Positions 1 through 64,000 of a stretch of 64,000 nucleotides of DNA are shown here, in pieces. Source of the stretch: Karstenula rhodostoma CBS 690.94 (lineage: Eukaryota; Ascomycota; Dothideomycetes; Pleosporales; Didymosphaeriaceae); assembly GCA_010093485.1 (NCBI GenBank), contig MU001503.1, forward strand, positions 380,224-444,223, given 5' to 3'. The notes below the pieces were generated by a model. It saw only the letters and a program-made list of their open reading frames with translations. It was not told the DNA's origin and made no database searches. The position numbers were made by a program, and so were the translations under genes. The stretch's first letter is position 1. Every line of letters begins with the position of its first letter.

Positions 1-258
1 TTGGTGCAGGGATGGACGACTCTTAGTCCATTCGACGCCGGAACTTTCGTCGACGCCTACATCTTGCTACCACTGTTCTTCATTATATGGTTTGGATACA
101 AATTTGTCTTCAAAACCAAGTTCCATGGGAAGTACGAAATCGACCTAGATGCAGGACGCAGAAAGGACCTCGACAGACGCGAATTACTCGATGAGCCGAG
201 CGGAGAACAAAGGCAGGTTAAACTACCCATTTGGAAGAGGCTGTGGAGAGATATCTAA
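1..258 (+). CDS. Amino-acid permease, C-terminal end (5' truncated by window)
   Basis: The frame is open from the first base to TAA at 256-258 and gives about 85 residues. It holds the last membrane segment (YILLPLFFIIWFGYKFVF) preceded by GWTTLSPFDAGTFVDAY and followed by a charged cytoplasmic tail. This arrangement is typical of the C-terminus of fungal YAT/APC amino-acid:proton symporters of the Gap1/Dip5 type in the plasma membrane. The true start and the other membrane segments lie upstream of the window. The TTG at base 1 is only where the sequence begins. Substrate specificity cannot be judged from this fragment. Confidence 0.8.
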   Translation: MVQGWTTLSPFDAGTFVDAYILLPLFFIIWFGYKFVFKTKFHGKYEIDLDAGRRKDLDRRELLDEPSGEQRQVKLPIWKRLWRDI

Positions 259-1071
259 GTGACACTCGTATGTGTGGTCGGCTATTCCGAACCGTTGCCC
301 GAAAAGCTAGTTTATCAATGCCACGCAATGACATTCTTGTTATCAATACGTTTTCTGACAGAAACACATGGTCCGCCACTAAATAACTTTGCGGCTGTCC
401 TTCGGTACTTTACACATTGGCATTGTCCGACTTCATCTCCACTACAAACAGCCAATCAGATTGTGCCGAAGTCATTCACCTTGGGTGGTCTGTTCTTGAT
501 GGGGCCTAATCCCCTTCGGGAACATACTTGAGAAATACCGAAACGGCTAGCGTCTGCTAGTTGCAGAGTGCATAAATCAGTCGCCGATGTACACTATACC
601 GTGGTATGCTTGCATCGCCGCGATTGATGTTAGCATGGGCTTCCCGATCGACTCGTTCGGTTCAATTGATGAGCAGACTTCTAGATGCAGTGGATGCATT
701 CAATTAGGCCCCCTGCATGCGCGTTCTCCTGGCCCCAAACAGATGCCGGCTTGGCAGACATGCAGCAGAGCCTCTGTTCACACCAGGTACGGTTTAAGCA
801 TGACATCGTAGGCCGCCTGAACGAACTTTCCGTTTTTGTATACAGAGATGCCATTTCGATACCTGTGTAATGTCAACGACATCCGGTGCTCTTTGCAAAT
901 ATTCGAACATTTCTAAGTCGCACCAGGTAACGACCATGACGCGGCTGATTGTCTGCAGGTTCTCTACGTTGCGCTGCAAGCCACACACCAACTTATGCTG
1001 AACGCAAGGTGTGGATTGTGCGTCATGTCACACAGAGTTCCCAAATTACAACACCTAACACGTTGCTCCAG
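259..1071. other. Intergenic, no supported gene
   Basis: Only short unrelated open frames occur here. The last 100-200 bases may hold 5' exons of the next gene, because acceptor-like sites (CTGCAG at 955-960, CCTAAC...CCAG ending at 1071) lie in the right place. I could not fix a start codon. Confidence 0.5.
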
Positions 1072-2134
1072 GGAAGGTGCGAATAAATGCAATCCTGCAA
1101 CCAATCCCAGCATTCCAAAGGTGCGGTAGAGCCTTCGAATCTTGCGTTACACGTTCTTTTCTGATCATTGTTAGATTCTGTTGGCTACTCAAGTGCTGTA
1201 TGCACTGGCCCATTTCACGATCAAGTTTGCCTTTCTTGCATTTTACGTACATCTATCCCCGGGGCGCACGTTTCGCGTTCTGGTGTATGTTAGGGCGGCC
1301 CTGAATGCATCTGTGTTCATCACCAACGAGTGAGTTATCACATTCGCTTCGTACTCCAGTCCACCACGATCCACTGACCTACAACAGACTCCTTATCGTG
1401 CTGCGCTGTCAACCCCCAAAAGAAGTGTTCTCGCCAGGTTCCACACCAGACGCAAAGTGTATGTCACAGGCCGTAACATTTTGGTCACCCGTCGTATTTG
1501 TAGGCTCAAATCTTCCCTCTGCAAGCTGTCACCGAGCTAACAAAATTCGAAGAACATCATTGTCAATGTCTACATCCTCATTCTCCCAATACCCGTTATC
1601 TGGGGCCTTTGCATGCCTGCCAGACGCCGTCTCGCCGTCCTCGCCATCTTCAGCTCAGGCTTCAGCGCCATCCTAACATCGGCGTTCTGGGTCTTCGCCT
1701 GGGGCAAGATGCGCGCCCATCAGACTTCACCCGCGCTCGCGATCAACACCATCATCTCTTTTGTCGAGCTCTTCTTTGCCGTCGTGGCCATCAACATGCC
1801 GACGTTCAAACCGCTTTGGACACGCATGGTAGGCGACGTGTCGATTCGGCCGGCTGCATCGTATAAACTGCATGGCTGGTCACGCGAGAAAAGCACACCG
1901 AGGTCCAGAGCCACACCCGTGGAAAGCTCAATCGTTTCTCCTATCGGGAAGCCGGCGAGAGGTTCGAGGGGTGTCCTCGGCTCGGAGTCCGAAGAGGACC
2001 TTGCTGAGGCACGGACCCCGGATGGCGCGAGTGTAACGGAAGCGGGACAGGGACTGGGACTGGTGTGGAGGGATAACGATAGTGTCGAGTTTGTAATCGC
2101 GGCGCCTTCACGGAGTGTCAAGTACCTTCATTAA
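1072..2134 (+). CDS. Rhodopsin-domain integral membrane protein, multi-exon, 5' end unresolved
   Basis: Belongs to the fungal seven-helix rhodopsin-domain family (satratoxin-cluster protein 4 type); function generally unknown. Well-supported exons are 1175-1329, 1388-1499 and 1553-2134. Introns are 1330-1387 (GTGAGT...ACAG, phase 2) and 1500-1552 (GTAGGC...CGAAG with branch GCTAAC, phase 0). A preceding exon 1072-1120 with intron 1121-1174 is plausible. Joined exons read through ATQVLYALAHFTIKFAFLAF, a CQPP motif before the Cys-containing loop, and NVYILILPIPVIW, the order expected for helices 3-7. A polar tail of about 110 residues follows. Helices 1-2 and the start codon are not found with confidence, so the gene may be 5' degenerate or may have small upstream exons. 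Confidence 0.65.
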
Positions 2135-2948
2135 GGAAGCCGTTAATACCGTAAAGATAAAGCATGACTCGATACCTGAACACGAATCCCTGTGACTGCG
2201 CGACGGAAAAGTATAGTAGCTACCTGAAGCTGCAATTCATGGATATTCATTGTCCACCAAGTGTTCCACGTGTCTCTCTATATAACTGATACTTGGAACT
2301 GGTACTTGATAAATTGTCCCGACCGCGATCGTGGAAGACGCTTGGTTTGTGCCGAATTACCGTAGCCAAGGCCCGGACAAACCAGTGACATGCCAGATAT
2401 GATACCGCGGGACACTACGGCCTGCAAATCGCTTGATCCGGCGTAAGGATCTCGAGACACCCAGAGCTGCGTGTAGATATTTCTGTAAAGGCTGGGTAGC
2501 TGATAGTTCTGGAGAACAAAATGTGTTCCATAGCTTCGATCATCTGTTCAGTCGAGGAACAGCTTGCACTAGATACAATGTGGTGCAAGCAACCAGACCC
2601 ATCGCGTTCCGCCAACCATTAAATACCGCCTCCTCACGGTACTCCGAGCGGCCTATTCCTCTCTGTGCCTTCAATTATGTGCTTTGCAGCTTCGTTGCCA
2701 TTCTAGGACCCTGGGTCGTGTGCCACCCACGCTTTGAGAATTTCTCCACGCACACTTGCGGTTTCGTGATAGTCGTTGTGCATGCGCCAAATGTTTGGCT
2801 CGATCCTGGTATGTCTACATCGTACATAATCTGCGCGGCGATGCGCGGTTGGCGGTTTGGTCGCTCTTTGTTTTGCGCCCACTATGTTGTTTCGCGATAT
2901 CGCGTTTCGAGAACTATTATTATTCAAGCTTACCAAAGCTTTCGTTGT
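2135..2948. other. Intergenic between convergent rhodopsin-domain genes
   Basis: This is the 3' region shared by two tail-to-tail genes. Only incidental open frames are present and none has a recognisable domain. Confidence 0.5.
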
Positions 2949-4142
2949 TCAGGGCTTCTTTAGAAGATCCCCAAGATCAATCGGTATGTCGGTTTCGAAT
3001 GGTTTGGACGGCTGGTGGGCATGGTGTGACATTGTCAGGGACGACAGCTCCTCCTCGTCTGCCACTTTGATCTGAGATTTTCTTGGAGACAAATTCTTCG
3101 AGAAAACCGTAGCCGCTTGCGGCGGTCGAACGATTTCGTTGTTGGGTGGTCGGCTATCCCAAGGCGCGGGAGTTCCTGAGCGGGTGTCGCCCTTCTGTGT
3201 GAAGAGGCTGCGTAAGGTTCCTGCGCATGCGACGATGATGGCTATATGGCTTTTAGTATCAAGTTACTTAGTTTAGGATCAAGCAACTTACCTGTGTTGG
3301 CCTCGATGTGGGAGAGAAACAGGAGGAGAGTGACCTGGAACATCTTGTCCGTGGTAATCCTGCGGACAGCGATAATGACGCGGATAACGGCGACCAACAT
3401 GGTGACGAGCTCGAAAGAGAAGATGGAATAGAGGATAATCTTCTGGCGCAAAGCGAGTCGCATGTGGGAAAGAATCGCGAAAGGAATCGCGACAATGAGT
3501 CCATCAGTAACAACATCGAATGCGGTCGCAAGCGTCAATGCAATAGGTGTGAACTTGACCACTGCGGGATCGTGGTCACACTGTAACAACCCCTTCTTGA
3601 CCCAACAATCATACGGGTTGAGCAGCCACCCGCCGATATATGCCGCAATAGTAAGTATGGAGACGACCGTCCAGTATCTTTTCACAGTTGGTAAGGCGAC
3701 GACACCAATGCGTCGAAAGAAGATCAGAAATGATATCTTGATGGCCCACAGCGCATTGTAGAAGAATAGTTGTGTGATTGGGCGGCTCAGAAACAGGTTC
3801 TTGTAGAAGGTTTTGGTGCGCACTACCGTGTTGTGCTTGGATGCGAGAGTGATTTGCGCCGCCATCGGAATCTGGGAGTACGAATGAGAAGACGGAAAAG
3901 GTAAGGCATTCGATAGCACCCACAGAGAAAATCCAGGCCAGGATAACGAACAAGTCGTCCCAGTAGAACTTTGAGAAGCGCCAATAGCGGGCATAGAGAC
4001 GAGCGCCCAGTGAAATGGTGGACAAGCCTGTCACTAGCCATGTGGTGACCTTCCTTACATCAGCCAAACTCGAACCAGAAGGCTCCCTTGCAAAACGTAC
4101 CAGCAGTCCATTCGTATATGCAGGTGGTTCAGTCGACATGTC
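2949..4142 (-). CDS. Rhodopsin-domain integral membrane protein
   Basis: Complete three-exon gene, 363 residues: exons 4142-3924, 3871-3292 and 3241-2949. Introns 3872-3923 (GTGGGT...CCCAG, phase 0) and 3242-3291 (GTAAGT...ATAG, phase 1) join the frames exactly. Family hallmarks in order are: an N-terminal helix with the RLYARYWRFSKFYWDD loop, FYNALWAIKISFLIFFRRIG, a Cys pair around NPYDCW and LLQCDHDP, DVVTDGLIVAIPFAI, and IEANTAIIVACAGTLRSLF. The C-terminus is a hydrophilic tail of about 75 residues. The family is fungal-specific, localised to membranes, with no established biochemical role. It is tail-to-tail with the preceding family member but too divergent to be a recent duplicate. The ATG at 4142 is preferred over one 39 bases upstream because it is directly followed by the conserved N-terminal segment. 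Confidence 0.85.
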
Positions 4143-5201
4143 GTTATAGCGGTTAGAGAGCGACACGTTCAAGATGAACAATAGACATTGATGAAGAATT
4201 CAATAATCGAACACTGCAGAGAGAGCGACCAGACCCACTGCGGTTATTATATTCAATCACGGCCTTCAGCAGGTAGGGCGTCCATTTGAAACTACCGGGA
4301 TCGCTCGACCGGAATTGTAGTACAGTGAATCGCTCATTGTGGCAGGAAACGGCTTCTCCGTAGGCCGCTGCCGCGGGCATGCCTAGCTGGAGCAGGGCGG
4401 GCCTCCCTGCATGCATTGAGGGATGGCCGGGATCGAGAGGGCCGTCTTGCAGATGGCCCGACGGACGAAGACAAAGGTTGGGGTGTCAGGGAAGGGAAGG
4501 CGTAATCCGTACGCGAGTGATCTAGGCTGAATCGAGCCAGGTGTGCGCCGACCAGGCCTATCCTATCCTGCCTATACGACCATCCACACTCCAGACTCCG
4601 CCCTCTCGCGCATCGCGGTCCGTGTTCAACTGCAATTCATCGCGCCCCCATCTCCGTTGCAGCGGCCACCAAGGATCCGCAGGCGCTCGCCTCGTCCTTC
4701 CCGTCGGAAACATCGCACGCATCCCTCTCAGCGTGTTGTTATTATTGTTATCATCCCCGTGCAAGCCGTCCAATAGACGTGCGTTCTAAACGACCCAGGA
4801 AGAAAGTTCCTCCCGCGCCGCATCCGCATTAGGATTCAGTTTCGCCGCAGGATGCTACTCGGGGCGCCGGCCGAGCTTCAGTCACGTGGTAGCTAAGCGA
4901 ATTGAAGCTTACTCTCTCTTTTAGCCTAGAGCTCTGATTGGCTCTCAGACTGTTCCTTCGGCACGTGACTGACAATCGCCCGGCGCCCCGAAGGTAGCGC
5001 TGACGATGGCTCCACGTCGAGGATCAGTCAAAGTCAAACGAACCTCCAAAATGGCGCCAGCGACTTGACATAAAGGGGCTGCTGCCGCCGTCGTCTTCAC
5101 GTATTTCTCCAGCCTTCCAGCCGGATTGATTGAGGGACAACCGATCAAGATACCCTGCAATCGGTACACAGGTACCCTCAGGTCACCTGAACTACGCCCC
5201 G
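4143..5201. other. Divergent intergenic region (rhodopsin-domain gene / P450)
   Basis: About 1 kb between two divergently transcribed genes, so it presumably carries both promoters. An inverted CCAAT (ATTGG) occurs in the stretch near 4935. I see no convincing gene. Confidence 0.4.
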
Positions 5202-6937
5202 ATGGCTTCTACTGGTTTATCTGTCCTGGTGCTGCTGGCCGCTCTGGTTGGCCACTTCTTCATCAAGCTGAGAAAGAATCGACTGAAGATACGGAGGTTC
5301 CAACAAGCTGGATTGGTGAGCTAGTACCCCACGTATTCTCTGTGTGGCTAACAATCCATGTCAGGATATGCCCTCTGAGCATAGCCTTTTCTGGGGCCAT
5401 CTCCCGCAGATGGCGAAAGCTCAGAAAGCTTTCCCAGCCACGGCGAGCCATGACTATGGAATAGCAGCTCTTGCTAAAACCTTCACAAACGGTGTTTTCA
5501 TCATCGACACATGGCCCTTCAGTCTACCTCTTTTAGTCATCAGCACGCCTACTGCCGCGAATGCACTGCAAAAGCATAGTGCCTCACTTGTCAAGCCAGA
5601 CGACGTCAACGCACCTTTGAACACGCTCTCTGCAGGCCCCAGCATGATGACTATGCCTGAGGATCAGTGGAAGCAGTGGAGAGTTTTGTTCAACCCCAGC
5701 TTCAGCATCACCTACCTCACACAACTGGCACCGACAGTTGCTAGCGAAGTGTCAATATTCTGCGAGAAGCTGAGGGCAGTGGCAAGAGAAGGCAAAGTTA
5801 TCCAACTGGAACCCCTCGCTTCGCGGTTAACAATTGATGTAGTTGGAAGAATCTCATTGTAGGTCCACTCCAAGCATCTAAAAAGTCGTTCTCGTTCTTA
5901 TGGTCACATCGATACTGACTGTGTATAGTGGTGAGCCGATGGGCCATCAACACCAAGACCACCCCATTGCTGCAACCATTCGAAGTCAAGCTAAGTGGAT
6001 AAGCTTCTCTCCCATCGTCGAGCCCTGGACTGTGCTCAACCCGAAAAGACCTTTCATCCTGTGGAACAACAACCGACTCTTTAAGAAATACATTGGAGCT
6101 GTCATTGATAAGCGATTTGCTGAGGTCGAAGCTGCCACGCATGAGAAGCCAAAAGCAAAGGCATTACTCCCTGCAGCTCTCGAAAGTTACATCATCGACG
6201 CTCGTGAAAATGGTGTATCGCCTGCTTGTTTGGATCCCAGCTTCAAATCTTCGTTGCTAAGTAATCTGATCATTTTCATGGTGGCAGGTCACGAAACATC
6301 AAGCACAACGATATGCATGTGCTTGAACAGCCTGGCCACGAACCCCGAATATTTACCCCGCATCAGGGCGGAGCATGATGCAGTGTTCGGTACTAATATA
6401 TCGACGGCGCACATCATGAGCATTGTACAGCAGGAGCCTGAACGTCTCAATCAGCTACCTTTGACTTTAGCCGTCATCAAGGAGACTTTACGCTTGTATC
6501 CGCCAGTCTCCGGCATTCGTATGGGCACCCCTGAGGTCAGCCTTCCTGACGACTCGGGCAAGCTATTCCCTACGGATGGCGTCAAAATCTGGACCAACCA
6601 TACTTCAATGCACCTGAACGAAAAGTACTGGCCAGAGGCCGAAAGATTTCTTCCAGATCGCTGGCTTGCAAAAGAAGGCGATCGCTTGTACCCAACCAAA
6701 GGAGCTTGGCGACCATTTGAACATGGAGGTCGTAATTGTATCGGCCAAGCGCTAGCGCTCATTGAATTGAAGCTGGTCTTGGTGATGACACTCAGAGAAT
6801 TTGTTTTCGAACCTGCATATGCTGAGGACGATCGCGAGATTTTTGGTAGAAAGGCTTGGGTTTCGGGGTCCCAGGGAGTTGGAGGGACGCCGAATCAGGA
6901 GTATCCAGTTCGCGTCCGGTTTGCCAACCGGACCTAA
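5202..6937 (+). CDS. Cytochrome P450 monooxygenase (microsomal)
   Basis: 538 residues from exons 5202-5315, 5365-5858 and 5929-6937. Introns are 5316-5364 (GTGAGC...GTCAG, phase 0) and 5859-5928 (GTAGGT...TATAG, phase 2). The N-terminal hydrophobic stretch VLVLLAALVGHFFI is the membrane anchor. P450 signatures are all present: C-helix WKQWR, I-helix AGHETSSTT with the oxygen-activating Thr, ExxR in KETLRLYPP, and the haem loop FEHGGRNCIG with the Cys ligand. It should catalyse NADPH-P450-reductase-dependent oxidation of a lipophilic substrate at the ER. The sequence resembles fungal P450s from secondary metabolism or xenobiotic oxidation, but the substrate is unknown and no synthase gene lies nearby. 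Nothing suggests it is broken. Confidence 0.9.
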
Positions 6938-7363
6938 GCTCGTTTTCGTTCATAATGGAGCGCACATGTGACGCAACACATCGAGGTTCGATATCGCGAT
7001 ACCCTGGTTGTTAACATGCCTGCGAAGATTATTCTACGCGACTCGTTTTTACCCGATGCCCAATGTTTATTATAGATTCTGTCGCACCCCATTTTGGCGA
7101 AGTGCGAGTCCCTTATTGGCCCATGGGGGCAATGGGTGACAAGGTTCCACAGAATCTCTCTATTCGCAACCAGTCTAAAGAAGCACAGAAACAATATTCC
7201 CACCAACCGAAATATGATTAATAGTAGTAATATGTGGAGAAGGAACGCACTGCCTGTGCTAAATTACTATATGTCAGCACCATCCCAGAGCAGGCGTGCT
7301 CCTTAGGCGTCTTCCTCGATTCACACTTTGTACTACCCCACATCCTGCGTAACTTCACTAAAC
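6938..7363. other. Intergenic P450 / GH16
   Basis: Carries the 3' end of the P450 gene and the promoter of the GH16 gene. No gene is recognised. Confidence 0.4.
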
Positions 7364-8314
7364 ATGCATCTTCTCTCGCTGCCTGTAGCATTTACGATAG
7401 GACTCTCCTCGGCAGCAACGCTCATTCCCAAGACCGTCTTCGACTCCACGAGCTCGCTTACGCAGTACTTCTCATACAACTACCCTTGGGGTACCGACCA
7501 CAATGGAGGCGCGCGAATGGCTGCTTCGCACGCAGTGATCTCCACAGCCGGCACCCTCACCTTGACTGCGCAAAAGGTCTCTGGCCAGCCAGCCGCCACT
7601 CACGGTGGCAAGCAAATCCCTATAAACTACCTCTCCGGCGCCGTCTACGCGAAACAACACTTCACGATCCCCTCGGGTGGCGGCTTCGTCTTTAGCGGCA
7701 GTTTCCAAGCTACCACTACAAAGGGCACATGGCCTGCTTTCTGGCTCACGGCCGTGCATGGCTGGCCGCCGGAGATCGACATGGCGGAATGGAAAGGCAG
7801 TGGCAAGATCAGCTTTAACACTTTCAACACCAGCAGCGTGTTACAATGGAAGGACGTGGACTACGCAGATCCCGGGAGCTTCCATAATATCAAATGTCAG
7901 GTCAGAGACAGAGGCAACGGTGAGGATGCACTGGTGAAGTACTTCTTGAACGATGTTGAAGTCACGACGCAGTACGATACTCCCCGGTACACAGTCGCTA
8001 TGTCTTGGGCATGGACACTTCGTATATAAACCCACTTTTGTGACTCAGCTGACTTTGTACCCGCGAGTATAGTTATGGCAAAGACTATATCGGGAAGCCG
8101 CTATATCTGTGAGTGTAGTCGAGCGTGGGTGAGGTAACTGTGACAAGGTTTAGCCATGCTGACTTCAATAGTATCATTAACCTTCAAATGGAAGGAAGCA
8201 GCGGCACGCCGGGGCCATCTTCGAGTAAGACTTTGAGCATACATTGAGAGCGTATCGCTAATGTGTGCAGATACTGCGTATTCGATCCGCAATTTGGAAG
8301 TTACAACGATATGA
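7364..8314 (+). CDS. Secreted GH16 family glucanase/transglycosylase-like enzyme
   Basis: Four exons, 7364-7971, 8073-8108, 8172-8224 and 8271-8314, give 246 residues. All joins are in frame (introns GTACGA...TATAG, GTGAGT...AATAG, GTAAGA...TGCAG). A signal peptide (MHLLSLPVAFTIGLSSAA) precedes the jelly-roll domain. The GH16 catalytic motif EIDMAE places the nucleophile at Glu137, the assisting Asp at 139 and the acid/base at Glu142. The late exons restore the conserved YGKDYIGKPLYLIINLQMEG strand and the final SIRNLEV. Without splicing the frame stops early after TLRI, so the short single-exon reading is incomplete. It probably cleaves beta-1,3/1,4-glucans outside the cell; exact specificity is unknown. 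It is a neighbour of an AA9 enzyme. Confidence 0.85.
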
Positions 8315-8554
8315 AAGGGTTGGAAGGGAAGTCAGATGTTGTCTAGCGTGTTTCTCCGTCTCAGCTGCGGTTTTCCAATCGAACTGGGTTTCCCAGTGTT
8401 TAATGTCCTTATTAGTGTCTACTGACCAACCCATACTGTGTGCCAGCGATGTTCCCGCGTGATTCTTTTGGGCATCACTGCTTCTTCGGGCCTCGCCTGG
8501 CCCCCACGTCTCAGGTCGAACGTAAGCCTGCAGTTACTAACAATCCGGCCCGGT

Positions 8555-8796
8555 TTATAACTAGGTCCTAGATTAATTAACTATTCCTAATACATTAATA
8601 CTTTAGATTACTAATAGGCTTTTCTACCTATTATTTTCTTTTGGCTCTTAACTTAGGTCTTACTAGAATTATAATATAAATAGTTTATATATACTTAAAT
8701 ATTTTTTCCTCCTTATATGATAGCTTCTTTAAATTACGTTCCCTTATTCGTAGAAAAATAGATTAACTAACTATCTATTTTTTTTTGTAAATGCCC
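8555..8796. repeat. AT-rich, TpA-rich island (possible RIP relic)
   Basis: About 240 bases of almost pure A/T with many TA dinucleotides and poly-T runs. It sits abruptly between flanks of roughly balanced composition and has no coding potential. Pezizomycotina repeat-induced point mutation converts CpA to TpA in repeated DNA, so this looks like a mutated transposon fragment. Composition alone cannot prove it. Confidence 0.5.
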
Positions 8797-9104
8797 TATA
8801 CCCCGCGTTGCGCAACAGACATACGGAACTTCCACCAACGCAAGTGCGGCTCTGCAATATGTGCGGAAATACTCGCAACCGTCATCACCGGAATTTGGGT
8901 GGTGTGCACCGTGGTACGCGAGCTGCGCTGGGAAAGCTAAGGTCTACAGTCAACTGACTTGAGGCCTCGAATACACGCTGATTCGCACAAAGATTGAACA
9001 TGAGGATGCCTCGTGTCTTGGTGTAGCATCTGAATGTTCCGTTTTGGGAAGCGCAGCGGTGCGCTGAGCCAGAATCCGATTTTACAGGACGAAGAGCAGT
9101 GTAC

Positions 9105-9110
9105 TATAAG
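9105..9110 (+). promoter_or_regulatory. TATA-like box upstream of AA9 gene
   Basis: TATAAG lies about 70 bases before the AA9 start codon, a reasonable spacing for a fungal TATA element. There is no experimental support. Confidence 0.35.
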
Positions 9111-9180
9111 GAGCTAATGGAACATCACTTCCTTATCCTGCCCCAACAATCAGCCTCAAACTCCCTCATACAGACTCAGG

Positions 9181-10116
9181 ATGTACACAGTCGCTCTCCT
9201 CACCGTTGTAGCGGCTTTATTCGAGGCTGCTTCCGCACACGGTACGTTTGACTCGAGCTTTAGCTTGTTCGGTGCAGTCTTGCTGATCGTGTAAAAAGAT
9301 TCGTCACAAGCGTTACTAACAATGATGTCGTGACTAAGAGCTCTGACCCTGTCTGGTATTACCATGTCCAGAATGGCCAGCCGCGCCCTGTTACGGCTGG
9401 TTGGGATTCTCTCAACCAGGACCTTGGTTTCGTTTCGCCTGATGCTTTTACCTCCGCCGACATCAACTGCCATAAGAGCACTTTGGCGGGCCAAACTTAC
9501 GTCAACGTGAAGGCAGGGGATACCATCAACTTTTTCTGGAAGTACGATGCCACTTTCCCTATCCACGCCACCTAAAGGTACCACATCAGCTAACAATGTC
9601 CAGCACCTGGCCCGACAGCCACAAGGGTCCAATAATCAGCTACATCGCTCCATGCAATGGTCAGCACTTCTTTAGAACGATGGGTTGCACAGTGCTGATA
9701 TTACTTGATCAGGCGAATGCACTTCTCTCAGTCCCTCATCCCTGAAGTGGTCCAAAATATCTCAAGCCGGCCTCCTCACAGCCACACCCGGCAATATCGG
9801 TATCTGGGCCACAGATAATCTTATGAAGAACAACTTCACCGCGCCAAGCGTGATCCTCAAAAATCTCAAGGCCGGCAACTATGTCGTTCGCTACGAGATC
9901 ATTGTGCTCCATGCTGCAGGCACCGACAATGGCGCCCAAATCTACCCTCAGTGCTTGAACCTCAAAGTCTCAGGTAGCGGTACTGTCGCGCGAACCAGCG
10001 GTGTGGCTGGTACTTCGCTGTACAAGAGGACCGACCCGGGAATTCGGGTTAACTTGTTCAATAGCCTTGCTTCGTACACAATTCCAGGCCCGGAGTTGTG
10101 GACTGCTGCGAACTAG
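9181..10116 (+). CDS. AA9 lytic polysaccharide monooxygenase
   Basis: 255 residues from exons 9181-9245, 9299-9541, 9604-9659 and 9713-10116. The signal peptide (19 residues, ending EAASA) is followed directly by His20, which becomes the N-terminal copper ligand of the histidine brace. The second brace His is His109 in WPDSHKGP, and the axial Tyr is Tyr199 in AQIYPQC. The frames join perfectly only if intron 1 uses the unusual donor GTTTGA (9246-9298) and intron 2 starts at GTACGA (9542), which skips an in-frame TAA. The C-terminus ends at the typical SYTIPGPELW with no CBM1 or linker. The enzyme oxidatively cleaves cellulose or related glucans with copper. It lies 0.9 kb from a GH16 gene on the same strand, suggesting shared use in wall-polysaccharide attack. 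Confidence 0.88.
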
Positions 10117-10392
10117 GGAAACTTTAGTTCCTAGACAGAATGTGAACAACTGCGTTCCTGATCGAACACAAATTCTGAGACACGGGTCATGTTCGAAGGT
10201 TTCCCGAGACATGGAGATTACATTATCTAGACACTAGATAAGGCATAATTGCATGTGTATTGGTTACGTCGATCTTAAGGCTAATTTCTATGTCGGGATG
10301 GTAGTGGAGAACATCGTTAAGATATGAAAAGGACAATCAGAGCGACCTCGAAAGCAAGACAGCATAGACTGATTTGATGACCCAAGCTTCAG

Positions 10393-11781
10393 CTACACAT
10401 GAACAGGCATTCCTGAGTACTGCTTCAACAACTGCCACCTATCCCGGTGAAAGCCCCTTGGCAATAGCATCTTCACCCAAGGTCCAATGTGCTGTGCTAT
10501 AGGAGAGGTGATAACGGTAGTGAGCATGCTTATAATTTTTAAGCCCCATGCACTCTGAGGGAAAAGTACTTGAGGCATTCCAGGCACCAGCCTCTGACAA
10601 TGGTCTGAAAACGGCCGCAAGGTGGTGACGTAACGTTGCAGAGCTGCAGGTATGTCTGAGGGCGAGCTTGCTATCTCGCCAGCGAGTACATACGAGCCGA
10701 CAATAGCGAGCGTGGTTCCCTGAAGAGTCAGCCTGCTTCAGATAGGGGAGGAGCCTTCGAGCTTACCATCCCGGAGAGTGGCGAGGGACAATACCCGGCG
10801 TCACCCAGCAGCGCAACTCTGCCCTTGGCAAAGCCTTCCTCGCCCATCTTCACTTGCACTATCTCCTGTATGTAGAAATCCTCCGTTGTCGTCATGCTGT
10901 TCAGGATTCTTTGGCTTTCCCACCCCGCGCCTTCAAACTCTTTCGCTAACCATTTCTTCGCACCTTCTTCATCTCTCTTTTTCACGAGGTTTTCGATTTC
11001 ACTGAAGCGCTTGAGATCCCAGTCGACTACTCCCATGAGAGCGCGTGTGTCGTTGTACGGTGAAGGCCGTGTGCACAGAAGTCGACCTCGCGTCGCTGGG
11101 TACCACTGTGCCCACTGCCCGTCACTCTCGATTCGCGGAATGGTGAAGAACGCCATGTACTCGCCTAGCCGGCGGAGGTAGTCGCCATTCTGCGGTCCGT
11201 GGCCGAATGCTAGACGACGCGTTTGCGACATCTGGCCGTCTGCGCCGACAACGACATCGTAATATGCTTGCGGGAGATGGTTTGCAAAAGTGACGTGGAC
11301 CTTGTCTGCTTGCGCGTCTTGCACGAGGTCGTTGATGGTCTCGTTGAAGATGTATTCAATGTTCTTCATGTCCTTTGTCGCATCGTAGAAGATGTTTGCT
11401 AGATCGGCTCGGAGTATCTCGTACCTGTGTTAGGTTAGCATCCTTTCCGCACACAGGGTGCAAGTCCACTTACTCGCTGGTAAAGCTCTGGTTCTTATCG
11501 TCTCCAGTCGCTGCTATCCGGGATTTGGACACGCCGTCCGAGTACACAAACTCGAACCCAACCTCCGTCGTGTTTTTGTTTCGTATCGCCTGTTCAAGAC
11601 CCATCGCTTTCATAACATCAACGGCTGCACCTCGAATGTCCACTGCTTGGCCTGAAGTTCTTGGTTCAGGTGCGCGTTCGATGATAGTGATCTGGGCATC
11701 GATCTTTGCCTTGTTCAGCCACCAGGCGAGGCAGGAACCTGCTATACCACCTCCAGATACGAGGATCTTGAGCGGAGCCAT
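10393..11781 (-). CDS. FAD-dependent monooxygenase (TetX/UbiH-like)
   Basis: 430 residues from exons 11781-11474, 11424-10767 and 10719-10393. Introns are 11425-11473 (GTAAGT...ACAG, phase 2) and 10720-10766 (GTAAGC...TTCAG, phase 0). The N-terminus has the Rossmann dinucleotide motif GGGIAG (residues about 10-15) followed by IIERAPEPRTSGQAVDIRG. The second FAD motif GDAGYCPSPLSGMGTTLA spans the second splice junction, which confirms the join. This group hydroxylates aromatic or polyketide substrates using NAD(P)H and oxygen; the substrate here is unknown. No signal peptide, so likely cytosolic. It is convergent with the AA9 gene, 276 bases apart, and no biosynthetic partner is visible. Confidence 0.87.
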
Positions 11782-12626
11782 ATTGTTGTAGATGGAAATG
11801 AAGAGAGGTAGAATTCAGAATTTGTGTCGGAATCGACCATAAATATACCCAATGTCCCATCGTAGCGGTACAGCCATTATATACTGCATTAGTTCCGAAG
11901 CTGTGTTACTGTTACCTCCGGATTTTGATTGCATGTCGAGGTGTCGTCTCCGCCCCATGACGCGACTATTTTCGGGTTTGTTCGGTCTCGGGGCTACCGT
12001 GACGCGACTCCGACTACGACCGAACGACCACCCAACTACAGAGGATAGACCACTAAGTCGATGCATTGAGCTCATCGGGATATTGAATGATCCGTCGATA
12101 CGACTCCTGCGATGCGCGAATTTGCGTAGGCGTCTCCGAGCTGCTGCAATCCTGTGGATCCGCGGCTGTGCACAATGAGATTTCTCTCGCACCTCGCTTA
12201 TATCTCTCGCATTCGTCGTTTCGTACAGAACATCGGAAGTCGAACGAAATCAGGTGCCGTTTAGCCTACAAAAACTGCAAATGAATAGTCTCTGGATCGG
12301 CTCAAGACCTATCAACCGAAAACCTGTTCGAAACATACTGTTCCGAGAAGTCATGATACTACACGCCTACAGGAGATGTGTTTAGGGCCGTCATAGAGAT
12401 GTAGCCTCTTCCTTGAGCATTAACACTATATCTTCTGAGATTATACTTTTGATAGCTTTAAGGCGCTGTTGAGCCTGCTCAACGATCATCCTGGAACTCC
12501 TTTTCCCGATCCTCATATACCATAGGTATTCTTCTCGCAGTTGTCGAATCAAAACCCTCAAACACGGGTGTGCTCCGTCACCTCTACGGCACTCGCACCG
12601 GCTAAAGGACGCTTGGCTTCATCCTT
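11782..12626. other. Intergenic, no supported gene
   Basis: Upstream region of the FAD monooxygenase and downstream region of the Ala-rich gene. Only short unsupported open frames. Confidence 0.4.
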
Positions 12627-13429
12627 TTACTCGGCCTGGTGGGCAGGAGGTGATGGTGCAGGTGGGCTAGCGAGGTGTTCGGTTACTGCAGCAGCAGTCT
12701 CAGCGGGTAGGACGTGCTCAGCAGTGTTCGTGGCTTCGGCAACGACGGTGACGTTTCCGGCAGAGTGTATGGCCTCCGCTACACTCGTGCTCTGCGCAGC
12801 GGGCTCGTGGATAAGAGTCGCATTGTCCTTTGCAGCCGCTTCCTCTGCGGCCTTGGCAGCTGCGTCGGCGGCGGCTTTATCGGCAGCGGCTTCGGCTTCG
12901 AGCTTGGCCTTGTGCTCTGCTTCAGCTTTCGCAGCGGCTGGCAGGATGGTCAGTCATGGTGAAATCTAGGAACCATGGAAGTTGTATACCTTCTTGGGCT
13001 GCCTTGTCTTTGGCCTGAGCTTCAGCGACGTGCATCGCTTCCATTTGTGCAGCAGCTGGATCGCGGTCAACGAGAGGTTTTGGAGTAAGAGTTGAGAGCA
13101 TGTACCTTCTTGGGAAGCCTTGTCTTTGGCTTCGGCCTCCGCGATATGCATAGCCTCCATCTTCGCAGCGGCTGTGGAAATTCAGCAGTCTAACAGAGTG
13201 ATGTGGGACGACAGAACGAACCTTCCTGATGCGCTTTCTCCTTGGCTTCGGCTTCGGCGGCGTGCATTGCCTCCATGGCGTCTGCCTGCGCCTTCTGGTC
13301 CGCTGCTAGACTTGGTCAATAAGGAGGTATAGGTATGAGGACATGGACGACGAACCAGCCTTCTCTTCGGCAGCCTTCTCGGCATCAGCATCACCAGTGT
13401 CGGGCGCCTCGGGTGCAATTACGGGTGCA

Positions 13430-13461
<32 letters not shown>

Positions 13462-13632
13462 TGCAGCAGAGGGATGCCTGCAGGTAGGGGTGAAGGTTAG
13501 TCGTAGTAGCAACGAAGGGGGTCATAGAAACACATACGCAACAGCGGGTTCATCATTCTGGTTGGTTGGGAGCGGTACAGCGGCCACTAGAGACACAGAA
13601 AGGAGCGCGAGAAGAGAGTATGCGGTCTTCAT
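12627..13632 (-). CDS. Secreted Ala-rich repetitive protein built from duplicated exons
   Basis: No known family recognised. Six exons give 247 residues: 13632-13538, 13477-13356, 13305-13222, 13171-13106, 13055-12990 and 12937-12627. All introns are 50-60 bases with clean GT...AG ends. Residues 1-18 are a signal peptide (MKTAYSLLALLSVSLVAA). An Ala-Pro alternating linker follows, then three repeats of the pattern EAMHxAEAxAKxKAxQE, each on its own exon, and a fourth diverged unit begins the last exon. The duplicated exons all start and end in phase 1, so any number of copies keeps the frame. The repeats should form alpha-helix or coiled coil. The tail is Ala/Pro/Ser-rich. It is probably a cell-wall or extracellular structural protein; that is inference. 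Confidence 0.75.
12990..13305 (-). repeat. Tandemly duplicated phase-1 exons
   Basis: Exons 13305-13222 (84 bases), 13171-13106 (66) and 13055-12990 (66) encode versions of the same 22-residue unit, each beginning Ala-Ala and each ending in Gln-Glu plus a split Ala codon. They are separated by introns of 50, 50 and 52 bases (the last leading to the final exon). Intron sequences are not obviously alike, so the duplication is not very recent. Confidence 0.75.
13431..13464. repeat. GCGGGC hexanucleotide microsatellite (codes for Ala-Pro run)
   Basis: About five uninterrupted GCGGGC units inside exon 2 of the Ala-rich gene, read on the minus strand as alternating Ala-Pro codons. Length variation would change the linker without shifting the frame. 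Confidence 0.8.
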
Positions 13633-16433
13633 AATGTCGATAATGCGGATGCAAAGCGATTAAAAAGGCCTCAGGATTGGTAGTAGATTGATGATATAGT
13701 AAAACAACGTGTCGAGCTCTGCTCTGTAGAAGAATGTAAAGTAACGCGCTGCGCAACGAATATTGGATTAGAAGATCAAAGAAGAGAAAACTGAACAGGT
13801 TGATGATGAGCTCTCCGTAAATGCATGAGTGCTCGATATATACTCAGGCAAGGAAGCTCAGACCTGGGGCATGAGGGTGTTCCAAGAGTTGACGTCGTAC
13901 CGTGCGCCATCTGGCCAACTAGGATCATCCGGAGCGTTTGGGGGGAGTTTCCTGAGTGCCTAGGGATGCCTGAGACGTTCACAGACGTTGCAGGAATAGG
14001 TGGGATTTTCGATTGCTTGACCAATCACACGATGCGCGCAAGAAAAGAAGAACATGATCGAAACGAGTATTCGGACCCATCGACGTCTTGGCCCAACAGC
14101 AGTTGTTAGAAATGTCATAGCCAAGTTAGCTGCGGGAGGAATGACACCACTTTGACAGTCGCGAAATGGGGCTGTGGCGCGGAAAGCCGGACTCGTGAAG
14201 CGTGTCGCGTCTCGGAAAACCTTTTCGGGAAGTGCACCACAGGCACGTCCACCTTCGTACACAGGATCATATACATGGACACCTGTGTTTTCTCTCGGCG
14301 GTATCATAAGAGATGACCAACGTCGGACGTGGTTTCATTGCAAGCTGAAAGTAGCTCGGTCGTGGTGATCACCGAGGATAATAGGTGGGTGTCTCGGAGT
14401 GCAGAGCCATAGGGGCACAATAAGAGTGTCTACCGCAGCTGTGAGAAGGGCTGGTATCGAGCTCATGGTCCAATGGAAATACTCTCTGCGTGTTCGAGCT
14501 ACAGTACCTCTGGTGGTGGAGAAAGCTCTGGAGACGGTCCAAGGCACCGCCTCTCACTAATTAGCATGTCATTATGGCAACAGAGGGTACAGAATGCTGA
14601 TGGCGAAAAACAACAATCGATCAAAGGCCAACTTGGACGCAGCGCAAAACAGACGCAAAGCTTGCGAACCAGCAAAGATACGCTGGGAGATTTCAAAGTT
14701 GGCTCAGCCTTAGAACGACTGCCCAATCGGCTCGGGGGAGCCATGCAAGGCGCGACAAGCAAATGAATTGAAAGAAAGGAGTTTGAAATTTCCTCATTGC
14801 TGCTGCCGCCCCAGCATTTGTTGGTGTCTGTTGGTGGCCTTTTATCGCTCCGGAGCGCTCCTCCGTCTTGCGGCGACGAGTTTCGGATCACGCTAGCCGG
14901 ATAGAAGACTAGCGCGGATCCTCCTTCCCCACTCCAGCTCAGATCCTCCGTCATCACTTCGAAATGACAGTCTTCTGCACGTCGACTATCGCAACATCTT
15001 CTACCTTCCATCACAATCCTTTGTTCCCCAACTGTGTACTCCTCTCAACGCGATAAAGTTTCTGCGCATCACTTTTCTCTTCTAATGCATCTTCAGGGCC
15101 TGGGCTTTACGCCGTCCCTCATGCAGCGACCGCGACGCCGGGCCTGGGCCGCCGGCTTCACTGGCAAGAGGCCCGCCTTAGCACCAGACACGCCGCGCGC
15201 CAGTTCTTCGCCAGTTCTGCAACAGGCTACGTGACTCGCCCGATGGTGTGGACTTGGTACCTTAGTTGCAAGTCGTTGACTGTAGAGCTGCGTGAACGCC
15301 CACCGTCAGTCCGCCAAACCACCCCAGCGGGCATTCCTCCAGAGTGCACGTGGAGAAAATCACGTCGCTGCACTACTGCAATGCAATGATTCTCCAACGG
15401 CGTTCGTGCAATGACTGGAACTGTACTTCAGGCCACCTAGCTACGCTGTTGAAGCCATGTCGACTGCACCATCCGTTTACAATGCATCTGCGCGAGGTAT
15501 CACGCCTGCCTGGGCTGACGCAGTTCATCAGCATGCTTTATGGGCCGGCTAGCGGTGTGGATTGCATAGCAGCCAATCTCCGCAAGCTTTGGTTGACTCG
15601 CGACAACATTTTGACCTCGTCGTTCAAAAAGTGGGTCTCTAGCAGGCCATAGCTATCTACTGCAGATTTGTCGCGCGGCCTAGTCGCACCCGGCGCGAAC
15701 GTTCGAGAGACCAAGCTGTGATTTCCTCCCAAGGCGTTTATGGGACGCGCCTAAGAAGATGACCCCAGGCGTTCTCCCTGAGCCAACACGCTTGATAAGA
15801 CTGTTGGTACACAGACACGGGACGTTCGTATTCGCACTTCTGTCTGCACAGGTATCGTCAACGCACATCCTAATCCCCCTATCGAATAGCTCGCTTGCAC
15901 AACGGGCGATTCGCACTTCTGGGCGATTGATACGGGCAGATGATGTTTTGCTAAGATACCAGGTTGATGACACGCTACTGTGATGAGAATGCACCATCTC
16001 TCCGTAGGTTTGCTGGTCCACCAGAAAGATGTTTCCCGTTTCTCAGCGATCTCCAGCGCAACGGGTGCATGGCCGCTGTCACTCCAAGGATGCACCCACA
16101 AGCGGCACGCAAGCACTAAGGTCTAGCGCTGAACGCGGCAGCGGCTGAGCAAACCTTATGTGGGTACATCATGTACCGTACATGCACAGGGGACGTGCTC
16201 CCCAGTACTCGGTCCCTGTCTATCTGCCCGATAATTCCATAGCCCGTCGCGAGTGAGGCTAGCAAGTACCTCGGAGGTCAGGTTAGGACCTAGCAGGCTA
16301 CAAATGGCGCGCGCGTGAAACAATGCCACGTGCAAGCTGCACATTCAAAAAGAAATCAGATCCGGCGCCCATTTGACAATCCTTTGGGTCCCCTCGTTCG
16401 CTTCCTGACTTGCGGAGCCAAGCTTTTCAGATC
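13633..16433. other. Long intergenic stretch, no supported gene
   Basis: 2.8 kb with many medium open frames on both strands, the longest being 171 codons on the minus strand at 14499-15014. None has a domain, a believable splice partner or a clean start context. It probably holds the promoter and 5' UTR of the ankyrin gene. I found no repeat or RNA gene. Confidence 0.45.
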
Positions 16434-19400
16434 ATGGCTCCTCCGAAGACCCTCGAGCTGTGCAACAAGGTCACTACGCAAGGCAACAGCATCTCCATAC
16501 GCATGTTAGAATACCTTTCCTCGGCCAAAAATCCTGTCCATGGTATCCAAACCTTCGCAAACGAGTTCCTCGAGCTGAGCCGCCTTATCTGGTCAATTGA
16601 AGCTGGCTTGACAGAATCATCCCACAAGCACAATGCCATCCCTGCTGAGGTCACCCAAGAACTCGACAAGCAATTCCGTAGGATCCACGATGAGTTCATG
16701 GTCGTCAACCAGATGATGTTGAAATTCCTAGACAACGAGAACAAGAAGGGAGGCGGCTTCGGAAGAGCATTCCGGATGATGTTCGCCGACACCGACGTGG
16801 ACAAGATTCGAAACACGTTGATGAAGAGCCGTGACCAGTTGAAGATGAGCTCTGCCATGTTCCGATGGTCGCTTGGAGACGCGAAAGCCGATTCGCAAAT
16901 GGCTATCGGCTACACTGGACTGATCGCAGCTCTCGAGCGCCTCAACCCAGGCAGGGGCAACATCCTTATGCCGATGCAACCACCACCGACCTCGTCACCA
17001 CCCGAGGTCCCGTCAAAGCAACCCTCCGTGCAGGCTCTTTCAATTGATCATAGGTCGCTTGATCACAAATCGATTGATCACAGATCGATGGATCATTTGT
17101 CTATGCACCGAGCACCGCTTGGTGGAATCGACCGTGTCCCGTCTAATATCGAACTACATCGCCCTCACACGCCGCTACGAGACCGGCCATCGCTCCAGGA
17201 CTTCCGCAGGGACGATAGGAGAGACGATTCTGGCATTGCGTCCGGCATGGTCGATATCCAGAATCACTGGCGCGCTCCTAGCGTGAGATCGAGCAGCTCC
17301 GTCCGTGATACAATGTACCAGCACAATGGCCAATACCATGGACAGCCCGGCTATGGGGAACACTCATCAGACGACTCGATGAGGTCGCGTACCTATATCG
17401 ACGACGATATGCAGCACCTCTCGATCCAAGAACGGTACTCTGTCGAACAAGCGCATTCGAGGCAGCCAGACGGCCCAATTGGGTCGCAATGGGTCCCCAG
17501 ACAACAGGGCGGCTCCATTCCGGCGGGTGGAAAGGGTGCTCTCGCTGACGCCGTGTACCAAAAGAAGCATCGAATCCTTGAACAGATGCTTGAAGGTGGC
17601 GCCAGAGCGGATCCGCGGCTGGAAGCTACTATGCTACGGACAGCGGTACAGAATCGCGACGCTGACAGCCTCGCCTTACTTCTGAGGTACGGTGCAAATG
17701 CTGATGGGCCGGACAAGGACGATGTTACGGCTCTTCTCACGGCAACCGAGACTTCGTTCTTCGAAGGAGCGAAGCTACTATTGAAGGCCGGGGCCGACCC
17801 CAATCTGTCCGCGGGGTCCAATTCCGAATCTCCTTTCTGTAGGGCGGCTTGCGATAACCGCATTGATTTGGTTCAGCTGATGCTTGCGCACGGCGGAGAT
17901 GCAGGTTCCATCATGGAGAACGGCAACACAGCACTTGTTCAGTGCATGAACAAGACAGTCTCGCCTAGGCTGGTAGAGCTTTTGTTGAAATCCGGTGTCG
18001 ATGCCAACGCGAAGAACGGCGAGGGCACTACCGCGCTATTCCAAGCTATCCAAGTCAATCGAGTGGATCTCATGACGGTGTTGCTTGACAACGGTGCCGA
18101 CCCTAACCTGCCTGGGCCCAAGCACCCTCTTTGGCCTAGCGCATACAAGCCAAAGGTTCTCCAGCTCATGCTATCTCGCGGTGCTGACTGCAAAAAGACA
18201 CCTGGGATTATGGAGCTTGCATCAAGTCTTAAGAAGCTGGAATCCATTCAGGTTCTCATGCAATCAGGTGTTTCCCCCAATGTTAGGAAAGACGGCATCT
18301 ACACGCCTCTTTGCTCAGCGATTCGGGATAACAGCCGAGACATCGTTACCTACCTTCTCGAACACGGTGCGGACCCTAACCTCAATGCCGCCGAGTATCC
18401 AGCCTTCAAATGCATAACACATGATCGAGTACACTTCCTGCCCCAGCTCCTGGCCGCCGGCGTCGATCTACGCAAACCCAAGGGCATCGTGGAAACCGCT
18501 GTTGCGCACAACAACAAGGACGCACTAATGTGGCTACTGGATCAAGGCGTGTCTCCCAACGACCGCAGTCCCGAAGGAAACACGGCGCTCACTACCGCTA
18601 TCCGTGAGGAACGCATCGAGATGGTGGACTTGCTTCTCGCCAATGGAGCTGATCCAGCCATCCGCGGTGCAGATTGGCCTCTATGCATGGCTGTCAAGCA
18701 TCCCGCTATCCTCAAGAAACTTCTCGCTGCTACGCCCAACCCCCGCGCCTTCCGCGGAATCGTCGAGATGGCTGTCGTTGCTAACCAGTTGGAAAGCATC
18801 AAGATGCTTCTCGCAGCGGGTATCAGCGTAGAAGACAAGAACTGCGGGGTTTTCTCGCCACTCACGACGGCCATTCGTGAACGCCATAAGATCATCGTCC
18901 GTTACCTGCTCGATGAAGCCAACGCTGACCCGAACGCACCGGGCGAGCACCTGCCCTTGGTCAAAGCTCTCCGCAGATTGTTGCCTGGCGACACTGAGAT
19001 TCTGCAAATGCTGCTTACGCGTGGCGCCGACATCAACAAGATGCACCGTGGATGGAACGCAGTCCTGCAAGCCGTTGAGAACGGCGATGCCGACATCCTG
19101 CGCCTGCTCATTGAGAAGGGCGGCACCGTGGACCTCCAAGCAATCAACGAGGAAGGCCGTCCGGTCATCGACCTTGTTTCAGAGAGAGGTTGGGAGGAAG
19201 GCTTGGCGCTACTGTTCCCTAATGCGCAAACGAGGCAGAAGCAGTAGGTACATCGTACGCACAACCAAGCTTTTTCTTGTCTGGACGCACCAGTGACCTG
19301 ATGCTGACCCAATAGCAGCAGGCGAAGCGTGTCATTGAGCAGTTGGCGATGGATCACCGATGCAGTCGCCAAAGATTACCAAGGCAAGGTCATGGATGAC

Positions 19401-19481
19401 GATGACTGTGTAAGTCAGTCCAGCGGCACATTGCCGGGATCGAAAGAAGAAAGGAAGTCAAGACAGTTGGAGGCCTTGTAA
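16434..19481 (+). CDS. Large ankyrin-repeat protein with helical N-terminal domain
   Basis: The main exon opens at ATG 16434 (MAPPKTLELC) and stays open to TAG at 19245-19247. Residues 1-160 look like a helical fungal N-terminal domain seen on ankyrin and NLR-like proteins. Around residues 203-225 there is an (S-x-D-H-x) repeat, then a disordered stretch. From about residue 370 to the end there are about 15 ankyrin repeats with GADPN/GVSPN turns. A donor GTAGGT overlapping the stop (19244) and an acceptor TAG (19315, branch GCTGACC) would join in frame to 19316-19481 and add 55 residues (991 total) ending in QLEAL. Unspliced, the protein is 937 residues. Ankyrin arrays bind proteins; the partner is unknown. 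Confidence 0.8.
17041..17110 (+). repeat. Coding repeat Ser-x-Asp-His inside the ankyrin gene
   Basis: Five imperfect 15-base units around GATCA encode SIDHR, SLDHK, SIDHR, SMDHL and SMHR. The run lies in the disordered linker and is likely a slippage-prone tract. Confidence 0.6.
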
Positions 19482-19918
19482 GATGCTGGAACGGGAGTGA
19501 TAGTAATGTCTGCTGCAGACGGACTGGTTTGATTTGGCGTTGAAGGCTGTGTGTTCTAGCTTGATATCCCCGACATTTTCCTTTGTCACGTTATCTGTGT
19601 TCTTTTTGCACACAATGTATTCTATCGTAAATGTACTACACATTTTTTACTCTGACATGACAAAGCAACCTATTCTGATCATGACCTGCGTTTCGTGCTC
19701 ACGCTTTTCGAAACTTTGGTTCCGTCAATCATTACCATAGTGACATCGCGCATCTCCGACAGCAACTAGGATCAGGATTCAGAAAGATGACGTGTCATCT
19801 GGAACAATTACTCATGACTAGGATCGCGTGCCTTGCAAGATTGCCAGATCCATCCTGATCGCATCGGTCGTGCTTTCCTGCGAATAGGGCCGGCCGGCCG
19901 TCCCCAAAGCGCTCAATG

Positions 19919-19952
19919 TCACCTCTCAATTTCACCTCTCAATTTCACCTCT
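19919..19952. repeat. 13-base tandem repeat, 2.6 copies
   Basis: The unit TCACCTCTCAATT occurs twice exactly, plus a partial third copy. Intergenic. Confidence 0.8.
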
Positions 19953-20075
19953 GATGATTAGCCGCGCCCCGCACAGCCAACGGCCAACCGTCTCAACACA
20001 GACTAGCCTCACTGGTGCACAAAGAACCAGCCCATGTGTAATGTCAAATACACAAGACCAACCGTTCTCGCTGAA

Positions 20076-20112
20076 GCCTGCTCGCTACAGCCTGCTCGCT
20101 ACGGCCTGCTCG
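20076..20112. repeat. 14-base tandem repeat, 2.6 copies
   Basis: The unit GCCTGCTCGCTACA/G occurs twice, followed by a 9-base partial copy. Intergenic. Confidence 0.8.
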
Positions 20113-20696
20113 AACGTCGTTTCGTCCCCTGTACTGACCCACGCGATGGATCGTCCAATCTCGCTACACGTGGTAGATCGCAACGCTAATCGCTCCTCCC
20201 CTGCTATGTGGAGATAAATGCCGTAAGCGAGCACAGAGCCTCATACCGATTCTGGAGCAGGGAACATGTGCAGCTGTGGCGTTTGAGCGGCGGCATTCGC
20301 TGTTGGTGGCGTTGTGAGGGCGGCTGAACATGTCGCGGAGGATTTTGAGGGGAGACCCACAGTGGGTCAAGTGGAACCTGCTGGACCACAGTGGTTAATG
20401 ATGCTTGGGAAGATTTTTTGTTCTTGGATGCGTGAGGCTAGGGGAAAATTACTGGGTGCAAGAAGACGTCATGTTGGCGAGGTTACCAATCTTGCTGTGT
20501 CCTCACTGCGAAACCCTTCGATGGTATGTGTGGAAGAATGAAGTGTATTGTATTGCAATTTTCATTGTTGGTGAACAATGTCTTTGACGTATGTCTTATA
20601 TAACTTTTATCTCCTGCCTCTGCTTCCAGCTTCAAACAACGATCACAATCTCCTCTGCGACTACACGGCAGCAACAGCAGATTCCTGAGAGTAGTC

Positions 20697-21824
20697 ATGT
20701 CAACTGAACCGCGGCAAGTCTTACAGGAGCGCTTGGCTGCCATCTTCGCCGAGGCGAAAGAGCAAGGCCTAGATCAACACGATTTGCTCCCATTAGAAGT
20801 GCAGGATAACTTCCAGAATATGTTGCAAACTGCGAACAGTCGTATATCTTCACTCGAGGATGAAGCTGAGGAGATGAAAAAGAAGAATCTGGGTCTAGAG
20901 ACCCAGCTGAAGCGAGCTCAACAGACGCTAGAAACTAGAGATATTCCCGAAGATGCTAACCATCTGCAGGTTGAGCTCGACCTGACGAAGATTTCTGTAG
21001 ACTTTTACCGGCGCTTGATGAACGAAGCTGAAAACAGGGCTACCAACTACCAAGAAAAGTGGCAGGAGGCTCTTCGGAAGCAGACTGCTGCTGAAGCGGT
21101 TGACAAAAAGATCGACTATTTAAAGGCGGAAAACCGCGATTTACAACAGTCCAAGACCATGATTGCAGAAGAGTTGCGCAAGATGAAAGACCTCTACGAC
21201 AAACTTCGCGATAAAGACCTTGCCACGATCGTAGACAAAGAAGAAAAGCTCATGGCGTCGGAAAAGCAGCTTGGGGAGCTGAAAACCACGATCGAAGAGC
21301 TCGAGAACGAGAACAATGCTGTAGAGGAGCAGTATCACGAAGTGATGTCGTCGCTGGACGCTGTCGTCACTGAAACCACTGACGGTCTCAACGCCGCTAG
21401 AGCACACGCTCGTGCTGTCCAACAGCAAAAGAGCGCTACATTCTCTGAGATCCAGCCACTGCGCAAGTTCTTCGGCCATACAAACGATGTTCTCAACATC
21501 TACCAGGGCATCTTCAAGAAGTTGCTAAACCCTACAGAGCCTAACGTCACCATTCCATGCGACTTCAATGAGATGGTCACCGCTCGTCTGCACGCTGCTT
21601 CGGGAGAGTACGAGGCTTTTCTAACCGTGCGAGCTCTTCTTATGGCCGAAGGTCTATCCGATACCGAGCACTCAGAGCAGCTGGATGATCTTGCTACGTC
21701 TGCGCAGTACATGCACAAGAGTCTGGATCTCATCCGCGAAGACTTGGCCCAGTTCCTTTGGGCACTGCAACGTAGACCAGATCTTCCTAGGTTGATCCGC
21801 ATGAAGTTTAGTGTACTAATCTAA
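20697..21824 (+). CDS. Coiled-coil protein of unknown function
   Basis: Single exon, 375 residues, ATG at 20697 (MSTEPRQVLQ). Residues 45-220 are dense in Glu, Lys, Gln and Leu with heptad-like spacing, for example ISSLEDEAEEMKKKNLGLE and MASEKQLGELKTTIEELENE. This predicts a long coiled coil. The last 130 residues are more globular and helical, with no motif I recognise. No signal peptide or membrane segment. The strand is clear because the reverse strand offers only short frames. It is adjacent to another uncharacterised gene on the same strand. It could be a scaffold or cytoskeleton-linked protein, but that is only a guess from composition. Confidence 0.7.
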   Translation: MSTEPRQVLQERLAAIFAEAKEQGLDQHDLLPLEVQDNFQNMLQTANSRISSLEDEAEEMKKKNLGLETQLKRAQQTLETRDIPEDANHLQVELDLTKISVDFYRRLMNEAENRATNYQEKWQEALRKQTAAEAVDKKIDYLKAENRDLQQSKTMIAEELRKMKDLYDKLRDKDLATIVDKEEKLMASEKQLGELKTTIEELENENNAVEEQYHEVMSSLDAVVTETTDGLNAARAHARAVQQQKSATFSEIQPLRKFFGHTNDVLNIYQGIFKKLLNPTEPNVTIPCDFNEMVTARLHAASGEYEAFLTVRALLMAEGLSDTEHSEQLDDLATSAQYMHKSLDLIREDLAQFLWALQRRPDLPRLIRMKFSVLI

Positions 21825-22378
21825 TCGTCTAAACCCCCCAAAAAAAACCGTTCTGTCTCGTTTGTTCGAAGTAATCGACAAACATTACGAAATTCGAAAT
21901 TTTGTTTAGTGACTTTCACACAGAGCGCGCGGGCGTCTCCTGAGCATTTTCCTGTTACTTAATTCTCAATCCGTCTTTCAATGATAATATTCTATATTTC
22001 TTAGCATGTACAGTGATTCTTAACCTGTCAAGCCCTACTTCTTATTTCTAGCACATGTACACGCTGTAGGCAATGTGATTTGCGACTCCGTACGACTGCT
22101 TCTAGCGTGGACTTGTTTCCATGGATGCCTACTTAGACTTAAACCTGTTTTTCTCACTGTGAACACATGCTGTTGTTCTACTGCACATCTGGCTGAGACT
22201 GTTTTGAACTTGGTTTACACACGTAAACAAAATTAGTTTCATTGTGCATTGACATTGCTGACTGAAGTATTGTGACATTTCAAGGTGGAATTCATGAACA
22301 TCCATATAACCACAGCTTCTAGTTGTTATCTTCCCATCAAAACCCCTCACTGGACGACTCAGGCCAGGATCTGATAGA
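21825..22378. other. Intergenic, no supported gene
   Basis: AT-leaning spacer between two same-strand uncharacterised genes. It includes the 3' end of the first (a C/A-rich run just after its stop) and the promoter of the second. Confidence 0.4.
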
Positions 22379-24034
22379 ATGTCCCCAAAACGTAGAGCTT
22401 CAGTGTCAGGCCTGGATGAGTCGCCAAAAAAGTTTTGGAAGTCTCGAAAAGACACTCGGACTCAATGCGACACATTGGATGAAGGTCTTATCTTACAGGC
22501 GGATGAGTATATCTCAGACGCAGGACTAATGCAAGATACAGACCTGCAAGATACAGACCAGCCAGATGTGTTCGAGGCGGCGATCCGAAACGCCAGGATG
22601 CAGGAGCATCTGCAACCGGGAAATGAGGTCACCGGGCGTCCGGCACGTTCTGGCCAAAAAGCAGCCGAGAGGGCCGATCGTTGGGAGGAGTTGGTTTTCA
22701 TCGTGTTCGCCAAGGACAACTTCCAACAAGATCCGTCCGCACCAGCCGGTCATTCTACAACCTCTGGCCCGCTCACGAATGCGCAGCTTAGGGACGCATA
22801 CTGCAATAGGTTTAACAAGGAAGTAGGTGCCGAAGCCGCCATGAAGAGGTACAGAAACGACAAACAAAAGGTTTACGACGCTTATCCCAACCACCCGCGC
22901 AACATCTCGTATGCACCGAAGCAGAACAAGTCTAAGCGATTTAGGCGTAAAAAGATAAACAAGGTGGAGACTGACAACGAGGAAGCTGTCAACAGTCCTG
23001 GCGCTACTGTAGGCAACGAACCCAACGATGCCGAGGAATTCACGGCGCATGAGAAGAGCCACCAGAACATGGTAGAAGCTATACGGGAAGCCAAAAAGCC
23101 GCAGAACACCGACATTCCCCAAATTACTCAGGAGCTTCGACGCAACATTGAAGCGGGAGATGTGCATCGATACGTGGAAAGCAGTTGGGCAATAGCTGAA
23201 CATGAACACAGGCCATGGGTAAGAATCATGCTCGCGGATAGTTGCGAGCGGTTTATTGGCGCTTGTTACATTGGCACAGAAGATTTCAAGTCTTCGCAGG
23301 CCTACGTCGAACTTCGTCAGCATACCAATGTCCGGGAGCTCTGGTTGACTGGAGTGTCACGCATCACACTGCAGCGTTATGTCCAGTGCCTGTCTCCACT
23401 GCGCCTTTCCAAGCTCCCGCAATGTGATTTCACACTGAGACCCAGGGGCTCTGACCCTGTTGCGGCTGTCGCGACCTGCGAGCGTATCGTTTGGAATTTT
23501 GAGGCCACGCTCGACATATACGAGCTTGCAACACAACTGCGTGACTGCCACGTGCGGAATCTTGTCATGGATCATTGGCGAGAGCAGCTGCAAGTGAACC
23601 GCACCTATGAAACTGGCCTTGTCGAGATGCAGCTGATGTATGATCGCCTTTCGACTGACGACCCTGCGCTTCAATTTTGGACTCAAGCACTTCAGGGCTT
23701 GCTACCAACGGATGACACCGGGATGGACATCGATTTTGTTGAGAGTCCATCATCCACTGCTTTCTTCGTCGCAAACAGGCGCGAGACCGTAAGCGATGAA
23801 ACGTTCCATTATCAGTATCATCGATGCCGCCTTTCGGACCACAAAGATGGTATGTGTGATCATCTCCAACATACCTATGGTAACCACACGGAGGCCTCGT
23901 ATAGCTTTGAGGATTTCAATCATATCGCACGACGCCTGCTCATGTCTGAGGGATGGCAGGAGCAAGATGAGCGAGTGAAGAATGCAGGGATGAAGCTCGA
24001 GTTGGAGTTGTTCAGTATGTGCTTTTCATTGTAA
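22379..24034 (+). CDS. Uncharacterised protein with possible MADF/Myb-like N-terminal segment
   Basis: Single exon, 551 residues, ATG at 22379 (MSPKRRASVSG). The N-terminal 90 residues are basic or charged and likely disordered. Residues about 95-190 form a helical segment with WEELVFIVFAKDNF, then AQLRDAYCNRFNKEVGAEAAMKRY, then a basic KRFRRKK stretch. The spacing resembles a small DNA-binding domain, but I cannot name a family with confidence. Residues about 225-545 look globular, with several Trp and Cys, and end MKLELELFSMCFSL. No signal peptide or membrane helix. If the basic tract is a nuclear signal, a nuclear role is possible. It is probably a lineage-restricted protein. Confidence 0.65.
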   Translation: MSPKRRASVSGLDESPKKFWKSRKDTRTQCDTLDEGLILQADEYISDAGLMQDTDLQDTDQPDVFEAAIRNARMQEHLQPGNEVTGRPARSGQKAAERADRWEELVFIVFAKDNFQQDPSAPAGHSTTSGPLTNAQLRDAYCNRFNKEVGAEAAMKRYRNDKQKVYDAYPNHPRNISYAPKQNKSKRFRRKKINKVETDNEEAVNSPGATVGNEPNDAEEFTAHEKSHQNMVEAIREAKKPQNTDIPQITQELRRNIEAGDVHRYVESSWAIAEHEHRPWVRIMLADSCERFIGACYIGTEDFKSSQAYVELRQHTNVRELWLTGVSRITLQRYVQCLSPLRLSKLPQCDFTLRPRGSDPVAAVATCERIVWNFEATLDIYELATQLRDCHVRNLVMDHWREQLQVNRTYETGLVEMQLMYDRLSTDDPALQFWTQALQGLLPTDDTGMDIDFVESPSSTAFFVANRRETVSDETFHYQYHRCRLSDHKDGMCDHLQHTYGNHTEASYSFEDFNHIARRLLMSEGWQEQDERVKNAGMKLELELFSMCFSL

Positions 24035-24249
24035 CGCGATTGTGCTCGGAGTCCATTGTACTCTCCATGTAGATCTACAGTGTGACCTTGATGAGGGCAT
24101 ATTCCGTGTCAAATTTCTGCACAAGAGCCTTAACGCGTCATAATCAGCACTGTACTTGTGAAATTTATTTTCCTGCAGTCAGAACCTGAAGAATTGGTGA
24201 TTTCGGTTATTCGTCTATTAAGATGCGACGTCATGATTGCATAATCGAC

Positions 24250-25422
24250 TTAGTCTGCTTCTTCGCCTACTGCGGCATGCGGCTCTGGCAAACGCTCCAC
24301 CAACTCCAACACCTTGTGATCATCTATCGCAGCGGCATACCTCAGCGCCATGGGATGCACGCATTCTCTTACCTGCATCTCGTAGGGGCACATGATCCAG
24401 CCGATACCAGCCAGAAATGACTTCTTATACTCGTTCGTTACTTCTTCATCAGACACGGATAGCGGCTCGACACCATATTTCTCTAATGCACGGAGATAAT
24501 GCTCGACAATGTCCCACTCCTTCGCTCGCCTATCTTTGACTGATAAGGCTGCGCTGACGAAGTAGGAAAGATCGTGGAAACTGCTTCCGATGTGAATCAT
24601 CTGCCAGTCGAGGAAGCGCGGTACGTCGTTCACAAGGTATGTATTGCCCGTGTGCGCGTCGCCGTGCAGAAGGCATCGGAATTTATGGTTGCGCGAAGCA
24701 TAGTGCTTCTTCAGCACCTTTGTGATACGCTCCTGGTCCTTGAGATAATCGTGTATCATCGGCCTGTCGGGGCCCTTCACCACTGCGTCGTATGTATTCA
24801 TCAGGGTAAGGATGGCCTGGTCGTAGTCCGAAGTCAACCACGGGTAGTCCGACGCCTGTGCATGCCATGTCTTTGCGTGCAGAGCAGCAAGCTGTTCCAC
24901 GCCAGCGAGGACGCGAGGTACAGGCCACGACTCAGCTGGATTGCCAAAGCCGCAGCCTTGTGCAGCTAGATCGTCAAGGATCACGATGCCTTGAGTGGAA
25001 CTATGTCCCGCCCACCAGAATGTCGGCAGCTCCATATGGTCCAATTTGGGCGCAACTTGGTTGTAGAAGTCGCATTCGCGCTGGTATATCATAAAGATCC
25101 ACGGCATTGTCTTGATGAAATTTGGATCAAAGCCGCCCTTGATGCACAAACGAGTGGGGAGTTGTTTGATGGCGCTTCCGTTATCGTAGGTGAGCGTGAC
25201 GAAAACCTTGGTGGCCGTACCAGGGCTGGTCCTATCAATTGAGACCGCCTTAATTTTGCGTTTGAGAACTTGGGAGAGCCATTCTGCTGTTATGTCTGCG
25301 GGGACGATGGGTAGCTCTGATGCAGGCGAGTTGTCGTCTGGAACAATAACAAACTTCGCTGGCGAGGGAATGTTGACGGCAGCAGTAGAGGTCTCCACAG
25401 GTACATCCTGGGTAGCAGCCAT
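24250..25422 (-). CDS. Kinase-like phosphotransferase (APH / EcKinase-CHK type)
   Basis: Single exon, 390 residues. The first in-frame ATG is at 25422 (MAATQDVPVE); the open frame 33 bases further upstream begins only with TTG. The fold is the aminoglycoside/choline-kinase type: the catalytic loop CLLHGDAHTGNTYL supplies Asp255 and Asn260, and FLDWQM supplies the metal-binding Asp272. Upstream, RLCIKGGF carries the likely ATP-binding Lys. This family phosphorylates small molecules, with members acting on ecdysteroids, choline or antibiotics; the substrate here is unknown. No signal peptide, so cytosolic. The C-terminus ends at TAG 24250-24252. No neighbouring gene suggests a pathway. Confidence 0.85.
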   Translation of the reverse strand: MAATQDVPVETSTAAVNIPSPAKFVIVPDDNSPASELPIVPADITAEWLSQVLKRKIKAVSIDRTSPGTATKVFVTLTYDNGSAIKQLPTRLCIKGGFDPNFIKTMPWIFMIYQRECDFYNQVAPKLDHMELPTFWWAGHSSTQGIVILDDLAAQGCGFGNPAESWPVPRVLAGVEQLAALHAKTWHAQASDYPWLTSDYDQAILTLMNTYDAVVKGPDRPMIHDYLKDQERITKVLKKHYASRNHKFRCLLHGDAHTGNTYLVNDVPRFLDWQMIHIGSSFHDLSYFVSAALSVKDRRAKEWDIVEHYLRALEKYGVEPLSVSDEEVTNEYKKSFLAGIGWIMCPYEMQVRECVHPMALRYAAAIDDHKVLELVERLPEPHAAVGEEAD

Positions 25423-26606
25423 TTTACAGGCGCCGAAAGCAGGGAATGAGCGCAAGTATTTTATAAGGTTTCAAATGCAGGTGTTCAGCAATTGTTATAT
25501 TTGCAGATGAGTTCGCGCCTGCGAAAGGAATGGTTCTCGAACAACTGCGTGATTCTCGTGGCCTGGAACCGTGTCCCCAAGGCTTGCTTTCAAAGCGTGC
25601 TAAATTGTTTACCGTTCGTTCCCCATGCTGAGATCGACGGGAGTCAACCGTAATTCTTACCTCTCCTGTGCTCCCCGCAATGGTGGTAGTTGGCTGAGGG
25701 CGTCGGTTTTATGCAACTTAACCCAACATGGTAATGCGAGTGGTCCACACAGGTTACCCCTCATCTTGGTACATGCTTCTCTCGTTACCAGGTTACCTGT
25801 TGATCTGGTGAACACCCCACTGAAATAATTTAACGTTGCAGGGTCCTCGTGGCGCTTACGCTGACTGCCGATCTCTATCTTATGACAGGGTAGATCAAGT
25901 CATTCTCAGGCTGGCGACGTGGCACCTTTGCTACGCGAGGCTGGTTCTTCCAACCCACGCGCAAGTGGTCGCTAGTAATACAGCGCTCCCACCAACCAGC
26001 CATTCGCTACAACAGTATAACAAGAAGAACGCCGTTGAAGCGGATATAGTACGGGCTTCTTGAACGCTCATGCTAAGGATGGATTGTAAGGAATAGGACA
26101 AGATAGAGCAAAAGAGCGCAATTTATAGTCGTTAGCTTGTAGAGGGCTTGAGTGCTACTAGCGAGGTTTGATACACATGGAGAGATTGGAGAGATATGAC
26201 CTGCGATTATTCAAAACGAATTAAAAAGTTCCTAGCAGCACACAAGTATCGAACCTAACTTTTTCGATTCTATAAACTTCACCACCTCTTCAAAATTGCG
26301 TTTCCTCGCCTGGTATAGTGGGTGGATTTGATGGTGAAAGCGCCTTCGATGCAGTCATGGCAACGCGCAAGGACCCAGTGGAAGACAAATTACAATATGG
26401 ATTATCAGGAGGGAAATAATCGCAAAAAGATCGAGTTATCGAGCGTGTAGACAAAACTGTTGACAAAAAGGTCATTCCCCTAGCTAACAGCTTGAAAATA
26501 AGCGTACATTGTGGATTATACAAAATACGGAATATTGACACCAACGCACGTTAAAGAACATTTCTAACCCTGGCCATGCGTAAAAAGCCCAAGCAATTTC
26601 TTTGAT
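25423..26606. other. Intergenic, contains one copy of the 99-base element
   Basis: Upstream of the kinase-like gene and downstream of the DHA1 transporter. No gene recognised. The 99-base element at 26406-26504 is described separately. Confidence 0.5.
26406..26504 (-). mobile_element. 99-base dispersed element, copy A, with 15-base flanking direct repeats
   Basis: On the minus strand it runs from CGCTTATTTT to TTTCCCTCCTG. It matches a second 99-base copy at 50796-50894 with roughly nine substitutions and two compensating 2-base indels by eye. It is flanked by direct repeats at 26391-26405 and 26505-26519 that agree at 13 of 15 bases and are unrelated to the flanks of the other copy. That is the pattern of a target-site duplication. 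No coding capacity. It carries T-rich TTTTTGTC motifs and a GGGGAA / TTTCCC inverted pair. Confidence 0.7.
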
Positions 26607-28339
26607 CTATTGGGTCTTGTCGGAATCTTGAGCCTCTTCATCCGCTTTTTTTGGTGCACCGAAATCAGTTGGGGCACATGAGCTCATCTTCCGTAAGCGC
26701 GCACCAAAAATGTAGAAGAGGAAGGGTATCGGCATGAAAGCTACAGCCAAAAATCCAAGCAGAGAACCGGCCCAATCAACACCTAGCTTGTGGAACATCT
26801 GGGTTGCAAATAAAGGGAATCCAGCTCCAAAGAGACTCCGCAGGAATGTGTCTGCTGCAATACTGCTCGCGGAAACCATGAGATATGCATCGACAAGGTA
26901 GTTGAGCGCCTGCAGGAAGATGTTCAAGATTCCCGCACCGGACAAGATGCCGGACACAGCTAGCGCAGCCCAGCTGATGCTGGAATAATTGCCCGTCCAT
27001 GCGAACCAAAAGAGCCCAATTGGGAAGAGAATAGCACCAACCATCATGGGCAATAGACGCTGCTCGGGAACTGGGATGCCATTGTTCTCTTTAAGTTTGC
27101 GGTTGTAGCGTGGCTCGAAGGCGATGACAATGGCGCATCCCAATAGGACGCCAATAATGAGACCGATGTACATGAGCGTCGAAATGGAAGGCGATATGCC
27201 GCGGTATTCAGCGAACACGATCGGATAGGCTTCAAGAAAGAGATAGAGAATGCCATAGATGAACTGCTTTGTGTTAGCGGCGATGTGGTTGGTAGGTAAA
27301 TCAGAAGACTGCACCTACCGACGTGTATAAAGTTATGAGGAAGACGATCGGCTCAAGAAACAGTAGCTTCAGTGGCAATGCAAGATGTTTGTTCACTAAT
27401 TCTTTGAAGTCGATGTTTTCTTCCTCCGACACATGATGAATAGCCCAATTTTGCGTCTCAGACCGGATGAATTGGGCCCGCTTCCTGAGTATCGTTTTTT
27501 GATAGGTTTCTTCGAGAAACAAAACGTCCAGAACGGTTGCAAAGCCGCCCATTATGCTTGTAATGTACTGCATATACGGTTAGCGAGTGATGCCACATTG
27601 ACGTTCCCTGTGGCCTAGACCTACTTGAGTCCAACGCCAGCCAAGATGGCTCTCAGTGATGAACGCCGCAGCAATAGGAGATATGAAGGGTCCGATAAAG
27701 ACTAAGGCAGAGAAACAGGCGATTGCAATACCACGCGTCTCATTGCCAAATATATCAGAAAAGGCGCCTCCCACGACAACAAGTGGGCAGGATGCGAACA
27801 CGCCAGCAAAGAAGCGGCATAACATGAGGGTTTGGAAATCTTTTGCTGTGGCGCAAGCAAACATGAAGCAAGTCTATAGTGCTAGTGAGCAGATTTTCAC
27901 GAAAATGAAACGTAGTGCCACCTACAAATATGAAAGCCGCAACCGTGATAGGGATCTTACGTCCGTAAAACTCACTCAACGGACCAAACGCCAGCGGGCC
28001 CGTTGCAAATCCGCAGATATACAACGTCAACCCCAGCAAAGATATCACAGAGCCAACACCAAACTCCAGAGCCACCGGCGTTACAGCTGCCGAGTAGACA
28101 CTGCTTCCCCAACTGGCTACCAAGGTGTCAAATCCTAGGATCAGCGCGGCAATCATCTTATGGCTGAATCTCCAGTTCTTCGCATTGGCGGGGTCATCTT
28201 CACCGGAAAGCTCAACGAGATAAGATTTCTCGTCCGCTTCGAGGGGTGGTGGCAGGCTACGATTCGTTCCGAGTTGGAAACGCTGGGAAGTTTTGGTGCG
28301 CCGCACAGGATTTGTGTATGTGGGTGCGAGATGGAACAT
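26607..28339 (-). CDS. MFS drug:H+ antiporter, DHA1 family
   Basis: 523 residues from exons 28339-27926, 27873-27625, 27567-27319 and 27266-26607. All three introns are phase 0, 51-57 bases, with GTAGGT donors. The N-terminus is a polar cytoplasmic segment of about 65 residues (LVELSGEDDPANAKNW, the typical DHA1 lead-in), followed by about 12 membrane helices. MFS motif A is seen as GPLSEFYGRK. After helix 4 comes SPIAAAFITESHLGWRWTQ, continued across a splice by YITSIMGGF. The central loop carries LEETYQKTILRKRAQ, and the C-terminus is charged. It should be a plasma-membrane proton-coupled exporter of drugs, toxins or polyamines; the substrate is unknown. It is related to, but clearly distinct from, the transporter at 61975-63871. 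Confidence 0.88.
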
Positions 28340-29023
28340 GGCTGGAATGGAAACAATCACCACGGCGCGAGAGCATCGCGCGTAGCGGGACTCAACACCA
28401 TTAAGAACTTCGCAGAGCAATGACGACGGTACCGGAACTTTCCGGCCTCGTTGGCGGCGTGTTTGGTTTACGCACCTAATGCCTTCGAAGTGGGTTTTGG
28501 TTCCACACTGCCGGCAACGCCACGATCCACATGATGGTCTTCCGTATCGCGGAAGGAACCTCTGGATTGGACACCGGGTATGCACGGTGCCGTAGTTAAA
28601 AAGCTATTCTAGTGAGTATGTGATGAGGAAAGGTCTCTGGTGGTCTTCCTTAGTGCAACCTCGACTTTGCGAGATATCCTCTGTGCGTATAAATTGCGTC
28701 ATTATGTGGTAAACGGCTTCATACTCGTCGATGTATTCATCTGCTCGACTTCATTGAAGCAACATACGTAGCGGGGGTACAATTTCGGAATGGAACATTC
28801 GCCACAGCCCCAGGCATTGCGTTGGGTCTGCCATCAACAGGAAGACCGACCCGTCAGACTCGTACGAAACTAAAGTAACTTCCGATTGGGTCCAAGCTAT
28901 TGGTGAGGATGTATGCGGCTTGACCAATGTACATAATTTAGTGGTATAACAGTGTCATAAACCCGAAGTTGTATCTGGAGCATCCGTACCCAATGAAAAC
29001 GCTACTCAGATTCACATGCTTCT
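28340..29023. other. Intergenic, no supported gene
   Basis: Promoter side of the DHA1 transporter and 3' side of the next P450. Nothing recognisable. Confidence 0.4.
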
Positions 29024-30707
29024 TCACTGCATCTTGCGTTTGCGAATTTCGATATCAACCTTGGGAGGGATAGAAGTCCTTCCCACCCAGTTCGTGACCG
29101 GTCTTTCCGTGATCGGCTTTAGTTCGTAATTCATGAATAGATGTGCAAACATGATCTTGAGCTCGTGCGCGACAAAGAAACGACCGGGACTAGCACAGTT
29201 GTTAGGCAAAGCTTTCAAAAAATTGCATGCCCTTCTGGACTTACCAGGCGTGCCTTCCGTGTCCAAAGGCTTGATGCGCGGGACTAGTGGTAACCATGCC
29301 ACTTTGCCTTAACTTTAGCACATCCACGTTGACCTTCTCATTCTCGCTCATGGATTCAAATTGTTCTCGATCTCTCGAAAAGCGGAAAGCATCGTACGCA
29401 TCTTCTTTCCCGTACAACTCATCGTCATGAGCGACCGGAAGCCAAGCGCACGACAGAAGGCATCCATACGGATAGTGGATGCCCTCTGGGCTTGTGATAC
29501 CCTCTTTTGCGATGACCTTCTTGCTTATGAGGCTCATAGCCATGGTAGAATGCCGTTGGGATTCGCGAATTGCCGAATCAAGCTTGTACATACGTGACAA
29601 ACCGTTCTTTGTCCACTGCTTACCGTCTTCGTTGTAGATCCGAGTAGCTTCTTCGCGCAATGCTTCCACAACGCTTGGGTCCGCACTCAAGATATCGATG
29701 AGCGCACTGTGTGCTGTTATGGCTGTCGTGTGGATGCTCGCAAAATTGAGAGGGCAGATACGTATCGCAATGCGACTTGGTTGAAGTTCGTCATTTCTTC
29801 CTTCATCCATGGCTGTGCGAATGGTCCATGTGATGAAATCGTTCGGCGCTTTCCACTCGGCGTATGTTGGATCACCGGCATCCTTTTTTCGGAAGTCTTC
29901 CAGTCTCTTCTTGATGATCGGCAATGTGTATTTGCGTGTCCGCCAGTAATGATACTTGGCACCTAGACTGTAGATAGGGCCAATAATAGGGTGCAATGCC
30001 CGTGGTAACATGGGAAAGAGGATGAGACCAAGCACAACATCGGTGGTGAAGCCCATCATGTTCTTGAGAAAATCCGGGTTCCTGCATACTGATTCCCCTA
30101 CCAACATGCGATTGGTAATCTTTGGGATGATATTCATAAGAAACCCCTCCATGAGATTGACCTTCTCGAACTGCTCAGTATCAGCACCGCACACGTCTGC
30201 GACATCGATGCTGACTTCATCGACGAGCTCTGGTATGATAGCGTTCAGATTACGTGCTAGGTTTTTATGTAAGATATGCTCGTGATATGGGTCCTTCAAG
30301 ATCGCTGGTGAAACGAAAGCATAATCGCCATTCAAAGTGTCGTAGTGCGCCGACCTTGTACTCAGTACATGGTCAGGTTGGTCCAACATCCACTGCATCT
30401 GCGACCGAGGTATTGAAACTTCGATAGGCAGCCCGAGCATCGATGGGATTACGAAGGCGCGGCCCTGTTTGGAGTATTTCTGATAACCTTCTTGCAGCCA
30501 GTCGCGGCTTTTGGAGAAGCCATCGAAGGTGTTTTTCAAGGCAACTGCCCAAGATTTGCCGTGGCCAACCCAAGGCAAAGAATCGGGATACTTGGGCGCG
30601 CGCAAAAAGCCGATAGCGAGGGTGATCGCGAAATACGTCAGAGCTGTGGCGAATATATTGAACAGAGTAAGACGTTCGACGACGAAGCTCCCCGAATGAT
30701 GCTCCAT
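29024..30707 (-). CDS. Cytochrome P450 (ent-kaurene-oxidase-like group)
   Basis: 542 residues from exons 30707-29245 and 29189-29024. The start is ATG 30707 (MEHHSGSFVVERL); the nine upstream codons open only with TTG. An anchor helix (LFNIFATALTYFAITLAIGF) is followed by PDSLPWVGHG. The I-helix reads FASIHTTA, the variant usual in this fungal group. ExxR is ESQR. The haem loop FGHGRHACPGRFF is split by the intron 29190-29244, which lies inside the codon of the Cys ligand itself (TG, then T). The unspliced frame would end in Trp-stop, so splicing is essential for activity. The group oxidises terpenoid or polyketide intermediates; no terpene cyclase is in the window. Confidence 0.88.
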
Positions 30708-31555
30708 GGTGGCAGGTGACGCTTGACGCGTCAATAACGCATCAATCGACCTCGTAATAGGTGGGTGATTGAAGCTGAAGATCGATGCACGAAGGTCTAG
30801 GCGTCGTGTCCTGTTTGTATCTTCCCAAAGGACGGACCGTTTGACAACCTGGGCGGCTAGCGTCGCGGCTAAAGATCATGATCTCGCGTTGATCTAACAA
30901 TAGGTCTACCTAATGGGGGCGCACAGCTGTAGCTCATGGCTGCAAATGGCAAATGCACGACGCTTGATGGCCATTGGGTGCATTGTGAGATAACCGTGTT
31001 GGATGGCGAGCGCAGATGTGGTGGGTTCATGTACGACCCCGCCGATGCGTGCTCCATCCTCTTTTGAAACAACGCGCGAGCTTCCGACATGTCGATTGAC
31101 AAAAACGACATTACCGATATTTGCCAGAGATGTGTGTGTTTTGTTTTGTTGAAGGAGGCGTTAGGGCTATTTTTCAGTAGCCTTCATCGATTCGCATCCC
31201 ACCCGGGGCGCAGTCCAGTCACAAACTTCTCCCAATGGACTATAATAACCGCTGCGATTCTTTTTGCTTCTTCTTATAAGTTTCACGTTTGCTGCAATAC
31301 TGTGCTCAGGGATTTTGCAAGTCAGGACGATTGAAGTTCTGCATCTGCGCTGCGCCTCCGCATGCCGACGGTTCTTCACGGCGCTCCACATGCAGGTGCC
31401 CCCACTTGAAAAACAGAATGCTCAACATCTGTTTAGCGCCCCCCCCTCCATACTACAGTGCGTCGTCATACTGGTTCTGCCTTTTGCAAACGACCGCATA
31501 GGCATTTAGCTGCTATATAAAGCGACTTGCTCAGAAAAATTACATGAAGACAACA
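30708..31555. other. Intergenic, no protein gene supported
   Basis: Upstream of the P450 gene and 5' flank of the tRNA gene. Short unsupported open frames only. Confidence 0.4.
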
Positions 31556-31664
31556 GCTTCCTTGGTGTAGTCGGTTATCACGTCGGTCTCATAGCTTATC
31601 TTGCCTATGACTGTTCTCAGCAGCAGATATCCGAAGGTCGCCAGTTCGAATCTGGCAGGGAGCA
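31556..31664 (+). tRNA. tRNA-Met (CAT), elongator type, with a 35-base intron
   Basis: The acceptor stem GCTTCCT (31556-31562) pairs with AGGGAGC near the 3' end, allowing one G-T pair, with discriminator A at 31664. The D arm is GTGTAGTCGGTTATCAC. The anticodon stem TCGGT / TCCGA closes the loop CTCATA-A with anticodon CAT at 31590-31592. The T arm is GCCAG-TTCGAAT-CTGGC, which includes the internal B-box. A 35-base intron (31594-31628) sits after position 37, the canonical nuclear tRNA intron site. A T-run (TTTCCTTTTT) follows as a Pol III terminator. The GCTTCCT...AGGGAGCA stem is that of fungal elongator tRNA-Met rather than initiator. Confidence 0.88.
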
Positions 31665-32533
31665 TTTCCTTTTTGCCTATCTGACGGATGGATGTAGTAG
31701 TGTCAGCAAACACGCACATCAGTATTTTTGTCGTGAGGAACGCGTTTTGATGCAGCGTACGTAATACATAATGTGGAGCGGAAAGGGCCTTGCGGTCCAC
31801 GGGTGCGAGATGTGCACGTGGTTGCCCGCACCTCACATTGCAACACCTGGCTGCACCCCATCCATAGATGCCCCGCCATGTGGCATGGCGAAACATCGCT
31901 CGGTCTCCACGACGTAGTCTTTTGCACCCGTCGGTTCCTGTCTCACATGGTTCTTTAACTTACGTCACGATCGATCTGGCTGCCGCAGAACACTATGGCG
32001 CGTCTGAAACCTACCTCCTACACTCCACGCATCGACGTAGAAGCGCATCTCCTGAGCCCCTGCACACACTACAGATGTCATTATTCATGACAATTTGACA
32101 GTTGCGCAGTTCTCTCCAAAGATTTCATCTTGAAAAACACGACCACGATGCCCTTCCGCGCTGCTGTCCCGCCAGTCAATCGGCTGGCTGATCGAATTGT
32201 GCGATGCGCGCCCACAACTTCGCTTATGATTTGCGTATGGAGTTCAAATCTCTGTAGCATGTTTTGAATACGTACCTGAAATGGCAGGGTGTCCTTGCTT
32301 GGCGCAATGCCCGGGTTCTCTGGCCATAGCCTGTCTCTGTCACCTGCAGCTGATGGACTTTGTGTTTGTGATTACCAGGGGGCATGCGAACTGGCCACGA
32401 CTCGTTTCACGGGTGAACCTAATTAAGGTTCGAGCGGGAGGTCCAGCGTCATGAGCGCTATCGATATAGATAGTGTGGGCGATGGCACCTCCTCCCGCGT
32501 TGCACCCTGCTGAGATGCACACTGGTTGTCGCC
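31665..32533. other. Intergenic, no supported gene
   Basis: Downstream of the tRNA and promoter side of the third rhodopsin-domain gene. No recognisable coding region. Confidence 0.4.
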
Positions 32534-33889
32534 ATGTCGAACAGTACCTTTGCGCTGATGATGTACCCAAGTGGTGATGAGAAGGCGCGACAGAATGTCG
32601 CCGCCGGGGCTATTATCACAATGACCATCTTTGGGAGTGCGTTGACCACCGGAGCCGTCGCGCTGCATCCACTAACAGTCTACAGTAGCATGTATTGCTC
32701 TACGCATCTACACACGCGCCCTTATCGTCCGGAATATGGGCAAGGAAGATTGGACGATGATCGCGGCAGCGGTAAGACTACGACTCCTATGTAGTTACCC
32801 AAGACTGACAGAAGTTTATTGTAGATACTCACAATAACCTTCGCGATTCAACTGCTTGTCGCCGTGAAGGAGTTCAAGTTGGGCTACAGTGGCATGTCTT
32901 TGTCAATGGAACAAGCTGTGGCAGGCTCAAAGGTATGTTTCTTTTGACGCTGCTCTGGCCTCAACGTAGCTCATACCGTGTAGCTGGGACTTTCTGCGAT
33001 TGTGGTGTACAAGTCTATTGTAACCTTGATCAAGGCCTCTATACTAATGATATACCTCCGCTTATGTACGTCGGATACCTACAGCCGCTGGCGCGACTAA
33101 CATCCTCTAGCCGTGACCAAGACCTTCGAATGGCTTTGCAAGGGAAGCATCTATCTTCTCTTCACGTACCAGGCCATCGTTATCATCATCGTACCTCTGG
33201 AGTGTATCCCGCTGCGAAAGGCATGGGATTTCAGTGGCACTGTTCCCGGACACTGCATTAATACAGCGGTCTTCTACTATAGTGCGTTTCATACCTCCAC
33301 ACACTGAGTCCTATTACTGATGCTTTCAGTCACGTCCGCCTTCCATATACTAATGGATGTGTGGATCTTACTGCTTCCATATAAGCTCATCTTCTCCATT
33401 CCCCGCCCTACGCGTGAGAAATTCGCCGTCTACGCCGTCTTTGGCCTCGGTGCATTCAGCACCATCTGCGCTGTCATCCGCTTTCACTTCCTCATCGTTT
33501 CGCTCAACTCCATGGACCCGTACTACGACTCGCTCGGCGTCAACGTTTGGAGCGTCATCGAAGTCAACGTGGGAATCATCTGCGCCTCGATGCCCACTCT
33601 CCGCCCGCTCCTATCCAGAGCCCAACGCGTTCGCACGAGGCACGCCTTGAAAATGTCAGAGCAGAGCGACAAGCCATCCACCCCCTGGAGTAGCAAGAGA
33701 GGTGGGTTGCTGCAGGTCAAGGAGATGTTCATCACCTTGGGTACCGTTACAGCTGGCACTTTCAAGAGCACCAGAGATTCTGTTTATGACGTGGAACAGT
33801 GGCGCGACGAGAAGCCGCCCCCGGTACCACCCAAGGATATGAAGACTCTGCGGCTTTCGTATCCTGATATGGCTCACCGGAAGTTTTGA
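32534..33889 (+). CDS. Rhodopsin-domain integral membrane protein
   Basis: Six exons give 369 residues: 32534-32636, 32686-32771, 32825-32932, 32984-33065, 33111-33281 and 33330-33889. All introns are 45-53 bases and every frame change is explained by a clean donor and acceptor; for example 32637-32685 is GTGCGT...ACTAAC...CTACAG. In order: MSNSTFALMMYPSG lead, helix 1, LRIYTRALIVRNMGKEDW, LLVAVKEFKLGYSG, VTLIKASILMIYLRL, the Cys/Pro loop with PLECIPLRKAWD, FHILMDVWILLLPYKLIF, and IEVNVGIICASMPTLRPLL. The tail is about 95 residues and polar. It is the third member of this family in the window and has more introns than the other two. Ligand or function is not known for the family. Confidence 0.87.
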
Positions 33890-34530
33890 AACATCATTTG
33901 ACTATACCAAGAACTGGATCCACCGTTTTACACCCGTTTCGCTCCAGGCCGAGCTTGCACTCGTCGCATCGCGGCAGCCTATATCGCGCGTCGATAGACG
34001 CCTGACGCTCCCGCAACCGACCCGCGGAAAGAGGTGATATAAGATGAGGTGTCGCTCGAAGCAGCCCTCGGCCATCCATGGCTTCGGGCGTCTTACACCC
34101 CCAGCCACGGGTCGCGCTTACCATGGCTCTGGATGTCACCGCCCCCACCCACAGGTTGCCCTGTAGCGAGCCCACCGTCTTGTCCAAGCGACGTGAAATG
34201 AGTAAGGATACACCAGGGTACCAGATGAATTTAGCATTGTGGGGTTTATCCCTACGGGTTGCTTTTATCGCAGTTTAGCATTCTGCTCGGCGTACGTCAT
34301 TCTAGTTTATATTACCTTCATTGTTTTGTATGAAATCAAGCCTTCTTCTCTGCCACCGCTTCTCAGTCTTCGTAAATTGTTCACTTAGCAGCGGCCGATG
34401 CATGAACAGGAAAGAAGAAACGCTTTCGTCTTTTCCACTCCTCCGGGATCCCGACTTATCAACAGGAGAGGAGAAGCAACCCACGATCCCGCTACATTTA
34501 CATCTCACCATAACCACCACCAACGCTACA
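33890..34530. other. Intergenic between convergent receptor gene and SDR relic
   Basis: No gene recognised. Confidence 0.4.
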
Positions 34531-34900
34531 TCACACATCAGGAAACGGGTTCACCGCCATCTTTACCTTCAACAAGTCCTCCTTCAGAATCTTGTCCCTC
34601 CTGCCTTCAAGTTCATCCACATCCCAATTCGAACTGACATACCTCCCAGCCTGCTACGCCCTCCTCTCCCCCGCCAACCAAACCAAAGAATCAGCCGCCA
34701 TCTCCGCCGTATCGATCAACCCCTCATGATACATCCGGGGCAAACGCGACGCCAATTCGGTCACCACACCCCCTGGATGCTCCAGCTTTGGCGAAGCTGA
34801 TGACTGCTGCCTTGCCAATGCTGGAGGCTCCCGTGACGAAGATGTACTTGCCCATGAGATCGGCCTTGGAGTGATCAATCGCTGAGTAAGTATCGTGATG
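34531..34900 (-). pseudogene. Short-chain dehydrogenase relic with large internal deletion
   Basis: Read on the minus strand, the 5' part (34900-34793) encodes the fungal SDR N-terminus: HHDTYSAIDHSKADL, then MGKYIFVTGASSIGKA with the TGxxxIG nucleotide-binding motif (ATG at 34855). The 3' part, in another frame, encodes the SDR C-terminus from HPGGVVTELASRL through EMAADSLVWLAGERRAW and YVSSNWDVDEL to TGA at 34531-34533. About 170-200 central residues, including the catalytic YxxxK, are missing and the two halves are out of frame by one base. The fusion point near GAGCATCCAGG is consistent with deletion at a short CATCC microhomology. No function is expected. Confidence 0.8.
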
Positions 34901-35261
34901 TATGTATGGCAGGGACGTAGTTCAAGCCCGTGATGTCAGCAGAGCCAAATTACAATCACACATAGGCCGGACTAGGTACGAACCGAAGCTCTTGCACTTC
35001 TGGCCGGGGTCGTCCGACATAGCTTCGGGGACTGTTTTCGTTGGACAAGAGAAGGGGTCAGCGACTCGGAAACTTCGTTCGCAGCCATTACGACAAACGT
35101 TTTTATACCCCGTACGCAGGGCGTGTATGGGTCTGCAACTTGTGCATACGCCGTCTCGGCAATCGACGCTTTTTCATGCTACGCATGCATCAGTCGGATG
35201 ACATTTCCAATGGCTTACTTGCTCAATAGGAGAGTGTTACTCGCACGAGAAAATCTATGAC

Positions 35262-35327
35262 TTTTGATCTGTTTGAAAGCCGCGGCTTGCCCGAGCGCGC
35301 GAGGTATCAAATTTGATCTGTTTGGAA
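35262..35327. repeat. Direct repeat TTTGATCTGTTTG, 50 bases apart
   Basis: TTTGATCTGTTTG occurs at about 35263 and again at about 35312. The sequence between them is GC-rich and includes CCGCGGCTTG, which is also the core of the adjacent dispersed repeat. It may be an insertion bounded by a duplicated target or a local rearrangement. Confidence 0.5.
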
Positions 35328-35336
35328 TCTTTATAT

Positions 35337-35402
35337 TCTGGCACCTTATAGAGTACCTGTACTGCGTTTTGCCGCGGCTTGTAGAAGCTCGCGAACAGTC
35401 AC
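35337..35402 (-). repeat. Dispersed repeat with CAAGCCGCGGC core, copy 1
   Basis: The minus-strand sequence from TGACTGTTCGCG through CAAGCCGCGGCAAAA to AGGTGCCAGAA matches 48367-48434 (plus strand) at roughly 80 percent over about 67 bases by eye. No coding potential. It lies about 440 bases upstream of the SDR relic. Confidence 0.6.
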
Positions 35403-35625
35403 GGCACAATGGGTGGATTTGAGAAATGAGTAGCAAAATCGAATTGATACATTGCAAGTCGCAAAGCAACCCTCTTGATTGTACACATACGAATTCCCGG
35501 CTAAACCCGCCGCGAGACAAAGAGGTATCTTTATGCGTAAGTCCAGAAGCCGTCCCATTCCACATATCCCGGAACTCCAGTGTCGCCTAAGTGCAAGAAG
35601 AAAAGTATACACAATGAACTTAAAG

Positions 35626-38600
35626 TCATCGTCCTTCAGTCGCTTCGGTGGCTAGATCATCAGGCAGGCCCAAGCCAAACCCGCTATCACCGAAATATAA
35701 CATATCATGAGGTAGATATTCAAGATCCCACGGCATCATGTCGGCGCCGAGCACAGACATGTCCACCTCTTGCGAGTCGATGACCATGTCACCGAACGTC
35801 TGGTCCGTTGGTGTATGAAACGTCGCAAAATTTGGCGAGAACGGCACCTGAGTGGCCTGCTGTTGTTGAGGCGATAGTGTGTTGTTCGACGGTGCAGACA
35901 TGGAATTCTGAGCGAAGGATGTAGGTTGCGAGGGAAGGCGGGAATTGTTAGGCGAAGAAGTTGAATATGGAGAATGTAGATTAAGGAGCAGATCGGCATC
36001 TGAGACCAGGACAGGGTCTGATGCTGAAGCTGTGTTGATGTTGTTGGTTGGCGGCGGCGGCGGCATTGCGCTCGAGTCAAAGGAAAGGAACGGTGCAGAA
36101 TGGCTCATTGGAGCCGGTTCGAACTTGGTAGCATCGTTCGATAAAATGGATGTAAACGGTGGTCGGCCATTTGCCGCGAGTATCGGCTTCGGCTGCAATG
36201 GTTTGCCATCGCGAGCCTTGCCATTCTCTGAAGTGTACATCACGGCCACGTTCGTGGAGGGAGAGTTCATCGTGCCTGTGAGTGACCAGCCGATCGCTAA
36301 CAACGCGTCAGTACTTTCCAAGTCAGGTTGGCGCCAGCCTACCTTGATTGCTGTTCATAGGAGACCCTGGTATAGGAGTCCTGGCCCCCTTTCGTATTGC
36401 AGCTGAGACCTTCACGGCATCCACATCTATATTTTGCGTTGTCAGATAAGTTCCCCAGCTCAGTTTACGTCTCCAACCCGGGCTCGTAAAGGAGGGTTCT
36501 GGCCTGGGTGCTTCTAAGGCGCTTTCCATTTCCTCTCTTGTGTAAAGCAATGGGTCGCCAACTCCCTTGGCCTTCTGGTCCAGGACGGTAAGGATGTATT
36601 TGACGCCTGCCCAATATGTCTCGAGCGATTTCATAGCACGATAACAGCATTGATAGTTCTGATTAGCTGCGGATGCCAGTAATGTATGCTTAGCGGCCTG
36701 GCTTTGCTCGCGCTTGATCGTTTGCGCACTGCCGTTCGGGGCCGGCGGCTTGTCGAAGCTCATGTGATCCAATGAGATAGGTTTCGGCTCAAAAGGGTTA
36801 TGGTTATCGGTTTCCGCCGCGCTGGGGGTAAGAGGACGGGAAGAGGGATGCGAACTGGCCGAATGCAGAGCAGTCTCTTTGAGGAAAGCGCAAGCAGCAA
36901 TGTATATGGGTTGACTAGCAAGATTAGCACATCATGTCCGCGAGAGGCTTTCGTCATGAGAATACCTGGTGAACGGGTTCCCGACACCAGTCTTGGTATC
37001 GATTAGATCCGTAAAGGAAAGGATGTCAGCCACAGTCTTTGCTGAAGACATGGACAGATCCCTGCTATTCGAGGAAAGGGGTTGTGCATTGCCCTCAAAA
37101 GTCTTCAACAAGGTCGGTTGATGCAGCAGGACGATGCAAGTGTGGAACCAACAGTGAAGAAGAAGGAAGTTGGTTCCTTGATTGAGCTTCACATAGTGCT
37201 GAAAATTCAGAGCGTTGAAGTGAAGCCTGGGCGACAGATTCTGATAGATGTCGGTTAAGTGGTACTCCATCGTGTCGAGCTGAGACCGAAGATCCGAGGT
37301 GATGTCTGAGCGATCTTTGATACTGTTCAACACGTCTGTAACCCTGCCGTATAGATGCACGATGCGTATCAGTGCCGGGAATGGCAAGGGCCAACCCGAT
37401 GTTGGATCGACTTCGTTGAGGGAAGGAAACGAAATCTCGATGTCGCGATCTCGCAAAGTGACAGGGCGGCCAGTTCCAGACGAAACAACGCGGTCCAGAA
37501 AGAATATAGCCCAGAACGTATCCAGTCGCTCTTGTTCAACCGCGCGCTGCTCTTGCTCTTCGGGGTCAATGCTCTCTTTTCGGCGAGCTTCGGAAATGTG
37601 CTCAGTTGAACCACGAGTTGCTGTAGGATCGGTTCTGACAGATTTTGGCGTTGGACCTTCGCGTCCTTCGTACTTGAGTCCCTGCAGAGTTTGCATTCCT
37701 AAGTCTTGAGCCATCCGGATGGCGATGCCGAGATACATCCACAACCCACTGTCACGATTCGCACCGAACTCGTCGTAGGCCAACAGCACGGCAGCCTGAA
37801 CAACTGCAACGTTGGGACAGGAGAAGCTGCATATGACAGACAATGAGCGCGTGCATTGCAAGACGACACGTATCCAGGGGTGACTCACGTATCAGGGATA
37901 GCAGACTTGGCACGTTGCGCAAAGGCTTGCCCGTGTTCTGAGGGCCGAACCTGGGCTGGTTCATTCTCATCCTTTATTGCCTTTGAGCCTCCACTCAACA
38001 GCGGATTATTGGAGAAGCGAGCAGCGACGGCACAAACGGTATCTACAAGAATAGCGTCGACTTGCTTTTCCTCGAGGTCACGCATGAAACGGTCCTTTTG
38101 GAGAAAGGGAAAGTTACAACCAAGATGGGCGAAGAAGGTCTTGCACAGGTGGGTGATGAGCGGACTAGGAGACATGGAAGAGGTGTCGTATACAGGTATG
38201 TCGGTTGGGGTCCGGGACTCAGCAGGTGGTGGCGAGCCGACCGAGGGCATCCCCGGCGAAGATTCCACGGGGTCTGACGTCGTGTGCCCTGTGCTGTGCT
38301 GCTTGCCTCTCACTTTGACGACCATTTGCTTGAAGCCGGGCATTATGGCGGTGGGACCAAAGTAACGAAAATAAGGCATACGATTGCGCGTGCTTAGCGT
38401 CAAGCCGGTGGCATTGGTGTCTCCATCGTGGCGACGCAGGCGACGGGGCGGCGAGAAGTCCGAGGTATAGGACGGCGTCGAGGATTGGGAGAGTTTGGGT
38501 CGCGAGGGCTGCTGGGGCGCGGCTTCCTGCTTGATCTTGAGGGCAGGGGCAGCGTTGGACGTGCTTTCTCTGCGCGCGGCCTTCTTCCCATCCTTGACCA

Positions 38601-38902
38601 CTTCGGTCGGGCTCGCATCATCGCCATAGCCGGCACATTGGTGTCTGTTCTGCGCGCATGTCCCGCAGACGGGCCGTTCGCCTGGACGGGTTCGTTAGCC
38701 TTCTCGCACATGAACAAGAAGGGCAGCCCAACGCACCAGAACATCGCGTCTTCTTGCGCCGGCAGGTCAGGCAGGCCGAGTTGATCCTGCGGCGCTTCGC
38801 GTAGGGGCCCTCGTGGTTTGTGACAAAGCGAATGGGCCGAGGTTGAGGCGCATTCGCAGTCGCAGTCGCATTCGCAGAGGCGGTTGCGGGCGCTGGATTC
38901 AT
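35626..38902 (-). CDS. Zn2Cys6 transcription factor with fungal-specific TF domain
   Basis: 1020 residues from exons 38902-38737, 38681-37889, 37826-36966, 36914-36343 and 36296-35626. The four introns are 46-62 bases, and all phases close exactly. The zinc cluster uses Cys44, 47, 54, 61, 64 and 71 (C-x2-C-x6-C-x6-C-x2-C-x6-C) and is split by intron 1. The fungal-specific regulatory domain follows at about residues 215-610, with AVVQAAVLLAYDEF, GMAIRMAQDLGMQ-like helices and DTFWAIFFLDRVVSSGTGRP. The C-terminus is Ser/Pro/Gln-rich with acidic ends (MVIDSQEVDMSVLGADMMPWDLEYL), a likely activation region. It should be a nuclear, DNA-binding regulator. ATG 38902 is the first ATG; 13 earlier codons lead back only to TTG. 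It is divergent from ATP12. Target genes are unknown. Confidence 0.88.
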
Positions 38903-39339
38903 GAACGAGGGCGTGCGTGGTGCTGGCGGGGGCTGCACCAAACCCGCTTCCAGTGCTGGATGCTGGGACGGTGGGGAGAGGTGGGGAAGGCCGGGATGCG
39001 ACGAGAGGTCAGTTGCGGGGGAGGGTGCGAGCGCGGTCGACGGTCAGACTGGGCGAGCTGCGGAGGCCTGTTGGCATGGTTGCGCGAGGACTTGTCGAGA
39101 AGGGCACGGCGAAGCACACGCTGCGGTTGCGAATGCGTCCCGTCTCGTCTGGTGGCTGACGGGCGGGCCATGCGTAGTGCTTGCATCGCGACGAACCCCA
39201 GATGCAGGGGCCGCTCAGATCGCTACGCGCTGCTGCCGGCTTGCAAAAGTTGACGCCGGACGCACGCCTCGTCGCCCATCAGCTCCACGACGTCGCCTGC
39301 ACCTGCACCTGCACCTGTACCCGTGTATCCCGATCCCAG
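38903..39339. promoter_or_regulatory. Shared divergent promoter, Zn2Cys6 factor / ATP12
   Basis: 437 bases separate the two start codons. The minus-strand frame stays open for about 140 bases upstream of the regulator's ATG without another ATG, so that part is probably 5' UTR. A CCTGCA hexanucleotide tract (39297-39316) lies just before the ATP12 start. Confidence 0.45.
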
Positions 39340-40472
39340 ATGGAATCAATTCGCCCTGCCTTGGCGACCCTGAGGCTGCAGGCCACCCGACGTGCGCCTC
39401 GCCCGCTGTACCAGTGTCTGCACACGACCGCATCGCGGCGCGCTACTCCGCTGCCTCATCCTTCGGTCCCGGGACCGCCGCCGGAGACGCCCACGCCATC
39501 TCCCGCAGATGCTCTCTACCGCGTTGCGAGGAAGAAGAAGCAGGCCTCGCTGCTGCAACAGGCCAAGGACATCAGAGCTGCGCCCAAGCCGGGGGGCGCC
39601 CTCGCGAAGCGCTTCTGGAAGGACGTCACCGTGAAGGAGGCAGATGGTACGCCATCTCCACCAATGCGCTTGAACCTGCGTTAACTATAGCAGATGGCTT
39701 GCAAGTCTTTCTCGATAGCAGACCGGTGCGGACGCCCACCAAAGAGATACTCACGGTCCCCGCGACCAAGCACCAGCTCGCCACGGCCATTGCGCTCGAA
39801 TGGGACCTTCTCTTGAGCGCACAGCAGGCGCTCAAGACACACTACATACCCATGACGTCGCTCGCCGCACGCGCAAAGGACATGGAAAAGGCCGACGCCG
39901 AGGGCAACGCAAAAGTGCGCGGCGACATCATCAACATGCTGATGCGCTATCTCTCCACGGATACATTGCTCTGCTGGGCGCCCGAACATGTGCTCAACGA
40001 GGTGCCCCAGGGTGGACTCACACTCCGCCAGACGCAGATGAAGCTCACCATGCCCATCATTGCTTACCTGACAACGCACGTGTGGCCTGGCGTCGAGATC
40101 AAGCCGATCCTCGAACCAGACAGCATCATGCCCGTCTCGCAGCCCGAGATGACAAAAGACGTCATACAGGGCTGGCTTGCGGGCATCCCGTCCTTCGAAC
40201 TGGCTGGTTTGGAGCGCGCGGTTCTGGCGTCCAAGAGCTTGCTGATCGGCGTCAGGCTCGTCCACGAATGGGCCGAAGGGTTCGCGCAATCGCGGGAGGC
40301 TGCTGACGCGGGCCGCTTCGGGATCGAGGAGGCCGCCGAGGCCGCCAGCACCGAAGTGCGATGGCAGACAGGACAGTGGGGGGAGGTGGAAGATACGCAC
40401 GACGTGGAAAGGGAAGACATGAAGCGCCAGCTGGGCAGCGTCATTCTCCTGGTTGGCGGAGCGACGTCGTGA
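39340..40472 (+). CDS. ATP12: ATP synthase F1 assembly chaperone Atp12
   Basis: 362 residues from exons 39340-39646 and 39691-40472; intron GTACGC...CTATAG, phase 1. The N-terminal 40 residues are rich in Arg, Ala, Ser and Thr (MESIRPALATLRLQATRRAP), a mitochondrial presequence. The mature part carries ATP12 family landmarks: KRFWKDVTVKEADG, FLDSRPVRTPTKEIL, ATAIALEWD, and the motif around LLCWAPEH. The protein binds the F1 alpha subunit in the mitochondrial matrix and is needed to assemble the alpha/beta hexamer. The acceptor TAGCAG is a NAGNAG site, so two isoforms differing by one residue are possible. The start ATG opens the presequence. It is divergent from the Zn2Cys6 gene. Confidence 0.92.
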
Positions 40473-41062
40473 ACCCAGCAGGTGGAGCCGGAATTGTAAA
40501 CATGATAGACAGGCGAAAGCATGCCTTGTAAAACTAGACGTGTGTGCTTGTGCAGCATGGATGCTGCAGGCAATGGACTCCGGCGACTCGCCGTGGCCGT
40601 GTAATAATCAATAGCGTGCACTCGCACCGCCATCCGTAAATCCGTACCTGACTAAAGGTACGCGTATCCGTACCTCAGCTTACCTTGGGCAGCCAGGCAG
40701 CGGGGCACAGCCTGGGCCGGGCTTGCGAATGCTGGAGGGGCGCTTGGTGTGCGCTGATTAGGGAACCCTAGGGAGCCGGCCTCGATGCGGTCGGCTAGTC
40801 GCTACTGCTTGGGCGACGTCCAGCTTTCTACAAAGTCGCACAGGCACGCTGCTATTTTCGTGCGAGACTTTCGAGTCCATGTGCATCGCGTAGAGCACTT
40901 CTGTCGACGTCGTATCAGGACGAACCGTAACCTCGCCCCGGCGCGAGCAGTGCCATCATGCCGGAAGGGTATGTCCAAGCAGTTCCAAGCCGTCATCCCC
41001 GCAGTGCCTCGACCGTTTGGCTGCGCAGTCCCGAGCGGCCTCCCTGCTGACGACATTCATAC
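40473..41062. other. Intergenic ATP12 / oxysterol-binding protein
   Basis: Promoter region for the oxysterol-binding protein gene. No gene recognised. Confidence 0.4.
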
Positions 41063-44000
41063 ATGTACAGACATAAGCGCTCCAAATCGAGCAGCGTCAA
41101 GAATCTCCTGGGGAGAGTCTCGTCGCGAAACGACGTCACGGATCCTGAGGCGCTTCCAGAGAGCTCCTCCGCCACCTCGCTCACCTCGCACCAGCCCTCT
41201 TCGAGCTCCTCACACCCGCAAAACCACCACGTCCACCTTGGGCACTCGCGAAGCACATCGTCAAAGCACCGCCCGCACCTCTCCGTCGCCATGTCCAACG
41301 TGAACGCCCAGGACGCCAGTGCGAGTGGCCCCACCTCCCCCAGCTACGCGCCGTCCCCGCTGTCCCCAACCCCCAAGACCGCCTCCATCGAGCAGTCGGT
41401 GAAATTGTTCCGCGTCTTCGAGTCGCTTCGTAACGGCGACACGGCTGCGATATCCAAGGCCATCAGGGAACAGGCCAACGCCACCACGCCAGACAGCGAC
41501 CAGAGCAGCACTTCACTTACTCTTCCTAGCCGTGCCGAGGGTACTACGATTCTGCATCTGGCCATACAATGCGCCGAGGTACCTGTCATAGAATTCGTGC
41601 TGTCGAATGCCACCCCTGGGCCCGAATCCGTCATCGATATCAACGGCCGTGACCGCGATGGCAATACGGCCCTGCACCTCGCCGCGACCCTCGGCCGCGC
41701 ACCTGTTGTGCGCATGCTGCTCGACAAACCCGGTATCAACGATTCCATAACCAACTACAACGGACAGACGCCCCTGGACCTCGCCCGCACGCCCGAAATC
41801 TTCCAGCAGCTGCAGCTGGCTCGATCCATATTCATAGACACCAATGTGAAGAAGGTACAACAACTCCTAGCTGCCGGTGACATGGCCTCTCTGGAGAAAT
41901 TGTTGCAAGACGCGCGGATAAAGAGTACGCTTGACGTAAACGGCGGAGAGCTCGTGACTGATCCCGTTGTTGTCGAGGCTGGAGGTACTCTTCTGCACGA
42001 GGCCGCCAAGAAGAAGGACGTGAAACTGGCACAACTCCTTCTCCTCAACGGAGCTGACCCCTTCCGGAGAGATCGCAAGGGCAAGCTTCCTCAAGACTAC
42101 ACCAAGGATGACCGGACTCGTGCGATTCTGAAGCGCTCACCAGCTGCCGCCGCAGCGCAAAGAGGAATACAAGAAAAGACGATCCTCGCAGGTGTAGTGC
42201 CGCAAGCTGGAGCCGTGCCCGAGAGCGGCATGGGTACGAAAGAGTCACGCGAAATGAAGGGTTACCTTAAGAAGTGGACCAACTACACCAGCGGTTACAA
42301 GTTGCGCTGGTTCGTTCTCGAAGACGGTGTGCTAAGCTATTATAAGCATCAAGACGACACGGGCACCGCCTGTCGTGGCGCCATCAACATGCGCATTGCA
42401 AAGCTCTATATGGACCCGCAGGACAAGCAACGGTTTGAAATTCAGGGCAAATCGTCTGTCAAATATCATCTCAAAGCGAACCATCAGGTCGAGGCCAAAA
42501 GATGGTATTGGGCGCTGAACAACGCTATCCAGTGGTCCAAGGACGAAGCACGTGAAGAGACGAAGCGCACACAGCAGGATCAGGAGGCACTAAAACAAGC
42601 CAAGATAGAGCAACTAGACAAGCGTCTGACCAAAGAAGGTGACAGCTCTAGCCTTTCTAGCTCCAAGATCACCAGTTCGCGGCACCCAGCTCCTACGACA
42701 TCTCTTGGGGTGCCTTTGACAAGCCAGGATACGGCGTCGCGTTCTGGCCAGAGCGTGGTGGAAGATGGGCCAGAGAGTGCCTATGACGCCAGCGTTGCTG
42801 GCAACGAGCTCGGCAAGATGGTTAGTCATGTGGGCACGGCTACTGTGGAGGGTGACGGCGACGATGATGATGAAGAGTATGGCGACGACACGAGCAGCCA
42901 CGAGGTCCAGCCCCAGAATAAGGACGCTTTCAACATCACCGCACAGTCCGCGAAGCTTCAACTCGACCTTCTTGAACATGTATCCACCGCGCTACAACAG
43001 GAGAAGACGAAAAATCCGACGCTGCAGATTTCAGATCCTATGATGCTGCAGGCGCTTTCCTCGTACGAGTCAGCAGTGGGCAATTTGAAGGGACTGGTAG
43101 GCGACTTGCTCCGCATATCGCGAGATCGTGATGCTTACTGGCAATACCGACTGGACCGAGAAGCAAACGTGCGCAGGATGTGGGAAGAGAGCATGGCCAA
43201 GGTCGCCCGCGAGCAGGAAGAGCTCGAGAACCGGATAGGTGAAGCCGAAACCAAGCGACGAAAGACCAAGCGAGCTCTGCGAGAGGCCTTGGGAGATTAC
43301 CAGGCTGCCGGCGAAAGGAGGGTATCCAAGGGTTCGGACGACTTCGAAGAAGCCGAGGAGGACCAGGCAGCATTGACGTCGGAACCTAACTCGCAAGCAA
43401 TGAAGAGGAAGGCTACTCTTGCTAACATTGCTGCGGACATGTCTGAGTCTGATTCGGAAGATGATGAGGAGTTCTTCGATGCTGTAGGCGCCGGCGAGGT
43501 GGAGGTCGTCGAGATGCCATTTGAGACGCACGATGGTGCATCGAAAGAAGCGCCTCCTGATGAGAGTGGTGATTTGTTCGAAAGCAAACTTGCAGATGTT
43601 GCGAAGGGCTTCGTCGGATACGAAGGTGGTGTGCGCAAGAAGCTTACCATGGACGATGACGATAGACCGAAGATCTCACTTTGGGTAGGCAACATATCTC
43701 TAGCATATTTGGCCGAAGCTGACTTGATCATAGGGCATTCTCAAATCCATGATTGGAAAAGACATGACCAAGATGACGCTTCCGGTTTCCTTCAACGAGC
43801 CAACATCCCTCTTGCAACGTGTCGCGGAAGACATGGAGTACACTGACCTCATTGACACCGCCGCTGAACGTACCGATTCCACCGAGCGCCTGCTTTATGT
43901 CGCCGCATTTGCCGCTTCAGAATATGCCTCGACCATTGGCCGTGTGGCGAAGCCATTCAACCCTCTCCTTGGTGAGACGTACGAATACGCAAGACCTGAC

Positions 44001-44956
44001 AAGGGCTACCGTTTCTTCATTGAACAAGTCAGCCATCATCCCCCTGTCGGTGCTGCTTACGCCGAATCCAAGAAGTGGGACTACTATGTAAGTTTGAATA
44101 GCGCCGCGTCTGGCGGTAACAACATGCTGACGTATCCTAGGGCGAATCAGCGGTCAGGTCCAAATTCTACGGCCGGTCGTTCGACATCAACCCGCTCGGA
44201 ACCTGGTTCCTGCGCTTACGGCCAACAGCTACCGGTGGCAAAGAAGAATTGTACACCTGGAAGAAGGTCACCTCCTCCGTCATCGGCATCATCACTGGTA
44301 ATCCTACCGTCGACAACTATGGCCTCATGGAAATAAAGAACCACACCACCGGCGAAGTTTGTCAGCTCGACTTCAAGCCTCGCGGCTGGAAGGCCTCGTC
44401 TGCATTCCAGGTCGTCGGAAAGGTGATGGACGCGGAGGGCCGAGTGCGCTGGAGCGTGGGCGGCCGCTGGAACGACAAAATATACGCGCGCTTTACGCCC
44501 GGCTTCGAAGACGCAGACATCGACAAGGGCGGCTCGAAACACGTAAAGCACGAAGATAACAAGGCCTTCCTCGTGTGGCAGGCACACGCGCGCCCCACGG
44601 GTATCCCATTCAACCTCACGCCTTTCGTCGTGACGCTCAACGCCGTCGACGACCATCTTCGTCCGGTCCTCGCGCCGACGGACACCCGCCTCCGACCCGA
44701 CCAGCGCGCCATGGAGGATGGCGAGTATGACCTCGCCGCCACGGAGAAGAACAGGGTCGAAGAGAAGCAGCGCGCGGCGCGGAGAAGGCGCGAGGCGCAC
44801 GGCGAGGAGTTCGTGCCCAAGTGGTTCTCCAAGGGCAAGTGCGACATCACGGGCGAGGAGTTTTGGGAGTTCAACCACAAATACTGGAACACGCGGTACG
44901 ACGTTGCGCAGAAGACTACGAAATGGGAGGAGCATGGGCTCGAGGATATCTTCTGA
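41063..44956 (+). CDS. OSH1: Oxysterol-binding protein, ANK-PH-ORD type (Osh1/Osh2-like)
   Basis: 1263 residues from exons 41063-43684, 43734-44087 and 44141-44956 (introns of 49 and 53 bases, both phase 0). Order: a Ser-rich basic N-terminus, ankyrin repeats (about residues 160-350), a PH domain (about 396-493, [20 protein letters not shown]), a coiled or acidic linker, and the ORD sterol-binding domain (from about 875) with the family signature EQVSHHPP near residue 970. An FFAT-like motif EFFDAVG, in an acidic context near residue 802, would tether the protein to ER VAP. ANK-PH-ORD is the arrangement of yeast Osh1/Osh2, which exchange sterol for PI4P at membrane contact sites. Whether it matches Osh1 or Osh2 cannot be told; fungi of this group usually have one. 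Confidence 0.92.
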
Positions 44957-45202
44957 GATGCGTAGGCCTGCATGCGTTGATGATGTTCATGATTGATCTG
45001 AGCTTGACGGCCTGGGGAAAGCCTGTGTACATGTTGGGGATGGATATACTGATTTGATTGGGATTGCTTTGTAGTCTTAGCGTATGCGTAATGTGGAAGT
45101 CTGGTCTCTTCAAATTGAATAGTTCGCGAAGCCCTTGGGCTGTGCGTTGACTATCCAATTCCACATCTCGGGACCCTGAGGTGAGTCAACACGACCCCTT
45201 CC

Positions 45203-46126
45203 CTAACGTGAATCAGTCTTGCCCATCAACAGCATTTCTTGCTCCACCGAGAACCGCCCCACGAGCGGCGGTTGGAACCTAGAAGCCCTCCTTGTCAGCG
45301 GGTCCATATTCTCCTCTCCACCGGGCACATGCCGCGCCCTAGGTCTTGTCACCTCAAGCTTATACCGCAGCGGCGGGCTACTCAGCTTCTCCAATCTCAT
45401 ATCCTCCCGCTCCACCACGTCCGACTCCACGAACCACCTGCCCTCTTCCAACCGCGCTTTCTTCCACTCCACGACGACCCGCAGACTTTTGTCGTTGTCC
45501 ACCGCGACCCAGCAGCCGCCCCCTTTGCCGTCGCGAACCCACTTCTTCGGCTTGACCTGGTGTTTTGCGGGATTCAGGCGCGCCAGCCACCCCTCCATCC
45601 AGCCAATTTTCTTCGCCTTCTCTTCGCGGGCGATGACCTCTTCCTCGGTTTCCTCGTGCTCAGTGCCAACGTAGGCATATCCCTGTTTCTGGCCCGCGAG
45701 AAGCTCTGCTCCCCCGACGTCGACACGGCACTCCCTGCGAACGCCATCTCCATCCTCATAGCTGAAGGGAACGCTGACGATTTTGTCTTCCACGTCCGTA
45801 GCGTCGTCCACGTTGAGGTCTTTGTCGGCCTCGGTGGGGAGGCCATCCTGGCTGTCTTTTGAAGCGTCGTCAACGATCGTTTGGGGTGTCGGGGTCCAGC
45901 TGAGGTCCGACCCGGCAGAGCTCGCGCTGGGTGGCCTCAAAAGCAGGGTTAAATAATCGATGTTTAGCGTGCAATCTGGCGTGCAATCCATTTCTATTTC
46001 CTCTTGGGCGGGTGTTTCCTCTGGGGTGGGTATGTAGAATGGAAACGGAGGGCCGCCCCCTTCGTCCAGTATCTCATCAGGAGGGGGGCTTGCCGATTCC
46101 GTGCTTCGATCCCGGCCAAGAAACAT
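45203..46126 (-). CDS. Conserved-looking protein of unknown function
   Basis: Single exon, 307 residues. The start is ATG 46126 (MFLGRDRSTESASPPP); the open frame begins two codons earlier with TTG only. The N-terminal half is acidic and Pro/Ser-rich, probably disordered. The second half looks globular: WMEGWLARLNPAKHQVKPKKWVRDGKG is followed by CWVAVDNDKSLRVVVEWKKARLEEGRWFVESDVVEREDMRLEKL, suggesting alternating strands. No signal peptide or transmembrane helix, and no motif that names a function. It is tail-to-tail with the oxysterol-binding protein gene (246 bases between stops). The strand is chosen because the frame is long and compositionally protein-like, although overlapping plus-strand frames also exist. 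Confidence 0.65.
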   Translation of the reverse strand: MFLGRDRSTESASPPPDEILDEGGGPPFPFYIPTPEETPAQEEIEMDCTPDCTLNIDYLTLLLRPPSASSAGSDLSWTPTPQTIVDDASKDSQDGLPTEADKDLNVDDATDVEDKIVSVPFSYEDGDGVRRECRVDVGGAELLAGQKQGYAYVGTEHEETEEEVIAREEKAKKIGWMEGWLARLNPAKHQVKPKKWVRDGKGGGCWVAVDNDKSLRVVVEWKKARLEEGRWFVESDVVEREDMRLEKLSSPPLRYKLEVTRPRARHVPGGEENMDPLTRRASRFQPPLVGRFSVEQEMLLMGKTDSR

Positions 46127-46865
46127 GGTCAATCAGTTATCTCTACTGAGAGCGATCCGCTGTTTTTTTTTCAGACGACCAGATGGTCGGTGATGCAAAA
46201 AGTGTTGTCGTCGCAGCGATGTCGCCGCGGAGCCAAAGTACGGTGCTGCGATGCAAGACTGGGTAGACGGGACGGTGTGCGATTGTCGTAAGAATATTGG
46301 CGAGCGAAAGAAAAAATGCAAAAGATGCTCGGTGCAAGAATATGTTGCGGCAAGCAAAGTGCGGTACGACTGTTCTGTTGCCCCGTGGATGGATAACGAC
46401 GCGTTGAAGGACGACGATACACGATACACTGAACCGATGTGCCATGCCACCGCCCATTGGGAAGGTGGCATGGCATGCAAGCTGCTCTGTGGCTGCCATT
46501 CGAGCATACGCAGTAAGTGTATTGAACGTATTGCAGTAGGCACAACCTGCGAAACAAGAGCGATCGCCCCGGCGCCCCAAAGTCGCGCTAAAACCGACAG
46601 CCCTCAGTTTCGTGTGCACACTTTGTGCGTCAACAACGAGATTTTCGTTACTTCAAACCTGTGTAGTTGAATTGGATGGAGAAAGCTATGGCACGTACTC
46701 ATGGTTTCGACGACGGAATCTACCTCGACGTTTGCTACTGTCAACCTAACTTCGGACTTGCACTCTCAGAAAACATGCGATATTCATGCGTACAGACGAA
46801 GCCCGTGCCGACCATGAACATCAAAGACAGCTATCTCCAGCGAAAATTGCCTGTTTCGGGCCTGC
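46127..46865. other. Intergenic, no supported gene
   Basis: Several overlapping open frames of 95-158 codons on both strands but no domain, splice structure or start context worth calling. Confidence 0.4.
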
Positions 46866-47978
46866 CTATGTATGCCCCATCATCTCCAAGCTCTTGTGAT
46901 AATCACTCGTCCCACCCTCAGGATCCCGATCCTTTGGCTTGCAACTCTGATTGAACGGGACCTTCCCCTTGCCATGAGCGCCATCAATAGCCATGAAAGA
47001 CTGTCCCTTCGCTTTCAGCATGTTCTGCGCGGCGTCGTCGAACCAGCCGTTGATGAAGTCGCCATGGAAGCAGTAGCCGTCACCAATCTTTCGCGCCTGT
47101 TAGCAGAAGGCCTTTTCGGAAAGAGAAATACACGGCGCACGACATCTCTCACTCACCTCACCACAGGCAAGCTTGAAGGGCGGAATGCCGCTCCAACCGC
47201 CTGGGATGGCAGCCTTGGTGTTGTATCTAGCTGAGAATCTCAGGCTCGGCATCCGCTTCATCCCAGCAGGACTCGCAGCCGCCGGGACTCGCAGCCGCAT
47301 ACGCATACTCGGTCACTTTATTCGGATTGACGCAATCGGGGAACCTGCAAGAGATCATTCCAAGTTTCTTTCGCCCCGAGAGGCTTGCACTCCGGGTTTC
47401 GCAATTGCACCTCAAGATGGCCTGCATATGCGCGCCACACGTCCCCCTGGGGAAGGCTGCTCGAGGACGGCTGTTCCGATCATCCGCGCCCGTATCGCAC
47501 CACCACGTTATCGCCGTGAGTTTCTCGTTGATATCGGCCTACGACTTTGCAGATGCGTTACCTGCGACCATGTGCAGGTCGCGGGGGAAGGGGATCTCAG
47601 CGCGGTCGATGTTTTCGTAGTAGGTCTTGAAAGTGGCGGGGTAGACCTCGGTGTAGGTATCGCCCTTGACATAGTAGAGGGTTGGAGCCCCTAGGCCGCT
47701 GTGAGACGTGGCCCTGTGCAGGCAGGTGGGGATGGAGAGGGAGGTGTACAGTATACTGAGAGATCGTTCGGGTTCTCGCCTGAAGGACAGCCTTTCTGAA
47801 GCTCTGCCGTGGTTGGGAGGTTTTTGGTCACGGCATCGGAGCCGTAGAACGAGTGCATGTGGGAAGCATATTTGCCGGGGAGGACAATGGGGTCGATGTT
47901 CTTTCTCATGAAGGGCTTGTGCTCGATATCGGTGAGCGCGGCGACAGCGCCGGCAAAGGCGAGAAGGGCAACGCGCAT
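46866..47978 (-). pseudogene. Secreted DUF1996 protein gene, disrupted
   Basis: Four family-supported exons: 47978-47750 (signal peptide MRVALLAFAGAVAAL, then PIVLPGKYASHMHSFYG), 47690-47411 (WAPTLYYVKGDTYTEVYP...IPFPRDLHMVAGNASA, then WWCDTG), 47344-47157 (FPDCVNPN...IPGGWSG) and 47096-46866 (GYCFHGDFINGWF to TAG). Introns are normal GT...AG. Two lesions break it: an in-frame TAG at 47539-47541 in exon 2, and a 16-base tandem duplication (47269-47298) in exon 3 that shifts the frame. Without the extra 16 bases the exon phases close exactly. DUF1996 proteins are secreted and of unknown function. The high overall preservation suggests recent inactivation, or sequence error, which two independent lesions make less likely. 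Confidence 0.8.
47269..47298. repeat. 16-base tandem duplication inside DUF1996 pseudogene
   Basis: GGACTCGCAGCCGC occurs at 47269-47282 and 47285-47298, a period of 16. Removing one period restores the reading frame between the preceding and following conserved segments. Confidence 0.85.
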
Positions 47979-48793
47979 CGTGGTCAGGGTCTCAATGGTG
48001 AGACGATCAGTCGGGCAGGAGCCTTCAGATGCTCTTTCCATATATATATATGTATCTCGCTTGTTGCCGGCATGGTCGACAGTGTGGGGTAGAACTGCCG
48101 GTGAACGTTCTCAATTTACAAAACCCTATTTGCCGCTGACAACTCTCCAATCATGGCAACATCCGTAAACAAAAACCTTTATGGATCAAGAAAACGACTT
48201 GTGGTTCGTCAAGAGTGCCCCCTATTTGGTGCAACCCGAGGTACGGTGGACATCTACATGTTCTGGAATCCAAAGGATGTGGGGGAAACTGGACGGGCGA
48301 GCCAAGAAAACACCAGTGTCTATATACCCAGTTCCCCAGTACCCGTAGTGCACTTGTAAACCGATTGTTGACTCTTCGCGCGCTTTTGCAAGCCGCGGCA
48401 AAAATGCAATACAGGAACTCGGTCAGGTGCCAAAACGTGCGTATGAGGAATAGAATACAAGTTGGAATGTCGGTCGCCAGTAGCACATGCATTTCGCGCG
48501 AGGGGCAGTGAAATTATGACATTTGCTAATGGGTATCTTTGCTTCATAAGAAATAAGAGATTGGTTGGCCTGGTAAAGATATCGTCGGCACAGCTGCCCG
48601 GTCAAGGTAGAGTCCGTGCTTGGTTGGATCACGATAGGGAGGACGAGCTGTTTCGCCAGATGCTGGTAGCCAGTGGTTTCGGCGGTGATGACCATCCGCT
48701 GGTTCGCTTCTTCTGTCGGTTGTTGCAGATAGAATCCTCGGTCCAAGGAACAATTATAGTAGATGGGCATGTGGTGCTGGGACGTGACTCGAT
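47979..48793. other. Intergenic with dispersed repeat copy
   Basis: Upstream region of the DUF1996 pseudogene and 3' side of the next gene. A short (TA)n run near 48041-48052 and the repeat at 48367-48434 are the only structures seen. Confidence 0.45.
48367..48434 (+). repeat. Dispersed repeat with CAAGCCGCGGC core, copy 2
   Basis: TTGACTCTTCGCG through CAAGCCGCGGCAAAA to AGGTGCCAAAA. It matches 35337-35402 on the opposite strand at roughly 80 percent. It lies about 390 bases upstream of the DUF1996 pseudogene start. Confidence 0.6.
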
Positions 48794-49826
48794 CTAAAAG
48801 TACTTTGCGATGGCGGCATCCTCTTTCGTCGGGGTCGTGGTGCCCATCTCTTTGCTGACAGCATTTATGCTGCCGGTTTTACCCGATCCGTGGTGCATCT
48901 CCGCTGGCATCATGGTCCCTTCAAGTTCGGCTCGTACGGTTCCAGCTGATTCATACGTGACATAGGGAGGCGGGTTGGCTTTTGAATCCGAGAGCAGCAC
49001 TGCATTGTTGTGACGGTTTGCCTTTCTTCGTCGCATGAAGAACAAAGCACCAATGATCGCAAGTACCGCGAGGACGCCCAGTGTGATACCCACTCCCATG
49101 CCTGCTTTCGCACCAGAAGATATTCCTGGTGATTCGGATGATGCAGTCGGACTCGGGGTCGAAGAGGTTACGGACTTAACCGCTGCGGTCGCGGATGTGG
49201 TGGAAATCAAATGTCTACTGGAGGATGTGGATGAGGCCGAGCTGCTGGCGGAGGAGGTGGTGCTGATGCGTGGCAGCGCTGCGGCCGCGACCCCTACTAC
49301 CACTGGCGCATTGGCCTTGAATACCAAATCTTCGTCGTTGCAGCAACTCGTATTCCGACCGGTAACACCCGCCTCGAGCGTGCCTTGCGGTGTGCAGCAG
49401 AATTCGTTTTTCGGCTCGAAACAGTAGAAAATGAAAGCGTTGAAGTGGTCGGGTTCCTCTGCACGCATTGTAAGCGATGGTCCAAGTCGAGTAGTCGGCA
49501 AGCATACCTTTTCCCCGGCAGTAGTTAGGGCAAGCGGGATCTTTCCATGTTTTGTCGGTACAGCCGTTTCTCCAATAATGATTTGCCCCTTTAGCTTCAT
49601 TCGCTTGCTCCATACACAGGCCATTGGTCATGCAGAGGTCTCCGATCGCGCAACAAGACGAGTGTTCGCCATTCTCGATGGCCGTTATATTGCAAGGAAC
49701 GTAGATTGCTTTGGAATTCGTGTAGAGCGATCCGTTGTTGGCGTAGCATTCCGCGGCCATTTTCACGGTGGCGCAAAGTTCAAGTATGCGTTTGGAGGAG
49801 GGCGGACTCGAGAGAAAGGATGACAT
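48794..49826 (-). CDS. Single-pass surface protein with Cys-rich ectodomain
   Basis: Two exons, 49826-49508 and 49458-48794, join in phase 1 across the 49-base intron (GTATGC...GTGCAG) and give 327 residues. The ectodomain has many paired Cys (SSCCAIGDLC, CPNYC, FCCTPQG, SCCND) and starts AECYANNGS, the layout of a fungal Cys-rich extracellular module. A Ser/Thr-rich stretch (STTSSASSSASSTSSSRH), a transmembrane helix (GVGITLGVLAVLAIIGALFFM), a basic RRRK stop-transfer and a cytoplasmic tail with PPPYVTYE follow. This resembles wall-stress-sensor-like architecture, but the function is unproven. No clear signal peptide follows ATG 49826; ATG 49904 is also in frame, so a small upstream signal-peptide exon may be missing. 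Confidence 0.75.
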
Positions 49827-50795
49827 GGCGGGCCGGACTGCGTATGCATATAGCCTCCCACCGCGTCCGTGTCCGACCCGCAACTCCGCCTTCCCGCAAG
49901 CCATCTGAGCGCCAAGTCAATGGTAAACTTCTCAGATGGGTAGCGCGATGGCTCCAAGAGTTTCATGTTACTGTGCGGATCGATAATTATGGGGCCGGGC
50001 GTAATTCTATTGGCTCGGGGTGATAGTATCACAATGTTTACAAGTCCGGCCATCTCATTACGCGAACTCATTTCAGGTTTTGGTTTTACACCAAGGAGGT
50101 CATACATAGCTTCAGAGGCAAGTTTGATTTCATCATACTTTTGCACATATAGCTACACTTCCAAGGCTGCAAATGTTTACGAGCACACCGACTATCGCAA
50201 AAATCGACCCTGTTGAAATGTGCGACCTCCTGCGACGGTTGCTTTACGCCCGTTAATTCGCAGGGATCGCGCGGCCGCATCTCGCGCGAGAGGCGGTGAA
50301 TGATCCGCGACCTGTGCGCGAGAACGTGGCGAACTGCAACAACAGCGTTCCCCGTCCGGTTACTCTCGGAATCTTCAATGCCCGATTGAGGTTGAAGATC
50401 GTCGCTCAGGCATTGCGCCTTGGAATCTCCGCATCGAAGTATCTGCAGGATCGAATGACATTATCGGGCTAAGCCGCAGTCTGGTGTTGTTCTGGCTGGT
50501 TGCTAATCACGCCTCTAGCCGCCCCACGCCCCCCACTCTGTAGCATGGACACATGGATCTTGCCGCTGGTCAGACCTTGAAAGCTAGGGTCAGCAGCGGC
50601 GATCGAATCCTACCAACCTGGTTACAGTGTTGCCTTTTTTGGCAACTCATTCGAACTGGAAAATCAGCTCGCGAGATCTGGAACGCTTGAGAAGGGTCTC
50701 TTATGCTCTGAGAGACTCAAGGTTAGTTGCCGAGTCTTCCAGTCCTAGGCACCACAGCAAGAAGCGCGTTAGCTTCGCATTAAATGGCATCTCAG

Positions 50796-50894
50796 AGCTT
50801 ATTTTTGAGCTATTAGCTAGGGGAAATACCTTTTTGTCAACATTTTTTTGTCTACACTCGATAACTCGATCTTTTTGTCATTATTTCCCTCCTG
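50796..50894 (+). mobile_element. 99-base dispersed element, copy B, with 12-base flanking direct repeats
   Basis: Runs from AGCTTATTTT to TTTCCCTCCTG and is exactly as long as copy A at 26406-26504. It is flanked by perfect direct repeats ATGGCATCTCAG at 50784-50795 and 50895-50906. Internal features are a small inverted repeat AGCTA-T-TAGCT, GGGGAAAT (50820-50827) complementary to ATTTCCC (50883-50889), and three TTTTTGTC motifs. No open frame of its own. Confidence 0.75.
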
Positions 50895-51877
50895 ATGGCA
50901 TCTCAGCACCAAAGTTGGCAACCTGTCTTAAGATTCGTGCGGTTCAACGGTTTCCCGTGACTGAACGCAACACCACATTTATAGAAGTTCTTACGAAGGG
51001 ACGAGAGCTTTGATCGAGTGATTAAAAACAACTTTACGGCACCTGTGCAACACTGAGTACGGTTGAAATAGGCACCCACGGGCGCTTCTTCCCGATAGTC
51101 TTCCTCGGCTCCGGGATCCCGACTTGCCAACTTGTCACGGTTGAAGATACCTGGGTGCCCCGCACGACATATAGCTTCTCCAGCTGAATCTCAGCGTTTC
51201 GAATGAATGCCGATGTTACAGCGATTCTGTAACTCCTAGTCAGGATCTCCTGCATGGTACATCGTCAGCTGCGTGATTTCGTTCAACATGATCAAATGTT
51301 TCCAATCGTCTGAAGTGACTTGTGAATAAGTCATGGATATCCATGTCTCAAATAGGTGGAGAGGGTTAAGCTATGGCTCGTTCTCCACACTGTGCAAGTC
51401 TGATCCACACTTCACGCGAACCCATAGTCTCGCCCTGCTAAATGCACATTTTAACGATCAAATACGTAAGGTACTAAAGGCCATAGCTGAAGCTACCCTA
51501 CATCACATAGCAAACCCTATCTGGTCTACGGTATTACGTAGACCGATGAATGGTCAAATCGTGAGATCGCTGTCTACAATAACAATTGAATTTGACGTCG
51601 TAGCCTGTCTGTCTCAACCTACGGCTCTGTTACGACGGAACAACTTCCAATATCATTGCTTTAGAGCAACCCCATAGGATATGCGGCTCGCTGTGTGCAC
51701 AGTGTCGGCAGGCTGTAAAGTAGCTGCAAAGAAGGACGCACTTGCGCAGTGGATTTCACCGAACATAGGCGTGCGCCTCTATCCCCACGGTGAAAAAAGT
51801 ATTTTTCAATGCCCGCTCCGTGTAGTCACATGATCGAGCAGGGCACGCGCATGCCAATTCTGCACCAACCCCAGGTG

Positions 51878-51883
51878 TATATA
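51878..51883 (+). promoter_or_regulatory. TATA-like element upstream of RING gene
   Basis: TATATA with a CCAAT at about 51854. It lies about 250 bases before the chosen start codon, which would leave a long 5' UTR. Confidence 0.3.
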
Positions 51884-52132
51884 GACGTTACTGCAGGCTC
51901 GCTCCCTTCAAAAGCACTCAAAAACTTTACACCCCTTTCTCCGGCTCAACCTCACAACGTATCCTCCTACAGGACAGACACCCTCCCATGCGGCCTGCGC
52001 GCCCTTTGCGCCCTTTCACTCCAGCTCAAGTGCATAAAACACCCCAACGCGCTCCACTTGTACGGTTCACCATCCGCACCTGCAATTTGCTTCCACATCA
52101 CTCGATACACACAACAATACACATTTCCTAGG

Positions 52133-54100
52133 ATGGATCCCGGACGCAACCTGGAAGAAAAGATCGACCACTGTCTCGGGGATGACACTCGTCAGGAGGA
52201 TTGGTGGCGCGAGCTGAAAGCTCTTTATCACGAGTCTGATGTACGTTGGAAAGAAGCTCTTCGTCAAGTTCATAAAGATCGTGCAGCTCCCACAGCTCGC
52301 GAAGACAAAGATGCCCGCTGGAAGCCGCTGTCCCAAGCTAAATTTGCTGAAATCGTTGAACACCGTCGTAAGGTAGAGGTAGCACTCAAGGCCTTAGGAG
52401 CACGTGGGGCGTTGGCCCTCCGTCAGTTTCTTAGCCGTATCTCCATTGAAACAGACCTCCACCGTACTTGCTCAGGCCGTGTCAAAAAGCAGACTAGACT
52501 GCATCGCAAGAAGACGTTTCTAAAGCCGGATAAACCGAAGCCACCTGTTTCGCCATTGGCTTCACTACCGTTCCAATCCATCTTATGCACGCAAGTTGGA
52601 AATCCAGAGCTTCATGGAACGACGACACAGCTTAGTAGCACCGTAGTTTCGAGCAAGTGCATATATGGCCCCGGTGGTGAACTGGTCTTCGAGAGCTACC
52701 GGGTCAAACATAATTGGCATCTGGGCGTAGACTGTAACTGTAGAAAGGTTCACATCGACGGCTCAGTCTGGGCTTCGCTGACCAAAGAGCTGGAATTCCT
52801 CATACGTATTTGTAAAGCGTCTAAGGGTGTTCTCAGTATTCCAGGATCGTCCGTGTATCGCGGTCATGCAGAATTCGTCAGCGACAAGCAGTCCAGCTGC
52901 TCTCGAACTGACTGCCTAGCCTGCCTGCAACTTGCTGGTATCCGGCGGTTCGTTGCGCATACGCTCCGTCAAGCTGAATCCCTACAGTCGGAAGCAATCC
53001 TCTTGCTAGCGAGCGACTTCTTCCCCCTAATCGGCGGCAAGCTTAGTGCTGAACAGGTCAAGCATTTTGATCCGCATGCCATGCTCATGAACGCCTTGAA
53101 GATGCACCCGTACCGCTTGTCAGCATACCAAGCTATGTTAATGATGCTGGGAAAACTGGGTAATGACGAAATCGCCCACCCGCGCAAGGCCCTCGAGTAT
53201 TCTGAGAAGCTGAGGGTCCTATGCGAGTCATGGTTTTCTTACACTCGACGGATCTTCGCTCCGGAAAACTTGACGGTCGACCACAGCGACAAGATCTTCA
53301 TGTTCGACCGGGTTTTTGCGCCTAACAACCAGATGTCTCCGAATGACGAGAACACGAAGGATGTCGAGTGCATGATATGTGGCGACAAGGCTGAAGGGAA
53401 GACAAAACTGGTCCGCGTACCTTGTGGCCACACGTTCTGCGTCGACTGTCTGAAGAAATGGCGCGTCAATTCCCCCCAGGATCAGAACTTCTCGTACCAA
53501 TATCGTTGCCCGCTCTGTCGCAAGTGTCTGGCATGTGGCGCTCAGGGTTGCGAGTTCCATAAGGTTCAAATGCCCAAACTCCGCGACCATAAATTCAAGA
53601 TCGGATCCATCTGGCCAATTCCACTCGAATCGCTCCTCAAATCCGTTTTCACCATGGCTGACCCCTCGTTGCTTGGAAAGTGGGACCAGCTGGAGCCGGT
53701 GCGGCTCATGCAAGCTTCGACTTACATCAAGCTCCGCGAAAACACGCGCGAGGCTAGGGCTCTTCTGCGCTACAATATGAAGTTGTGCCGGAAATGGGCT
53801 GAATGGTATGATTCGCGGAGTTATATTAGAGGCCCAGAGTATCGTGCTCATTTCAATGCCGCGGAGCAGCTCTTCAAGGATATCGCGGCGGAGTTTCGTC
53901 GTGCAACGCAAAACGAGCCCATATCGCACGATGCACCTGATTGGGATGCTCTCGACTGGTGTGCTCGACCAGAGTTATACCCTGCAGTCGCAACACTAAT
54001 ACCACGTGACAACCCGGAGTTATGCATCGGTCCAATTCCTTTTGAGCAGCGCGAGCCTTTCCTCACAGACGAGGGCGCCGATCCAGAGACTATTGTGTAA
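52133..54100 (+). CDS. RING-finger protein (probable E3 ubiquitin ligase)
   Basis: Single exon, 655 residues from ATG 52133 (MDPGRNLEEKIDH). The frame remains open upstream to 51809, but that part is compositionally unlike the rest and runs past a TATA-like element, so I treat it as 5' UTR. The RING (C3HC4) is at about residues 412-470: CMICG, then PCGHTFCVDCL, then CPLCRKCLACG. The N-terminal 400 residues are charged and helical, with a DCNCRKVHIDG segment and CSRTDCLACLQ that may be a second metal site. The C-terminal 180 residues (KLCRKWAEWYDSRSY, WDALDWCARPELYP) are of unknown fold. No membrane segment. RING proteins of this kind pass ubiquitin from an E2 to substrates; no substrate is known. 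Confidence 0.8.
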   Translation: MDPGRNLEEKIDHCLGDDTRQEDWWRELKALYHESDVRWKEALRQVHKDRAAPTAREDKDARWKPLSQAKFAEIVEHRRKVEVALKALGARGALALRQFLSRISIETDLHRTCSGRVKKQTRLHRKKTFLKPDKPKPPVSPLASLPFQSILCTQVGNPELHGTTTQLSSTVVSSKCIYGPGGELVFESYRVKHNWHLGVDCNCRKVHIDGSVWASLTKELEFLIRICKASKGVLSIPGSSVYRGHAEFVSDKQSSCSRTDCLACLQLAGIRRFVAHTLRQAESLQSEAILLLASDFFPLIGGKLSAEQVKHFDPHAMLMNALKMHPYRLSAYQAMLMMLGKLGNDEIAHPRKALEYSEKLRVLCESWFSYTRRIFAPENLTVDHSDKIFMFDRVFAPNNQMSPNDENTKDVECMICGDKAEGKTKLVRVPCGHTFCVDCLKKWRVNSPQDQNFSYQYRCPLCRKCLACGAQGCEFHKVQMPKLRDHKFKIGSIWPIPLESLLKSVFTMADPSLLGKWDQLEPVRLMQASTYIKLRENTREARALLRYNMKLCRKWAEWYDSRSYIRGPEYRAHFNAAEQLFKDIAAEFRRATQNEPISHDAPDWDALDWCARPELYPAVATLIPRDNPELCIGPIPFEQREPFLTDEGADPETIV

Positions 54101-55579
54101 TTGCCACATCCGTTGCCTTGATATAGTATCTCGGCTCGCTTCACCCCTTTCTTCAGGTGTGCGAAATCTCTAGTACAGTATCTGATTACCTGCAAAGAGA
54201 GATCCATGGCAGTAGCTGCTCCAGTTCTCGAACAAGCCCGGGTTGGTTGTAGTAGTTCAAGCCATTGTTGGCATTGCTGCCAACTGAGTGCTAAATCAGA
54301 ACGCGCTTGCAGACTGACGACACATTCGTTCGACACTCGATTGCAAGTTTTGTGGACTTTCATGGTGATTATACTTTTCTCCATATCGACTCTCAGTTTT
54401 AATATCAAATTCTCAAAGAGTCTGACACATGGACTCACGCAGTTGTGTTATGTTGATGCTCAGGGAGAGGCTGTTTTGAATTTGTTCAGTATGTAGCGTT
54501 TCTCTTCCAGCATTGCCGGTACTTGCGCGTAGGATAGCGAAAGTGTTATGTCCTTGTCGAGGATGTTTTCCACTTCTTCCAAAAAATGGTCTTTCGTTTG
54601 TGAAAAGAGGGATAAGAAGGCAATGGAACCTGCGAAAGAGAAACCAATAAAAATTCAAGAGTCATCAAATAAGTTCCCAATTAAGATTCTTGCGATAGAC
54701 ATCTATTAGACAGGGGTTACCCGCTATTACTCGCAACTTTGGTGATTATGGTGAGAGTGCGTCGGTCGCTATGGTAAGAACTGGATAGATGAGATACAGG
54801 CCCAGCGATTTTTGCCACTATGAGTCCCCATCCCGTGAGAACCGAAACGCAAACCCCTAGCACGCTGCAAGACCGTACCCAACCGGATTGAACACATTAA
54901 GTAAGATTGCGCAAAAAGTCTTGTGAATGCATATCTAGGTAAATTCAGTCTCGAACCATTCTCAGTCTTTCAAAGCCGCTCATTTTTGTCGGAGATGACT
55001 ATAGGTATAGGCTCCACAACTCCAGCTGCGCTATAGATCTTGCCTAGGCAGTTCTTGGGCTCCCAAATGGTTGAGGCTCTTCATCAGACATGCAGCTATG
55101 TCATTCAACGACTCTCCGTTAGCTTAAGACCCGGGACAGCCGTAAAGGTGGCAAGCGTCATACTTGACCTTGTGAAGCTCTTGCATGGCAACATGTAGAG
55201 GAGATCTTGACATGTCGTTGACTTATTCACCTGTGATACGTCAATGTCGATTGCAATGTCGACTAGCTCGTATATTAAACCTCGCGGTGACAGAGTGTTC
55301 TGGATACTAGAATTGTGGGCCGCACGGACCGTACTGCTAAGGCAGGTACGACTACCTGCGGATTCACCTCGCTGCTCTGCTCTCTATATGAATCGCTCCC
55401 TCTGCCTTCCTGTCCGAGACTCTGCTGCCTCGGTTAAATCAGCTTTCCTTGATTAAAGCACCTCAAGCACGCTCCATACTGCCTGTCACCCGCCTCTACC
55501 TGCGCCATCCGAGCGCTCCTTCTCTCGCCAGCAGGGCGCCTGCTCTCTCGCTGGACTCTCTGCTTGCCTCAACGCCAGC
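54101..55579. other. Intergenic, no supported gene
   Basis: Promoter side of the chitinase gene. Short frames only, no repeat or RNA gene seen. Confidence 0.4.
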
Positions 55580-58500
55580 ATGCGGCTTTCTCTCGTGGTC
55601 GCTCTTGCGGGCACTATCGTTTCTGCCTCGAACGTCACCTTCTTCGGCGCGCCACGCTTCTCCCTCGGCGACTCCCTTCCCAATCGCGATGCCCACGGCG
55701 ATGTACTCGTTGCGCAAGATATAGGCAGCATTGGCGAGAAGCAGAGCTGCAAAGGTGGCAGCACCGCCAATGCTCGCTCCATTGCCTACTATCAGTAAGT
55801 TCTTTTGTCCATGGGTTACTCGTGGGGCTCTTTTCGTCTACATCAACGTCCTAATCATACTCAAGGGAATGGAACACGCGGACGCGGCCTTGCGACAAGG
55901 TCCAACCATCACAGATCAAGCTCGACGGCTTGACTCAGCTCAACTTGGCTTTTGCATACATCGACCCCAAATCATTCCAGATCCGCCTGCAGAACCCACA
56001 AGACGATGAACAATATCGTGAATTTGTCGGGTTGAAAGACCGTGGCCTGAAGGTCTGGCTTGGTGTCGGCGGCTGGGAATTCAGTGACGAGGGCCCAACG
56101 CGCACCACCTGGTCTGACATGGCCAGCACTGCTGCAAATCGCAAGGCCTTCATTACGTCAACCCTGCAATTCCTCAAAGACTATGGGTTCCAAGGTCTTG
56201 ACATCGATTGGGAATGGCCTGCCGCAGCCGGCCGCGGGGGTCGCCCAGAAGATACGCAGAACCAGGTGAGTCGATAACAGGTACTTTTTTGCGTTCAGGT
56301 CGCCTAACACCTTCAGGTTACTCTCATGAAAGAGCTTCGTAAGGCTCTCGGGAAAGATTATGGTCTCACCTGCGTTCTGCCCCACGACAACACATTTCTG
56401 GAAGGTATCGATGTCAAGGCCCTGTCGGAACATGTCGATTGGTTTAATGTCCTGACTTACGATCTTCACGGCTCGTGGGACCAGAGTAACCCGGCAATCG
56501 GAGCCAAGATCCGCCCGCACACCGACTTGAAGGAGATCGACGCTCACCTGGAAGCTCTGTGGGCCACCGGTGTCGACCCCGGCAAATTTACTCTTGGCCT
56601 GGCCTACTACGGTCGTGGATACACGGCTGCCGACCCTAACTGTCTGCACTACGATTGTTCATTCTCTGGACCAAGCACTGCGGGTGACTGTTCTACTCAA
56701 GCCGGTATCCTCAGCGGCTGCGAGATCAAGCGGATCATCAAAAACCGTAACCTCACTCCAACCTTCATCGAAGGAGGCGCTGCTGCAATGCAGCTCACCT
56801 GGGATAACCAATGGATCAGCTATGACAATGACCGAACGTTCTCCCTGAAGAAGGACTTTGCAAACGAGCGTTGCATGGGCGGTACTGCTGTGTGGGCCAT
56901 CGATTACGACTCTTGCAACGACAACGGTGAGCTTCCACCTGTCGATCCAGGCCACTCATCTGCTTCCTCCGCCGCCCCTTCCCTGAGCTCTGACGTATCA
57001 TCAATCCATCCGCCCACTGGAATGCCGAGCACACCCAAAGACTCCGCGACCATCTCATCATCGGCTGGCTCTTCAGGTGCGACATCCTTGGTAGCCCCCA
57101 CACCAAAAACCTCGACAGGTTCGATGCTAAGCAAGCCACCGGCTTCAACATCACCCACCCCAAAAAGCACGATGTCAACCGCAACTCCTCCTAGAAGTCA
57201 AAGCCCGTCCACTGTTTCTTCCGTAGCTGTGTCATCGTCTTTGCCGCTGTTTTCAGGAAGCCGAAGTGCATCGACTGACTCCGTAACCGTCGTTACGAGC
57301 TCTGCATCGACTGCTTCCAAAACCATCATAATGAGCTCTGCATCGTCTACTTCCCTAACTGTCGATACGAGCTCTGTATCGTCAACAACGCCGTCATCTT
57401 CGAAGAGCCGGACATGGTCAGCACCCTCTGTGAGCGCTGATAAAAGCTCCTCGTTCTCGCTATCGCTGTCACCATCAGGGAGTTGGGTCTCATCAGGCGT
57501 GGATACATCCTCGGTGCTCCTCACGCCAACAAGCAGCCGTGCTTCCACTTCCACGGAGTTCAACCCCACTGCGTCCTCGCCGTCGTCAACGTCGTTGCCA
57601 ATCCCTGTAACCACATCGACTTCGTTGTTTACGAAAAGCATGACCAGCACGTCGATCGATGAGAGCAGCTCCACGCCGTCGTCGCCTTCGTCGTCATCCC
57701 CATCCGCTGTGCCCTCGTCAATTTCTTTGATCACAAACAGTAGGAGCAGCGCATCGTCCGACAAGAGTAGCTCGACTTTCACATCCGTCAGGACATCGCC
57801 ATCGTCTTCGTCACTGTCCTCCTCTTTTGTGCCCACGTCAATCTCATCGGTCACGATCAGTGAGACTAGCACATCGGCTGAAGAGAACAGCTCATTTTCC
57901 ACGGCTGTTAGCACGTCGCCGAGCAGCATTTCTAGCAGCACTACCGTTGCCGTGATCAGTTTCCCAACCTTGGAGACACAGAGCTATACCACGACGTTGA
58001 AAATATCATCGGGAGTCTCTGTGACCTCAACTTCCACGACTATTAACACATCTCCGGTCAGCATTTTGAGCAGCACCACCACTTTTGTGTCCATTATTCC
58101 AACGGTAGAGACACTAAGCTCTTCAACAATTTTAGAACCGTCGGAAGTTTCTGCGTCTTCTCCTTCCACGGCTGTTATCACACCTTCGTTCGTGACTGGG
58201 AGCCGTCCTGTCGAGTCCGTGATCACCGTTCCGACAATAGAACGAAAAAGCACCAACACCTTGTCGGAATCATCTTCTGGAGATATTGTGCCCTGGCTAC
58301 CCATCTGTACCGGAGACTGCGATTCGAAGACCTTCAATCCACCGAAGCCGACGCCCACAGGGTCGCCTGATGACTCCGACTCCGATGACGAGGTTCCGAT
58401 CGTCCCTTGGTTGATACACCCAGAAGGCGACTGCCCACCAGATTCTCCGCGTGCAAAGCGGGGCAAACATCGCGGCTTCTTCGGTTGTGGGTGCGGCTGG

Positions 58501-60410
58501 TCGGGTCTCGATAAAGGTCCTGGGTGTGACAAGCCACATTGCGGCCTCCTCGACTTTGTGTGCTGGGCCAAGTGGGCTATAGAGTTGATGTGGTTCAAGA
58601 TCACCCCATGTGGTATGCTGTTCGAATGCGATATCTGCAAGTGGTTTGGTTGTCCAGAAATAGGCCTCAACTGTGGCCTTTTGGGTTGCGACGGATATTG
58701 TTTTAGCCCATTGGGATGCGATCCGGACTGCCCTGCCGAAGTAAGTCGAGTGCGATGTCTATTTTTGAGCATCTCTAATGTTTACAACAGGTTTGCGGCT
58801 CATGTATGTTCAATGGCGATTGCCCAGGCATCAAGCCAGGTCCGCCACCTGGTTTGAAGGACCATCTGACTCCGACCGGGCCGACTCCTGAGACGACGCG
58901 GAAGCCCACTTGTAAACCCAAAGACTACGTCACAGCTACCGATGTCATCAGTCTTTGTGTCAAAAAGGTCTTGCCTGTCTCGGTCGCGGTCAATAGTACA
59001 ACGAGCACAACCATTTCGACGTGCTCGGGACATACTTGGTCCATGAAGGGCTGTCCACCAATACCAGGGCTCACTACTACAGAATGGCAGACCTTGACTG
59101 AGACCGCTTCTTGTACCGAGTCATCCACGGTCTACTCGACATTCTCGTCCTGTCTCGTCGGCACAGACTCCATTGGAAGCACGCGAACGTCGAGCTGCAT
59201 GAGCACGATATCGCCGATCGTCGGATGCGATGTCACTGGAGGCGCAACCAAGACTGTCTCAACCACCAGCAAACCTGGCGGTTGTACATTGGCGCCCTTA
59301 GTCTGGAATGAGGGCGACGGTGACAACACCGGCCTTCCTAGGAACGTCAGCGCCATGCCCACTGGGATTTCGATACCCACCCTCGAGATGAAGCCCAACG
59401 CGACCGGTGAATCATGTTCTTGGAGCCCGCTTATTATCGAGGATGACGAAGGTGATAACGTAGGCAACGACACGATTATCATCCCGACCCTGCCGATGAA
59501 GAACGACACCAACGGTGGATCGTGTTCCTGGATTCCCATCGATCTCGATGATGCAGAAGGCGACAACTTCTCCTTGAATGACACTATTATCATTCCGACC
59601 CTGCCAATGAAGAACGACACCAACAATGGATCGTGTCCTTTAAGCCCATTGCTACTCGACGATGATGAGGGTGATAACTTCTCCTTGAATGACACTATTA
59701 TCATTCCGACCCTGCCAATGAAGAACGACACCAACAATGGATCGTGTCCTTTAAGCCCATTGCTGCTCGACGATGATGAGGGTGATAACTACCTGAACAG
59801 TAGTATCTCGATACCTCTACTGCCCATGAAGCCTACTACGGCCCAAGACAACGCCTTAGTTCCGAAACTTACGCACCAGCCGATTACGAAGCCGGTGAAA
59901 GCACCACATCTATCGCAAACCGCGCATCCGACACCACCACAGTCGTCTAACTCTGCTTCACCGACCGCAACCCCAGGTCCCAAGCCAATCCCAGCTGGTG
60001 GAAGGTGGGAGATCAAGATCGAGCACGCACCGCCTCGGTTCCATTGGACTTTGTACGATACTGGCGGAAACGAGGCTGGAGGTGGCGACGCTGGAAGTCC
60101 AATCCAGTGTTATGGACGTGCCCAGAAAGACTGCTTTCCATTCGACATCAATTTCAGCCTCAACTTCAAAGATGTGAACAGTAAGGTTGGCTTTTTGGTT
60201 TTGCTGGACCTGCCAAGCGGTCGCCAGCTGAGGTTCACGAGCAACCATCTCAACGACAACTTTCCGGAAGATGGTTACCCGAGTGAAAACTACGGATGCC
60301 AAGACGACAAGCGTAACCAGTCCAACAAGGGTGTAAGCCGGACGTTCTGGTGTTACTTTGTGTGGCATGGACAAGGTGGTTGGGACGGTCTCACCGACAA
60401 GGTGGGATGA
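55580..60410 (+). CDS. Very large secreted GH18 chitinase with mucin-like and repeat regions
   Basis: 1552 residues from exons 55580-55794, 55866-56265, 56317-58740 and 58791-60410; introns of 50-71 bases, all in frame. A signal peptide (MRLSLVVALAGTIVSA) precedes the GH18 domain (about 65-410). Its catalytic motif GLDIDWEW, near residue 180, supplies the proton-donor Glu; TYDLHGSWD and GLAYYGRGY line the cleft. Residues 415-865 are a Ser/Thr mucin-like linker. Residues 865-1030 are Cys- and Gly-rich (FGCGCGWSGLDKGPGC), a module common after fungal class V chitinase domains. Five acidic repeats follow (about 1198-1350), then a C-terminal domain (about 1415-1552) ending WHGQGGWDGLTDKVG. It hydrolyses chitin at or outside the wall. 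No LysM or typical chitin-binding domain is evident. Confidence 0.88.
59382..59831 (+). repeat. 108/111-base coding repeat, about five copies, in chitinase C-terminal part
   Basis: Copies start at 59382, 59490, 59601, 59712 and 59820, with periods 108, 111, 111 and 108. Each encodes LPMKNDTNxGSC, then an acidic LDDxEGDN stretch, then NDTIIIPT. Every full unit has two NDT N-glycosylation sites and one Cys. The copies at 59601 and 59712 are nearly identical, so that duplication is recent. Confidence 0.9.
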
Positions 60411-61974
60411 TGAAAAGATTGGCAAAGGATTACTTAGGAATCACCACAATGGCTTTGGTCTATTAGATAGTACTATCGCTGAGTGAAGTTGTGGAGGAGT
60501 CTGAAGCCTGCGTTTATCGATTTTGCGGTAAACTTTTGCGGAAACTTGATTGCTGTCTCCCCAGCTCCAGGTAGAGTCTATCGAGCGATAATGTGATCTT
60601 TTAAGATTTTTGATTCCGTCGTACCTTGACAATCGCTCCGGATTGAGCGAATGATGCTTATGAAGATGCCTAGGTACCGGAACACTCGTGTTAACTTTGT
60701 TGAGGACAGGAATTCGACGTACGCGTTGACAGTATGGTAACGCTCGCATGCTACGAGTGTAGCTCGTTGTGCGACCTTGCCCGCCCATTTTAGAGGAGCA
60801 AATAAGTATTAGCTGACATATGAAAAGTGAGATGGAAGAAAGATGAGCGCTTTGGCTCTTCTCCTATAGTACTTCAAGATCGGGTGTTAAGGGGCGCGAC
60901 ACACTCGGAACGAAATTCCCCGTCGGTCCAGCCAATGGGGGACTCATGATCAGTCCTACGCACTTATGCCACCAACTACGCACTCGCCCGTGCCTCACCA
61001 CTTCAACGCCTCTACAAAATATCGTTCGTCACCGGCAGACGTCACACAATGCATGCGCCTGCCATCTGTATCGCATCGCGCCGCGCCGTGCCGCGCGTTG
61101 TTTACGCAGACTGACCCATTCATAGCCGCTGCGAGGCCACCGCCCAGTGCATGGAACCCGCACGTGCCGTTTCAGAGGCTGCTTCGTCGCCACCACTGCC
61201 GGACCAATGCTTGGTTTATATGAGCTGCACGGATGCGAATGTTTAGGAGGCCAAGGGAAAAGTTTTAAATGCCGCCTTGCTGCCTCAGAATGTTTCTTGA
61301 TTCCGGACTTCGAGAAGGTGATTTGGCAGGTGTTTTGTGAGGCTGTCATGTTTTGGGGACGGGCATGACGATAAGATGGAGTATCGCGGTGGTGGTGAGA
61401 GATACGGCCAGTGGTGGGATGCAGAAGATCGAGAGACGTCGGGCCATGAGGACGAACAACGAGTAAGCCAAGCCGTGTATATTGACAGAGACCTCTAGCA
61501 GCAAAATTTGGTTTTCACGATAGCGTGCCATCGCACCTACGACAACGGACCACGCCTCAAGTTTCACAAGGTAGGCCAGCCCCACACAGGCCATTAACTG
61601 CGAGCAACACTGGCGTCTGTATGTCAACAGTGCGCGGCAGACCCATAGACGCATTTACGCATATGCACAATCTTTGTATACACCATTTCTAATGAAACAC
61701 CACTCTTGATGAAGACAACATAAGAGTCCTAGGCCCGGAAACATGCACTCACTCCTTGGCTTTTCAGTGTAGTTTCTTTGTGCTGTGCACTCTGCTTTGC
61801 ATGTCTCTCTCTACCGAGTAGACGGGACTGCTCTTCTATTCTTGTATCATTTCCTCGAGGTGCTGGTCGCTTGTCTTTGCATATTTTTCAGACCGACGAT
61901 CACAATCATTCATTAATTTCAATCTCATTCGTCTTCCTTTTTCCACCTTGATTTCCATCTTTCCCAACAACACC
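60411..61974. other. Intergenic, no supported gene
   Basis: 1.56 kb. A hydrophobic minus-strand frame at 61346-61654 is open but matches no family. The last 200 bases, pyrimidine-rich (TTTCCAC, CTTTCCC), are the promoter and 5' UTR of the next transporter. Confidence 0.4.
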
Positions 61975-63871
61975 ATGGCGGCCCACAACACCGGGCGCTT
62001 TTCCCACTCATTTGCGCGGAAACAAAATCGCCAGGCCATCAGTCCAACTTCAGACCCAGTAACATCCGACATCCAGCTTAGCGCCGGTCGTTATGGTTCC
62101 TTCGTAGCCCCGAACAAACGATGGACCAGTGCCTTCGACAATGAAGCTCGTGCTTCGCGCATGAGTTTCCTCGCGGATGGAACGCTTATCCCACGGGTGC
62201 CGGTCGAACACAATCAACACGAGCAATGGGCGGGCAGAAGGGCAGAGCGGAGGCAGACGTGGGTAGCTCATGTTGCCCAGTCGGAGGAACCAGAAAAGGT
62301 ATGGAGTGGGGAGTTTGATGTTGAGAGACGCCCAAGTTGGGTGGGAAGAGAGTCGGGAGCGTTGAATGGCGACGATGAGATAGCACTGCTGAAGGAAAAG
62401 GAGCAATTCTTGGTGCAGTGGGAGGAGGGTGATGTTGAAAACCCGTTGAACTTTGGGAACGGAAGGAAGTGGATGAACGCAATGATCCTCGCTTTCGCCT
62501 GCTTCATGGTGTCGATCGCATCCTCGGGGTTCTCGCAAGGTATCTTACCCTCGTATATGGCTAGAGGACCGACATGGCTAACCCGGAACAGGTACACGAG
62601 ACTTGAAGACGGAGTTCAACGTCGACCAGGTCGTTGCTTTGATGACTACGTCTGCTTTTGTACTTGGCTTTGCGGTCGGTGCGCTCGTACTGTCGCCTTT
62701 GAGCGAGGTATACGGTCGCCGCGAGCTATACATCTCGACCTTCGGTGCTTTCGTCTTGCTGACTGGAGCATTGTTCTTCTCCTCGTCGATGACTACGGTC
62801 CTCGTGCTACGATTCTTGGGCGGGCTTGCAGGTTCCTTCACGCAGGCAGTCGCTCCAGCCGTAGTCGCGGACATGTTCGACGCACAAGAGCGTGGACTGG
62901 TTCTCAGCATCTTCACTCTCGCTGGTCTCTTGGGCCAGAACCTGGGTCCCATCATTTGCGGCTTCCTCGATGCCTACCATGGGTGGCGTAGTATCGTCAT
63001 CTTCGTCACCGCGGCATCTTTTCCCACGTGGGCCGTCCTAACTTTCACCTTCCCAGAGACGTACGCGCCCGTGTTGCTTCAGCGCCGCGCTGACAGATTG
63101 ACCAAAGAGACTGGCAAGAAGCATGTCGTCGCAGGCGCAACGCCAAAGCCAATCAGCACACAACTACGCGTTGGTGCATTGCGTCCCTGGATCATGCTCA
63201 TCTACGAGCCCATAGTCACACTTCTGTCGCTCTTCCTCTCTGTCGTCCACGGCACGCTGTTCCTTCTCTTCGCCGCCTACCCCATCGTCTTTCAACAAGT
63301 CCGCGGTTGGCCTCAAGGCGTTGCATCGCTTCCTTTCCTTGCGCTGGTCATCGGCATCATCCTTTCCTTGTTCTACGTTGCATTGGTCGACCAGAAGCGC
63401 TATGCTCGCGTGGTAGCGCGCAACAACGGCGTCGCACCTCCCGAAGCGCGTCTCCCACCCGCCATGCTCGGCGCTGTTGTCCTCCCCATCGGCCTCTTCT
63501 GGTTTGCCTGGACCAACGGACCCGAAACCTTCTGGCTGATCAGCGTGAGCGCAGGCGTGTTCTTTGGCTTCGGCATGGTCCTTCTATACATGAGTCTTAC
63601 GAACTATCTGGTCGATTCGTACCTGGCGTATTCGGCATCCGCACTTGCTGCGAGTACTGTGCTGCGCTCTTGCGCAGGGGCGGCATTTCCTTTGTTCACG
63701 AATGATCTATACGACAAATTGGGTATACACTGGGCGTCAAGCATTCCGGGGTTCATGGCATTGGTGTTTGTGCCGTGTTTAGTCGCTTTCTATTCATGGG
63801 GACATGTTTTGAGGACTAAAACTAGGTTCGGGCAGGAAGCTGCTGCTTTGGCGGCGCGGGCGCAAAAGTGA
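61975..63871 (+). CDS. MFS drug:H+ antiporter, DHA1 family
   Basis: 614 residues from exons 61975-62539 and 62592-63871. The 52-base intron (GTATCT...AACAG, phase 1) joins SSGFSQG to TRDLKTEFNVDQVVAL at the loop between helices 1 and 2. The N-terminal cytoplasmic region is unusually long (about 160 residues, polar, ending with the DHA1 lead-in WEEGDVENPLNF). About 12 helices follow. Motif A is LSPLSEVYGRRE, and motif C-like Gly-rich segments occur in helix 5 (LAGLLGQNLGPIICGF). The central loop carries FPETYAPVLLQRRADRL. It should export drugs, toxins or polyamines across the plasma membrane by proton exchange. It is homologous to the transporter at 26607-28339 but differs in intron positions and N-terminus. 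Confidence 0.9.
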
Positions 63872-64000
63872 GGGTGGTTGGTTGTCAGGAAGTTCTTTTG
63901 TAAATATTAATGGGCTCGTAGACTCGTCGATCAGTAACTACATGTGATTTGCACAATGAATGAGGCTGTGCCGACGGATATGCTGCTGTGGTGATACAGT
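63872..64000. other. 3' flank of transporter, window end
   Basis: AT-leaning 3' region of the DHA1 transporter. Nothing further is visible before the window ends. Confidence 0.4.

What the first reader, a model, noticed from the sequence alone, without database searches (positions are those of the whole stretch)
26391..50906. Two copies of an exactly 99-base element, each framed by its own direct repeat
Seen directly: 26406-26504 (minus) and 50796-50894 (plus) align end to end over 99 bases, with about nine substitutions and two compensating 2-base indels. Copy A is framed by 15-base repeats with two mismatches (26391-26405, 26505-26519), copy B by perfect 12-base repeats (50784-50795, 50895-50906). 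The framing repeats differ between loci, so they belong to the target sites. Known: variable-length target-site duplications of this size are usual for LINE/SINE-type insertion, while DNA transposons give fixed short ones; short structured introner-like elements are known in Dothideomycetes. Inference: this is a very small non-autonomous mobile element. It has no terminal inverted repeats, no poly-A tail and no GT...AG ends, so it fits no standard class well.
Basis: partly seen in the sequence, partly recalled or inferred. Interest (0 to 1): 0.8.

Follow-up and report, generated by a model that had tools for sequence, protein, structure and literature searches.

The report
Truncated tails of a fungal retroelement
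The two matching 99-base pieces are broken-off ends of a roughly 1.2-kilobase copy-and-paste element that has about a hundred copies in this fungal genome: an ordinary kind of mobile DNA, but a family whose copying partner could not be found.

Summary
The 'very small element' reading is half right. This fungal genome (Pleosporales, near Paraphaeosphaeria) holds roughly 105 copies of the same tail. The 64 copies examined share a fixed 3' end (CCTCCTG, or CCTCCAG in an apparently older type), while 5' ends vary from about 34 bases to a common start near 1.17 kb. TSDs score in 50 of 64 copies, against 3 of 313 swapped-flank controls, at a consensus site TTTNT|ATAG; four insertions have clean empty sites in paralogous repeats. 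This is the anatomy of target-primed reverse transcription with 5' truncation. 'Exactly 99' reflects a truncation hot spot (14 of 40 truncated copies end at 94-103 bases) at the base of a predicted hairpin. The full-length element is heavily RIP-mutated, with no detected protein domain, tRNA, poly(A) or shared tail with the LINE 3' stretches examined. Best filed as a SINE-like, probably non-autonomous non-LTR retroelement family whose LINE partner is unidentified. Copies over 250 bases carry RIP damage; most shorter ones do not. New member of a known kind; modest interest.

The parts
26406..26504 (-). Copy A: 5'-truncated 3' end of the retroelement, 99 bases, main tail type (CCTCCTG)
   Evidence: alignment with copy B; family
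26505..26519 (-). Copy A, TSD at the element's 5' side (ATAATCCACAATGTA)
26391..26405 (-). Copy A, TSD at the element's 3' side (ATAATCCATATTGTA; 2 mismatches to its partner)
26490..26503 (-). Copy A, predicted hairpin at the truncation hot spot
   Evidence: minimum-energy fold; whole copy only z -0.9 against shuffles
26472..26481 (-). Copy A, 5' arm of the predicted tail stem
   Evidence: (pairs kept in related copies, changes one-sided only)
26410..26419 (-). Copy A, 3' arm of the predicted tail stem
50796..50894 (+). Copy B: 5'-truncated 3' end of the retroelement, 99 bases, main tail type (CCTCCTG)
   Evidence: (L001 is this copy)
50784..50795 (+). Copy B, TSD at the element's 5' side (ATGGCATCTCAG)
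50895..50906 (+). Copy B, TSD at the element's 3' side (ATGGCATCTCAG)
50796..50811 (+). Copy B, predicted hairpin at the truncation hot spot (AGCTTA TTTT TGAGCT)
50820..50828 (+). Copy B, 5' arm of the predicted tail stem
   Evidence: z -3.0 for the whole copy
50882..50890 (+). Copy B, 3' arm of the predicted tail stem

Best explanation
The 99-base pieces are 5'-truncated copies of a ~1.17 kb, apparently non-coding, non-LTR-type retroelement. Its RNA ends in a fixed tail (...ATTTCCCTCCTG). A LINE-type endonuclease nicks one strand at TTTNT|ATAG; the freed end primes reverse transcription from the RNA tail; synthesis often stops early, most often at the base of a hairpin about 97-103 bases from the 3' end; second-strand cleavage 8-15 bases away makes the TSD. 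Shown: fixed 3' end, variable 5' ends, TSDs, target motif, empty sites (for four longer copies), truncation hot spot. Inferred: target priming itself, RNA structure as the cause of the hot spot, and that the enzyme is supplied in trans by a LINE not identified here.
For: Fixed 3' end with 5' ends from 34 bases to ~1.17 kb. TSD score >=8 in 50 of 64 copies against 3 of 313 swapped-flank comparisons. Target consensus TTTNT|ATAG, A at +1 in 50 of 50. Clean empty sites in paralogous repeats for L033, L040, L045, L047. Hot spot: 14 of 40 truncated copies at 94-103 bases, maximum 12 in 20,000 uniform simulations. No Pfam domain better than E 0.077 in six read-through frames of one full copy; no frame clearly depleted of stops in ten copies.
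Against: No LINE with this tail was found, so the enzyme is unknown. 14 of 64 copies have no good TSD by my score, 6 of them of the main tail type. The tail stem has no compensatory changes, and folds of several copies are not clearly better than shuffles (copy A z -0.9; L012 -1.25 and L016 -1.14; the 209-base L003 stretch -0.5). All full-length copies examined are RIP-mutated, so lost coding capacity cannot be excluded. No 99-base copy could be tested for an empty site.
Confidence: 0.75

Rival explanations
1. The pieces are remnants of an autonomous LINE itself: the ~1.17 kb form is an internally deleted or RIP-ruined LINE, and the short copies are ordinary truncated LINE 3' ends.
For: Same insertion anatomy. 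RIP has destroyed any former reading frame in the long copies. One of the six alignments of LINE 3' stretches with the tails (L103, the C20 LINE, against the older tail) scored 27, equal to the maximum of 200 shuffles, and L103 against the main tail equalled its 95% shuffle level.
Against: The ten long copies share one start and length near 1.17 kb, too short for a LINE reverse transcriptase plus endonuclease; no Pfam domain in read-through frames of L045; by my reading of the lists no RVT_1 match lies within 3.5 kb upstream of a listed tail.
Confidence: 0.13
2. A classical tRNA-derived SINE with a polymerase III promoter, of which these are truncated tails.
For: An internal GTTCGAATCC resembles a B box (seen; the motif is recalled); TSD sizes fit.
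Against: ARAGORN finds no tRNA in 7 loci and Rfam none up to E 5 in 3 loci; the B-box-like motif sits about 1 kb from the 5' start of full copies and is followed by T runs that would stop polymerase III (sequence, recalled rule).
Confidence: 0.05
3. The ~99-base copies derive from a separate, processed ~100-nt RNA that is itself retroposed, rather than from early stops on the long RNA.
For: 14 of 40 truncated copies end within 94-103 bases.
Against: The other 26 truncated copies spread from 34 to 501 bases, which early stopping explains and a discrete RNA does not.
Confidence: 0.05
4. A DNA element (MITE), Helitron, LTR remnant or introner-like element.
For: Insertion next to AT recalls Helitrons, and short structured introners are known in Dothideomycetes (both recalled); the older tail type ends CCAG|A like a splice acceptor.
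Against: TSDs of 8-14 bases of variable length, variable 5' ends, no fixed 5' terminus with GT or TG, no terminal inverted repeats seen.
Confidence: 0.02

Closest known systems
Mg-SINE with its LINE MGL/MGR583, Magnaporthe (PMC3747384 and PMC2104539, passages only)
   Same: Fungal, non-coding, mobilised through a 3' end, truncated copies inside direct repeats of 10-20 bases (chimeras)
   Different: Mg-SINE is listed as tRNA-derived and shares its 3' end with a known LINE; here no tRNA and no partner were found
WEIRD and the MINE chimeras, Magnaporthe (PMC2104539, passages only)
   Same: A ~1.1 kb non-coding RNA of unknown function spread by LINE-type retrotransposition
   Different: WEIRD is joined to truncated LINE copies by template switching; here the long RNA carries its own tail and no LINE sequence was recognised
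AfuSINE2 families, Aspergillus fumigatus (PMC5063351, passages only)
   Same: Fungal SINEs with TSDs of 4-14 bases, some with LINE-like 3' ends
   Different: tRNA-related, 140-493 bases, low copy number, polymerase III promoter
SINE-like elements of unknown promoter such as EdSINE1 and R4-N1_ED with LINE R4-1_ED, Entamoeba (table rows seen in a passage of PMC3747384)
   Same: Not tRNA-derived, LINE-type mobilisation
   Different: Amoebae, and the partner LINE is known

Membership tests
Non-LTR-type retroelement moved by target-primed reverse transcription | Fixed 3' end with variable 5' truncation | tested here: met
   64 copies, 3' end CCTCC[TA][GA]; 5' ends 34 bases to ~1.17 kb. The 19 older-tail loci were picked by an end pattern, so their shared 3' end is partly by selection
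Non-LTR-type retroelement moved by target-primed reverse transcription | Variable-length TSDs | tested here: met
   50 of 64 with score >=8, 3 of 313 in controls; 8-14 bases
Non-LTR-type retroelement moved by target-primed reverse transcription | Endonuclease-type target motif at the first-nick edge | tested here: met
   TTTNT|ATAG in the 50 TSD-bearing copies; comparison with LINE nick sites is from recall
Non-LTR-type retroelement moved by target-primed reverse transcription | Empty sites carry one TSD copy | tested here: met
Autonomous LINE | Reverse transcriptase encoded | tested here: inconclusive
   No Pfam match better than E 0.077 in read-through frames of one copy, but the long copies are RIP-mutated
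SINE (classical) | tRNA, 5S or 7SL head with polymerase III promoter | tested here: not met
   ARAGORN 0 of 7 loci; Rfam to E 5 on 3 loci shows none; RIP damage lowers sensitivity, but L031 is little mutated over its ~210 bases
SINE with stringent LINE partner | 3' end shared with a LINE of the same genome | tested here: not met
   No shared tail in 3' stretches of 6 RVT_1 loci (L102-L107) or in L052-L081; the C9 LINE remnant was not fetched
MITE / DNA transposon | Terminal inverted repeats and fixed short TSD | tested here: not met
   5' ends vary between copies; TSDs 8-14 bases
Helitron | Insertion between A and T without TSD | tested here: not met
   TSDs present
Introner-like element | GT...AG ends, sits in genes as an intron | tested here: not met
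   No fixed 5' GT; main tail ends CCTG. Gene context was looked at only roughly and only in the window

The most novel reading that the evidence does not exclude
An orphan, non-coding ~1.17 kb RNA with no tRNA head and no partner LINE recognisable in its own genome has built a family of about a hundred copies in a RIP-active fungus. Its truncation hot spot produces ~100-base offspring too short for RIP, so early stops act as a way to leave long-lived, readable copies in gene-rich DNA.
Probability: 0.15. Interest if true: 0.55.

Novelty: new member of a known kind. Interest (0 to 1): 0.35.

Why it matters
It turns an odd pair of 99-base repeats into a bounded retroelement family with a mapped 3' end, target motif, truncation hot spot and empty sites. 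It shows length and RIP fate side by side in one family: 12 copies over 250 bases have a median RIP index of 18, 33 shorter ones 0.8, although length and location are confounded. It poses a testable question: which enzyme recognises this non-poly(A) tail.

Tried and rejected
tRNA or other known-RNA origin: Rfam on the whole window gave one ordinary tRNA elsewhere; ARAGORN on 7 loci, none; Rfam to E 5 on 3 loci, one sub-threshold microRNA match outside the element. Coding content: stop counts in ten copies and Pfam on six read-through frames of one copy, nothing convincing. Partner LINE: RVT_1 scan, tail pattern, two LINE proteins against the genome, BLAST of tails against L052-L081 and L102-L107 (matches of at most 15 bases), shuffled local alignment on three LINE 3' stretches: two of six scores reached the 95% shuffle level, one of them the shuffle maximum, both for L103; I treat this as weak. 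An older-tail query returned 40 matches of 54 candidates, many already known. Covariation: one-sided changes only. Occurrence elsewhere: the exact tail patterns gave 0 in viral contigs and 0 in bacterial/archaeal genome contigs; fungal genomes other than this one could not be searched. Literature: the listings show no title describing this family; apart from passages of three papers I saw listings only, so absence from print is not shown.

Rows dropped: one search used the 50 of 64 copies with TSD score >=8. One search used 45 of 64 (19 older-tail loci left out). One search used 40 of 64 (RIP-mutated long copies, L035, L048, copies under 80 bases and identical tails left out). In one search copy A's length was set to 99 (its 15-base TSD) instead of the automatic 106; without that the hot spot holds 13.
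Full report
Observation. The two copies are as described: 99 bases each, 9 substitutions, two compensating 2-base gaps, framed by different 15-base (two mismatches) and 12-base (perfect) repeats. Copy A begins 103 bases past the stop of an ORF on the same strand (26607-27314 minus). Copy B lies about 0.9 kb upstream of an ORF with a RING finger (51809-54100).

Host. A window protein (41063-43846; ankyrin and PH domains) is 92% identical to one of Paraphaeosphaeria minitans and 87% to proteins of Bimuria and Kalmusia. The genome is therefore a pleosporalean fungus close to Paraphaeosphaeria (44.3 Mb, 29 contigs). The search tool holds no relatives of it.

Copy number and true borders. Copy B as a query gives 40 matches scored of 120 candidates, at 87-100% identity. 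A tail pattern with up to 2 mismatches gives 113 matches against 8 for the reversed pattern, so about 105 by subtraction. Laying the copies side by side showed that they share the 3' border but extend upstream by different amounts. A query from the upstream part of L003 found 21 loci. Ten of them run about 1.17 kb (1.16-1.25) to a common start, (G)TAGCGTCTTTACTTTATAAATAATAG or its RIP-changed form, with TSDs at both ends. A start pattern gives 19 matches, 0 in the control. By my reading of the two lists, 14 of the 19 have a listed tail match on the same strand at an outer span of 1,157-1,241 bases; tails were listed for 100 of 113. Of the other five, L101 looks interrupted by other sequence and four were not examined.

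TSD test. For 64 distinct copies the 3' flank was compared with the region around the 5' end of homology. 50 of 64 score >=8, against 3 of 313 comparisons with flanks swapped among copies. By tail type this is 39 of 45 main-type and 11 of 19 older-type copies; among the 14 misses L027 gave nothing at all. Duplications by this method are 8-14 bases, most often 11-12. The target consensus is TTTNT|ATAG, with A at +1 in 50 of 50, T at +2 in 42 and A at +3 in 35. In target-primed reverse transcription this edge of the TSD is the one cut first and used as primer (established knowledge), which also sets the sense strand used here.

Empty sites. The flanks of the 50 copies, joined with the TSD once, were compared with the loci held at that point and the window. 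Clean crossings, with no gap within 20 bases of the junction, were found for four: L040 (inside a repeat with reverse transcriptase and RNase H domains; 19 uninterrupted paralogues span the junction, one of which was viewed base by base), L033 (two), L045 (one) and L047 (two). L007, L016, L018 and L042 gave only weak or gapped crossings and are not counted. L033 is a 289-base truncated copy and the other three are full length; no 99-base copy could be tested this way.

Why 99. Of 40 truncated TSD-bearing copies, 14 end 94-103 bases from the 3' end (13 if copy A is left at its automatic length). The largest 10-base bin in 20,000 uniform simulations of the 32 copies between 80 and 215 bases was 12. 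The stop lies at the base of a predicted hairpin GCTTA-TTTT-TGAGC. Six more of the 40 end at 184-210 bases, near a GC-rich stretch, although the fold of that 209-base stretch is no better than shuffles (z -0.5). Reverse-transcriptase stopping at RNA structure is the simplest cause, but is inferred. Bias: the first query was 99 bases long, which disfavours much shorter copies; 19 loci were added through an end pattern and include copies of 34-79 bases.

Tail structure. A stem GGGGAAA/TTTCCCT is predicted in both window copies (copy B z -3.0, copy A -0.9) and in three others (z -1.25, -1.14, -2.74). In 40 tails without heavy RIP each of seven pairs is kept in 38 or 39 rows, but all changes are one-sided. 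The stem is plausible, not proven. The 3' terminus exists as CCTCCTG and as CCTCCAG; I call the second older because those copies are more divergent from one another.

Content of the 1.17 kb. All six frames of ten copies are full of stops, with none clearly depleted. Six read-through frames of L045 have no Pfam match better than E 0.077, far under the curated cut-offs. No tRNA was found, although an internal GTTCGAATCC resembles a B box. Full-length copies have 20-30% GC. The RIP-type index TpA/(CpA+TpG) of the last 95 bases has a median of 18 in 12 copies over 250 bases and 0.8 in 33 shorter ones. Exceptions: L043 (499 bases) has only 2.3 and L045 5.3; two short copies are high (L035 3.25, L048 20). 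Long copies sit in AT-rich DNA (median flank GC 0.19) and short ones in 0.48, so length and location are confounded. Given this damage, former coding capacity cannot be excluded.

Partner. Of 105 RVT_1 matches, by my reading none lies within 3.5 kb upstream of a listed tail on the same strand. The high-copy RVT_1 family represented by L055 carries reverse transcriptase and RNase H domains, which I read as Gypsy-type. The LINE proteins of L053 (one intact endonuclease-reverse transcriptase frame) and L052 find five LINE loci in all, on C4, C9, C17, C20 and C26. Fetched 3' stretches of C4, C17, C20 and C26, and of two further RVT_1 loci, do not carry the tail; C9 was not fetched. In a finer test two of six alignment scores reached the 95% shuffle level, both for the C20 LINE. 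The enzyme is therefore unidentified: it may be lost, too mutated, tolerant of foreign tails, or, at a stretch, the C20 LINE.

Comparison. PMC3747384 (passages) describes LINEs that need a specific 3' end, often a stem-loop, and lists two fungal pairs: Mg-SINE with MgL/MGR583 and SINE2-1_BG with Tad1-24_BG. PMC5063351 (passages) gives tRNA-related Aspergillus SINEs with TSDs of 4-14 bases. PMC2104539 (passages) gives Magnaporthe WEIRD, a ~1.1 kb non-coding RNA fused to 5'-truncated LINE copies, within direct repeats of 10-20 bases. The present family works like these but fails the classical SINE head test and the shared-tail test. I file it as a new member of a known kind: a SINE-like, probably non-autonomous non-LTR retroelement family.

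Noticed in passing
35279-35310, 35367-35401 (+) and 48369-48403 (-); also L102 and the 3' flank of L095: Another dispersed short repeat around TTTTGCCGCGGCTTG...TATCAA (pairs I2 and I5); a closely similar stretch lies about 0.35 kb into L102, downstream of the C4 LINE frame, and its neighbouring GAGTTCCTTTACTGTG recurs beside L095.
   Followed up: no
L082-L100: An apparently older tail type ending CCTCCAG|A, resembling a splice acceptor, with copies truncated to as little as 34 bases.
   Followed up: partly
L053 / L102 (G000:C4, about 2654283-2657672, minus): A LINE with an intact endonuclease-reverse transcriptase frame (1279 aa open frame) that is the only full match of its kind in this RIP-active genome.
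   Followed up: partly
L101 (G000:C2:242700-244700): A copy with a little-mutated 5' start that appears interrupted by other sequence, part of which is withheld as N.
   Followed up: no
59358-59798; 12987-13290; 57267-57381: Three tandem arrays with units of about 111, 116 and 36 bases (families D1-D3).
   Followed up: no
34433-34463 and 51101-51131: A 31-base direct repeat pair at 84% identity containing CTCCGGGATCCCGACTT (family D4); could be chance or another repeat.
   Followed up: no
L004: Its 3' flank ATGTCACGAT recurs about 40 bases upstream of the start of homology, so this copy may carry extra non-element bases at its 5' junction; it counts as a TSD miss.
   Followed up: no
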